Both the position numbers and the translations under genes were made by a program. Positions 1 to 64,000 of a DNA stretch of 64,000 nt are shown piece by piece; the stretch's first letter is position 1, and every line of letters begins with the position of its first letter. The notes under the pieces were generated by a model. The model had not been told where the DNA came from and did not search any database. It was given only the letters and a program-made list of their open reading frames with translations. The DNA comes from Thelephora terrestris (taxonomy: Eukaryota; Basidiomycota; Agaricomycetes; Thelephorales; Thelephoraceae). Location of the stretch: assembly GCA_015956445.1 (NCBI GenBank), contig WIUZ02000028.1:62001-126000 (forward strand). Direction: 5' to 3'.

Positions 1-683
1 GGGTAAAGCTTGATGTTCCCAGCATGCGAGCCGCACCCCCACTATATGCGCCGGGTTTTGTGCGCAAGAGTTCCTGCTTAGACGGCAAAAAAAAACCGCG
101 CCCTCCGCACAGGCCCTGAACTGGGACGTTTGAAGCACGATGGCGTGTAGTCATGACACCAGGAAATTTACAAACACGGTTTCCATCACTTTCTGGAGCA
201 CGATTAAACATACAGCAAAACTGCATATTTACGCGCAGATGAGTGCAGTTTTTGACCCGTATATATCCGTTCACCATATGGGAAGCATCGCGTATTATTT
301 TGAGGCCGTGAGTGGGTATAATACTAGACTCTTACTAAACACCGCCCGAACAAAGCCCCAGGTCAAGGAGGGTCAAAAAACACCACAAGGATTACAATCA
401 AATCAGAGCCGCGGTAACATTATGCAGATTTCCAAGAGAGCCTGTATAGAATACAGCACGTGGAGTGGAGACCGAAGCTATTCATTGAGAAACCCGCTTG
501 GGAAAACCTTCGGCTTGCATGATCAAGATTCTTGATGGCGTCATTCGATTCGATGACTGGCTTCCCTTCACTCTCCGAGACTCTGCGTCAGGCTTATACA
601 ATCCACAAGTATAAATACCATGCCCCCTTCTTTTCATCCTGGCGTCCAGCAGAGCACTCTCTGTCTCCCTCTGTCTCCGAAAG
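1..683 (+). promoter_or_regulatory. Upstream region and TATA promoter of the gamma-glutamyltranspeptidase gene
   Basis: No convincing gene is seen in the first 600 bases; the open frames there lack coding character. A TATA box (TATAAATA) lies at about 610-617, some 67 bases before the ATG at 684, and the stretch between is pyrimidine-rich (CCCTCTGTCTCC type), as is common before fungal starts. An A-run lies at about 88-95. I see nothing else I can name. Confidence 0.55.
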
Positions 684-3176
684 ATGAGGGTCGGCACGTT
701 GGTCTGGTCGCTCGTCGCGTTGCTTGCTCCGACTTTTCACGTTGCTGAGGCTTACCCAACGTCGGGTAGCCCGCAGTACAACTCGCTGGGTAGACACGGA
801 GGAATCGCCACTGAGGTGAGAGCATATAGTCACCGGTCGGAACGGTGGGTTTCAATGACTTGTGCCGATACTAGGTCGCGGAATGCTCAGAGATCGGAGT
901 CGAGCTGCTCACCCAAGGTGGAAGTGCGGTAGATGCTGTGAGTTTATCAGTTCTCGTACTTTCAGCATGTGATGGCTAGAATGCGGCACCCTCATCCATC
1001 ACAGATCATTGCCGGGTCTTTGTGTGTCGGTGTCATCGCGGCCTACCACTCAGGTATCGGTGGAGGCGGATTCGGATTGTGAGCGCAACAAAAATGCGTC
1101 GATTTCATCAACTTCGCTTACATCGACCTCAGAGTACGTTCCGTCGGAGGAGACGGAAAGGTTTCTTACGACATGGTACTTCCATTGACCTGCTTCTTTC
1201 GTGAGACCATTGCTGAGAATCACCGAGGTCGACTTCCGTGAAACCGCTCCCGGAGCGAGCAACCTGTGGATGTACGTCAACTCCACGGATCCAACCGCTT
1301 CTACGATTGGCGGACTCGGTTCGTTCACTCCCAGCCCTACATTCACTTTGTTGAACCGAGTTGACTTATGGTGCAGCCGTCGGCGTTCCTGGAGAGCTGC
1401 GCGGGTGGGAGCTCCTGCATCAAAAATACGGAAAGCTCCCTTGGCCGAAACTTTTTGAAGGGGCGATAAAGTTGGCCCGGTGCGGGTTCACGGTTAATCA
1501 AGATCTCGCGGCCGCGCTGAACAACGGTGGGGGACGCTGGCTCCTTACAGCTTTGCTGCAATCAAACGGTGTTTGACCTGCCGCCCTGCAGACACTTACC
1601 CGTTCTTAACGACCGATCCCCTCTGGGCGGAAGTGTATGCCCCGAACGGAATCCTCCTTCAGCAAGGAGACACGGCTTACCGAAAGAGATACGCAAATAC
1701 CCTCGAAATGTTGGTCTCGAACGGTTTCTCTTCCACCTCTTGTCCTCAATTATTCCGTTTATAGTATTGCCCAACAAGGTGCCGACGCGTTCTATACCGG
1801 GTCCATCGCAGAGAACATCGTTTCAAGTAAGTCTCTTGTCGGTCCTCCACGTCTTGTGTACACTATACCGAAGGGCGGCTTTCCCCCAGCGGCCAGCTCG
1901 AACGGTGGTATCATAACTTTAGACGACCTCGAAAACTACTCAGCTCTCACCCGGACACCAGTCAACATCACCTACCGCGGCAACCGCATCTTCTCCACCG
2001 TCGCTCCTTCATCTGGCGCTGTCGTGCTTTCAGCTCTCAAAGTCTTTGAAGCGTGGCCAGCAACGGCCAAGGTCGACGATCCCGCCTACGATATCGTCGC
2101 TCATAGGTTGATCGAAGCCACGAGATTTGGATATGGGCAGAGGACGTGGTACGGAGACCCTGCGTATACCGCCAACGTTTCCTCACTCGAACGGTAAAGT
2201 GACAGGCTTTAATTCTTGGCGACCGTGCTGATACGTGTCGATTTAGCGAATTCCTTGGGGCCCCCGAGGTAGAGAAGGTCCGGACATTGATCAACGACAG
2301 CACAACTTACCCCGCCCCTTACGTACGTTGCTCTCTTTCCAGCGTTTCCGTGCTCTGGGGGCTGAATCTCACACAGTACAATCCGTCTAATTATATCGTC
2401 TTGGACGATCATGGCACCTCCCATTTGGCAGCTGCCGATCAGTGGGGTACCGTCGTCTCGCTCACTACGAGTAAGTCGTTCTCCGGCCGTCCTCAGTTTA
2501 CGCCAACGGTCGGTCACCGCATGCAGCTATAAACCTCTACTGGGGCTCGAACCTCATGACTCCCGACGGCATCATCCTGAACGACGAAATGGACGACTTC
2601 TCCAGTTGAGCATCCTCAACCCCCTCTCTCTTCACTTTTCTCACTCCAGCAACCGCTTTTCGCAGGCCCCGGGCTAACGAACGCTTTCGGTTTCGCTCCC
2701 TCCCCTGCTAACTTCATTTACCCCGGGAAACGCCCGCAATCCTCGATCGCCTCCTCGATCGCCGAAGACCTCGAGACCGGAGAGTTCAAAATCGCGACCG
2801 GCGCCGCCGGTGGATCGAGGATCATCACCGCCACCTTGCAGAACTTACACTACACGCTCGACCAAGGGTTGACTCCGAACGCTTCCGTTCACACGTCGAG
2901 GTGGCACGATCAGCTGACGAACGTCACGTATTTCGAGTTGCCGGCCCCTGCGGATGGTCTACCTGGGTTCGACAACGGGACCGTGAGCTTCTTGGCGAGT
3001 CTGAATTGTGCGTTCAGCAAAGTTGTTTTTTCTTCTGCAGCTTGACGCTTTGTACAGATAATGTCACCTACGAAGGCATCACTGGGAGCACTTCTCACAT
3101 CGTTGGAAAGATCAATGGGACGTTCCACGCTTTCAGCGACCCACGAAAGCCCGCAGGTCGCGGGTACGCCTATTAG
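684..3176 (+). CDS. Gamma-glutamyltranspeptidase (secreted, multi-exon)
   Basis: GGT cleaves the gamma-glutamyl bond of glutathione and related compounds and transfers or hydrolyses the glutamyl group. It is made as a precursor that cuts itself at a catalytic threonine. The first ~23 residues form a signal peptide (MRVGTLVWSLVALLAPTF), so the enzyme is secreted or surface-bound. Conserved GGT motifs appear in order: GGSAVDA, HSGIGGGGF, VDFRETAP, GVPGELRGWELLHQKYGK, the nucleophile region HGTSHLAAADQWG with the threonine after HG, then NLYWGSNLM and ILNDEMDDFS. The gene has about ten introns of 45-70 bases. Exon 1 is 684-816, exon 2 is 875-937, exon 3 is 1005-1078, and the last exon ends in RGYAY at a TAG (3174-3176). 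Boundaries between 1133 and 1376 are uncertain. It looks intact and has the family length (about 600 residues). It faces the membrane-protein gene tail to tail across ~120 bases. Confidence 0.9.
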
Positions 3177-3294
3177 ATGGCTCTCTTTCTTGTTCAATCC
3201 AGTCGTCATAACGGCAGGCAATGATCAACATCGAATTATCGTGATACAATCTCATAAGCTCCCCGGTGCATATAAAGGATATATGAGTGTGGTC

Positions 3295-4336
3295 TCATGC
3301 AAAGGTGGGCCTCATAACTAGAGCAGAAGTGACGAGACAGACCAGCGTGATCCCCGATGCGAAAGTGCTAACTGCGACACCCATCTGATTCCAAGCGTAA
3401 CAAAGAATCCCCATGATCTCCAAAGTGAACCCCGCAGCGGTAAACATCATGCAAAGCTGGTTGCACCTTTCGAGGAGTCGAACGGGAGGTAACGACGAGT
3501 TGAAGCGACAGTAGTGAATTATGCGCGTGTCGTGTTTCGTCACGGAACGTTCGCGCACATGGCGTTGGTGCCCGTTGGGGGTGTCGTGGATCGATTCCGT
3601 GCGTTCGAAGTCGGCCTCGTTGAAGTCCAGTTTGAGCTCGAGTTTGGCTTCGCGGAGGGTGTGGCTAATTAGGAAGAAGGCCGCGAGGAACGAGACGATT
3701 GCTGGTTGATGGCGGGGTTAGTTGGTTTTGGAGGATCGTGAGGGATGTGGCAGTGGTGAGTTGGGTATATATGTACCTGCGAAGGAGTGAATGACCAATG
3801 CGCCCGTGAGACCTGCGTTTGCGGCATCCCCGAGTGCTGAAGGGTGTCCGGTGCTACTCGCCGTCGCGCTCAGTAGCTGAGCCTCCGTAGCCACGAAGAA
3901 CGTCGTCTGAAAAGCACGCGCAGGCCAATTCAGCTCCGCAGCGGAGGGGGGAAGATCGAACGGGTGAAAAACCCACAATCAAGCTTATCGCCGACAACCT
4001 ATCCTTCCACGACTGGATCAGGTTTTCCCTCGCTTGGTGCCGCGCCTCCTCATCGAAATGGTCCTGGTCGTCCTGGGTCCCTTAAACGCAGAAGAGGGGG
4101 AGTACGTTAGCATTGGGTTAGAACAGGGGAACCCGTTTGTGGTCTTACACGGACCTACATTGGCTCGAGGGTCGGAGGTGGTATGAGGCTTGAGAGAGGT
4201 GTACGGCGGCTTCTGGGACTTTTCCTTCGGGCGGGATGTCCGCGAGAGGGTCGACGCTAGCGGGGCCCCATCGTGTTGGATTTCTAATTCCCCGGAAGCC
4301 TCTTAGGACTACAAAGCCATCATCAGTGTCCGTCAC
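3295..4336 (-). CDS. Small multi-span membrane protein, function unknown
   Basis: Four exons on the minus strand, roughly 4336-4157, 4083-3985, 3919-3780 and 3709-3295. The start at 4336 gives an N-terminal cytoplasmic-looking stretch (MTDTDDGFVVLRGFRG) with a proline-rich tail. The second exon is charged (ENLIQSWKDRL). Hydrophobic stretches follow: the segment before TTFFVATEAQ, NAGLTGALVIHSFAG continuing into IVSFLAAFFLISH, LCMMFTAAGFTLEIMGILC, and VSTFASGITLVCLVTSALV at the C-terminus. A charged loop (REAKLELKLDFNEADFERTE) lies between the second and third spans. This is the layout of a four-span fungal membrane protein, but I do not recognise the family. Introns begin GTAGGT, GTTTTT and GTACAT. 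Codon use matches the neighbouring GGT gene, so this is probably a host gene rather than transposon cargo. Confidence 0.7.
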
Positions 4337-4510
4337 CGCAGTGAGACAGGGGGGACTCGCGATGGCTCACAGGTTAGCATGGACCGGAAGGTTAGGTGGA
4401 AGCGAAAGGTTTGTGAATAGTCATCGCACGCGTGCGGATCAATGGGAAAGGGCTCTTCTGTGGGCGTTTTTCGAAACCGGGTTGCGCGGGACGCTGAGAT
4501 GACCACTTAA
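4337..4510. other. Intergenic spacer with no supported gene
   Basis: This holds the likely promoter of the minus-strand membrane-protein gene. I see no clear TATA box. It ends in CTTAA directly before the CACAGTGGGC terminus at 4511, so TAA may be one copy of a 3-bp target duplication whose partner is not in view. Confidence 0.4.
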
Positions 4511-5114
4511 CACAGTGGGCATTGGGGTCCAATCCTGGCCGGAATATACCAGGAATATGTCTGGATTAGGTTAAATAATCCCACGCCAACCCGGCTGGGA
4601 AAATCGCCGGATTATGTACCGTAAAATATTGAATTTTCCAGAGATTTTCTGAGGATTATCCTACCCCGGATAAATGTGGAATATCTGCCATAATACGCAA
4701 AGTAATATGTCTCATATATATTCCGTGATTTTTTTGATATCCCCACACATTTTCCAACTGGGGTTACAACGTGAATATAGTACGGAAAAGTAAGTTTATT
4801 CATGGTCGGAAAAACCAAAATAATCGGCCGACTTTACAGATTAGAATATCCCTCGGCATATCTGCTGGATTACTTGTACTAAAGCAAATGTATTCTATGC
4901 CAAAATACGAGGCCAATTACCTTCTATTTTCCAGAGTATTTTCAGGGGATATTCCGATAGGGGAAATGGGTGGAATACCGTTCACTTTCCCACCCGTTTT
5001 GTCTCGGGGTTATCCGAGATAATCCAGCCTGGATTATCTTGGGATTATCCCAGATTTTCCGTATCATTTTCGTATCATTTTCCGAAAGATAATCCGCATC
5101 GGAATATGGGTTGA
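4511..5114. repeat. CACTA left subterminal region, GGATTATCC motif cluster
   Basis: AT-rich and gene-free. The motif GGATTATC or its complement GATAATCC recurs many times (for example around 4578, 4610, 4655, 5009, 5027 and 5088), in both orientations. Element Q has the same flavour of motif just inside the same terminus (ATCCGGATTATCC). In CACTA elements such subterminal repeats bind the element's own regulatory protein. That role is inferred here. Confidence 0.55.
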
Positions 5115-5441
5115 TGTTGAACCGGAGGTCTGTGCCCGGTAACGGGTCAACCGGCTCCACCGCTACGTGCGAGAGCCGATGCCGGAGAGCGCTGAATAAG
5201 CGACCCGAAGGGACGGTGTCACATCAGTGACCCGGTCGATCGGTATGACGCGCGTGTGCCTTAAGCCACCGCACGGACCATGCATCAGTCACGCTGCACA
5301 GTTGTGACGTCAATAGAGTAGATAGATCAATCAATCGCTTCTCTCTCTCTCTCCCCCACTAGCAACTATAAGTCCCCCCCTTCAGGTAAGACTTAGAGTA
5401 CGCCATGTAGTAGTATAGTATTATACTCTACCTGCTCAACA
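5115..5441 (+). mobile_element. Solo LTR (327 bp), LTR-retrotransposon remnant S1
   Basis: The element starts TGTTGAACC and ends GCTCAACA. It is flanked by identical 5-bp duplications GTTGA (5110-5114 and 5442-5446). A TATA-like CTATAAG lies near 5366 and TC-rich tracts precede it, as in an LTR promoter. No internal coding part is present, so this is a solo LTR left by recombination. A second copy lies inverted at 37419-39048. The perfect duplication suggests a fairly young insertion. It sits inside the subterminal region of the CACTA element. Confidence 0.9.
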
Positions 5442-5849
5442 GTTGATTGACGTCGATAGACCGAGGTCAATGGACGTCGGTCCGTTGAAGTCCATCCACG
5501 TCGGTTGACGGGCGTCAATGGATATCAACGTACCTCCAGTCGATTGACGTCTACGTCAATTGAATCGAGGTTGACGACGTCGTGACGTCGATTTCTGTCA
5601 AAGTCAATGAGGGGGAGAATTAAGCGGTGACAAGGAGGGTAGAATTAAGTGGTGACAAGAAGGGTAAAATGAAGTGGTGATGTGCGTGGAGTACCGACGT
5701 CAAGTGTCATAATCGACACGTTTAGAGAACCTCGATGAAAACGGAATACAAATTAAGTAGGGTAGGCAACGATAGACGACATGGTAGTACAAAATTAGCG
5801 GAACATGAACCCGTTTAGCCCAGGGTTTTGCAAAATGATCCTAGTCGTC
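5442..5849. repeat. TGACGTC-rich subterminal repeats of the CACTA element
   Basis: From 5442 to about 5600 the sequence is a dense run of short motifs built on TTGACGTC, GTCAATGG and CGTCGG in both orientations. After it come three near-repeats of GGGTAGAATTAAGTGGTGACAA type (about 5610-5680). TGACGTC is also a CRE/bZIP-type core. The more likely role is transposase-binding repeats downstream of the element's second gene. No gene is seen up to 5849. Confidence 0.5.
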
Positions 5850-7629
5850 GGCGGTCAGCACCACGTCTCCAAGAAGGGCGCACAAAAACTTACTCTTGTA
5901 TTACCGGGTGGTGGATCAGAGGATGCTCGACAGGATCAATTTCGAGCGAGTTGTATGCGGGTTTCATGTGTGTCTGCAGATTGGTCAACCATTCCGCATC
6001 GTAAAAGTTGACTGGAAGGCCTGGCATGGCCACTCCTCCCGTCGACTGTTCTCCACCAGAGAGCCAAAGGTATCTTTGAGACCCCTTGGATGTGGTGACG
6101 TTCTTGTATTGCGCCGTGACACGATCAATTCCGTGAAGGAATGGTCCGAGTTCTGCAGCTCTCCAGTACTTCTTCTTGATACGGTAAATCTTTACCCCGT
6201 GCTCCGTGCTCGATTCGTCTGAAGACATGCCCGCAGCGCCGAGGTGGTCAATCACCCAGGAGTGTTCGCGCAGCTCTGGGATCTGGCCCACTGTCTTCCT
6301 GCGATCCTCAAGGAGCTGTATGCCGTCAGATTCGGTGTGCGTCAAACGGAACAGAGGATGAAATGATGCTTACAGACACTTTCCTTGCATTTTTTCGATT
6401 CTTTTTCTTGGCTACATCTTTCGCGTTCGGGTTGCCCTTCGCGACCTCCTGAGCCCTATACCTCCGAATTAAGGTGTCAATGTGAACCTTGAAATGGGCC
6501 TCCGCTTTGTTGGCCGCGTGATGAGTGTACTTAACGCAAAAACTGGCAACGAACACCTTCGTGGCTGCCTTGTTCCATGGGTGAGCAGGCGTTCCGTCTA
6601 GATAAAGCTTGAAACTGTCGGCCGTGCAAGGGAATTGATGGCATAGCGGGTCATCAGTAGTCCTTATCATAATTGTGTACCTCGTAAAATTGTAATACTT
6701 TAACTCGTAGCGATTACAATGCTCAATGGCATTGCAATGCTGCCTGTGGCAGTTGCAATACCAGCTGCTTGGTACTCCTGATTAGGCAGGAGCCGACAAT
6801 GTGGTAGCACCGAGTGACTGGGTGTGCTTATATAAGTGAGTCATGTGATTTTTCCAAAAAAGGAAATTTTGATGGCTTATATAAGCAGGTCAGGTGACTG
6901 AAAAAGTGGGAGTTGCCGATGTAAGCAGATCATGTGACTGACCAAAAAAGGAAATTTTTGATGGCTTACATAAGCGACTTGAAAATGATTTTGGCATTGA
7001 ATTTCCCAAAAAAGAAATTTTGATGGCTGACATAAGCAGGTCATGTGACTGAAAAAAGTGGGTGTTGCTTATGTAATCAGGTCATGTGACCGTCCAAAAA
7101 GGAAAGTTTTGATGGCTTACATAAGCGTCTCAAAATTGCTTTTGGAGGGGTCTTTCCTAAAAAGGAAAATCCTTTTTAGGAAATATTTGATGGATTACCA
7201 GAAAAGGATATTTTGATGGCTTACATAAGCAGCTCAAAAATGCTTTTCACAAAAATTACCGAAAAAGGAAATTATATGCCAGAAAAATCGGAAAAATGCC
7301 AGAAAATTTTTAAAAAATACCGAAAAAATTCCCACAGGTCTAAAAAGTGCCCAAAATGGTAAATTACTCCCAGAAATATCCAGAAAATTGTTTTTCTGGC
7401 TGGAAAAATCATGAAAAATTCCAGAATATAGATAAATATTTTATAAAAATTATTTCAATTTTTTTGGTCCATTGAATAGCCCATAATTGCAATATTAATA
7501 TATTTTTTGCCCAAAAAATTCATAAAAATCCCAAAAAAATAAATCAAAATAGGAAAATACAAATATATCCATAATATTCATTATATCATGAAGTACAGAC
7601 CAGTTTGTGGTCATAAACTAGCCCTAAAC

Positions 7630-7926
7630 CTAGTCCTGGACCTAACCTAACCTAACCTAGCCTAACTCTAACCCTAACCTAGACCTAAACCTACACCTAA
7701 CCTAACCCTAACCTAACCTAACCTAACCTAACCCAACCTAACCTAACCTAACCTAAACCTAACCTAAACCTAACCTAACCTAACCTAACCCCAAACCTAA
7801 CCTGCCCTATACCCAGCCTGCCCTAAACCTAACCTAGCACCAAACCTAAACCTAAACCTAAACCTAAGCCTAAACCTAAACCTACACCTAAACCTAACCT
7901 GCCCTAAACCTAGTTCAGCCTTGTCT

Positions 7927-7957
<31 letters not shown>

Positions 7958-7965
7958 TCTTATCC
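7630..7965. repeat. Telomere-like CCTAAC tract plus TTATC microsatellite in F1 left arm
   Basis: Reiterated CCTAAC, CCTAAAC and CCCTAA units run for about 290 bases, then TTATC repeats eight or so times. The complementary tract is in the right arm at about 12265-12600. Units vary, unlike a true telomere, and both sides continue into element sequence, so this is interstitial. Confidence 0.85.
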
Positions 7966-8485
7966 TGTCTTACCTACCCTAGACCCAACCTAACCTGACA
8001 TAGTCAACTTAGCCTGGTCCACCACAGATCACCCAACCTAACCTAAAGTGGTTCACCTGACCTAGACTGATGCAACTTGAGTTTATCTCTTCTAATCAGC
8101 TGTAATCTTATCTGGCCTTAATCCAAATACCGTAGCTAACCAACATCTAACCCAACTTCACCTGGCTCACCAGCAAGTAACTGGGCTACAGGAACACACT
8201 GTGAGCTGCACTATCCCATATCCTGTATCCAACTGTCACTCAAACACAAGAACTGTGGTGGACCTACAAGTTAGTGGACCCATAAGCCCACAGACCCACA
8301 AGTATAGGCTGCTCACTCAGTGGAGACATCTGTTATCCAACCTCACCCACGTACCACCCTCACCCTGTGTTCTGTGCCAGACTGCAACTTCACCACAGCT
8401 CAAGTTCAACCACCTGGCTAAACCCATGTACAATCAGGTCTACAAATCCATGGATCCATAACCAACAGTCTATCAACCTGACTTG

Positions 8486-11400
8486 TGTCAGGGCCACTCT
8501 ACCCCAACAACTACCAGTGCACTGAGCCGACTCCGCAGAGTACTCACTAGTCCAACTAGCTTGTGAGAGAACGATCACATCTCTATTCTTCCGGTAGGTT
8601 GTCCGAGGTCACTACAAGTCAGGTCGAAATCCTAAAGAGAAACCCAACCTAAACCGTACTTCATTCGGTTTAACAAGCAAGGGTTTATCCCTACAACAGG
8701 ATTGATGACTCCACCAGGTGATCGACTGGACGCTCGAGGTGTTCTAATGTGACTGCTGGGAGTCTATAGTTACGAGGCGCAGTTGACGCGCAGAGTGGGA
8801 GGGAGAGCAGATGGGGGATGTCTTGGATCAAACAAGAAACTCTGACTTGTCCTTAACTGCAACTGGGCTGAGAAGGGCAGAGGATTTCCTGAGGTAACAA
8901 AACTAAGGTACTACGATACAGCCACAGTTGCTACTTATACTAAAGGAGTGGCCATGACGTCAATACCCTAATATACCCTTATCAAGTCCGAACAAAGGGA
9001 GATAAGGAGTGTGTGAACGCTAAGTAAGGGAAGCGAACAAATATGACACGTGGGAGAATAAAGGACAAAGGGCCTTACTAGCATGTGAAGGATTGCATAA
9101 AAGATAACGAATGTCCGCATGAAACATAGGGGTAAAGATAACACTAGTCCTAAAAGAAAGAGGGGCATGGGGTCATGAAAGTTCGTACCTGGGGATCACA
9201 CCCAAGGGCTAGGTGAGAATCTTCTTGGATGCTTCCTTTGGAGAGGCCAAAGATAGAGACCATACAGCATCCCTTGTTGTCTGTAGGCGGTAACAGCATC
9301 ACAGACTAGTGGCAACCTCAACGTACGTCCGAACATGAGGAGGTCAGGCCTAGACTCATGGGACATGAGGGATTACAGATTCGCCGGCGTTTCACGCTAA
9401 TGGCTACTCCACATTCGCTGCGCTAAACAAAAGGAGTCTAAAGCACTCCTTCCGAATAACGGCGATTCCTTCCTCCGGTTAGGAGACTGTGATGTGACTG
9501 TCCACGTGTGTGATCAGGGTCCAGGGTTGATTGTAATCGTAAAGTCATGAGGGGTCGTAAAAAGGGGTTCGTGATGTCATAAAGGGGTCATCAGGGTCTT
9601 GAGACCTATTTTTAGTGCACGTGTGTTCTAGGCGTTCCGGAACGAAGTTCTTCCAAGGCCGTCCCGCGGGCCGAGGTGTCAGCTTGATGTAGTAAGCCAA
9701 CAATGATGGTACAGTGGCGGAAGTTGATGTGACCCGGACCAATGAGGTTCGTCGAGGTAGGTCACGTGAAGGATCACCGATCTAGGCTATAAGAAGGACG
9801 TCTTCTTGGAGCCATCCTTGATCAGCAACACCAGCAACTTCCCCATCATCTTACCAAAACATGTCCTTCCCCAACAACTATACCTACAAAGTCGCCAACG
9901 GCATCTCCACCATCTCTCGTATCGACCGCCGTGCCGCCGCCCGCAAGACCTATGCCAACGCGGCTGGAACTCCCTATACCACGGATGACCAGGTATGGGG
10001 GAGAGCTAGGGCTTCTTGTATTAGCGCTAACCCTTCCTCTAGGTACAGGTCGTATAGCATCAGCTTTAGACGTTGAGCTAACGGCTTCTAGATCTTGGAG
10101 GTCGTCAAGAAGGTGGACGCCGAACGTCTCAGGGAGACAATCCCTCATTTGATGGGGTTGACCTGGGACGATGAGCTCTGGGTCCGGTCCATGATCGCCG
10201 AGAAGGTGATCTTCCAGATGAGGGGTAGGTTCGGGGAGTTGGAGCATCCGATTAAGAAGGAGCTCTGGTACACCCTTCAGAGGGGGATCTACGATCAGGA
10301 CCTGTTGGAGCACGGGGCAACCGTTCCTCGGGCCGTTCGCCATGCCACCGCTTCCACCACACTGTTGTGGTTGCTCGTTCGGGAGGGAGAGAGCCGGGTA
10401 GGTTCTCTGTTTGAATATTCGAGTATGACTCTCGGCTAATCAAACGACCTAGGTTGAACGATTGGAGCGTGAGGTGAAGGAGGCGAAGGCAGACGTCCTT
10501 CGTCTGTCGGCGGAGGGTCTTCAGATGAAGGAGACTCTGGCCGCCTTCCAGCAGGGGACGAACGAGGCATTGGAGGCGATGGTTGCCAACCATCAAGAGT
10601 TGATCGCCGGGTTGAAGGTCAGGGACAACAACATCAAGGGGGCACTGGCCAGGAGGGATGAAAAGGTGCTTTCAGCCTTTGCAGGTTTATGCAATGACTG
10701 AGAGGTTCTTTAGACGGAACAGCTCGAGGACATGGTCGCTGTGTTGACGGCGCAGATCGCGTCCTTGCAGAATAAGACCTGCAACTGCAAGGAGGGTCCG
10801 AAGTTGGTTGGTCAGGGGACTGCCGATGTTCCGTTCGAGCTGGAGTACGCCGACGAGGTGGTACTCCCATCTCCTAACCCGTCGTCCTATGCGACACCTC
10901 CGATCGAGAACGCGGTTCCCGTTCCGACTCCGGCTCCGGCTTCTACGTTGGCCGAGTCTGACAAGGAGAACTGTCAGCGTTGCCCGTTGCAGCCGATCAG
11001 TCAGCTGGTCAAGATTGAGGATGAGGTCATGGAGGTAGACCGGGCCGAAGATGTTCCAAGGGCCATAGAGGTACGTTCGGTGACAACAGGGCAGCGTTGC
11101 AAACACTCTCGACGCCGTGTTGCTCATCGCATGGCTCCTTCTGCTAACCCATACCCACGTCCAGTTGAATTGGATGGTGACCAGTCTGGTCGAGATAGGG
11201 AACGAAAGTTCCGCTATTGGGTCAACCGTCCCTACCGACAGGTTGAGTCGGAGATCCAGCTTCGCCACCAGCTACGACTCGCAAGACAGGATCCCACCCA
11301 GGGGTCCGACGAGGGAGACGGAGGGTCGCTCGCCGACTATGTCAATAGTGCTGTCGAGCAGTCACCCGGTGATGGAGATGTGGGACCAAGTGTTCCAGAG

Positions 11401-11781
11401 TTCAGTGACATCTGGGAGGCTGATCGGTCCGCTCGAAGGCATCTCTTCCTATCGGCTTGAACTCGTCGTTCAGCTGAGTGCCGAAGATGGTGACGCCATG
11501 TTCGGGGAGGTCCTTGCGAGGCGGGGCCAGCACTACGATCTCCGCGATGGACAGTTGATGACCTTTAGGCCTGCCGTAGATAGAGTCGACTTTTGAGGAC
11601 GTTGTATAAGCATAGTATAGCCTTGTTGTTCCGTATTGCCGTGAATGTATGCGCGTGTGTGTGTTCTGAATGATTGGTGTGAAGGATAAGGAGTGTAAAG
11701 CATTCAAAGCATAAGAAGTGGTAAGAAGAGTTCGAAGAAAGAGCGTGTTATAAAAAGTTTAAAAATACCATGTTCCTGACA
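8486..11781 (+). mobile_element. Unit C: TG...CA LTR-like unit (3.3 kb) with an internal spliced gene
   Basis: It starts TGTCAGGGCCACTC and ends CTGACA, with perfect 5-bp duplications ACTTG (8481-8485 and 11782-11786). It sits at the loop of hairpin F1. No direct repeats are found at its two ends, so it behaves like a single LTR. The spliced coiled-coil gene reads on the plus strand (9861-11460). On the other strand, near 8930-8945, is a TATA-like TTTAGTATAAGTAG, about 450 bases before the terminal CTGACA of that strand. This is the placing expected of an LTR promoter. The TGTCAGGG end is shared with units A and E. It looks whole, and the perfect duplication suggests youth. Confidence 0.75.
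9861..11460 (+). CDS. Spliced coiled-coil protein gene inside unit C, function unknown
   Basis: Four predicted exons: 9861-9992, 10092-10397, 10453-10665 and 10714-11460, with introns of 48-99 bases and normal GT-AG ends. The first exon encodes a short basic N-terminus (MSFPNNYTYKVANGISTIS). The second has a helical, tryptophan-containing region (LTWDDELWVRSMIAEKV) also seen in the genes of A1 and A2. The third is a strong heptad coiled coil (LEREVKEAKADVLRLSAEG). The last is acidic and proline-rich. An alternative 3' splice near 11164 would give a different C-terminus ending at 11596, and I cannot choose between them. A TATA-like ATAAGAAGG lies near 9789. No enzyme motif is visible. Gag-like, host-derived or regulatory roles are all open. 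Confidence 0.6.
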
Positions 11782-12255
11782 ACTTGCAGGTTCAGCCAGG
11801 TGGTTGAACTTGAGCTGTGGTGAAGTTGCAGTCTGGCACAGAACACAGGGTGAGGGTGGTACGTGGGTGAGGTTGGATAACAGATGTCTCCACTGAGTGA
11901 GCAGCCTATACTTGTGGGTCTGTGGGCTTATGGGTCCACTAACTTGTAGGTCCACCACAGTTCTTGTGTTTGAGTGACAGTTGGATACAGGATATGGGAT
12001 AGTGCAGCTCACAGTGTGTTCCTGTAGCCCAGTTACTTGCTGGTGAGCCAGGTGAAGTTGGGTTAGATGTTGGTTAGCTACGGTATTTGGATTAAGGCCA
12101 GATAAGATTACAGCTGATTAGAAGAGATAAACTCAAGTTGCATCAGTCTAGGTCAGGTGAACCACTTTAGGTTAGGTTGGGTGATCTGTGGTGGACCAGG
12201 CTAAGTTGACTATGTCAGGTTAGGTTGGGTCTAGGGTAGGTAAGACAGGATAAGA

Positions 12256-12286
<31 letters not shown>

Positions 12287-13799
12287 AGACAAGGCTGAAC
12301 TAGGTTTAGGGCAGGTTAGGTTTAGGTGTAGGTTTAGGTTTAGGCTTAGGTTTAGGTTTAGGTTTAGGTTTGGTGCTAGGTTAGGTTTAGGGCAGGCTGG
12401 GTATAGGGCAGGTTAGGTTTGGGGTTAGGTTAGGTTAGGTTAGGTTTAGGTTAGGTTTAGGTTAGGTTAGGTTAGGTTGGGTTAGGTTAGGTTAGGTTAG
12501 GGTTAGGTTAGGTTAGGTTAGGTTAGGGTTAGGTTAGGTGTAGGTTTAGGTCTAGGTTAGGGTTAGAGTTAGGCTAGGTTAGGTTAGGTTAGGTCCAGGA
12601 CTAGGTTTAGGGCTAGTTTATGACCACAAACTGGTCTGTACTTCATGATATAATGAATATTATGGATATATTTGTATTTTCCTATTTTGATTTATTTTTT
12701 TGGGATTTTTATGAATTTTTTGGGCAAAAAATATATTAATATTGCAATTATGGGCTATTCAATGGACCAAAAAAATTGAAATAATTTTTATAAAATATTT
12801 ATCTATATTCTGGAATTTTTCATGATTTTTCCAGCCAGAAAAACAATTTTCTGGATATTTCTGGGAGTAATTTACCATTTTGGGCACTTTTTAGACCTGT
12901 GGGAATTTTTTCGGTATTTTTTAAAAATTTTCTGGCATTTTTCCGATTTTTCTGGCATATAATTTCCTTTTTCGGTAATTTTTGTGAAAAGCATTTTTGA
13001 GCTGCTTATGTAAGCCATCAAAATATCCTTTTCTGGTAATCCATCAAATATTTCCTAAAAAGGATTTTCCTTTTTAGGAAAGACCCCTCCAAAAGCAATT
13101 TTGAGACGCTTATGTAAGCCATCAAAACTTTCCTTTTTTGGACGGTCACATGACCTGATTACATAAGCAACACCCACTTTTTTCAGTCACATGACCTGCT
13201 TATGTCAGCCATCAAAATTTCTTTTTTGGGAAATTCAATGCCAAAATCATTTTCAAGTCGCTTATGTAAGCCATCAAAAATTTCCTTTTTTGGTCAGTCA
13301 CATGATCTGCTTACATCGGCAACTCCCACTTTTTTCAGTCACCTGACCTGCTTATATAAGCCATCAAAATTTCCTTTTTTGGAAAAATCACATGACTCAC
13401 TTATATAAGCACACCCAGTCACTCGGTGCTACCACATTGTCGGCTCCTGCCTAATCAGGAGTACCAAGCAGCTGGTATTGCAACTGCCACAGGCAGCATT
13501 GCAATGCCATTGAGCATTGTAATCGCTACGAGTTAAAGTATTACAATTTTACGAGGTACACAATTATGATAAGGACTACTGCATCATTGACCTCAGGGGT
13601 AAACCGAACTCTTCTTTCGGCAATGCGCGGACGTGAGATGTTGTTGCTCAATTGTTCGGGATGGTTTGAATTAGCCTCAAAGGAGTTGGGTGTAGAAGTG
13701 GTTGATGCGGAGCGAGAGCGGTGAGGTGGGGTGCGATTCTTTGGCGCTCGGGTGGGATTCACCTGTGGATAAGGATTCGCCTGTGCGCTAAAACCACTT

Positions 13800-14498
13800 G
13801 AACTTCATCCTTGATTTGTACACTCGCAAAGCTCAACATACCGTCGCGTGGTCCTGTCAGTTCAACTAAGATCTTCATCCCTGTTGAGATGTACGGAGAA
13901 TCTCCTTCTGTCTGCTGCAGCCTTCACTGGAAGTGCCGGTCGGGGGTCCATCTCTTCTGGGACGCGGAGGTAAAACAAGCCCTTTTTGCGGGACATGTGC
14001 AGATGATAGGTGGTTGAGGTTGAGGTTGTAAGAAGGGAAGCAAAAGACGCGTGACGAGTGGCGGAGAGAGGGGTCACTGTACTTCGCGATATCAGACGAT
14101 ATCGGATCGGCTTTTGTCTTACAATGGACACACGCGGTGTGTAAATACAGGCATCAGGAGCGTACGATTGACAGGTACCAGGGCATTTGTTATTCGTTAC
14201 ATTGAAAAAAAAAAACTGAATACGAGGGCTGATATACTGATCACTCAACACCTCCGTCATCATGAATGGCTTCCTCATTCGCTCCAACCTAATATGTAGC
14301 TTAATACCAAGTGCAATAAAGTAGGTTGCAATAACAAACCTGGTCTAGGGGAAACGTGTGAACGCATGGGCGTTGAATGCCAAAGACCTCCCCAACGCTC
14401 GTTGTCGCGATGTGTCCAAGAATCTGTGTAGGTGCGATGATGCTGGGGGCGTCCAGGAAGACGTTGTAGTACAGTTCCCCACCAGAGAAGCCCCACAA
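13800..14498 (-). other. Gap between the two CACTA genes; possible small exons
   Basis: Minus-strand open stretches exist (for example 13862-14000) and possible splice signals flank short exons near 13800-13870, but none is compelling. The region must hold the 3' end of the transposase gene and the promoter and first exon of the second gene. A run of ten A residues lies near 14206. Confidence 0.35.
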
Positions 14499-16998
14499 TC
14501 AATAAGGATCCTTTTCTTGGTCTTCACGAGATAAGGGGGCAAACATCTTGACTAAGAGGAGGACTGATTGAACATTCAATACGCTATCAGGAAGGAGGAT
14601 CTGGTCAATGGAACCGCTCCAGATTTCGTCTCCGCTTTCGAAAGTTATGTAGCTGTCTCTGATCGCAAATTGCCTTGTTTGGAATGAAACACCACAGATG
14701 GATATCTTCTTATAAGTGTTGACTTTCCGGAGATGTTTCATAAAGAATTCGTCCCAGTGTGCATTGGCCCCGGAGGCTGTTGCTAAACGAAGAACGGGAC
14801 GTGTGCGTTCGTCCAGATATATCGTTTTTGGATTTTCCAGGAGTTTCAGGCGAAGTGTGGGATTCCTGAATTCAGAGAGGCGGGATCCACAACGGCTCTC
14901 ACCCACGAAGGAGCTGAGTGCTTTCAACAAATCCTTAACTGTGTTACCAATATTTTCGTCCTCTAGGAGTACCTGTAGGTTCACGTTTCTGCATGCGGTT
15001 ACCAGGAACATCTTTTCTAGTTGTCCTGCAAGAAAAAAGGTGAGCTTCGATAGCAGGGACTATTGCAGATGCAAAATACCGGGTCTAGCGTTTGTTTTCA
15101 TTCTCTGCATCAGATAGTTTATCCGTTCAAATGCAAATGTCCGATAAGCATGAACAGGGCCGAATGTCTGCATGAAATGTCCAAGGTGGAGCGAAAGGTG
15201 GTGGTTTGGCTTGATATCGGCATCCTTGTACAATTCAAGTACACCAGCAATGTATGAAAAGATATGTTGGTCGTAGAGTGCGATATATTCATTGTTGGTG
15301 GCGCGCATACTCGCAATTTGAACGGCTGTGATGAGGTCCATAAAATTTGCAAGGATGTCCGTACGTCGTGTGTTGCCATCGCCCCATATTCTGATGAGAG
15401 TTAGGGGGAGGTGGATGGTACATAGGATCCTCCATTGGTCTGCGCTGAGTTTCCCATGTTCAGTGGTGCCCCAGTTCCGCGGTGCTGGCTCAATCCAGGA
15501 TGGTAATACCGTCTTCCCCATGTCCGCTCGGATGGCGGCAAGGACATCTCTTCCCAAAACAGGGGTACTGGCTTCCACTTCCGCCGTGCCTCCCTCTCGC
15601 TGAGCGCCATCAGGACGTTGGAAGGGCCTGCCGAGCTAAGGGGACGTGTCAGAAATCCCCGAGGGCTCGCATGCCACGAAACTCACAGCTGCAAAAAGCT
15701 TCTCAACCAGATCGAGCTTCTGTGATTTTCCGGGGTAGTAAATGTTCCTCTCGTCACATAATACACGCAGTACATCCTTGTGAAACTTGAGAATGCTTGG
15801 CACAGACAAATTTGGATCTCGTAACAGTTCCTGAGCTCGTTGGAGTGAGCCGAGATTTGAAAGCTCAACCGGTCGCAGAGGTGTGGGCGGAATGATCTGA
15901 ACCTTAGGGCCGGACAGTTGCTCGATCAGGGGACCGTGATTCATTCGCTAAGAATCCTCAGGTGAAATTCAATACCAGGGGTATTTTGAAATACGTACCC
16001 AATTCACAATCCTCCTCGCCAACTTGTACTGGTCACCATCCCGCCGAAGCCCGTGATCGAAGCATATGTACCAGAGAGCTGCGCAAGAAACTTCCCTCTT
16101 GCACAGTTTTTCCAGAAGCTTCGGCATGTCCTTTTCCTTGCGGATGGTATCAGGAAGAGAGGAGATTGTATCAGGGTTTGGTTGGCGGTGGAATACCTTT
16201 GGGTGAAGTTCTCCATCGCCTCCATCGTATTCTATATGGATGCCCCGAATATTACAACAATGGTCCTGAATAAGGCTGAGGTAAAGGTTATGCATGGAGT
16301 CAATCACAGTTGACAAAGAGGGATTCCAATAGCGGAGTTTGAGCAGAGGGGACCACCTGACCTGGTATGCTTCTTCGACCCCCTTGCGATCTGAGGGGGT
16401 TAGGGCTGACTTCCAGCGTGCCACGTACTCACGATGTTTTTCTACATTCCGTTCGAGCCAAGGTCGTGTCAGAGTCTCGAGGTCATGAATGGTGATGAGG
16501 CAGAAGGAGCAGGGGTGGTGCGAAGTAACGGAACGGAACCCAGCGAGTTGACGAGCGGCCAGCGCATCGGTAACAAGTACTGCAATAATGCACTTGCATG
16601 TTCGACCGTCGGGGTATTTGGCGGTTTTACTGAACCGAGCGCCGTGATCATAGAGTGACATGAATTCGTCAACAATCAGCTGGGTAAAATGATTCATCTG
16701 CTTGTTTGATGGCTTTCCCGGCCCTGGGACGACTCCCGCGTAATAGAAATTCTCGGTCCTGTGTCGAGAGTGGGGAGGAAGGTTGAGTAGAACCATGTTG
16801 ATTCCCGTGGCGCTGATGGTATGTTTGGCCGTGACGTTTCCCAGGGGATTGAAGGAATCTGCAGAGAGAGAAAATGCATAGCGACCATCTTGTTTCATGG
16901 TGGGGGTAAAGAAGGGTTTCCTTTCATGGATCGTCTGAGCGGAGTCCGGGAAGTCTCGCATGAATTTGGTGTCCCATATGTCCTTGATATTGACTTTT

Positions 16999-19415
16999 TG
17001 TCAGGCCGACGCGACCTCTACAGTTCGATAGCACTCTTGCTATCCAAACCTATCACACTCAGGGGTCAAACACACAGTTATAACCCTGTTGCAAACCCAG
17101 GGATATTGGAAGTCTCTTCACAGACTAGATTGAAAGAGAGGAGAAAGAAGGAGACAAGGGTCTTCAGGCACTCTTGCTCTAAGCACACAGCAGTAGAGGT
17201 CACGGAGAGTCTGATGATAACAAATCTAAGGAGTACAGGCTAAACTACTCTGAGTATATATACTACTTAGATTTGTGACGTGACAGTGACATGTAACTAC
17301 ATTAATGATACAAACACAGACAAATATGGTCCGTGCACAGCACTGCATGGTCTGTGCGTTACGTGGTGACTAATGCTACAAATTATCAGCTGATAAACAA
17401 AAGTGTGGCGGCCAATAGCAATTTGAGAGCATTACAAAGCAGTTACAAAGCATGACGTATCATGGGAATGTTCGGAAAGAATGTGGGTATGGCTGAGTAA
17501 CAGCCAATAGCAAAAGGGGAGCATATGACTAAAGATAGGGGCATATGATGTCATGTGGGTCATACGCAGTAAACAATAGAAAGGATGACTCAACTCCTGA
17601 GTCGTGGAAGGGGCGTGGCATTTGGTATATAACCAAAGGGGGTTGGATGACTGGTCTTCCAACAAACCCACCTTTGTTACACAGACAACATGCCTCGTGC
17701 TCAAACTCGCAATCCCACTCGTCGCTCTTCCTCTTATTCTCCTGTTCAGGAGAATAACTACAATATCGATCGCTTCTCCCATGCTCGTCGGGATCCATCC
17801 CGTCCTTATCCCACTTTGGGGAGTGTCATGGACCGTACTAGTACCGCCGACCCTAATGAGGGTTTTACCGATTTAGGTTCGGGATGTCGGTTGACATATT
17901 TGGCATGTCTGCTAACGTTCCGCTTTTAGGTTTCAGGGATTTCATCCAGGCTTCTCGTAGGGTGTCTCGGCGCAAGTTGGCGCGCATCGAGACCAACCCT
18001 TATGCGATCGAACTCCTTAACAGGGGTGTCAAGTTCGTCACAGAGACCAATGAGACCTTCAACTCCGTGTTGGAGGCTAGCGTTCTCCATACGGGGAACG
18101 TTGGGTCCATGTTGATGGATGAGATCGCTCATGTCAATGAGCGTGTCGATGGTTGTCGGGATGAGATCGAGAAGTTGGAGAAGGAATTCCTTGGATGTCA
18201 TGAGGGCATCTTGAAAATCGAAGATGAGCAAGAGCAGTATGGTATGGCGATCGATAGGTTGAATGTAAGAAAGTTTGGGTCCGAAGTAATTGACCTTTCT
18301 AACTTAAACTTTCTTTTTAGGGAGAGGTGATCACGTTGAAGGACTTGGTCCGAAGTCTGGTTGCGAAGACTGGAGAATTGGAAGACGATAAGGTACAGGG
18401 ACTGGGATCGAAGATAATTGTCATCTTCTAATCCTGTTCCTTTTAGGTCCACCTTACTCGTTGTGTTTCTGAGTTGACCGGAGAAGTCCGGGATCTCCAG
18501 AGGAGGTGCAACGAGCCGGAGATCCGAGTTGAGGAAGAGGAGTTGGAAGTTCCACATCGGGCTGGGTCGCCGATAGTTCCTAATCGGGCCGAGTCGCCGC
18601 CTGCTCGTTTATTGGTCCGTCATGAAAACAGGTTGGTTCCCGTTGATGATGAGGTCATTGAAATTGGGAGCGACGAATTCTATCAGAACATGGGAGTTGT
18701 CCGTAGGGATACTCCTCGTCCTGAATTCGTGTCTACTCCTTGGGGTAGTCGTCGTCAATGGCCTGCTCTGGAGTATGACCCGTACGCCGAGTTTGTTCCT
18801 GATAGTGAACCGAACTCTGATACGGAACTTCCAGATTACGATGACTTGTCAGATGTGGACCCAAACGAGATTCGGGAACAGAACTGGTTGAATGAGGAGT
18901 TGGTGAGGTCGGCCTTGGAAGTAGTACAAAGGATTCGCAGAGATATTGATTAAATAACTCTTTTGTACTATGGCTTCCTTGGAATAATCCTTTGTTATGT
19001 CTATTGCGTGTGATCCATGAGTCGTAAAGCATAATGGTTTTCGTAAGTCTAATCCAAGGGTCAGATTAATAAGCCGGTTGACTTCTGCGAGAGGTCAACG
19101 CGCGACACTTATTAATACATCCCTTGTTGTTGGTAGCCTGAATATCTACTAGTCGTCCAGGGGCAACGGAGGGCCAGGTAGGGGGAATCTTCGTATGAAG
19201 GTTTGCCGGTACATGTTCACGTATTATACCTCGGGTCTTCTGGGGTATCTTGACTAGTAGCACGTTCCACGTATTGGACTTTGAATCGTTAGGCATAGGG
19301 TATATGGCATAACAAACAGTTTACCGCCATGTTTAGGGCAGGGCACCAACTGACTTAGTGGTGATGAGGCGTTAAATAAAGGAAATGAAAGGGGGTAAAC
19401 GGCGAAATCATCACA
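16999..19415 (+). mobile_element. Unit B1: TG...CA LTR-like unit (2.4 kb) carrying a spliced gene
   Basis: Ends are TGTCAGGCCGACGCG and ATCATCACA, with perfect 5-bp duplications CTTTT (16994-16998, 19416-19420). It lies in the Tnp2-like transposase gene. No direct repeat joins its two ends. The gene at 17690-18953 reads on the plus strand. On the minus strand a TATA (GTATATATACTC, ~17246-17260) lies about 250 bases before the terminal CTGACA. It looks whole. Close relatives are B2, B3 and B4. Confidence 0.8.
17690..18953 (+). CDS. B-family coiled-coil protein gene (copy in B1), function unknown
   Basis: Four predicted exons: 17690-17876, 17930-18264, a 72-base exon 18321-18392, and 18447-18953. 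A TATA box (GGTATATAACC) lies near 17625. The N-terminus is basic and disordered (MPRAQTRNPTRRSSSYSPVQ). Exon 2 starts with a helical GFRDFIQASRRVSRRKLARI and a conserved LEASVLHTGNVGSMLMDEI, then a coiled coil. The C-terminal exon has LTGEVRDLQRRCNEPE, then an acidic tail with DSEPNSDTELPDYDDLSDVD, ending in a helix. There is no known domain. The frame is open throughout and the same structure recurs in B2, B4 and (broken) B3, so selection on the protein is plausible. Its layout parallels the genes of A and C. Confidence 0.65.
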
Positions 19416-19559
19416 CTTTTTCGGCAAAAAGTCGATCGTAGTCATCAACGACATCCTCAACCCCTGGCCGACAGAGCATGCCCGCAAGCCAGTGTTTAAA
19501 ACTCTGGTGGGTATACGTCTTAATCGGCACATAATGATCATCGCCTCTGCCCCTCTCCT

Positions 19560-21971
19560 TGTCAGGCCGACGCGACCTCTACAGTTCAATAGCACTCTTG
19601 CTATCCAAACCTATCACTCTAAGGATCAAACACACAGTTATAACCTTGTCACAAACCCAGGGATATCGGAAGTCTCTTCACAGACTAGATTGGAAGAGAG
19701 GAGAAAGAAGGAGACAAGGGTCTTCAGGCACTCTTGCTCTAAGCACACAGCAGTAGAGGTCACGGAGAGTCTGATGATAACAAATCTAAGGAGTACAGGC
19801 TAAACTACTCTGAGTATATATACTACTTAGATTTGTGACGTGACAGTGACGTGTAACTACACTAATGATACAAACACAGACAAACATGGTCCGTGCACAG
19901 CACTGCATGGTCTGTGCGTTACATGGTGACTAATGCTACAAATTATCAGCTGGTAAACGAAAGTGTGGCGGCCAATAGCAATTTGAGAGCATTACAAAGC
20001 ATTTGCAAAGCATGACGTATCCTGAGAATGTTCGGAAAGAATGTGGGTATGGCTGACTAACAGCCAATGGCAAAAGGGGAGCATATGACTAAAGATAGGG
20101 GCATATGATGTCATGTGGGTCATGCGCAGTAAACAATAGAAAGGATGACTCAACTCCTGAGTCGTGGAGGGGGCGTGGTATTTGGTATATAACCAAAGGG
20201 GGTTGGATGACTGGTCTTCCAACAAACTTCCCTTTGTTACACACCGCCAATATGCCTCGTGCTCAAACTCGCATTCCCACTCGTTGTTCTACCTCCTACT
20301 CTCCTGTTCAGGAGAGCAATTACAACATCGACCGCTTCTCCCATGCCCGTCGGGATCCATCCCGCCCTTATCCCACTTTGGGATCCATCATGGACCGCAC
20401 CGCCACCGCCGACCCAAATGAGGGGTTCTCTGATTTAGGTGGGGGCTCTGCTTGTGCGTTCCGATTTAGGAAACCAAGCTAACTCCTTTTAGGTTTCAGG
20501 GACTTTCTCCAAGCCGCTCGTAGGGTGTCTCGGCGCAAGTTGGCGCGCATAGAGACCAACCCATATGCGAACGAACTCCTTAATAGGGGTGTCGAGTTCA
20601 TGACGGAGTCCAATGAGACCTTCAACTCCGTGTTGGAGGCCAGCGTTCTTCATACGGGGAACGTTGGGTCCATGTTAATGGATGAAGTGGCTCACATCAA
20701 TGAACGTGTTGATGTTCGTCGCGAAGAGATAGAAGCCTTGGAGAGTTGGAAGGAGGATATGCAGGGAGTTATTCATGGGCAAGAGGATAGCGTTGTTCGA
20801 CAGGGGGCCGATATCGATTCGTTGAAGGTAAGAAAGTTTGGGTCAGGAGTAATTGATCTTTCTAACTCAAACTTTCTTTTTAGGGAGAGGTGACTACCCT
20901 TAAGGACTTGGTCCAGGCCTTGGTTACCAAGACTGGAGAATTGGAGGACGATAAGGTAACGGGTAGGGGCTGAAGGTTTTTGATGTCTTCTAACCCTATT
21001 CGTTTTAGGTTCGCCTTAATCGTCGTATCTCCGAGTTGACCGGAGAAGTCCGGGATCTCCAGAGGAGGTGTAACGAGCCGGAGGTCCGAGTGGAAGAGGA
21101 AGAGTTGGAGGTTCCGGAGCGGGCCGAATCTCCGCCTGCTCGTCTCGTGGTCCAGTATGAGAATAGGTTGGTTCCTATCGACGATGAAGTCGTTGAGATT
21201 CAGGAGGAGGAGTTCTACAGGAATGTCGGAGTTGTCCGTAGGGACACTCCTGTTCCTCGTAGGAGAATGACTCCTCTAATCACGGTTACGGATACGACTT
21301 TGCCGAGGAACCGATGGCCGGCTCTGGAGTTCGATCCGTATGCCGAGTTTGTTCCTGATTCGGAACCGAACTCTGATACAGAGCTTCCAGATTACGAGGA
21401 CCTGTCGGACGTGGACCCGAATGAGATTAGGGAGCAGAACTGGGCGAATGAGGAGTTGGTGAGGGCCGCCTTGGAGACAGTACAAAGGATCCGCAGAGAT
21501 ATTGATTAGATAACTCTTTTGTACTCTGTCTCCTTGGAATTGATCTTCTTTCTTGTTTATTGTATATGATTCATGAGTCATAAAGCATAATGGTTTTCGT
21601 AAGTCCAATCCAAGGGTCAGATTAATAAGTCGGTTGACTTCTGCGAGAGGTCAACACGCGACACTTATTAATACATCCCTTGTTGTCGGTAGCCTGAATA
21701 TCTACTAGTCGTCCAGGGGCAACGGAGGGCCAGGTAGGGGGAATCTTCGTATGAAGGTTCGCCGGTACATGTTCACGTATTATACCTCGGGTCTTCTGGG
21801 GTATCTTGACTAGTAGCACGTTCCACGTATTGGACTTTGAATCGTTAGGCATAGGTCATATGGCATAATAAACAGTTTACCGCCATGTTTAGGGCAGGGC
21901 ACCAACTGACTTAGTGGTGATGAGGCGTTAAATAAAGGAAATGAAAGGGGGTAAACGGCGAAATCATCACA
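19560..21971 (+). mobile_element. Unit B2: TG...CA LTR-like unit (2.4 kb) carrying a spliced gene
   Basis: It has the same ends as B1 and perfect 5-bp duplications CTCCT (19555-19559, 21972-21976). It landed in the same transposase gene 140 bases away from B1, in the same orientation. The minus-strand TATA lies near 19808-19822. It looks whole, and differs from B1 at scattered bases, so the two are separate insertions rather than a tandem duplication. Confidence 0.8.
20252..21509 (+). CDS. B-family coiled-coil protein gene (copy in B2)
   Basis: Predicted exons are 20252-20438, 20493-20827, 20884-20955 (72 bases) and 21009-21509, the same structure as in B1. The middle coiled coil differs from B1 (EIEALESWKEDMQGVIHGQ) and matches the copy in B3, so B2 and B3 form one subgroup and B1 and B4 another. 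The acidic C-terminus is conserved but lacks the short insert PHRAGSPIVPNR seen in B1 and B4. The TATA (GGTATATAACC) lies near 20187. The frame is open throughout. Confidence 0.65.
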
Positions 21972-23489
21972 CTCCTCGTCTACCTCAGATCCCGAAGGGC
22001 TGCTGTCCTGAGAAAGGGTTCGATTGATACGCCCTATGGGTTGTAGGATAGGAGTGCCACAGGGTTCGGACGCTTCCGTTGGCCTGTGAGTACACGCCTT
22101 TTCTGTGACGGTGAGGGGGTATAACGTGTAGCACTTGGAGCACATGACGTATGTGGTCATGATAGGATCCAGTCGGAACTTTTGCAAAACTGTGCGCAAG
22201 TCATGCGGAATGTATTTGAGCCGTTCTGAAGGTACACTGGCAAGGTGAAGGATGTTGCGCAGACCAGCAAGTACTACATCTGTTCTTCGGCGAGAAAGGT
22301 TGAAGAGGAACCGCAAGATGAGGGTGAGAACCAGGGAGGCATAGACAACGGGTAACTGTGATGATTTTGCCGTTTACCCCCTTCAATTTCCTTTATTTAA
22401 CGTCTCATCACCACTAAGTCAGTTGGTGCCCTGCCCTAAACACGGCGGTAAACTGTTTATTATGCCATATGACCTATGCCTAACGATTCAAAGTCCAATA
22501 CGTGGAACGTGCTACTAGTCAAGATACCCCAGAAGACCCGAGGTATAATACGTGAACATGTACCGGCAAACCTTCATATGAAGATTCCCCCTACCTGGCC
22601 CTCCGTTGCCCCTGGACGACTAGTAGATATTCAGGCTACCGACAACAAGGGATGTATTAATAAGCGTCGCGCGTTGACCTCTCGCAGAAGTCAACCGGCT
22701 TATTAATCTGACCCTTGGATTGGACTTACGAAAACCATTATGCTTTACGACTCATGGATCATGCATAAAACAAAAATAGAAGATCAATTCCAAGGAGACA
22801 CAGTACAAAAGAGTTATTTAATCAATATCTCTGCGGATCCTTTGTACTGTCTCCAAGGCGGCCCTCACCAACTCCTCATTCGCCCAGTTCTGCTCCCTAA
22901 TCTCATTCGGGTCCATGTCCGACAGGTCCTCGTAATCTGGAAGCTCGGTATCAGAGTTCGGTTCCGAATCAGGAACAAACTCGGCATACGGATCGAACTC
23001 CAGAGCCGGCCATCGGTTCCTCGGCAAAGTCGTATCCGTAACCGTGATCAGGGGAGTCATTCTTCTACGAGGAACAGGAGTATCCCTACGGACAACTCCG
23101 ACATTCCTGTAGAACTCCTCCTCCTGGATCTCAACGACTTCATCATCAATGGGAACCAACCTGTTCTCATACTGGACCACGAGACGAGCAGGCGGAGACT
23201 CGGCCCGCTCCGGAACCTCCAATTCTTCCTCCTCGACACGGACCTCCGGCTCGTTACACCTCCTCTGGAGATCCCGGACTTCTCCGGTCAACTCGGAGAT
23301 ACGACGAGTAAGGCGAACCTAAAACAAGAAGGGTTAGAATGATAATAAACATCTTCTATCCCTACTCGTTACCTTATCGTCCTCCAATTCTCCGGTCTTG
23401 ATAACCAGAGCCCGAACCAGATCTTTAAGAGTGGACAACTCTCCCTAGAAGGAAATGTTGGGTTAGAAAAGTCAATTATCTCCTGACCC

Positions 23490-26400
23490 ATTAGTGGTTA
23501 CCAGGGATTTACATAAAAAGTGTGGCAAGGGTGCCATTTTATGACAGTTAATCAGTGGGAAGGATTTGACAGTAAATGTGTGGGAAGCACAAAGGGGTGG
23601 TCAAGTAGCGTTTGGGGCCTAATCGGGACATATTTGGGCCTGATGGGATTACGTAACAGGAGCATCAGTAGGAATGGAATTGGTCGTGTGAGGGGGTCAT
23701 GTGACCAGATGATGTTGGCAGACGGGGTTTTGACGTTAAATTTGTGGGAAGCACAAAGGGGTGGTCAAGTAGCATTGGGGGCCTAATCGGGATATATTTG
23801 GACCTAATGGGGGTATATGACAGGGGCATCAGTGGGTCCGTGATGGATTGTGCAAGAAGGTCATGTGACATGGCCAGGAAAGGGAATTCCAAAAGGGGAA
23901 GTTTTTATGGCTTATATAAGCAATGATGGAGAGGTGTTGTGAGGGAATATTCCAAATGGAGATATTTTGATGGCCAACATAAGCTGGTCATGTGATGTAT
24001 GAGTGAGAGAGGATTATGTAAGCAAGTCATGTGACTGACCAAAAAAGGAAATTTTTGATGGCTTACATAAGCAACTCAAAAATGATTTTGGCATTGAATT
24101 TCCTTTTTGGGAAATTTTGATAGCTGACATAAGCAGATCATGTGACCGAAAAAGTGGGTGTTGCTTATGTAATCAGGTTATGTGACCGACCAAAAAAGAA
24201 AAGTTTTGATGGCTTACATAAGTGTCTCAAAAATGCTTTTGGAGGGTTCTTTCCCAAAAAGGAAATTCCTTTTTAGGAAATATTTGATGGATTACCAAAA
24301 AAGAATTTTTGATTGCTTACATAAGCAATTCAAAATGAGATTTCCCAAACAGGAAATTTCCTTTTTAGGAAAGACTTTTCAAAATAGGCAATTTTGATGG
24401 CTTACATAAGCGACTCAAAAATGGTACTGGAAATAATTACCAAAAAAGAAAATTTTCTAAAAAGGAAATTATATGTTAGAAAATTCGGAAAAATGCCAGA
24501 AAAATCCTACAAAAATACTGAAAAAAATCCCACGGATCTAGAAAGTCCCAAAAAATGCAAATAAATCCCACAAATATCCAAACAAATTGTTTTTCTGGCT
24601 GGAAAAATCAGGAAAAAATCCAAAATAATTTCCAAAAAATCCAGAATATAGATAAATATATTATAAAAGTTTCTTCGATTTTTTTCGTTCATTAAATAGC
24701 CTATAATTTTGATATCAATGTATTTTCTGCCCACAAAATTCATAGAAATCCTAAAAAGGTAATTGAAAATTAAAATGACAATTATATCTAAAATATTCAT
24801 TATATCATAAAGTTCAGATCTGTTGTAGTCATAACCTAACCCTAAACCTGTCCCTAACCCTAAACCTAAACCTGCCCTAAACCCAAACCTACCCTAAACC
24901 TCAATCTAATGCTAAACCTAACCTGCCCTAAACCTAACCTGCCCTAAAACTAACTTGCCCTAAACCTAAACCTAACCCTAAACCTAACCTAACCTCAACA
25001 TAACCTAAACCTAAACCTAAACCTAAACCTAACCACCCTAAACCTAACCCATCTCAAACCTAACCTGCCCTAATCCTAGCCTGCCCTAAACCTAACCTAA
25101 CCTAACCTAACCTAAACCTAAACCCAACCTGTCCTAAACCTAACCCAATTCTAACCTCACCTAGTCCTAACCCTGACCTGGCCTAGTTTGGCCTTATCTT
25201 ATCTTATCTTATCTCATCCTATTTACCTAACCTAACCCAGCCTAGCCTAACCCGACGTAGTCCACTTAACCTAGTCCACCACAGATCACCCAACCTAACC
25301 TAAAGTGGTCCACCTGACCTAGCCTGATGCAACTTGACCTGATCTTATCTAATCAGCTGTCATCTTATCTAACCTTAATCTAAATACCCTAGCTAACCAA
25401 CATCTAACCCAACCTCACCTGGCTCACCAGCACATGACTGGGTTACAGGAACACACTGTAAGCTGTACCATCCCATATCCTGTATCCAACCGTCACTCAA
25501 GCACATCAACTGTGGTGGACCTACAAGTCAGTGGACCTATAAGCCCACAGACCCACACCCACAGACTGCTCACTCAGTAGTGACATCTGTTATCCAATCT
25601 CGCCCACATACCACCCTCACCCTGTGTGTTCTGTGCCAGACTGCAACTTCACCACAACTCAAGTCCAACCACCTGGCTGAACCTGCAAGCCAGACTGATA
25701 TAGGCTACAAGTTATGCATCCATGGATTTGTAGACCTGAGAATACATGGTTTCAGCCAGGTGGCTGAACTTAAGTTGTGGTGAAGTTGCAGTCTGGCACA
25801 GAACACACAGGGTGAGGGTGGTATGTGGGCGAGATTGGATAACAGATGTCACTACTGAGTGAGCAGTCTGTGGGTGTGGGTCTGTGGGCTTATAGGTCCA
25901 CTGACTTGTAGGTCCACCACAGTTGATGTGCTTGAGTGACGGTTGGATACAGGATATGGGATGGTACAGCTTACAGTGTGTTCCTGTAACCCAGTCATGT
26001 GCTGGTGAGCCAGGTGAGGTTGGGTTAGATGTTGGTTAGCTAGGGTATTTAGATTAAGGTTAGATAAGATGACAGCTGATTAGATAAGATCAGGTCAAGT
26101 TGCATCAGGCTAGGTCAGGTGGACCACTTTAGGTTAGGTTGGGTGATCTGTGGTGGACTAGGTTAAGTGGACTACGTCGGGTTAGGCTAGGCTGGGTTAG
26201 GTTAGGTAAATAGGATGAGATAAGATAAGATAAGATAAGGCCAAACTAGGCCAGGTCAGGGTTAGGACTAGGTGAGGTTAGAATTGGGTTAGGTTTAGGA
26301 CAGGTTGGGTTTAGGTTTAGGTTAGGTTAGGTTAGGTTAGGTTTAGGGCAGGCTAGGATTAGGGCAGGTTAGGTTTGAGATGGGTTAGGTTTAGGGTGGT

Positions 26401-27943
26401 TAGGTTTAGGTTTAGGTTTAGGTTTAGGTTATGTTGAGGTTAGGTTAGGTTTAGGGTTAGGTTTAGGTTTAGGGCAAGTTAGTTTTAGGGCAGGTTAGGT
26501 TTAGGGCAGGTTAGGTTTAGCATTAGATTGAGGTTTAGGGTAGGTTTGGGTTTAGGGCAGGTTTAGGTTTAGGGTTAGGGACAGGTTTAGGGTTAGGTTA
26601 TGACTACAAACAGATCTGAACTTTATGATATAATGAATATTTTAGATATAATTGTCATTTTTAATTTTCAATTACCTTTTTAGGATTTCTATGAATTTTG
26701 TGGGCAGAAAATACATTGATATCAAAATTATAGGCTATTTAATGAACGAAAAAAATCGAAGAAACTTTTATAATATATTTATCTATATTCTGGATTTTTT
26801 GGAAATTATTTTGGATTTTTTCCTGATTTTTCCAGCCAGAAAAACAATTTGTTTGGATATTTGTGGGATTTATTTGCATTTTTTGGGACTTTCTAGATCC
26901 GTGGGATTTTTTTCAGTATTTTTGTAGGATTTTTCTGGCATTTTTCCGAATTTTCTAACATATAATTTCCTTTTTAGAAAATTTTCTTTTTTGGTAATTA
27001 TTTCCAGTACCATTTTTGAGTCGCTTATGTAAGCCATCAAAATTGCCTATTTTGAAAAGTCTTTCCTAAAAGGAAATTTCCTGTTTGGGAAATCTCATTT
27101 TGAATTGCTTATGTAAGCAATCAAAAATTCTTTTTTGGTAATCCATCAAATATTTCCTAAAAAGGAATTTCCTTTTTGGGAAAGAACCCTCCAAAAGCAT
27201 TTTTGAGACACTTATGTAAGCCATCAAAACTTTTCTTTTTTGGTCGGTCACATAACCTGATTACATAAGCAACACCCACTTTTTCGGTCACATGATCTGC
27301 TTATGTCAGCTATCAAAATTTCCCAAAAAGGAAATTCAATGCCAAAATCATTTTTGAGTTGCTTATGTAAGCCATCAAAAATTTCCTTTTTTGGTCAGTC
27401 ACATGACTTGCTTACATAATCCTCTCTCACTCATACATCACATGACCAGCTTATGTTGGCCATCAAAATATCTCCATTTGGAATATTCCCTCACAACACC
27501 TCTCCATCATTGCTTATATAAGCCATAAAAACTTCCCCTTTTGGAATTCCCTTTCCTGGCCATGTCACATGACCTTCTTGCACAATCCATCACGGACCCA
27601 CTGATGCCCCTGTCATATACCCCCATTAGGTCCAAATATATCCCGATTAGGCCCCCAATGCTACTTGACCACCCCTTTGTGCTTCCCACAAATTTAACGT
27701 CAAAACCCCGTCTGCCAACATCATCTGGTCACATGACCCCCTCACACGACCAATTCCATTCCTACTGATGCTCCTGTTACGTAATCCCATCAGGCCCAAA
27801 TATGTCCCGATTAGGCCCCAAACGCTACTTGACCACCCCTTTGTGCTTCCCACACATTTACTGTCAAATCCTTCCCACTGATTAACTGTCATAAAATGGC
27901 ACCCTTGCCACACTTTTTACATAAATGGTTGTCACCACAGCTG
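23490..27943. mobile_element. Giant hairpin element F3 (4.5 kb), 8-bp target duplication
   Basis: A near-perfect inverted repeat centred near 25,716, with arms of about 2.2 kb. Inner parts match F1 and F2 (GATGGCTTACATAAGC motifs, AT-rich zone, CCTAA tract, TTATC repeats, inner stem), but the outer ends differ: ATTAGTGGTTACC on the left and GTCACCACAGCTG on the right. The flanking CCTGACCC (23482-23489 and 27944-27951) is an 8-bp duplication in what is otherwise the B intron. An 8-bp duplication with TAGTGGT-like ends fits hAT or KDZ mobilisation rather than CACTA. Outer arms hold an extra repeated block (CACAAAGGGGTGGTCAAG, twice per arm). Confidence 0.8.
24830..25215. repeat. Telomere-like CCTAA tract plus TTATC repeats, F3 left arm
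   Basis: CCTAAAC, CCTAACC and GCCCTAAAC units run for about 330 bases followed by TTATCTTATC. The complementary copy is at about 26215-26600 in the right arm. Confidence 0.85.
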
Positions 27944-29225
27944 CCTGACCCCACATTTACCTTCAGCAAATCGATATCGGCCCCCTGCCGAACAACACTA
28001 TCTTCCTGCCCATGAATAACGCCCTGCATATCCTCCTTCCAATTCTCCAACGCTTCTATCTCCTCGCGACGACCATCAATGCGCTCGTTGACGTGAGCCA
28101 CTTCATCCATCAACATGGACCCAACGTTCCCTGTATGAAGAACGCTGGCCTCCAACACAGAGTTGAAGGTTTCGTTGGACTCCGTCACGAACTCGACACC
28201 CCTATTGAGGAGTTCGTTCGCATAAGGGTTGGTCTCAATGCGCGCCAACTTGCGCCGAGACACCCTTCGAGCAGCTTGGAGAAAGTCCCTGAAACCTAAA
28301 AGGAGTTAGCTTGGTTTCCTAAAACGGATGCGCAAGCAGGACCCCCACCTAAATCAGAGAACCCCTCATTAGGGTCGGCGGTGGCGGTCCGGTCCATGAT
28401 AACTCCCAAGGTGGGATAAGGGCGGGACGGATCACGGCGGGCATGGGAGAAACGGTCGATGTTGTAATTGTTCTCCTGAACAGGAGAGTAAGAGGAAGAG
28501 CGACGAGTAGGAACACGAGTTTGAGCACGAGGCATGCTGGCTGTGTAACAAAGGTGGGTTTGTTGGAAGACCAGTCATCCAACCCCCTTTAGTTATATAC
28601 CAAATGCCACGCCCCTTCCACGACTCAGGAGTTGAGTCATCCTTTCTATTGTTTACTGCGCATGACCCACATGACATCATATGCCCCTATCTTTAGTCAT
28701 ATGCTCCCCTTTTGCTATTGGCTGTTAGTCAGCCATACCCACATTCCTTCCGAACATTCTCAGGATATGTCATGCTTTGTAATTGCTCTGTAATGCTCTC
28801 AAATTGCTATTGGCCGCCACACTTTTGTTTATCAGCTGATAATTTGTAGCATTAATCACCAAGTAACGCACAGACCATGCAGTGCTGTGCATGGACCATG
28901 TTTGTCTGTGTTTGTATCATTAGTATAGTTACGCGTTATTGTCACGTCACAAATCTAAGTAGTATATATACTCAGAGTAGTTTAGCCTGTACTCCTTAGA
29001 TTTGTTATCATCAGACTCTCCGTGACCTCTACTGCTGTGTGCTTAGAGCAAGAGTGCCTGAAGACCCTTGTCTCCTTCTTTCTCCCCTCTTCTTATCTAG
29101 TCTGTGAAGAGACTTCCGATATCCCTGGGTTTGCAACAGGGTTATAACTGTGTGTTTGACCCCTGAAGTGATAGGTTTGGATAGCAAGAGTGCTATTGAA
29201 CTGTAGAGGTCGCGTCGGCCTGACA

Positions 29226-29491
29226 GACGTACATGAGGTCCATTCGTTTCTCCAGTCTAGCAATCCTCTCTTCTCGTTCGCGCTCCTGACGATCCAGGAG
29301 GGGCTTGTAGTGACCAGCTTGGTCCCAAACATGGTCGGGGGCGTTGTGCTCCCGAAGGAACTCTTGAGCCATCTCGTTGTCTCGAGCAATGGTGGCCAGA
29401 GTGTCGTACAAGAATTGTTCGACGTCATAGGGGGTAGAGGCCTCATAAGGAGAGGCGGAGACGAACGGGGTGGCAGCAGCGTTGAGAGACA
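29226..29491 (-). pseudogene. First part of the unit E antisense gene
   Basis: The minus-strand frame from 29491 begins MSLNAAATPFVSAS, then has a helical acidic stretch and a coiled coil (RQEREREERIARLEKRMDLM). It is cut off where B3 begins. A TATA box (GTGTATATAAC on the minus strand, ~29590) lies about 100 bases upstream. The order of basic or neutral N-terminus, helical region and coiled coil resembles the genes in A and C. Confidence 0.5.
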
Positions 29492-29698
29492 TAGTAATAG
29501 AAGGTTGGTTGTGGGAGGAAGAAGTTGTGGTAGATGGTGGGAGGGGAAAAGAGACGATGGGAGGAAAAGACTCAGATACCTCCTGAGTTATATACACCCA
29601 AACCCATGGAACGCCCAAAAGGGTAAAGACAATAGCCCGTTATCCATTAACGACCCAAAAAGGATAAACGAACCCTCAACCCAAATCGCGATCCCATC

Positions 29699-29910
29699 AT
29701 TTAAGAGAAATCCTCACCGAAAATGTGAGAAATCCCCATCGACTTCCTACTGCTACCATGAAACATGAGAAATCCCCATCACGCTTCTATTTACATCCTT
29801 CTTTCCAGAGAAATCCCCACCGATCATGGGAAATCCCCATTGTTCTTCTATTGCTACCATGAAACCTGAGAAATCCCCATCGATCATGAGAAAACCCCAT
29901 TGTTCCCACA
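29699..29910. repeat. Short degenerate tandem repeat, GAGAAATCCCCATCGATCATG units
   Basis: About six imperfect copies of a GAGAAATCCCCAT core alternate with spacers containing CTACCATGAAAC. It lies upstream of the unit E antisense gene, where it could be promoter sequence. No coding role is seen. Confidence 0.6.
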
Positions 29911-30219
29911 CTGACTCCTAGCCTTATTGTTCTCCCATTTGTAATTCCCATTGAGCGTCCTAAGTCCTCTTTTCTTGCTCCCTTCACCCTGCCCTAAACT
30001 ATACACAGACCATGTTGACTCGTGTTTGACTAATTGTATGATTACTAAGCATGTAGAGGATTGGGTATATAAGGAAGAGCGTCCGCTCCTTTCTTTTCCC
30101 CATTCTCAATCTCATCTGTACTACTCTACCCAACGCACAATATACAAAGTAAGCCAAGGAATCATCCCTGTGCCTTACTCTTACTAACTCCTCTAAAGCA
30201 GGAATTCTCCTGCCAGTGT

Positions 30220-30843
30220 ATGTTCAGCGCTCCCAACCCTTTTTCTTCAACAGAACCTCTCCCTCGTCCAAACGTCGCCGACGTCCGTAGATCTATCTGG
30301 GAGTATAAACTCATCAGAAGTCTGCAGGTTAATAGGTCCAACGGACTTTTAACCCACATCCCTTATTATTGTCCCTTCTCAGCTCTCGACGCCGGTACTA
30401 CTACCGCCCCATTTTTCCTAGGAGGAGATCATCAATTCTTGTGGTCATCCACGATCACCAGCAGTACCCTAGTCACTGTATACTTCAGTGTCAGCCCCGC
30501 TTTCTACTTCCCCACTCCCCATGTCCTGTTAACCACCAACATCCACACTTTGTGTCCCGCTCTTATTGTTCTCTGGTGGGATATTCCAACTGACTTACCT
30601 TGGGGATTAGTAGAATACCTCACCAAGTTTGAACAACTCAGCGATCAAAACTTCGACCTGTTCATTCAAGAACTCTATCGATTTTGCGAGGATTACAACT
30701 CTCCCATTCATCCCTATCAATCAGAAGCTCCTTTAGCTCTCGATCTTCCTCCGACCCTCCCTCCTACTCCAGGCACTCCGTTCCTCCGACCCCGACCCGA
30801 CCCTCCCTACCCAACTAATCCTCTAGCGCCCCACAGAAAGTAA
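30220..30843 (+). CDS. Hypothetical 207-residue ORF at the right end of unit E
   Basis: An uninterrupted frame begins MFSAPNPFSSTEPLPRPN about 155 bases after the TATA at 30064. It has a tryptophan- and tyrosine-bearing middle part (IWEYKLIRSLQVNRSNGLL) and a proline-rich tail (PPTLPPTPGTPFLRPRP). It ends 21 bases before the unit E end. No known domain is recognised. The length and the promoter spacing argue for a real gene. Against this, similar positions in A, B and C hold no such ORF. Confidence 0.35.
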   Translation: MFSAPNPFSSTEPLPRPNVADVRRSIWEYKLIRSLQVNRSNGLLTHIPYYCPFSALDAGTTTAPFFLGGDHQFLWSSTITSSTLVTVYFSVSPAFYFPTPHVLLTTNIHTLCPALIVLWWDIPTDLPWGLVEYLTKFEQLSDQNFDLFIQELYRFCEDYNSPIHPYQSEAPLALDLPPTLPPTPGTPFLRPRPDPPYPTNPLAPHRK

Positions 30844-30864
30844 GCAGGCCCACAACCCTGACAC

Positions 30865-33800
30865 CACTCGACGCATCTCCTCCTGTAGCAGTTCAACCTC
30901 CTCACACTGGGGGCAAGGGGTAGTGTTCCGGTCCAGAACATTGCAAGTTCATTGCAAGGAAATGGACAATGTACCTGGCAAAAACCGACCCAGTACATCA
31001 CAAATACATTCTGAAATTTCCAAGCTGATTTCTTTGCAGTGTTCTGGGACAGAAAATGGTCAGTACATTCACAGTGTTCCAGTAATGTTCCCATTAGGTA
31101 ATCCATGGGTACATTCAGAATTTTCCCAAAGAATGTAACCTTGACGTTGACGATCAGCGCATTTACAATGTTCCTGGTCAGGAAAATTCAAAATGCACCC
31201 AAACAGTGTTTTTGCAGTGTTCTGGGTTGGTAAATTCAGAATGTACTGGTGCTGTTGACTGTGATGTACTGAGTTCGGCAAACATCAGGAACACTGCAGA
31301 AACACTGCAAGAAAACTGGAAAAACCAGGAACATCACAAGTTCATTCAAATGTTCCTGGGTTTTCCAGTTTTCTTGCAGTGTTCCTGCAGTGTTCCTGAT
31401 GTTTGCCGAACTCAGTACATCACAGTCAACAGCACCAGTACATTCTGAATTTACCAACCCAGAACACTGCAAAAACACTGTTTGGGTGCATTTTGAATTT
31501 TCCTGACCAGGAACATTGTAAATGCGCTGATCGTCAACGTCAAGGTTACATTCTTTGGGAAAATTCTGAATGTACCCATGGATTACCTAATGGGAACATT
31601 ACTGGAACACTGTGAATGTACTGACCATTTTCTGTCCCAGAACACTGCAAAGAAATCAGCTTGGAAATTTCAGAATGTATTTGTGATGTACTGGGTCGGT
31701 TTTTGCCAGGTACATTGTCCATTTCCTTGCAATGAACTTGGGATGTTCTGGACCGGAACACCACCCCTTGCCCCCAGTGTCAACCCATCTTGCCGTCCTC
31801 GCCTGTGAAGTAGTCCACTGGACCCGCAGGATGTCAGTGACTTCCTCATCTGAAGCAGCATCTCCGCCGTTGACAACGACGCTTGCATCGTGGGCTCGAG
31901 GGTTTGCAAGCCATATCCAAGAGAAGGTGTATGACCCATCTCCAGGGCCTCGCTCATCATCTTCCTTCCCCGGTCCACGATTGTCCCGGTCCTTCAGCTC
32001 GAGATAGGTCTCTTGCCATTCACCACTTGGGTCCAACTGAACGAGAGTGTTGTAAGCGGCACGGTAATGTTGCACAAACTTTGAGATACGCTCCTCAATG
32101 CTTCTGATGATCGTACAAGACTTTGTATTAGCGCGTTGCCCTTGGCCGGTGATCTGGGTTTGATGGTTCATGAGGAGGGTATGTCTGATTTGACGAGCAT
32201 GGCGGAGTTCGATCAGCGAGTCTTGAACCTGAGCGAGACGCAGTTGCTGCTCATATTCAGCAACTCGATGGAGGCATGTTGCATCGCGCTGGGTGGGCTC
32301 CACCTTCGATGGAACGATGAGATGGATGTTCTCCGGCACCTCCAAATCTTTTGGATCCTCGTTGTTGGCATTGTAGTTGTGGGCCGGAACAGAGAGCGTC
32401 GTGGCACCAGGCATGTAAACCAGCTGTGCTTGCTGCCATCTTCTAATCTGGCGCATAAGAATATTTCGTTTCTCTTGAATGGAAGCCTTTTGCATGTCCG
32501 ACTTGGTGGACATTTTCTGGGCGATGGACGAGAGCTGTCTCCTGCGATTGGGGCGGATCAGTAGCGGTGAAGGCACGGTTAAAAGGTACTCACTGCTGTT
32601 CTTTCATCTCCAAGCCGCTGCAAATGAAAATTGATGCTGGAACCTCATCAGGGGCATGACCACGCTGAGCCTCTTGTTTGTCGGCTTCAGCCAACCTTCT
32701 GCGGACTTCAGCTACATTACTGGCTAAAACCGAGTCAGTGCATGGGCTTGTAGCTAAGCAGCAAAGGTACCTTTTTCCGTGTGAATGTAAGGGTTTGGGT
32801 TGGTTTTGTCGCACTCCCAGCAAGAGATCATATCGGCCCATTTTATAAGGACATCCTTGGGAAAAGAGGTATCAAACTTGTTATGGATCGCGGTATGCTT
32901 TTCCTTCATGGAGATTGCCTTGAGCAGGCTCCGAAGGAGTAAATTACCTGTGGTCCACACGTCAGTGAAATGTAGAGGGGATGTCATGGGTTGTACCCAT
33001 TCCTATGATTTTTTTCCAGTTCCACCAATTCCAGCTGTCGTCCAGGGTGAGATGACGTGCACCGGGGCCCATCTCCCGGGTGGAGAGAGCTGCAAGGTTG
33101 ATGTGTGCCCACTCTTGCTTGATAGTTTCACCATGTGTCCTTCCAACACCTTTTGTGAAGTTGAACGAGTAATCCATTTGACAGGAAGGGCTGTGACCAG
33201 GAAGATGGAATTTTGGAATGAGGTAAGTAAACTGAAACTTGTCGATATCAAGGTCTGGATGGCGCTCAGAGAAACGTTCAAGGTGGTGTATGGACCATTT
33301 GCAAGCAATGTCGTACGAAATCACGATGTCACGAACGGCAGCGCTTTTCAGCACGGATGCAATAATGTAGTCTGTATTGATGTACCTGGGGGCCTTTAGG
33401 ACATCTGCGTGAAAGAATAGGTGTGTACACACCGTTCTCCTCATTGTAGGTTGCCCACACCATTTTTCATCATGAAGGAGTGCCGTGCACATATGCAAGC
33501 GACAACCCCTGATGCGATGTAGTCTTTTGTCGACTTTGTGTTTGCTTGGTTGACCGTGTGGAAGGCGGAACCACAGCCGGATACCTGACGCGAACATGAG
33601 TACCAGGAGCCAATGTGACAAAAACACTCACTTCAGTATCGTTGGTGTTTCGGGACACATGCTCAAGGTAACGGTTGTTCTCCACGAAATAGGCCCAACC
33701 AGAGCCAACCTCTGGGTCTTTTATCTTGCGGTTCTTCAGCTTTAGACGGAAGTTTGCATCGACAGCGAGGAACAGTGAATACAACCACCTACAAGGGGCG

Positions 33801-35063
33801 GTCAGTAAATCATAGTGGTAGGAGCTGCAGCACAGTACTTTTTATTATCTGGAGCTCGCATCCAGTCGGCAGGTATGTTTCTGCCAGGGTGAGGGCACGC
33901 TGGACACTCCAGTGCAAACTCCCCATCTGGGACAGAGATGAGGCCGAGGGGGCTATGAGCGCCACCACCATGCTTGATTTGTTTCAAATGACGCCACTGA
34001 CAAACACATCTTGAGATCTCGTGATACCGGTGCTGAAAAGAGCGCACATTAAACGAGTATTGCCTGTTGCCACAGCGGAACTTACAATTCCCTTCCTCTG
34101 ATCACAATTGTCGGTCTTCTGTAGGATGGATGAGTAAAAATCATAGAAATCCAGTTTTCCTTGGAGGGTCAACTTGTGGTAGGTGTCGAGGAGGTTGAAA
34201 GTGAACGCCGTCTTCGGTCGATCAAAAGATGTGGGGTACCAGCCTATGCGTAAAAGTTGGCGGTAGTGCCCGACCCAGCCGGGTGCCTCTTTGCACAGGC
34301 AGAACTGGATGTTAATATGATGGGCGCCACTGAGGTCAGTGACAAGAATCTGTTGAACATTCTCAGCGGATGGGCAAGAAGTATGGTGGTGGCCGATATA
34401 GAAATGGAGGCCCAGTTCACAGAAGCTCGTGCTTTGGTAAAAGCTGTCTTGCCAAACCTTCAAGGCGGTCAATAATGGGGGTCACGGGATGGCTTGTGGA
34501 CATACCTCAATGCGGTGTAACGGCAGGTGCTCATGGCGCTTGACAGTACAAGATGAACAGTAGAGGGTGACTTGAACGCAATCAAGACACTTGAAGGAGG
34601 CAGTGTCTTTGAGACAGTTTGAGCAGAGCGGGAGTTCGCTGTGATCTCTGAGGCCGTCACATAGAACAAGTTCATCTAATATGGTTGTCCGATGAGCAAT
34701 CCAGGTCCCCATTTTTGTCTGGAGAGGGTGTCAGTGGAGCTCACAAATCGGCAGGATCTCGAGACTCACACTGTCGTTCTTGCATTTCCATTTGGGATGC
34801 GCTGAAATGGCGGGCAGTGTATACATAGCATCTGACACCTCTTCAAATTGTACCACTTGTTTTACTTGGGGTGGACGCTGGGGAGGAATCGGTGCGCTGA
34901 ATTCTCGAACTGAGGTGGGCTTTTGAGGGTTCATGTGCCAAATGTTCATAACGTCCGTTGTGTTGGGAGTAGAGTTGAGGACTTCACAGCTCGCCAAGAT
35001 CCCATTCTTTATTCGTTTTTGTTGCTTCGGGGGCCCGGGTTTGCTGGCGAGTCGTTTGGACAT
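30865..35063 (-). pseudogene. KDZ-superfamily transposase gene, split by palindrome P1 and cut at its 3' end
   Basis: KDZ transposases move DNA transposons common in mushrooms. The gene starts at 35063 with a basic N-terminus (MSKRLASKPGPPKQQKRIK). The family's cysteine cluster follows (CSNCLKDTASFKCLDC, CSSC), then GLHFYIGHHHTSCP and FDRPKTAFTFNLLDTYHKL. The catalytic core has FLAVDANFRLKLKNR, VISYDIACKW and GVGRTHGETIKQEWAHIN, giving the expected acidic triad. The C-terminal part has TARWVEEVELLQEEMRRV, interrupted by P1 (30905-31779) with TCA duplicated. There are about eight introns of ~50 bases. A TGA at 33441-33443 replaces a codon in the usual LQKGER segment, so the gene is dead even without P1. 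The last conserved part is missing because unit E inserted and its far side was lost. Confidence 0.85.
30905..31779. mobile_element. Palindrome P1 (875 bp), CACTGGGG family
   Basis: Inverted repeat throughout with ends CACTGGGGGCAAGGGG. The 3-bp duplication is TCA (30902-30904, 31780-31782). The centre is near 31342. The arms reiterate GAACACTGCA and CAGTACATT motifs. It lies in the C-terminal coding part of the KDZ gene. It is non-coding; the ORFs within are mirror images of each other. Confidence 0.9.
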
Positions 35064-35781
35064 GGAGGGAAAGCAGAGACGCGTGTTCGAAAGCACGTTG
35101 CCCTCAAGAATGAACTCCTCACGCCTTTTATGTTAACTCCAAAATCAAAAGTAAGTACAGTGGATATGGCTTCAAGCAGATGAGGACAGATATGAACCGG
35201 TTACAAAGTGAGGAATTGAGGTTTGAACGGCTACAGTAAAGGCGCAACATGAGGACAACAGTGGGTCTGGTCAAGCGGTAAAAACAGGGAACCTTGCTGC
35301 CACCTTAGTGTAGAGTGATACAGGGTGTGGACTGACATAAGACAAATGGGAAGCAGAACTAGCTACTTAAGATAAAGCGAGCAAAAAGGAGACAAGGCGG
35401 ATAAAATCGCGGTGGTTCATTTCTCGGGCAAGCGGATCTAGGCCAACCTGGAGGCACGGTGATCCAGCTCGGAGACCGGTCCCTCTGCACTCTCCTGTCC
35501 TGTTTGCACTGGGCGGGGATCATGGTTGACCAGCCTGACCGCTGAACGGGGGGTAATCCCTGTTGCGAGCAGCCAGTCATGCTATTGTCAGATGGCAGAG
35601 AAGTGGGATTTGGCACAGATGCCATCATGGTCATCGAATGAGAGGCGTGATGGAGCGAAGCGAGCTCACTGAAACGGGCAGAAGAGAACCTGGAAAGCCA
35701 TGAATAAGGAAGGGGGTGAAGTGATAATTGGGGGTCAAATGCTTGGACGGGTTCATTGAAATAAGGGGTCGATCCGAGTGA
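35064..35781. other. Region upstream of the KDZ gene, no gene supported
   Basis: This should hold the KDZ promoter and perhaps that element's terminus, but I cannot point to a terminal repeat. Open frames here are short and lack coding character. The 3' part (35400-35781) runs up to TGA, the duplicated target of P2. Confidence 0.4.
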
Positions 35782-36542
35782 CACTGGGGGCAAGGGGTCA
35801 CTTACCCAGCGATTACATTGTGATTACATTGTGATTTTTTAGACAATGTGTCCAGCCTGTGGCCAGGAGTTACATGTTGAGTTCTTTTACAAAGTACCCA
35901 TCAATGTGACTACAATGTGGCCAGTGGGTCCATCTTGATCACTTTCACAAAGTACCCATCAATTCTATCACAATGTGCCCTGTGGGTCCATGCAGGATAC
36001 ATTTTAAAAGTATCCATCAAAGTGGCCACTGGGCACTTTGTGAAAGAAACCCTTGGTTTCTTTCACAATTTTGTTCACAATGTATCCTACTGGGTGCCTG
36101 AGCCACTCATTGAGAGTTCTTTCAAAAAGTGCCCAGCAATGCAACCACAATGTCCCCAGGGGGTTCTTCTCAGTGTTTTCACAATGAACTCTCAATGTGG
36201 TTGGATTTCACAACAAAATTTCAAAGAAACCATTGAGATCTGGTTGAAAACTTTGTGGACACATTGCTGGATACTTTGTGAAAGAACTCACAATGAGTGG
36301 CTCAGGTGTATGCTGGACACATTGTAAGCAAAATTGTGAAAGAACACAGGGGTTCCTTTCACAAAGTGCCCAGTGGCCACTTTGATGGATACTTTTACAA
36401 TGTATCCTGCATGGACCCACAGGGCACATTGTGATCGAATTGATGGGTACTTTGTGAAAGTGATCAAGATGAACACATTGTCTAAAAAATCACAATGTAA
36501 TCACAATGTAATCGCTGGGTAAGTGACCCCTTGCCCCCAGTG
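35782..36542. mobile_element. Palindrome P2 (761 bp), CACTGGGG family
   Basis: Ends CACTGGGGGCAAGGGG and its complement. The duplication is TGA (35779-35781, 36543-36545). The arms reiterate ACAATGTG and TTTCACAAAGT motifs. It lies at the left edge of the ~155-bp satellite array. Confidence 0.9.
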
Positions 36543-37418
36543 TGAGGGAGAGTGGTAGTGACATGTTCGATCACAGAAGAGAGCAACGTGGGCGATACGC
36601 ACAAACCAGGCCACGAAATAACTATAGCCTGAGAGCCACGGTTTAGTGAGGTGCGACGATACCAATTTGGGAGGGTTTTGAAGTGTGGGTGGCGGGGAAT
36701 GGAGGATTTGTCCAGTCACAGGGGTGAGTGATATGGGCGGCACACGCAAAACGAGGCTGTAAACTAATAATATATTATGAGCTACGGTAGATTGAAGTCT
36801 GAAAAAACCATTTGCGAAGGGTTTCAAGGTGTGAGTGGTGTGGAATGGAGGGGGAGGTGACACACCTGATCACCAAAGGGAGGTACATGGGTTATACGTG
36901 CGGAACCGGGCTATAAAATGATGATAACCTGAAAGCCACAGTTTTGTAGGGTCCAACGGTACAAGTTTGGAGGGTTTCGGAGTGTGGGTGGTGTGGAATG
37001 GAGGATGGTGGGGGTGAATCGCCCAATCACAAAAGTGAGTAACGTAGGCCATGCACGCAAAATGACACTGTGAACCAGTAATATATTGGGGGCGACGCTT
37101 TATTGGTGTCTTAAACAGACAATCGCGAGGGGTTTCGAGGTGCTGGTGGTTGTGGAATGGAGGAGGGCGGGATGATGTGTCCGACTGCGAGAGTGAGTAG
37201 TGCGGGCGATACACGCAGACCGAGGCCACAGAGTGAGGATAGCATGAGGACTACAGTCGGTTGCAGTCCAACGAAACTGATTGCAAAGGGTTCCGATGTA
37301 TGGGTGGTCGTGGAATGAGGGTGGGTGGCGGTGACGTGTCCAATCATGAAAGGGGGCAACGTGGACGATATGCACAAGCCCAGGCCACAAAATAACGATG
37401 ACCTAAGAGCCACGGTCT

Positions 37419-39048
37419 TGTTGAGCAGGTAGAGTATAATACTATACTACTACATAGCGTACCCTAAGTCTTACCTGAAGGGGAGAGCTTTATAGTTGCT
37501 AGTGGGGGAGAGAGAGAGAGAAGCGATTGATTTATCTATCTACACATGAGGGGTATATATATCTATCTACTCTATTGACGTCACAACTGTATAGCGTGAC
37601 TGATGCAGGGTCCGTGTGGCGGCTTAAGGCACGCGCGCGTCATACCGATCGATCGGATCACTGATGTGATACCGTCCCTTTGGGTCACTTATCCAGCGCT
37701 CTCCAGCATTGGCTCTCGCACGAAGCGGTGGAGCCGGTTGACCCGTTGCCGGGAACAGACCTCTGGTTCACACTGGGGGCAGAGGTTGGTTTACTGAGTC
37801 AGTAAACTGTGAGTAAATCACAAGTAAATGGAAAAAGAACCTAGCAAAATACTTGCCTGGCAAGCACAAAGCAAATTCACAATTTACTGAGCCAATTTAC
37901 CTGCAATTTACTGGGTCATGTGACCACAGTTTCCCCATTAGGTAAACCTCGGAAAAATTCACAATTTACTGAATAAATTTACCTGCAATTTACTGAGCCA
38001 CTTGCCCAATCAGTATGTTTTTAATTTGCTGAGTGGTTTGATCATGGTTTACTGAACTCAGTAAACTGGAAAAAAACCAAACTGGTTTACTGACAACATT
38101 CCTGATTGGTCAATTCTAAAAATAACCGAAAATTTACCTGGACGTGTCATTGTCAGTAAACTGCAAGTTTTCTTTCAGTAAATTGGAAATACACGTCAGG
38201 TAAACTGGGAAAACACGTAATGATTTGATCGTGGTTTACTGGACTCAGTAAATCAGAAAAAAACCTAACCGGTTTACTGACGATGTACCTGATTGGCTAA
38301 TTTGAAAATTTACCAGGACGTGTCTTTATCAGTAAACTGCAAGTTTTCTTTCAGTAAATCACAATTACACGTAAAGTAAACCAGAAAACACGTAAACTTT
38401 GGATTTACTTGCAGTTTGCACGTGTTTTCTGGTTTACTTTACGTGTAATTGTGATTTACTGAAAGAAAAATTGCAGTTTACTGATAAGGACACGTCCTGG
38501 TAAATTTTCAAATTAGCCAATCAGGTACATCGTCAGTAAACCGGTTAGGTTTTTTTCTGATTTACTGAGTCCAGTAAACCATGATCAAATTGTCACGTGT
38601 TTTCCCAGTTTACCTGACGTGTATTTCCAATTTACTGAAAGAAAACTTGTAGTTTACTGACAATGACACGTCCAGGTAAGTTTTCGGTTATTTTTAGAAT
38701 TGACCAATCGGGAATATTGTCAGTAAACCAGTTTGGTTTTTTTCCAGTTTACTGAGTCCAGTAAACCATGATCAAACCACTCAGCAAATTAAAAACATAC
38801 TGATTGGGCAAGTGGCTCAGTAAATTGCAGGTAAATTTATTCAGTAAATTGTGAATTTTTCCGAGGTTTACCTAATGGGGAAACTGTGGTCACATGACCC
38901 AGTAAATTGCAGGTAAATTGGCTCAGTAAATTGTGAATTTGCTTTGTGCTTGCCAGGCAAGTATTTTGCTAGGTTCTTTTTCCATTTCCTTGCAATTTAC
39001 TCACAGTTTACTGACTCAGTAAACCAACCCCTGCCCCCAGTGTCAACA
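37419..39048 (-). mobile_element. Solo LTR S2 (inverted), split by palindrome P3
   Basis: Inverted copy of S1. It starts TGTTGAGCAGG at 37419 and ends TCAACA at 39048, with perfect 5-bp duplications GGTCT (37414-37418, 39049-39053). P3 (37771-39042) is inserted six bases from the end of the LTR. The LTR itself is about 358 bp and carries a small insertion of TATATATCTATC-type repeats relative to S1. Confidence 0.9.
37771..39042. mobile_element. Palindrome P3 (1272 bp), CACTGGGG family
   Basis: Ends CACTGGGGGCAGAGG and CCTGCCCCCAGTG, duplication TCA (37768-37770, 39043-39045), centre near 38405. The arms reiterate TTTACTGA and CAGTAAACTG motifs very densely. It differs from the other palindromes in its interior, but the terminus places it in the same family. 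Confidence 0.9.
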
Positions 39049-39530
39049 GGTCTAGCAGGGTCCAGCGATACCGATTTGATGGAATTTCGAAGCACGATTG
39101 GTGTGGAATGGAGGAGGATGGTCGAGCGCAGTCCAAAGAAACCAATCGCGAAGGTTTTTGAACGGCAGGTGGCTGTCAAACAAAGGAGGGTGGTAGTGAT
39201 GTGTCCGATCACATACAGGGGTAACATGGGTGATACACGCAAAACCAGACAACAAAATAACAATATTCTGGGGGCCACGGTCAACTGGAGTTCAATGATA
39301 TTGATTGGGAAGAGTTTCGGAGCGCGAGTGGGGTGGAATGGAGGAGGGTGGAGGCGATGCGCCTGATCATAAAAGGGAATAGCGTAGTTGATACATACAG
39401 AACCGGGCCAAAAACTGATGATATCCCGAAGGCCACAGGTTAGTATAGTCCAACGATACCGATTGCGAAGGGTTTCGAAGGGCAGGTGGTTGTGAAAAGA
39501 GGGAGAGACGGGGCGACACATTGATCATGA

Positions 39531-40258
39531 AAGCAGGGATTGTGGATGACCAGTGGAAAATCGGACCACCGGATATCGATATTGCAGAGAAAGCAAGAGG
39601 GCGTGGTGCATGGGTGACAGTTTTGGGCAATTTTCTGGTGCGTGTCGCCACAGGGAGGGGAAGGAGGTTGATCACTAAAACCAAATTTCTCAGCAAACGG
39701 CTCGCGATCCGAGTAGATAAAGCCCAAAAACCGAAAGAGGGGGAGGAAACGGCCCTTACCATGCTCAAAATATATAAAGGGGACCAGCGGATGGCGAGTA
39801 AAAGGGGCGAAAGTGGAGAGCCAGCAAGCAGGAGGGAGTGTGCCATGATAAAATCTGGAAAGAAAGTTTCCCACGGATTCAATGCTGGATTAAAATTTTG
39901 AGAAGCTGCATGGCAGACAGGGAACAGCAGGGAAGGCCTGCCAGTAAGCGAGGATCAGAAGAAGCTGCCATAATTAAGAGAAGCTCAATTGTGATTGGCC
40001 AAAGTCAATTTCCCACGGGTGCTGCACCCACCCGAAATTCGTGGCGCGCCCCTGCCACCCCGCCATCAAAGAAGCTTACCATATAAGGAAATCCCTGACC
40101 AGCTCAGCCCGCCCTCGAGATATGACCTAAATGCCCTGAGAGAACCACCCGGCTCTCCCCCAGGACCTACTCACAAAATTTTCGTCAAAAACTCTGGGCA
40201 GGAGCTTCCCACCATTCAACTGTCAGATTTGAACACTATTGTCACGGATTATATGTGA
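39531..40258 (+). other. Possible small gene with TATA promoter, right of the satellite
   Basis: A TATA-like ATATATAAAGGGG lies at about 39768. A frame starts at 39910 (MADREQQGRPASKRG) and stops at 40085. A second open frame reaching 40258 has a plausible coding texture (YKEIPDQLSPPSRYDLNAL, then GQELPTIQLSDLN). No splice joining them is obvious and no family is recognised. It abuts the end of gene D on the other strand. Confidence 0.3.
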
Positions 40259-42034
40259 GAATTGGTAACCACAGCTGCGAGTGCTCCACCCCACTGACAG
40301 CTTCAGGTCCGTCTGCGACGGCGGTATCCTCTTCACGACTACCTTGGAGTTTGCTGTAGTACCCACGACGCATGAGGGACGCCTCAACGAAGTCTGCGAT
40401 CTGTTCCTCCAGCTGTAGGACCCTGTCGCGCAACCTCCTGACCTGGGTGCTAGTCAGCATACCTGCCTTGCCCGGAGGACCAGGAACTCACATAGCAGCC
40501 ACAAGCCTCGCCCTCCCCGGAGTAGTGTTGATCCATCTCCCCCACTAGTCGCTCCAGCACGTCCACACGGTTCCTCAAGTTGGCGTTGAGAGAACGGTTC
40601 TCACTGGGGGCAAGGGGTCAAATACCCAGTGGGTACATGCTGAATACATTGTGATCACAGTCAAAAAGTGATCACAATGTGCCCAGTGGGGAAAATTTGA
40701 ATACATTCAAAATGTACCTGGCCATGTGAACCCAATGTGCCAAGTGGGCACATTTTGATTGCGATCACAATGTACCCATCAATGTGGTCTCAATGTGCCC
40801 ACTGGGGACATTTTGATTGCGATCACAATGTACACATCAATGTGATCTCAATGTGCCTGCTGTGCACATTTTGATTGTGATCACAATGTTCCCATCAATG
40901 TGTTCTCAATGTACCCAGCTCATTACATAATAGTTTCTTTCACAATGTTGTCCACAATGTGTCCAGCATGTGGCTGAGCCACTCATTCAAAATTCTTTCA
41001 CAAAGTATCCAGTGATGTGTCTAGAATGTGTACAGCCATACACATAGTGATTTCTTTGAAAGTTCATGATGAAATTGAACAATATTGTGATTACATTGTG
41101 ATTACTTCAAAAAGAACCCCCTGGGGACATTATGGACACATCACTGAATAATCTTTGAAAGAATTTTGAATGAGTGGCTCAGCCACATGCTGGACACATT
41201 GTGGACAACATTGTGAAAGAAACTATTATGTAATGAGCTGGGTACATTGGGAACACATTGATGGGAACATTGTGAAAGAAATTAAAATGTGCACAGCAGG
41301 CACATTGAGATCACATTGATGTGTACATTGTGATCGCAATCAAAATGTCCCCAGTGGGCACATTGAGACCACATTGATGGGTACATTGTGATCGCAATCA
41401 AAATGTGCCCACTTGGCACATTGGGTTCACATGGCCAGGTACATTTTGAATGTATTCAAATTTTCCCCACTGGGCACATTGTGATCACTTTTTGACTGTG
41501 ATCACAATGTATTCAGCATGTACCCACTGGGTATTTGACCCCTTGCCCCCAGTGTCTCCCTGACCTGTCAGTCAACAGTTAACGGCATTCAAAGCGCGAC
41601 CGGTCCCGGGAACGTACCAGGTTTTCAAGCCCCTCCTGGCGTCTCATGAGTTCGTTCGCAATCATGGCGGTATAACGAACGGCCTGTCGCGTTGCGATGC
41701 TCTCACGGACGTCTCCCGACATCCCGTCAGCTGCGAGACCCATCTCTAGGAGGCGCCTCTAAACCCTGTCCTCCCCCAGATGGCCTGGGCGGCTTTGATC
41801 GTCCTCGATAGCCCTGATAGCAAATCCGAAGAGAGCATCTGAGCTCGTGGCCCTCTCCAAGGCATCGCGATCCCCACCCTTGCTCCGGACGCGTTCCACA
41901 ATGTCTGCAAGGGTGATGGCGAAAAAGCTGACCCCTGGACGATCTGATCAGTAGGAGGGTCACGAGCTTCGAGGCTGTTTATCCACACAGGATTGTCGCC
42001 TTCAGTGAGATAGCGGTTCCAGATGAGAGGCATT
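40242..42034 (-). pseudogene. Gene D: spliced coiled-coil protein related in layout to the A and C genes, split by P4
   Basis: Starting at 42034 (MPLIWNRYLTEGDNPVWINS) on the minus strand, coding texture continues through FAITLADIVERV and RYTAMIANELMRRQEGLENL. After P4 come ENRSLNANLRNRVDVLERLV and VRRLRDRVLQLEEQIADFVE, a coiled coil, to a stop at 40242. The order of helical region, then coiled coil, then a short acidic tail is that of the genes in units A and C. I cannot find TG...CA ends around it, so whether it belongs to an LTR-like unit is open. It looks degraded: one palindrome insertion plus about one further break. Confidence 0.45.
40602..41554. mobile_element. Palindrome P4 (953 bp), CACTGGGG family
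   Basis: Ends CACTGGGGGCAAGGGGTC and complement, duplication TCT (40599-40601, 41555-41557). The arms reiterate CACATTGTGATC and CCCAGTGGG. It is the same subfamily as P10. It lies in gene D. Confidence 0.9.
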
Positions 42035-42909
42035 CACTAGGGGCGAACCCCAGTTTCCTGGCCCAGGACATTGTAAATACATTGTAAGGAAATGGAAAAT
42101 GTGCCTGGCAATGACCCACCTGGTACATCATAAATACATTCAAAATGTCCAGGCCAATTTCCTTAGAGTGTTGCCAGCACAAGAAATGCTCAGTACATTC
42201 ATGGTATTCCTGGTCATGTGATCTCAGTGTTCCCATTAGGTAATCCATGGGAACATCATGAATTTTCCCAAAGAAATACCCATGATGTCCCTGAGTGGCT
42301 CATTGAAAGAAAACTGTCAGTGTGCTGAATTTTATTCCTTTTTGAACCATTTTCACACCCAACTTCCGCCCACTTTCCTTACCTATACCCCTTTCCTATC
42401 TTATCATTTCCCTTATCACGACTCACACGTCATCAAGAAACACAGACAAGGCACAGATGATATTACAGCGGGCGAACCCGCAACGAAGACACAAGACGAA
42501 TGGCCAACGGAGTTGAATCCGCACCGACCCTATGGACAGAGACTACCGTGCATCGACCCTAGTCGTCAAGACCTAGTCTGCCGGTACTCCTCAGCACTGG
42601 CAACCTCCTCCTCCGTCCCCTCCAAGGCACTCTCGACAACTTCCTTGTCGACCATCTCGACGACCCGAGCTTCCTCCAGACGATGAGCTACGGCCAGCTG
42701 AACCTCGGCGCGCAGGCGGTTCCTCGCTGAACCGACCGTAGTCTGATCCAGAGTCCTCTGGACTGACCAACCCTCCACTCTCTCGGTCAGTTGAGCCACC
42801 AGGCGAACGGCCTCCGCTGCACGCTGGACCGACAAGAGCATAAGGTTGGTTAAGCCGTTCACGTCGACGGACTCCACCGGAATCAGCTCGCCGCGATCCA
42901 GGCGACACT

Positions 42910-43440
42910 CACTGGGGGCAAGGGGACCTGGAAACGAGTGCTTACATGCTGAGAACATTGTGAGACCAGGTGCACTTTTCTCACAATTTTCCCACTGACT
43001 ACAGATGAGAAGCATCTCAAATGTTCCCTTGACCTGAAATCCAAATGTTTAAGCCGACAACATTCAGAATGTTTCCAGAAAATGTTCTCCAAAATGTTCT
43101 ATGATGTGCCCAGTGGGAACATCTTAAATGTATTCTAAATATCAGAGAACATTTCAATAGCTTTTTAAATGCCAGAGAACATTTCAATTGTTTCTCAAAA
43201 AATCAAAGAACATGTCCATAACATCGCAGTATCATTTTGCCTGCGTGTGAGAAAAATTGCAATAACATTCTTTGGAAACATTTTGATTGTTACCAGTGGA
43301 AAAGTTTTGGTCACATACCAAGAGAACATTTGAAATGTTTCCCATCTGTAATTGGTGGTAACATTGTGAGAAAAGTGCACCTGGTCTCACAATGTTTTCA
43401 GCATGTAAGCACTTGTTTCCAGGTCCCCTTGCCCCCAGTG
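42910..43440. mobile_element. Palindrome P6 (531 bp), CACTGGGG family
   Basis: Ends CACTGGGGGCAAGGGGACC and complement, duplication ACT (42907-42909, 43441-43443). The arms reiterate GAACATTTC and AAATGTTC motifs. Same terminus and first motif as P9. Confidence 0.9.
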
Positions 43441-44733
43441 ACTGCAACATCGTCGCATCGGAATAGGACGGTGGACTCGATGTCTCCACCCTGGCGGACA
43501 GCGTCAGGATTACTGGGACGCATGCGGTGGGCTGGACGAAGTGCTCCATGATAAGGAACCCATCGACGAGCACGGATAGAACGTTGCCCACGCACCGGCG
43601 AGATCGACGGAGGCGGAATCGGAACAGCCACCTCGTTCTCCCCCGCATACTCCAACTCCGGAGAACTACTAACCGGGTTGACCGCGGTCTCCTCGGACGT
43701 CTCACGGACGACCTCCTCCCCGCCATCGGTACGCGCCGGCGTACGGTACGGACCATCTGAGGCTAAAAAGGATGTCAGTGGACAAGCCAAATATGTCAAC
43801 CGACATCCCGACCTATTGGGGAAGCCATCCGATCCGGAATTGACTCGTCATCAGACTCATCGCGAACTGCAGCCACCGAACGAGTACGACAGTGGCAGAG
43901 TCGTTCGCTCATCGACTCAACCCGAGCGCCCAGCAACGGCAAGGCGTCATCCAACGTGTCAACCTAGAAGTGGCGTGAGCTCTCTTGGATGAAGACCAGG
44001 AGAAGTCGCACCAACCTTGGTATCCAGCTCATTCAGAGCCCTTCTATGACGGTTGAGCCGTCGGTCGACCTCGATCAAGTCCCGCTGAATGGTATCGTCC
44101 CTCTCCTTCAAAGATTCGACCAGTCGGTTGTGCTCTTCGCGCATCGCCAGCATCTCGCTCTCAAACGTTACACGAAGCGTATCGTTCATTAGGAGCAGCG
44201 TCTTCTTCATGTCCAACGCTTCCGAGTACATCCTACGGGCATCGTCCTTCGCTTCCTTCACCTCACGTTTCAGCCGCTCATTCTACAAGTCCATCAGTGT
44301 TATCCCACAAGCGGGATGCACAGACCGACTCACCGCTTTCTGTTCCGTCCTCAATAGGAACCAAAGGCGGTGACCCACGGCAGCTGTGTAGTGTTGAGAA
44401 CGCGTCGCTCCAGGCCACCTTCCTTCCCCGTTCCCCAAGTCGTAGATTCCCATCCGCAGAAGCCCCCACAACGACGAAGCCACCGGAGTCTCATACGGCA
44501 TGCGTAACTCAGTATTGAACGTTACCCCACGCATCGACTCCTGCAGCTTGTGGTTGATCAAGTTGTGGTACCACAACTCATCGTCCATGGTCAGGTAGCT
44601 GGGAGGCTTGGCGATCGTCGCCTCCAGTTGACGAGCATCCACCTTGTCAGCAGCCGCGAAGATCTACAAATGCGATGTCAGTTGTTGCCAGCAAACGGCG
44701 ACACGTGACGTCGCACCTCGCGATAACTTGGAT

Positions 44734-46170
44734 CAGTAGTCCTTATTAAAAACATTAATGTTTTAGGAGTTTTTGTCACAAATTTGAATGATTTTTCTCA
44801 TGAGTTTTTGAATGGCCTGAGGGGGGATATTTTACTCATAAAGTTTTAATGGAAATTATGGGGGGGACTGGGACCCAGCTTACTGGGCACTGGTGCTCCC
44901 AATTAGGCAGGTGCCGACAGTGTGGGTGGCCTGGGAGAGTGGATTGCTTATATAATAAAAATTAAAAAATTCAGGAAAATTCCAGAAAATTCCCACGGGT
45001 GTCAGGGAGGGCAGAAAATGAAAAATGGACTGTGGGAATTTCCGATCAAAATTTCCCAAAAAGGAAATTTTTGATGGCTTACATAAGCAACTCAAAAATG
45101 ATTTTGATATTGAATTTCCTTTTTGGGAAATTTTGATGGCTGACATAAGCAGGTCATGTGACTGAAAAAAGTGGGTGTTGCTTATGTAATCAGGTCATGT
45201 GACCGACCAAAAAAGGAAAGTTTTGATGGCTTACATAAGCATCTCAAAAATGCTTTTGGAGGGGTCTTTCCTAAAAAAGAATTTCCTTTTTAGAAAATAT
45301 TTGATGGATTACCAAAAAAGGAAAATTTGATGACTTACATAAGCAGCTCAAAAATGCTTTTGGAGGGGTCTTTCCTAAAAAAGAATTTCCTTTTTAGGAA
45401 AGAGTTTCCAAAAAAGGAAGTTTTGATGGCTTACATAAGCAACTCAAAAATGATTCTGGCAAAAATTACCAAAAAAGGAAATTATATGCTAGAAAACTCG
45501 GAAAAATGCCAGAAAAATCCTAAAAAATACTGAAAAAATTCCCACACGTCTAGAAAGTGCCCAAAATGGTAAATTATTCCCAGAAATATTCAAAAAATTG
45601 TTTTTCTGGCTGGAAAAATCAGGAAAAAATTCCAAAAATTCCAGAGTATAGATAAATATTTTATAAAAATTATTCCAATTTTTTTGGTCCATTGAATAGC
45701 CCATAATTTCAATATTAATATATTTTTTGCCCAAAAAATTCATAAAAATCTCCAAAAAATAGATAAAAATAGGAAAATACAAATATATCTGTAATATTCA
45801 TTATATCATGAAGTACAGACCAGTTTGTGGTCATAAACTAGCCCTAAACCTAGTCCTGGACCTAACCTAACCTAACCTAGCCTAACCTTAACTCTAACCC
45901 TAACCTAGCCTAACCCTAACTCTAACCCTAACCTAGACCTAAACCTACACCTAACCTAAACCTAAACCTAACCTAACCTAACCTGACCTAACCTAACCTA
46001 ACCTAACCTAACCTAACCTAACCTAACCTAACCTAACCTAACCCCAAACCTAACCTGCCCTAAACCCAGCCTGCCCCAAACCTATCCTAGCACCAAACCT
46101 AAACCTAAACCTAAACCTAACCTGCCCTAAACCTAACTCTGACCTGGCCTAGTTCAGCCTTATCTTATCT

Positions 46171-46201
<31 letters not shown>

Positions 46202-47198
46202 TCTTATTCTGTCTTACCTACCCTAGACCCAACCTAACCTGACATAGTCAACTTAACCTGGTCCACCACAGATCACCCAACCTAACCTAAAGTGGTCTAC
46301 CTGACCTAGACTGATGCAACTTGAGTTTATCTCTTCTAATCAGCTGTTATCCTATCTGGCCTTAATCTAAATACCGTAGCTAACCAACATCTAACCCAAC
46401 CTCACCTGGCTCACCAGCAAGTAACTGGGCTACAGGAACACACCGTGAGCTGCACCATCCCATATCCTATATCCAACTGTCACTCAAACACAAGAACTGT
46501 GGTGGACCTACAAGTTAGTGGACCCATAAGCCCACAGACCCACAAGTATAGGCTGTTCACTCAGTGGAAACATCTGTTATCCATCCTCACTCACGTACCA
46601 CCCTCACCCTGTGTTCTGTGCCAGACTGCAACTTCACCACAGCTCATGTTCAGCCACCTAGCTAAACCCATGTACAATCAGGTCTACAAATCCATGGATC
46701 CATAACAAGTAGTCTATCACCCTGACTTGCAGGTTCAGCTAGGTGGCTGAACATGAGCTGTGGTGAAGTTGCAGTCTGGCACAGAACACAGGGTGAGGGT
46801 GGTACGTGAGTGAGGATGGATAACAGATGTTTCCACTGAGTGAACAGCCTATACTTGTGGGTCTGTGGGCTTATGGGTCCACTAACTTGTAGGTCCACCA
46901 CAGTTCTTGTGTTTGAGTGACAGTTGGATATAGGATATGGGATGGTGCAGCTCACGGTGTGTTCCTGTAGCCCAGTTACTTGCTGGTGAGCCAGGTGAGG
47001 TTGGGTTAGATGTTGGTTAGCTACGGTATTTAGATTAAGGCCAGATAGGATAACAGCTGATTAGAAGAGATAAACTCAAGTTGCATCAGTCTAGGTCAGG
47101 TAGACCACTTTAGGTTAGGTTGGGTGATCTGTGGTGGACCAGGTTAAGTTGACTATGTCAGGTTAGGTTGGGTCTAGGGTAGGTAAGACAGAATAAGA

Positions 47199-47229
<31 letters not shown>

Positions 47230-48665
47230 AGATAAGATAAGGCTGAACTAGGCCAGGTCAGAGTTAGGTTTAGGGCAGGTTAGGTTTAGGTTTAGGTTTA
47301 GGTTTGGTGCTAGGATAGGTTTGGGGCAGGCTGGGTTTAGGGCAGGTTAGGTTTGGGGTTAGGTTAGGTTAGGTTAGGTTAGGTTAGGTTAGGTTAGGTT
47401 AGGTTAGGTTAGGTCAGGTTAGGTTAGGTTAGGTTTAGGTTTAGGTTAGGTGTAGGTTTAGGTCTAGGTTAGGGTTAGAGTTAGGGTTAGGCTAGGTTAG
47501 GGTTAGAGTTAAGGTTAGGCTAGGTTAGGTTAGGTTAGGTCCAGGACTAGGTTTAGGGCTAGTTTATGACCACAAACTGGTCTGTACTTCATGATATAAT
47601 GAATATTACAGATATATTTGTATTTTCCTATTTTTATCTATTTTTTGGAGATTTTTATGAATTTTTTGGGCAAAAAATATATTAATATTGAAATTATGGG
47701 CTATTCAATGGACCAAAAAAATTGGAATAATTTTTATAAAATATTTATCTATACTCTGGAATTTTTGGAATTTTTTCCTGATTTTTCCAGCCAGAAAAAC
47801 AATTTTTTGAATATTTCTGGGAATAATTTACCATTTTGGGCACTTTCTAGACGTGTGGGAATTTTTTCAGTATTTTTTAGGATTTTTCTGGCATTTTTCC
47901 GAGTTTTCTAGCATATAATTTCCTTTTTTGGTAATTTTTGCCAGAATCATTTTTGAGTTGCTTATGTAAGCCATCAAAACTTCCTTTTTTGGAAACTCTT
48001 TCCTAAAAAGGAAATTCTTTTTTAGGAAAGACCCCTCCAAAAGCATTTTTGAGCTGCTTATGTAAGTCATCAAATTTTCCTTTTTTGGTAATCCATCAAA
48101 TATTTTCTAAAAAGGAAATTCTTTTTTAGGAAAGACCCCTCCAAAAGCATTTTTGAGATGCTTATGTAAGCCATCAAAACTTTCCTTTTTTGGTCGGTCA
48201 CATGACCTGATTACATAAGCAACACCCACTTTTTTCAGTCACATGACCTGCTTATGTCAGCCATCAAAATTTCCCAAAAAGGAAATTCAATATCAAAATC
48301 ATTTTTGAGTTGCTTATGTAAGCCATCAAAAATTTCCTTTTTGGGAAATTTTGATCGGAAATTCCCACAGTCCATTTTTCATTTTCTGCCCTCCCTGACA
48401 CCCGTGGGAATTTTCTGGAATTTTCCTGAATTTTTAATTTTTATTATATAAGCAATCCACTCTCCCAGGCCACCCACACTGTCGGCACCTGCCTAATTGG
48501 GAGCACCAGTGCCCAGTAAGCTGGGTCCCAGTCCCCCCCATAATTTCCATTAAAACTTTATGAGTAAAATATCCCCCCTCAGGCCATTCAAAAACTCATG
48601 AGAAAAATCATTCAAATTTGCGACAAAAACTCCTAAAACATTAATGTTTTTAATAAGGACTACTG
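44734..48665. mobile_element. Giant hairpin element F2 (3.9 kb)
   Basis: Near-perfect inverted repeat with ends CAGTAGTCCTTAT shared with F1 and arms of about 1.95 kb. The content order is as in F1: GATGGCTTACATAAGC motifs, AT-rich zone, CCTAA tract (45840-46140), TTATC repeats and inner stem. The loop near 46,700 is nearly the same as the F1 loop. Its right end touches P7 directly. Compared with A2, about 70 bases of A1 sequence are missing at the insertion site, and no clean duplication is seen. Confidence 0.85.
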
Positions 48666-49389
48666 CACTGGGGGCAAGGGGGTACTTACCCAGTGGGTAC
48701 ATTGTGAGTTCATTGTTGGTTTTGAAACCATTCACCCAGTTGTTACCCACCAGGTACTTTTTGGGGACTTTTTGAAAGATACTCATCAATTTGCCTGCAT
48801 TTTACCCACTGGGTACATGGTGGGTACTTTGTAAAATTACCCACTCAGGAACCCAGTGGGCATTTTTTGAGTGAAACCCCTGGGTTCTTTCACAATTCAC
48901 TTTCCAATGTGCCCATCAAACACCTGAGTCACTCATTGAGAGTTTTTTCATAAAGTACCCACCAATCTGATTACAATGTACTCAACCACATACACAATGG
49001 GTTCTTTGAGAGTTTGTGGTAAAACTGAGCCACATTGTTAGTTCTTTGTGAGTTCTTTCATAAAATACCCACTGATCTGATCAAAACGTACCCAGTGGGT
49101 TTTTTTCAAAGAACTCTCAATGAGTGACTCAAGTTTGTGATGGGCACATTGGAAAGTAAATTGTGAAAGAACCCAGGGGTCTCACTCAAAGAGTACCCAC
49201 TGGGTTCCTGAGTGGGTACTTTTACAACATGCCCACCATGTACCCAGTGGGTAAATCCAGGCGAATTTATGGGTATCTTTCAAAAAGTACCCAGAAAGTA
49301 CCTGGTGGGTAATGACTGGGCAAATGGTTTCAAAACCCACAATGAACTCACAATGTGCCCACTGGGTAAGTACCCCCTTGCTCCCAGTG
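48666..49389. mobile_element. Palindrome P7 (724 bp), CACTGGGG family, abutting F2
   Basis: Ends CACTGGGGGCAAGGGGG and CCCCTTGCTCCCAGTG. The arms reiterate GGGTACATTG and AAAGTACCC. Unlike the other palindromes, the bases outside its ends (CTG and ATA) do not match, because its left end coincides with the F2 terminus. Confidence 0.85.
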
Positions 49390-49899
49390 ATAGTAGCGGT
49401 GCTGCTCTCAGCACGGAAGACGCGATCGGAAACCATGGGCATAATGGATGAGTAGTTGGTTGGTGGAAGTGTTGATTTGGGAAGAAGGGAGTTTGATGGA
49501 TCCAACGGCCGGTTCGCGCTACGCTTTATCCGACCATCGACAGCGCTCGCGTCCTATTCGCCATTGGATCGGTCCATCGTTGCATCGGTCCATCATTGCA
49601 TCGGTCCAGACTCCTCATACATTCGCCCTCGACATTCAGGCCCCACTCGGTCTTTTGTTGCCCCGATCGAACGAGCTGACGTGTCGTTCTCTCATTGGTT
49701 CGTCTTCACATGTGATATTGTTCTTTGTCATTCCTTTCCCACACGACGTCATGACCCCTTTCTTATTCTCTCATGAACCCTGACCCATTAGTCATTCCTT
49801 TATCATTTTCTATTCTATAACCCGGGCCGCTTACTGTTCCAGCTTACTCTCGGCCCTTCTTTGCTCCGAGTTATTATTAGATAGGGCTATCTATGTCCC

Positions 49900-50382
49900 G
49901 GCCACTCTTCTATATAAGTACCGGTAGAGTAGCTAAGGACTCCCCATCTTTGATATCTCGGGAAGTCCTCTTCTCCTTGCAGCATCGGTGTATTTGCTGT
50001 AGGCCACTGAAGAGCTTATCGAGTAACTCTCTGAACACGTTCGCTCTCCTCTCTCTCTCGGCCTTGCATCAAGAATCGGCGAACGCGCTTACGAAAAGGA
50101 GTTCCTCGCCGCTCTCTTGATCAAGCACCAGTTTGAGGCGCCATCCTCAGGCTCTTATATCTGCCCTCAGAAGACGATAGGGATTTATTGGATAGAGGCT
50201 CGGCACTCCTGCTGTGAATTCAGACAACCTACCGGAGAACGCTCGTCCATCGCGTTTTGGACCACGTAGACTTTGGGTGGATATAGGGAAGTCGTTCCCC
50301 CTTTGCCCCATTGTTTCTTGTTGGTTGGAGTTGCGACTCACCAACAGCACTGGTACCTGAAGGGCGAAGAGTGGCCCTGACA
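49900..50382 (+). promoter_or_regulatory. LTR-like promoter and R-U5-like segment of unit A1
   Basis: CTATATAAGTACCGG at ~49910 is followed by pyrimidine-rich AGTCCTCTTCTCC and then about 450 bases to the terminal CTGACA. The same segment is present in A2 at ~58990-59462 (CTATATAGGTACC). It reads opposite to the gene within the unit. Confidence 0.5.
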
Positions 50383-51335
50383 AAAACCCTGAGTGAACCC
50401 ACAGTTTCCCAGGTCATGTGACCTTGATGTCCTGATTAGGTAATCTGAGGGTAAACCATGAATTTTCCCAAAGAAAGTAACCATGGTGTTCCTGAGTGGC
50501 TCATTCACAGTGTTCTTTCCAGTGTTCCCAGTGGTGTGATCACGGTGTTCCCAGTCAGTAAAATTCAAATTGAGCCTTAATGGTGCGCCAGAAGTGTACC
50601 AGTGTGGTATATCCTGAAAGTACAAAGGCCTTTGACCATGATGTACCAAAATTCAGCAAACCATCAGGAAACTGTGGGAACACTGAAAGGAAACTGAGAA
50701 ATTGGGAACATTTTGAATGAGTTTATGATGTTCCCAGTGTCCCCAGTTTCCTTTCAGTGTTCCCACAGTTTCCTGATGGTTTGCTGAATTTTGGTACATC
50801 ATGGTCAAAGGCCTTTGTACTTTCAGGATATACCACACTGGTACACTTCTGGCACACCATTAAGGCTCAATTTGAATTTTACTGACTGGGAACACCGTGA
50901 TCACACCACTGGGAACACTGGAAAGAACACTGTGAATGAGCCACTCAGGAACACCATAGTTACTTTCTTTGGGAAAATTCATGGTTTACCCTCAGATTAC
51001 CTAATCAGGACATCAAGGTCACATGACCTGGGAAACTGTGGGTTCACTCAGGGTTTTCTTTCAATGAGCCACTCAGGGACATCATGGGTATTTCTTTGGG
51101 AAAATTCATGATGTTCCCATGGATTACCTTATGGGAACACTGAGATCACATGACCAGGAACACCATGAATGTACTGAGCATTTCCTGTGCTGGCAACACT
51201 CTAAGGAAATTGGCCTGGACATTTTGAATGTATTTATGATGTACCAGGTGGGTCATTGCCAGGCACATTTTCCATTTCCTTACAATGTATTTACAATGTC
51301 CCAGGCCGGGAAACTGGGGTTTGTCCCCAGTGATT

Positions 51336-51830
51336 GCAGTCGCGTTGGTGGTGGTTGGGTTTCTGAAAATTTCTTTTTTTTCGATCCGCTTCCCCGACGT
51401 TTTTACTCGTTCCCGCATTCTGCACGGCGTCCCGTGGCACTCGGAGGATGCTGGCACCATCCCGATCATCCCGTCCGGGCCGCAATATCACGCCTCTGAG
51501 CCGGATGGGTTCCCGATTCCGTGCTGGTCGTCCCTCCCACCGTTTCCGAGCATGTCAGCATTCCACCCCGTCATTGTTGTGACCGAGGACGGTCAGTATT
51601 CAAAAGTCTCAAGGAGAGCCAGTCCCCACTATCGTGCTCACATTCTGATCATTGTTCATACCCGCTGGAAGGACGCAGATGAGGTACCCCCCCTGCAGAA
51701 CTTGTCTCACGCCTTACCCAGCTTGATTCCACGAGTTTCACCACGCTCCACACACTACGGACCAAGAAAACATGTCAATTCAGCAAAGAAACAGGCCAAG
51801 AAACTGGTAGTACATGATGATGATGGCTAA
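51336..51830 (+). CDS. Hypothetical coding fragment W
   Basis: An open frame with strong codon texture (C or G in third positions) runs from the P5 edge: FSIRFPDVFTRSRILHGVPW, then a stretch rich in proline and tryptophan, then SPHYRAHILIIVHTRW and a lysine-rich end. The start is not seen. It may have been in an upstream exon now beyond P5 or lost. It converges on gene Z. I recognise no family. Confidence 0.35.
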   Translation, partial: AVALVVVGFLKISFFSIRFPDVFTRSRILHGVPWHSEDAGTIPIIPSGPQYHASEPDGFPIPCWSSLPPFPSMSAFHPVIVVTEDGQYSKVSRRASPHYRAHILIIVHTRWKDADEVPPLQNLSHALPSLIPRVSPRSTHYGPRKHVNSAKKQAKKLVVHDDDG

Positions 51831-53211
51831 AAATTTGAAGCGACCTCCTCCTCATTCCTTGAGCCCCCACGAACCACCCTCAGCCACTCCCGCCTCGTCA
51901 ACATCCCAAGATCTCTCTCCCGCATCCCTCATTGCATCCCCATTGTCTGAAGATATCCCGTCGTCGCTCACAGCAGCTCCAGACACGTCACCATCACCCC
52001 CCTCCTCTTCTGACACCTCCACAAAGTCAGACGAGTCCCAGATTTCCTCACCACCCCAAGAGGAAATCTCCCAGTTCATCCTCACAAGAATCCCCTTCGC
52101 GATGACTCGGCGACTCGCCACCAGATCTGCGATCTCGTCCACCTTGTTGCGCTCCCTGGTGATCTGGGAACGGAGACTCACGCGCAGCTGCTTGATAGCA
52201 ACCGGCAAGTCCTGTGGCTCACCCCATCCCTTCTCGAACTCGTGGAAGTCCACATCCAAGCTATGGACCCCGGAGCACAAGCCAGAAGTACTCCCTACGG
52301 ACAAACCGGCCATCGTGGCTGTAGGTACCACGAGACTCGACCCTACCGCAGCAGCTTTAGTCCGGGAGCACATAGAAACGGTGGTGGAAGCCCCTACGGC
52401 CTCAGAAGTCCTATCCTTCTTCGCGCGAGTGGATCTCTTTGGTTTCGGGACACTTTCTTCTTCACCGGTGAGCTCTCCCGCAGGAGGCTTGGATTTGCGA
52501 CGTTCCGCGGCCACGGTTTGACGGTGGTTGTCCCCCTTCTTCGAACGCTCAATAAGAGGCCAATGGGTGATCCCAAAATCCTGGTCTTTGAAAGAACAGC
52601 CCTTCTTCTGGGTGATACAGGTCTGGCAGATGAGGTACACGCACTCATCAACTGATCGCAGGGCCAGATGCCAGAGAGGATGACACGATCTCTCGCGACT
52701 GGGCTTGCCACAACAGTAATCGCAAGACTACGAAGATGTCAGAAGCTTTTAACGCAACGATGGAAAGAGCGCGAAACATACCATTGGGCGCGCACCCGGG
52801 AACTCATCCAGATCCAGAGGCGTCCCCTCCCCAAAAACCTCGCCAGTTAGGTCAACAGGTGGAAAATCTGGAACACAACTCCAGTGACCCACTTTTGTCA
52901 GCGTGCTGAATTTTAACTTCTTTTTGAACCATTTTCACACCCAACTTTCGCTCACTTTCCTTACCTATACCCCTTTCTTATCTTATCAATTTCCCTTATC
53001 ACGACTCACACGTCATCCAAAGCACAGACAAAGACACGGCAGATAATATTACATACGGGTGCACCCACAACGAAGCCACAAGACGACTAGCCGACGGAGT
53101 TGAACCCGCACGGACTCTATGGACGAGGACTAAGGTGTACAGACCCTAGCCGTCAAGACCTGGTCTGCCAGTACTCCTCAGCACTGGCAACCTCCTCCTC
53201 CGTCCCCTCCG

Positions 53212-55615
53212 TGTCAGGCTGACACGACCTCTACAGTTCAATAGCACTCTTGCTATCCAAACCTATCACACTCAGGGGTCAAACACACAGTTATAACCCT
53301 GTTGCAAACCCAGGGATATCGGAAGTCTCTTCACAGACTAGATAGGAAGAGGGGAGAAAGAAGGAGACAAGGGTCTTCAGGCACTCTTGCTCTAAGCACA
53401 CAGCAGTAGAGGTCACGGAGAGTCTGATGATAACAAATCTAAGGAGTACAAACTAAACTACTCTGAGTATATATACTACTTAGATTTGTGACGTGACAGT
53501 GACATGTAACTACACTAATGATACAAACACAGACAAACATGGTCCGTGCACAGCACTGCATGGTCTGTGCGTTATGTGGTGACTAATGCTACAAATTATC
53601 AGCTGATAAACAAAAGTGTGGCGGCCAATAGCAATTTGAGAGCATTACAAAGCAGTTACAAAGCATGACGTATCATGGGAATGTTCGGAAAGAATGTGGG
53701 TATGGCTGAGTAACAGCCAATGGCAAAAGGGGAGCATATGACTAAAGATAGGGGCATATGATGTCATGTGGGTCATGCGCAGTAAACAATAGAAAGGATG
53801 ACTCAACTCCTGAGTCGTGGAAGGGGCGTGACATTTGGTATATAACCAAAGGGGGTTGGATGACTGGTCTTCCAACAAACCCACCTTTGTTACACAGCCA
53901 ACATGCCTCGTGCTTCAACTCGTCGTTCTTCTTCTTATTCTCCTGTCCAGGAGAATAATTTCAATATTGATCGTTTCTCTCACGCTCGTCGTGATGCTTC
54001 TCGCCCTTATCCTACTTTGGGAAATGTCATGGACCGGACCGCCACCGCCGACCCTAATGAGGGTTTTACCGATTTAGGTTCGGGATGCCGGTTGACATAT
54101 TTGACATGTCTGCTGACGTTCCGCTTTCAGGTTTCCGGGATTTCATCCAGGCTTCTCGTAGAGTGTCTCGGCGCAAGTTGGTGCGTATTGAGACCAACTC
54201 TTATGCGACCGAACTCCTTAACAGGGGTGTCGAGTTCGTTACTGAGACCAATGAGACCTTCAACTCCGTGTTGGAGGCCAGTGTTATCCATACGGGTAAC
54301 GTTGGGTCCATGTTGATGGATGAGATTGCTCATGTTAATGAGCGAGTTGATGGTCGCCGCGAAGAGATCGAGAAGTTGGAGAAGGAATTCCTTGGATGTC
54401 ACGAGGGCATCTTGAAGATTGAAGATGAGCAAGAGCAGCATGGTATGGCGATTGACAGGTTGAAGGTAAATGTGGGGTCGGGAGATATTGAACATCTCTA
54501 ACCCAACATTTCCTTTTAGGGAGAAGTGATCACATTGAAGGACTTGGTCCGGAGTCTCGTTGCGAAGACCGGAGAGTTGGAAGATGATAAGGTACGGGGG
54601 CAGGGATCGAAGATAATTAACTTCTTCTAACCCTGTTCCTTTAGGTTCGCCTTACTCGTTGCATTTTCGAGTTGACCGGAGAAGTCCGGGATCTCCAGAG
54701 AAGGTGCAACGAACCGGAGGTCCAAGTTGAAGAGGAAGAGTTGGAGGTTCCCCATCGGGCTGGTTCGCCGATAGTTCCTAATCGGGCCGAGTCGCCACCC
54801 GCTCGTCTGTTGGTCCGTCACGAGAACAGGTTGGTCCCCGTCGATGATGAGGTCATTGAGATCGGGAGCGACGAATTCTATCGGAACGTAGGAGTTGTCC
54901 GTAGGGATACTCCTCATCCTGAGTTTGTGTCTACTCCTTGGGGTAGTCGTCGTCAATGGCCTGCCCTGGAGTATGACCCGTACGCCGAGTTCGTTCCTGA
55001 TAGTGAACCGAACTCTGACACGGAGCTTCCAGATTACGATGACTTGTCGGACGTGGACCCAAATGAGATCAGGGAGCAGAACTGGTTGAATGAGGAGTTG
55101 GTGCGATCGGCCTTGGAAGTAGTACAAAGGATTCACAGAGATATTGATTAATAACTCTTTTGTACTGTTAAACTTCTTTGGAATTATCCTTTGTTTTGTC
55201 TATTGCGTGCGATCCATGAGTCGTAAAGCATAATGGTTTTCGTAAGTCCAATCCAAGGGTCAGATTAATAAGCCGGTTGACTTCTGCGAGAGGTCAACGC
55301 GCGACACTTATTAATACATCCCTTGTTGTCGGTAGCCTGAATATCTACTAGTCGTCCAGGGGCAACGGAGGGCCAGGTAGGGGGAATCTTCGTATGAAGG
55401 TTCGCCGGTACATGTTCACGTATTATACCTCGGGTCTTCTGGGGTATCTTGACTAGTAGCACGTTCCACGTATTGGACTTTGAATCGTTAAGCATAGGGC
55501 ATATGGCATAATAAACAGTTTACTGCCATGTTTAGGGCAGGGCACCAACTGATTTGGTGGTGATGAGGCGTTAAATAAAGGAAATAAAAAGGGGGTAAAT
55601 GGCGAAATCATCACA
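53212..55615 (+). mobile_element. Unit B4: TG...CA LTR-like unit (2.4 kb) carrying a spliced gene
   Basis: Ends TGTCAGGCTGACACG and ATCATCACA, with perfect 5-bp duplications CTCCG (53207-53211, 55616-55620). It lies in the A2 gene. Its overall structure is as in B1. It looks whole. Confidence 0.8.
53903..55151 (+). CDS. B-family coiled-coil protein gene (copy in B4)
   Basis: Predicted exons are 53903-54077, 54131-54465, 54520-54591 (72 bases) and 54645-55151. The protein is closest to B1: it shares KEFLGCHEGILKIEDEQEQ and the PHRAGSPIVPNR insert. The N-terminus is shorter by a few residues (MPRASTRRSSSYSPVQ). The TATA (GGTATATAACC) lies near 53838. The frame is open throughout. Confidence 0.65.
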
Positions 55616-57350
55616 CTCCGAGGCACTCTCGACGGCTTCCTTGTCAACCATCTCGACGACCCGAGCTTCCTCCAGACAATGAGCTGCGACCAGCTGCACT
55701 TCAGCACGAAGGCGGTTCCTTGCTGAATCGACCATAGTCTGATCCAGACTCCTCCGAGCTGACCAGCCCTCCATCCTCTCGGTCAGCTGACTCACCAAGC
55801 GCACGGCCTCCGCTGCATGCTGGACCGACAAGAGCGTAAGGTTCGTCAAGTCGTTCACGTCCACAGACTCCACGGGTATCAGCTCGCCGCAATCCAGGCG
55901 ACACTGCAACATCGTCGCGTCGGAATAGGACGGTGGACTCGATGTCCCCTCCCTGCCGGACGACGTTGGGATTGCTGGGACGCATCCGATGGGCTGGACG
56001 ACGGACACAGGAGAGATAAGGAACCCAACGACGGGCGCGAATGGAACACTGTCCACGTACCGGAGAGATCGCAGGAGGCGGAACCACAATAGCCACCTCG
56101 TTCTCCCCAGCGTGCTCCAACTCGGGCAAACTACTGACCGGGTTGACAGTCGTCTCCTCAGACGTCTCGCGAACGACCTCCTCCCCGTCATCAGTACACG
56201 TCGGCGTATGATACGAGCCGATCAAGGCTAAACGGAACGTCAGCGGACAGGCTAAAGATGTCAACCAGCATCCCGAACCTATCGGAGAAGCCATCCTGTC
56301 CGGAATCGATTCGTCATCGGACTCCTCGCGGACCGCAGCCACCGAACGCATATGGCAGTGGCACAGTCGCTTGCTCATGGACTCGACCCGAGCACCCAGC
56401 AACGGCAAGGTGTCGTCCAACGTATCAACCTAGAAGTGGAATGAGTTCCCTCAGCTCAACGCCAGGGGATGTCACACTAACCTTGGTGTCCAGCTCGTTC
56501 AGAGCCCTTCTATGACGGTTGAGCCGTTGGTCGACCTCAATCAGGTCCCGTTGAATGGTGTCGTCCCGCTCCTTCAGCGACTCGACCAATCGATTGTGTT
56601 CCTCCCGCATCGCCAGCATCTCGCTCTCGAACGTCACGCAAAGTGTGTCGTTCATTAGGAGGAGCGTCCTCTTGGTGTCCAGCATCTCTGAGTACATCCT
56701 GTTGGCATCGTCCTTCGCTTCCTTCACCTCGCGCTTCAGCCACTCATTCTATAAGTCTATCAGTGTTATCCCACAAGCGGGATGCACAGATCGACTCACC
56801 GCTTTCTGTTCCGTCCGCAAAAGGAACCAGAGACGGTGACCAACAGCTGCTGTGTAGTGTTGGGAGCGAGTAGCTCCAGGCCACTTCCCCTCACCGTTCC
56901 CCAGGTCGTAGATGCCCATTCGCAGAAGACCCCACAACGCCTTGGACACAGGTGTCTCCCACGGCATGCGCAACTCTGCATTGAACGTCACCCCGCGCAT
57001 CGATTCCTGTAGCTTGTGGTCGATCAAGTTGTGGAACCACAACTCGTCGTCCATGGTCAGGTACTTGGGAGGTGTATCAATTGTTGCCTCCAGTTGTCAG
57101 GCGTCCACCTTGTTGGCGACGGCGAAGATCTAGGAAAGCGCTGTCAGTTGAACGCCAACAACTGGTGTGCGCGTGACAACACGCCTCTTGGTAACTGGGA
57201 TACGCCACATTGGCGTTCGGCAGGAAGTAGCTCTTGTTCTGCACGGATCGAGGATCCGCGGACTCGATGGTGGCGATGCTGTTCTCGGCACGGAAGACGC
57301 GGTCAGATGTCATGGGCATGATGGTAGATGAGTAGTTGGTTGGTGGGTAT

Positions 57351-58575
57351 CACTGGGGACAAACCCCAGTTTCCCGGCCTGGGACATCATAAATACATTG
57401 TAAGGAAATGGAAAATGTGCCTGGCAATGACCCACCTGGTACATTGTAAATACATTCAAAATGTCCAGGCCAATTTCCTTAGAGTGTTGCCAACACAGGA
57501 AATGCTCAGTACATTCATGGTGTTCCTGGTCATGTGATCTCAGTGTTCCCATTAGGTAATCCATGGGAAAATCATGAATTTTCCCTAAGAAATACCCATG
57601 ATGTCCCTGAGTGGCTCATTGAAAGAAAACCCTGAGTGAACCCACAGTTTCCCAGGTCATGTGACCTTGATGTCCTGATTAGGTAATCTGAGGGTAAACC
57701 ATGAATTTTCCCAAAGAAAGTAACCATGGTGTTCCTGAGTGGCTCATTCACAGTGTTCTTTCCAGTGTTCCCAGTGGTGCCATCATGGTGTTCCCAGTCA
57801 GTAAAATTCAAATTGTGCCTTAACGGTGCGCCGGAAGTGTACCAGTGTGGTATATCCTGAAAGTACTAAGGCCTTCGACCATGATGTACCAAAATTCGGC
57901 AAATCATCAGGAAACTGTGGAAACATTGAAAGGAAACTGGGGACGTTGGGAACATCATAAACCCATTCAAAATGTTCCCAATTTCTCAGTTTCCTTTCAG
58001 TGTTCCCACAGTTTCCTGATGATTTGCCGAATTTTGGTACATCATGGTCGAAGGCCTTAGTACTTTCAGGATATACCACACTGGTACACTTCCGGCGCAC
58101 CGTTAAGGCACAATTTGAATTTTACTGACTGGGAACACCATGATGGCACTACTGGGAACACTGGAAAGAACACTGTGAATGAGCCACTCAGGAACACCAT
58201 GGTTACTTTCTTTGGGAAAATTCATGGTTTACCCTCAGATTACCTAATCAGGACATCAAGGTCACATGACCTGGGAAACTGTGGGTTCACTCAGGGTTTT
58301 CTTTCAATGAGCCACTCAGGGACATCATGGGTATTTCTTAGGGAAAATTCATGATTTTCCCATGGATTACCTAATGGGAACACTGAGATCACATGACCAG
58401 GAACACCATGAATGTACTGAGCATTTCCTGTGTTGGCAACACTCTAAGGAAATTGGCCTGGACATTTTGAATGTATTTACAATGTACCAGGTGGGTCATT
58501 GCCAGGCACATTTTCCATTTCCTTACAATGTATTTATGATGTCCCAGGCCGGGAAACTGGGGTTTGTCCCCAGTG
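57351..58575. mobile_element. Palindrome P8 (1225 bp), CACTGGGG family
   Basis: Ends CACTGGGGACAAACCCC and complement, duplication TAT (57348-57350, 58576-58578), centre near 57963. Near-identical to P5 apart from scattered bases. It lies just upstream of the A2 gene start. Confidence 0.9.
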
Positions 58576-59479
58576 TATGTTGATTTGGGAAGAAGGGAGT
58601 TTGATGGATCCAACGGCCGGTTTGCGCTACACTTTATTCGACCATCGACAGCGCTCGCGCCCTATTCGCCATTGGATCGGTCCATCGTTCCACCGGTCCA
58701 GACTCCCCATACATTCGCCTCGACATTCACGCCCCACTCGGTCTTTTGTTGTCCCGATCGGACGAGCTGACGCGTCGTCCTCTTACTGGCCAGTCTTCGC
58801 ATGTGATATTGTTCTTTGTCATTCCTTTCCCACACGATGTCATGACCCCTATTTTATTCTATTGACCCCTTAGTCATTCATTGTCATCTGTTTCTCACAC
58901 TCCGGGCCGCTTACGTTTCATGCTTACTCATGGCCCTTCTTTGCTCCGAGTTATTATTAGATAGGGTTATCTCTGTCCCGGCCACTCTCCTATATAGGTA
59001 CCAGTAGAGTAGCTGAGGACTCCCCATCTTTGATATCTTGGGAAGTCCTCTTCTCCTTGCAGCATCGGTGTATTTGCTGTAGGCCACTGAAGAGCTTATC
59101 GAGTACCTCTTTGAACACGTTCGCTCTCCTCTCTCTCTCGGCCTTGTGTCAGGAATCGATGAACGCGCCTACAAAAAGGGGTTCCTCGCCGCTCTCTTGA
59201 TCAAGCACCAGTTTGAGGCGCCATCCTCGGGCTCTTGTATCTGCCCTCAGAAGACGATAGGGATTTACCTGATAGAGGCTCGGCACTCCTGCTGTGAATT
59301 TGGACAACCTACCGGAGAACGCTCGTCCATCGTGTTTTGGACCACGTAGACTTTGGGTGGATATAGGGAAGTTGTTCCCCCTTTGCCCCATTGTTTCTTG
59401 TTGGTTGGAGTTGCGACTCACCAACAGCACTGGTACCTGAAGGGCGAAGAGTGGCCCTGACAGCTTTCTCCTTCCCTGT

Positions 59480-59980
59480 CACTGGGGGCAAGGGCACCTG
59501 GAATCAGTGATTACATCTTGATTACATGGTGAGTTCATGTGCACTTTTCAATAATTGTAATCGCTGATTCCAGGTTGATTACGTTTCAAATGTTACCTTG
59601 CCATGTAATCCAACCAATGTCCGCCAATTCCATTTGAAATGTTCTCAAGAAATATTTCTGGGATGCTTTTGACCTGTTGGAAAAAATGATACTGCAATGT
59701 AATCAGCATGTTCTTCAATCGTTCAAGATGTAATCTAAATGCGCTCAAAAACATGGGATGTTTTCACAATGTAACCACTGGGCACATTCAGGAAACATTG
59801 CTTGGGAACATCTTGAGGAAATTTCAAATGGAGTTGGTGGCAACAGTTGAATTGCATGTCAAGGTAACATTTAAAATGTAATCAACCTGGAATCGGCGAT
59901 TACAATTATTGAAAAGTGCACATGAACTCGCCATGTAATCAAGGTGTAATCACAGATTCCAGGTGCCCCTGCCCCCAGTG
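59480..59980. mobile_element. Palindrome P9 (501 bp), CACTGGGG family
   Basis: Ends CACTGGGGGCAAGGGCACC and GGTGCCCCTGCCCCCAGTG, duplication TGT (59477-59479, 59981-59983). The arms reiterate GTAATC and AATGTAATC motifs. It lies in the upstream part of gene Z. It is the most diverged of the set between arms. Confidence 0.85.
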
Positions 59981-60263
59981 TGTACGACTGGCCATTCACG
60001 AACACTTAGGGGCCGACTCCTCCTTGCTTGGCGAGGCAGGAAGGTCGCGCTTTGTCCTGACATTGGACAAAACAAGTTCCTGTGCCTTCCGGGGAGCTTT
60101 GTGCTGAGAAAGATCCACTTATGGCACCTGACCCCTCCTTCCCGATGTCGTGCTCTCTCTCGTCCCAACATCCCTCTTCGGCGTGTCGGCCATGTCCATG
60201 TCCTCATCTCGCTCGGACGTCTGTGGAGTAGGTCGAGTCAATGGCTGATGGCTGACAGACAGC

Positions 60264-61487
60264 CACTGGGGACAAGGGGACCAATACCCAGTGGGTACAT
60301 GCTGAACACATTGAGATTACAGTCAAAAAGTGATCACAATGTGCCCAGTGGGGAAAATTTGAATACATTCAAAATGTGCCAGGCCATGTGTATCCAATGT
60401 GCCCAGTGGGTACATTTTGATTGTAATCACAATGTACTCAGCAATGTGATCTCAATGTGCCCAGTGGGGACATTTCGATTGCAATCACAATGTACCCACC
60501 AATGTGATCTCAATGTGCCCAGTGGGCACATTTTAACTTCTTTCACAAAGTGCTCAGCAATGTGTTCACAATGTACCCAGCTCAGTACATGATGGTTTCT
60601 TTCACAATGTTGTCCACAATGTGTCCAGCATGTGCCTGAGCCACTCATTCAAACTTCTTTCACAAAGTATCCAGTGATGTGTCCATAATGTCCCCAGGGG
60701 GTACTTTTTGAAGTAATCACAATGTAATCACAATATTGTTCAATTTCACCATGTATTCCCAAAGAAATCATCATGTATATGGCTGCACACTTTCTGGACA
60801 CATCACTGGATACTTTGTGAAAGAAGTTTGAATGAGTGGCTCAGGCACATGCTGGACACATTGTGGACAACATTGTGAAAGAAACCATCATGTACTGAGC
60901 TGGGTACATTGTGAACACATTGCTGAGCACTTTGTGAAAGAAGTTAAAATGTGCCCACTGGGCACATTGAGATCACATTGGTGGGTACATTGTGATCACA
61001 ATCAAAATGTACCCACTGGGCACATTGGATACACATGGCCTGGCACATTGTGATCACTTTTTGACTGTAATCTCAATGTGTTCAGCATGTACCCACACAG
61101 TGGGCAATGGGGTGCAATCCTATCCGGATTATCCCCTGTTTATTTTCTGATTAGGATAAATATTACTGACATTTTCTGTATTAGTTTAGTACTGGAAAAT
61201 CTCTGGTAATATTACTAAAAAAATGTTGGGAAACTTGTAAAATATTCCGACATGGAATATTGTGATCGGAGCCAGCTGATTGGCTGGCACTGCGGAAAAT
61301 TTTAGATAATCTGAAAAATATTCAACAATAATCCTTGTTGGATTATTCTTGGATTTTCAGGTATATACTAGATTAGGAAATACACCGAATATTTATCCTA
61401 ATCGGAACATAAGCAGGGGAAAATCCGGATCGGATTGCACCCCATTGCCCACTGTGCCACTGGGTATTTGACCCCTTGCCCCCAGTG
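60264..61487. mobile_element. Palindrome P10 (CACTGGGG family), with element Q in its right arm
   Basis: Ends CACTGGGGACAAGGGG and CCCCTTGCCCCCAGTG, duplication AGC (60261-60263, 61488-61490). The arms reiterate CACATTGTGATC and CCCAGTGGG, as in P4. Q occupies 61096-61456; without it P10 is about 860 bp. Confidence 0.9.
61096..61456. mobile_element. Element Q (361 bp), short CACTA-type element with CACAGTGGG ends
   Basis: Ends CACAGTGGGCAATGGGGTGC and its complement, duplication CCA (61093-61095, 61457-61459). The interior is AT-rich with ATCCGGATTATCC and related motifs. The terminus matches the left end of the CACTA element at 4511, so Q is probably a non-autonomous relative. Confidence 0.85.
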
Positions 61488-61700
61488 AGCGTAGGGACCA
61501 TGTTCTCGCTCCCGATCGACCAATTTGAAGGCTGGCGACTAGCAGCTGGCCAGGAGGCATCGTTCGCGCTCCGGAGGGATTAAATTGATGGCTGACAGCT
61601 GGCAACCGGTCCGGGAATCTCGTCTACGTTCCCGAGAGGCTGAACAGATGGGTGACGGCTAGCCATGGGTGCAAGAACCTCCTCCGCCAATAGCTGCAGC

Positions 61701-62515
61701 TCAAAAAAAATATTTCTCCTCGTTAACAAGCTGCATATGAAACCTATTTCTTCCAGTTAAGGTTTTGAAATATAATTGTTGCTTCAGTGTTTCCTCATAT
61801 TTATAAATGTGCTGTCCTGGCCCATCCTCTGGCCCGTTGTTCTGGGCCAGTGGGTGAGCTGTGTCCTTTGTCCCAGACCAGCGATGCGGCATGACCCATT
61901 GTTTTGGGTCATCCCATCAGTCGGCCCAGCACGGTCTCCACGTGCCAGTTGTTCCCATTTTGGGAAAATCTGTTTGCACCTCCTGCAACGATACGTTGAG
62001 CTGGGTCGTCTGTGCTGGCCCCGACAGTCCGGCCATCCTTCATCCTGAGTTTGCTTTTTGACGTCCTGACACAGCAGTTCCGTTCCACACTCTATTTCCA
62101 CTTAGGTACTGTGTATGTCGATATCGATTGAGTCCATTGGGGGAGAGCAAGAGTGGGAGGTGATTGTTGGGGTGGTGGCAGAGGAGCATGCTAACTTTGT
62201 TATATTGGGGATAAGCTTGGCAGCGGCGTCAGTGATGACTCGAGCAGTGGTAGCAGCGCCAACTTTGGTGGTGGTGGCAGGTCCGGTCTTGGCAGGGGTG
62301 ATGTCACTGATTGCAATCAATGTTTCACCAGGAACATCGATTCCGGGAGAGACATCGACTCCCATCGCATCCTCAGAGGCATTGATGATGGGCGGGAGGT
62401 CAGAGGGGCTGAGAGGTGCAGCAGCGTTGACGAAGGAGTTGCCTGCAGTGTTGATGGCATTGGAGTTGGAGTCGACTAGCGATTGAGCTGCTGAGGCAGG
62501 GACTGGGAGTGGCAC
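61701..62515 (-). CDS. Hypothetical minus-strand gene, 5' side invaded by F4
   Basis: An open stretch 62515-62102 encodes an alanine-, threonine- and serine-rich protein (MPLPVPASAAQSLVDSNS, later TTTKVGAATTARVITDAAAK). Further minus-strand frames to 61701 (ending RFHMQLVNEEKYFF) could be later exons, but the splices are not clear. The low-complexity composition makes the call weak. The start could lie upstream, within or beyond F4. Confidence 0.3.
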
Positions 62516-62559
62516 AGGGTTCAGCTATTTTTTCTCCATGTGTCATGGGGCGTGCAATG

Positions 62560-64000
62560 GTGACAAACTCCCATGGGTCATGGGTTGTACAAGAGCATGG
62601 GTTGTACAGGGGTGTCTGTTCTCCCTGGGGCATGGAACATATGCCTATTCTAGGAAAGGTCATCAATCATGAATCACCTAACAAGGACATCTTTGATGGA
62701 TTCCCAAAATAGAAAAGTTTCCTGGGTTATATAACAAGCTGTTGACTTTGAGAGTAATCCACTGTTTGTATGCCCAATAGAATATCTCTATTTGGGGTCC
62801 TAACCTAAACCTAAATATAAACATAAACACAAACCTAACCTGACCTAAACTAAACCCTCACCTAACATAATCTAACCTAACCTAAACTAACCTGACCTAA
62901 CCTAACCTAACCTCACCTAAACTAAGCCTAAAGCTAACCTGGCCTCACACAAAGTAGCCCAGCCAACTTATCCTGAAGTAGGCCATCTAATCTAACACCT
63001 ACCTAACATGCCCTGTTTCAACCTAACCTAATAAATGCCAGCCTAAGCTACCTTAGTCCAGTTACCAAAATGTGAGCTGGGTCACAGAAACATAAAGCAA
63101 ACTGCAGCCCCCCCCCCCCCCCCCCCCACACTCTGCACAATCACTACTCAAGTCTACCTAGACTGACAGTTTAGTGGATCTGCTAGCCCATAGGCACACA
63201 TATGTACAACAATAACCCAGCAAGCATGTTTCTCAGCCAAGTTCAACCACTGAGATTATAGGTCCACTAGACTTTTTTGCCTGGTTTGCTTGAGTAATGA
63301 TTGTGCACAGGATGTGTGAGGGGGAGGAGGGCTACAGTTTGATTTATGTTTCTGTTAGCCAACTCATGTGTTGGTAACTGGGAAAATTAGCTTAGGCTGG
63401 CATACATGAGGTTGAGTTGAAACAGGGCATGTTAGGTAGGTGTTAGATTAGATGGACTACTTCAGGATAAGTTGGCTGGGCTACTTTGTGTGAGGCCAGG
63501 CTAGCTTTATGCTTAGTTTAGGTGAGGTTAGGTTAGGTTAGGTTAGGTTAGGTTAGTTTAGGTTAGGTTAGATTAGGTTAGGGTTGAGTTTAGTTTAGGT
63601 CAGGTTAGGTTTGTGTTTATGTTTATATTTAGGTTTAGGTTAGGTTTAGGTTAGGACCCCAAATAGAGATATTCTATTGGGCATACAAACAGTGGATTAC
63701 TCTCAAAGTCAACAGCTTGTTATATAACCCAGGAAACTTTTCTATTTTGGGAATCCATCAAAGATGTCCTTGTTAGGTGATTCATGATTGATGACCTTTC
63801 CTAGAATAGGCATATGTTCCATGCCCCAGGGAGAACAGACACCCCTGTACAACCCATGCTCTTGTACAACCCATGACCCATGGGGAATTAATAGCATTGT
63901 ACAATCCATGACCCATGGGAAACCTATACCCTTGTACAATCCATGACCCATGGGGAATTAATAGCATTGTACGACCCATGACCCATGGGGAATCAATACC
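62560..64000. mobile_element. Hairpin element F4, right part beyond the window
   Basis: The left arm (from about 62567) and the right arm (to 64000 and beyond) are inverted copies centred near 63,235. The arms hold a CCATGGGTCATGGGTTGTACAA motif, a CCTAA tract (62800-62950; complement 63490-63660), and a run of about 20 C residues near 63109 that is present in one arm only. The right arm has extra ~36-bp tandem units (63870-64000). Layout is as in F1-F3, but the sequence differs. Confidence 0.75.
63870..64000. repeat. ~36-bp tandem repeat, CCATGACCCATGGGGAATTAAT units
   Basis: Three to four units of ATCCATGACCCATGGGGAA followed by TTAATAGCATTGTAC or a variant. The left arm of F4 has one unit. 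The array continues past the window end. Confidence 0.75.

Follow-up and report, generated by a model that had tools for sequence, protein, structure and literature searches.

Self-priming of reverse transcription is known from the retrotransposons Tf1 and Tj1 (PMC4600332). In other gypsy elements, namely Retand, Grande, RIRE2 and Boty (brtn) of Botrytis, the cited passages describe additional open reading frames that lie antisense between pol and the 3' LTR (PMC7264820, PMC11963269). Among retroviruses, HBZ of HTLV-1 is described there as occurring in spliced and unspliced forms, with a leucine-zipper region and under an LTR promoter (PMC10186651), and an antisense gene within the HIV-1 LTR has been claimed in the passage cited (PMC1654176). 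The literature that we searched gave no case of an antisense gene located within a retrotransposon LTR.

Here we analyzed a stretch of 64,000 nucleotides of Thelephora terrestris (the window; contig WIUZ02000028.1, positions 62,001 to 126,000), which contains repeated units of four families, A, B, C and E. We think it likely, with a probability of roughly 80%, that A and C are LTRs of self-priming chromodomain Ty3/gypsy elements, that B and E are most likely LTRs of relatives of these elements, and that their U3 regions hold a complete, antisense, spliced gene with its own promoter. This reading draws on LTR pairs, target duplications, predicted promoters on both strands, the match of a predicted RNA start to the primer-binding site (PBS), the conservation of splice sites and frame, and purifying selection. 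The features of the window are as follows.

8486..11781, minus: C unit, a solo LTR of 3296 bp, LTR sense minus and gene plus; ACTTG at 8481-8485 and 11782-11786
8894..8905, minus: predicted 5' terminus of the genomic RNA of C, and 12-nt self-primer TAGTTTTGTTAC, complementary to the PBS of the C-type element
8930..8941, minus: TATA box of the C LTR-sense promoter, TATAAG in 30/30 copies
9861-9992, 10092-10397, 10453-10665, 10714-11070, 11165-11596, plus: exons of the C antisense coiled-coil gene, 479 aa
16999..19415, minus: B1, solo-LTR-like, duplication CTTTT exact, gene plus
17690-17876, 17930-18264, 18321-18392, 18447-18953, plus: exons of the B1 gene
19560..21971, minus: B2, solo-LTR-like, duplication CTCCT exact, gene plus
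22357..29225, plus: B3, LTR sense plus and gene minus, split by a palindrome at 23507-27926; flanks match at 1/5
27957..30863, plus: E, of which the right part alone is in the window, its left side being covered by B3; gene minus from 29492
30863: right end of E, LTR-like, CCCTGACA
42315..50382, plus: A1, a solo LTR with nested palindromic insertions, AAAAC exact; gene minus, ATG 49442
49946..49956, plus: predicted 5' terminus of the genomic RNA of A, and 11-nt self-primer ATCTTTGATAT in A1
52896..59462, plus: A2, a solo LTR holding B4 and a palindrome at 57351-58575; gene minus, ATG 57319
53212..55615, minus: B4, solo-LTR-like, nested in A2, CTCCG exact, gene plus
59026..59036, plus: self-primer ATCTTTGATAT in A2

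The units A1, A2, B1 to B4 and C (7/7) start with TG and end with CA. A sequence-only reading, whose unit letters were paired with coordinates by way of their target duplications, had claimed such ends together with 5-bp duplications, and the duplications are indeed exact in B1, B2, B4, C and A1 and agree at four of five positions in A2 (ACTTT and GCTTT); the flanks of B3 are altered, as that reading had also claimed. Two random 5-mers from the window are identical by chance with a probability of 0.0012. Genome-wide, identical 5-bp flanks were found in 25 of 30 C units (the best 30 of 58 matches), and mismatched pairings of C flanks agreed at all five positions in 0 of 870 cases and at four in 13 of 870. 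The flanks of the remaining C units agree at four positions (L012, L021) or at two at most (L020, L025 and the truncated L033). The duplication is exact in four of the five B units examined, that is, in B1, B2, B4 and the first unit of L052 and not in B3, and a whole E unit elsewhere (L049:7242-9498, 2257 bp), the sole one with both flanks read as such, has ATGAC on both sides. Every copy number is a minimum, since scoring covered 40 of the 637 candidates from a first look. An Rfam scan of the window gave 0 matches.

The sequence-only reading had taken these units, of 2.4-3.3 kb and with a multi-exon antisense gene, for solo LTRs, and had proposed a search for direct copies around a reverse transcriptase and integrase body. 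Such copies were found for A and C. We examined four complete elements, three of A-type and one of C-type, located at C23, C12 and C5; their LTRs measure 2931-3324 bp with 1-2 mismatches within pairs, and exact 5-bp duplications flank all four. In the first A-type element, two direct A units stand 8758 bp apart with reverse transcriptase and integrase between them, the LTRs are 2931 bp long with 2 mismatches, and ATGTC is present on both sides. The LTRs of the other two A-type elements are 2932 and 2934 bp long (1-2 mismatches, exact duplications), and the C-type element (C12:3.17 Mb) has paired LTRs of 3324 bp, with 1 mismatch, around gag-pol.

The body, analyzed in one element per type, contains gag, protease, reverse transcriptase, RNase H, integrase and a chromodomain. 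In both types Pfam matches above cut-off were obtained for protease, RT, RNase H, H2C2, the Tf2-type SH3 domain, the chromodomain and the gag zinc knuckle; rve was above cut-off in the C-type protein and below it in the A-type protein (26.0 vs 32.6). RT and RNase H precede the integrase, which is the Ty3/gypsy order, and both types have the chromovirus feature of a chromodomain at the C terminus of the integrase region (44.0 bits in A and 64.4 bits in C; cut-off 25.1). Searches for LTR-PBS junctions gave at least three A-type and at least eight C-type places and none in reversed controls, and at a distance of 2-3 kb from every place RVT_1 was matched in the same orientation; the LTR sequences were read in one of the eight C-type elements. 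No body adjoins any of the 30 C units of the window's subfamily (the best 30 of 58 matches). Since the DNA searches score 40 candidates, it says little if an element is missing from their results: the C-type complete elements and two A-type ones were themselves absent among the 40. Because complete Ty3/gypsy elements carry A or C units as their LTRs, the A and C units are LTRs of gypsy-type retrotransposons, mostly solo; of the four families, these two are proven.

On the opposite strand from the gene, a TATA box precedes the CCTGACA end by 472 nt in A1 and A2, 263-264 nt in B1-B4, 454 nt in C and about 799 nt in E, which agrees with the 250-800 bases given beforehand. Both TATA boxes, that of the gene strand and that of the LTR strand, are present in 30/30 C copies, and the C self-primer is exact in 29/30. 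In the four complete elements the predicted self-primer lies 34-35 nt after the LTR TATA box and pairs with the PBS over 11, 11, 11 and 12 nt; shuffled PBS sequences gave 0, 4, 5 and 6 of 2000. That is, a predicted RNA 5' end complementary to the PBS, as in self-priming of the Tf1 type, is present in 4/4 elements.

These elements resemble Tf1/Tf2 and Tj1 in their TG...CA LTRs, 5-bp duplications, gag-PR-RT-RH-IN order, Tf2-type SH3 domain and chromodomain, and resemble Tf1 and Tj1 in the complementarity of the PBS to the predicted RNA 5' end. In contrast to Tf1 and Tj1, whose LTRs are shorter, the T. terrestris LTRs are 2.9-3.3 kb long and contain a spliced antisense gene inside U3. With Retand and the other gypsy elements named above they share, as far as the cited passages describe these, an extra gene that runs against gag-pol, is retained in the majority of copies and lies next to the 3' LTR. 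In those elements the gene lies in the internal region, whereas in T. terrestris it lies inside the LTR, so that it is present twice per element and retained in solo LTRs; the pol stop is only 11 nt (A) or 20 nt (C) from the 3' LTR. The retroviral antisense genes (HTLV-1 HBZ, HIV-1 ASP and the one proposed in the HIV-1 LTR) are similar in being antisense under an LTR promoter, a comparison of layout that implies no sequence relation, and differ in that here a whole multi-exon gene lies in the U3 of a fungal retrotransposon. The MMTV superantigen is likewise encoded by a protein gene inside the LTR U3, but on the sense strand and without such introns. Among known elements, those of plants and Boty of Botrytis have antisense genes in the interval from pol to the 3' LTR.

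The C gene lies wholly inside U3, and its five-exon layout agrees with most NCBI models; a four-exon model (22/30 intact, dN/dS 0.135) was superseded by the five-exon layout of most NCBI proteins. All four introns have GT-AG in 30/30 C copies, and the frame is intact in 26/30, the broken genes being those of L011 and L033 (frameshifts), L035 and L038. The genes of B1, B2 and a copy outside the window are intact, and their three introns have GT-AG sites; that of B4 failed an alignment-based check and is open over 362 aa when spliced at its own sites. The earlier claim of a spliced gene in each unit is thus borne out, at the level of predicted splice sites and frames, in C, B1, B2 and B4. Over 11165-11460 the spliced frame of C is open in 30/30 copies and the read-through frame in 27/30, and the C-type element has an uninterrupted 465-aa read-through frame in both LTR copies.

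Leaving out L011 and L033 from the dN/dS and site counts, we obtained a dN/dS of 0.149 for the C gene (378 pairs, 28 copies) and 0.027 for its exon 3; six pairs of B genes gave 0.07-0.24. The non-coding part of the C unit is more conserved than the synonymous sites. Singletons occur at 0.128 per site in the non-coding sites 1-1375 (28 C copies), and the 132 non-synonymous singletons at 1097 sites of the C gene correspond to a rate near this. The change in each C copy after its insertion looks small, and the synonymous divergence among the copies is old; together these suggest that the constraint on the C protein predates the insertions, which is what selection on the active element would produce.

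Pfam searches of the antisense proteins gave no match above the curated cut-off, and a PDB search with one of them gave no relative. The protein is predicted to have a helical N-terminal region, a long coiled coil and a mostly disordered tail; the confidence of the structure models is low, with mean pLDDT values of 46.5 and 53.5, and too weak to support a fold search. In the protein database, C and B queries matched T. terrestris proteins only (70 and 72 hits). The A and C proteins are related to each other, and no relation of B to A/C was detectable (B/C profile comparison, probability 1.6). Most likely, the antisense protein serves the element in an accessory or regulatory capacity and is under selection during the element's active phase.

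The many intact copies and the restriction of the C and B database matches to T. terrestris might also be explained if an LTR had captured a host gene and the solo copies were under selection at the level of the host. We think this unlikely, given that the constraint seems older than the insertions, that little change seems to have followed them, and that the A and C proteins are related whereas B is not detectably so.

For B and E, no body was found in this assembly through predicted LTR-PBS junctions, with copy lists made of the best-scoring matches. Their assignment as LTRs is based on the ends, the duplications and the promoter layout, and for B also on a C-like start region. Two candidate LTR pairs were rejected: in a B pair 8.3 kb apart (C56) a separate duplication flanks the first copy, and the frame between the copies is antisense to the B promoter, and at C23 two E units, 80% alike, enclose a degenerate C-like unit. 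Most likely, B and E represent LTRs of related elements, with bodies that the assembly lacks or that escaped the search.

One could instead regard the units as DNA transposons, or as a mobile class of a new kind, that depend on a transposase or integrase acting in trans and have the coiled-coil gene as their own mobility factor, since C units stand alone with their own duplications (among the best 30 of 58 matches), the B and E bodies were not found by predicted junctions, and the gene is under purifying selection. This is very improbable, because A- and C-type units occur as near-identical direct repeats around gag-pol with matching primer-binding sites, and because the B ends, which are unlike each other (TGTCAGGCCG and AATCATCACA), fit an LTR better than terminal inverted repeats. 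For A and C the paired LTRs rule out a DNA transposon, and the new class of mobile unit that the sequence-only reading had offered as its alternative is unneeded; for B and E such a reading keeps some probability. That a regulatory antisense RNA carries the open frame as a by-product, with no working protein gene, is hardly to be expected: retroelement antisense transcripts can act as RNA in the cited passages (PMC7264820, PMC10186651) and the non-coding part is more conserved than synonymous sites, but the dN/dS values (0.149 in C, 0.027 in its exon 3, 0.07-0.24 in the six B pairs) and the conserved frame and splice sites argue against it.

In the LTR reading, U3 makes up the bulk of the LTR, and its antisense strand holds the complete spliced gene with its own predicted promoter. 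The sense RNA would start at the self-primer past the TATA box and would copy the antisense gene unspliced, so that the introns would survive reverse transcription. Because the LTR carries the gene on the opposite strand, each jump would plant gene copies in the genome, probably two per integration, and recombination between the paired LTRs would leave a solo LTR with the gene and promoters intact. More tentatively, we speculate that an antisense accessory gene may have left the gap that separates pol from the 3' LTR and entered the LTR itself, through the use of a polypurine tract located where pol ends, and that the solo LTRs may form a dispersed pool of intact two-promoter genes that keep producing the element's regulator in trans, with two overlapping products through intron retention.

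A solo LTR is generally regarded as a dead scar; in this case it would keep an intact spliced gene and its own promoter. Since LTR recombination would leave the gene intact, the element would seed the genome with a large gene family, which is annotated as hypothetical proteins only. The survival of introns through antisense placement would offer a natural way to test how a retroelement is transcribed in the sense and antisense directions. The finding also bears on the long-open question of the role of gypsy antisense genes, for which T. terrestris offers several independent gene families under measurable selection.

TG...CA ends were present in all seven window units examined from families A, B and C (which, like family E, consist of LTR-like units each with an antisense coiled-coil gene of predicted splicing), and these units are real. 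The 5-bp target duplications claimed in the sequence-only reading were exact in five of the seven; in A2 four of five bases agreed, and in B3 only one of five. We searched the genome (40.6 Mb, 60 contigs) for unit copies. The best-scoring 30 C copies were fetched with 1.5-kb flanks, and 25 had an exact 5-bp duplication. When left and right flanks of those 30 copies were mismatched, 0 of 870 pairings were exact.

The same reading had taken the units for solo LTRs, and for A and C this was borne out by two direct unit copies placed around reverse transcriptase (RT) and integrase matches. Using part of A (55616-57350) as the query, we found on contig C23 two A copies on the same strand, 8758 bp apart, with RT and integrase matches in between. 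Inspection of the sequence showed 2931-bp LTRs that differ at two positions, and ATGTC at both outer flanks. Fetching around RT matches gave three more elements.

Complete elements found around RT matches
C12 near 1.33 Mb, A-type element, LTRs of 2934 bp
C5 near 1.12 Mb, A-type element, LTRs of 2932 bp
C12 near 3.17 Mb, C-type element, LTRs of 3324 bp

In these four elements (three A-type, one C-type) near-identical LTRs, differing at 1-2 positions within an element, flank gag-pol, and the duplications were exact in 4/4. A Pfam scan of one element per type placed the gag zinc knuckle, aspartyl protease, RT, RNase H, integrase zinc domain, and Tf2-type SH3 and chromodomain above cut-off in both types. 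For the rve core (cut-off 32.6), the C-type element passed with 34.5 and the A-type protein scored 26.0, below it. A genome search for the LTR end plus primer-binding site (PBS) gave exactly three A-type places. The pattern designed for B, with two mismatches allowed, gave eight C-type places and 0 B-type places; RVT_1 matches lay 2-3 kb downstream on the same strand at all eight, and the LTRs were read in one of them. Neither a further B pattern nor one for E had a match in the genome. In conclusion, the A and C units belong, as LTRs, to complete chromodomain gypsy elements that were mobile recently, and mostly survive as solo LTRs. B and E are most likely of the same kind, with a body not found by the junction patterns.

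Large nested palindromes occur both inside the LTR units and around them, several with CACTGGGGGCAAGGGG-like ends; these palindromes are probably fold-back non-autonomous DNA elements.

Palindromes in the window (near-perfect, 96-99% for most, except where stated)
23507-27926
44734-48665
57351-58575
50369-51074
30904-31780
37757-39053
40602-41554 (92%)

The C unit is itself the centre of a palindrome, whose arms (6655-8424 and 11789-13581, 98.7% identical) contain CCTAA telomere-like repeats. Long broken coding stretches at 13860-17000 and 31790-35100 resemble basidiomycete transposase genes, possibly Plavaka- or KDZ-like; the first of these stretches seems to contain B1 and B2 as insertions. 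In another fetched stretch, L052, two B units enclose an open frame of 2058 codons (L052:2331-8504), which includes a zinc-knuckle-like stretch and is antisense to the B promoter.

The A-type body carries, two nt inside, the complement of ATCTTTGATAT, which stands in the LTR 35 nt after TATATAAG. The C-type body carries the complement of TAGTTTTGTTAC, which sits 34 nt past the LTR TATA; this 12-mer is exact in 29 of the best-scoring 30 C solo units. With shuffled PBS sequences, the last 1200 nt contained an 11-nt match at any position in 0, 4, 5 and 6 of 2000 trials. The layout is the same as that of Tf1-type self-priming, as described in PMC4600332.

The pol stop lies 11 nt (A-type) or 20 nt (C-type) from the 3' LTR. 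In Retand, Grande, RIRE2 and Boty, according to PMC7264820 and PMC11963269, the antisense gene occupies the interval from pol to the 3' LTR, whereas the A and C elements have no such space and the gene is inside U3. The A and C LTRs each carry an antisense gene, predicted to be spliced, in U3. The polypurine tract in use may have shifted to the end of pol, and the antisense gene would thereby have been absorbed into the LTR. Searches of the open-licence literature on antisense genes within LTRs of retrotransposons, fungal or other, and on T. terrestris elements turned up no such case. Retroviral parallels are HBZ (PMC10186651) and a claimed antisense gene in the HIV-1 LTR (PMC1654176).

The best model of the C gene has five exons and 479 aa, a layout common to most of the NCBI models listed; two of them, P0001 and P0002, read through intron 4. 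Among the best-scoring 30 copies, all splice sites were GT-AG in 30 and the frame was intact in 26. Over 28 copies, dN was 0.0446, dS 0.2997 and dN/dS 0.149 (0.027 in exon 3); six B pairs gave dN/dS of 0.07-0.24. Profile comparison related the A and C proteins across 240 columns (probability 99.3) and detected no relationship between B and C. The predicted structures contain a single long helix (C residues 125-241, B 139-220), the remaining chain being of low confidence. Among the protein database matches listed, close relatives came from T. terrestris in 70/70 cases for C, 72/72 for B and 5/6 for A, the sixth being a JGI protein; about 8000 candidates were scored each for C and A.

In C exon 5, the low dS (0.12) and high dN/dS (0.51) are as expected for dual coding. 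Within the region of intron 4 and exon 5 (11071-11460), at 11165-11460, 30/30 copies have an open spliced frame and 27/30 an open intron-4-retaining frame, and the third frame averages 7.4 stops. In the read-through frame there is a basic stretch with terminal AHRM-PS-NP; it recurs in the A family (L044, L045, L050, A1 and A2 involved), exact in four of six copies and with one change in a fifth.

The non-coding part of the C LTR (8486-9860) diverges by 3.3% versus a dS of 0.30 in the gene; for B (B1, B2, B4, L052) the 5' part diverges by 2-5% versus 0.44-0.84. The non-coding parts thus resemble each other much more closely than the synonymous sites do, and either constraint or homogenisation could give such likeness.

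That the duplications are mostly exact is consistent with recent insertion. Among 28 C copies, singletons at non-coding positions 1-1375 amounted to 0.128 per site, or about 0.4-0.5% per copy. Non-synonymous singletons (132 at 1097 sites) were near this rate, and synonymous singletons were more frequent (136 at 340 sites, with 271 shared synonymous changes). Together, these observations suggest that the constraint on the C protein is older than the insertions and that it is the propagating element on which it acts. With 0.30 for singletons versus 0.16 for shared changes, the ratios would also fit some relaxation after insertion. We infer that the function of the antisense protein is accessory or regulatory.
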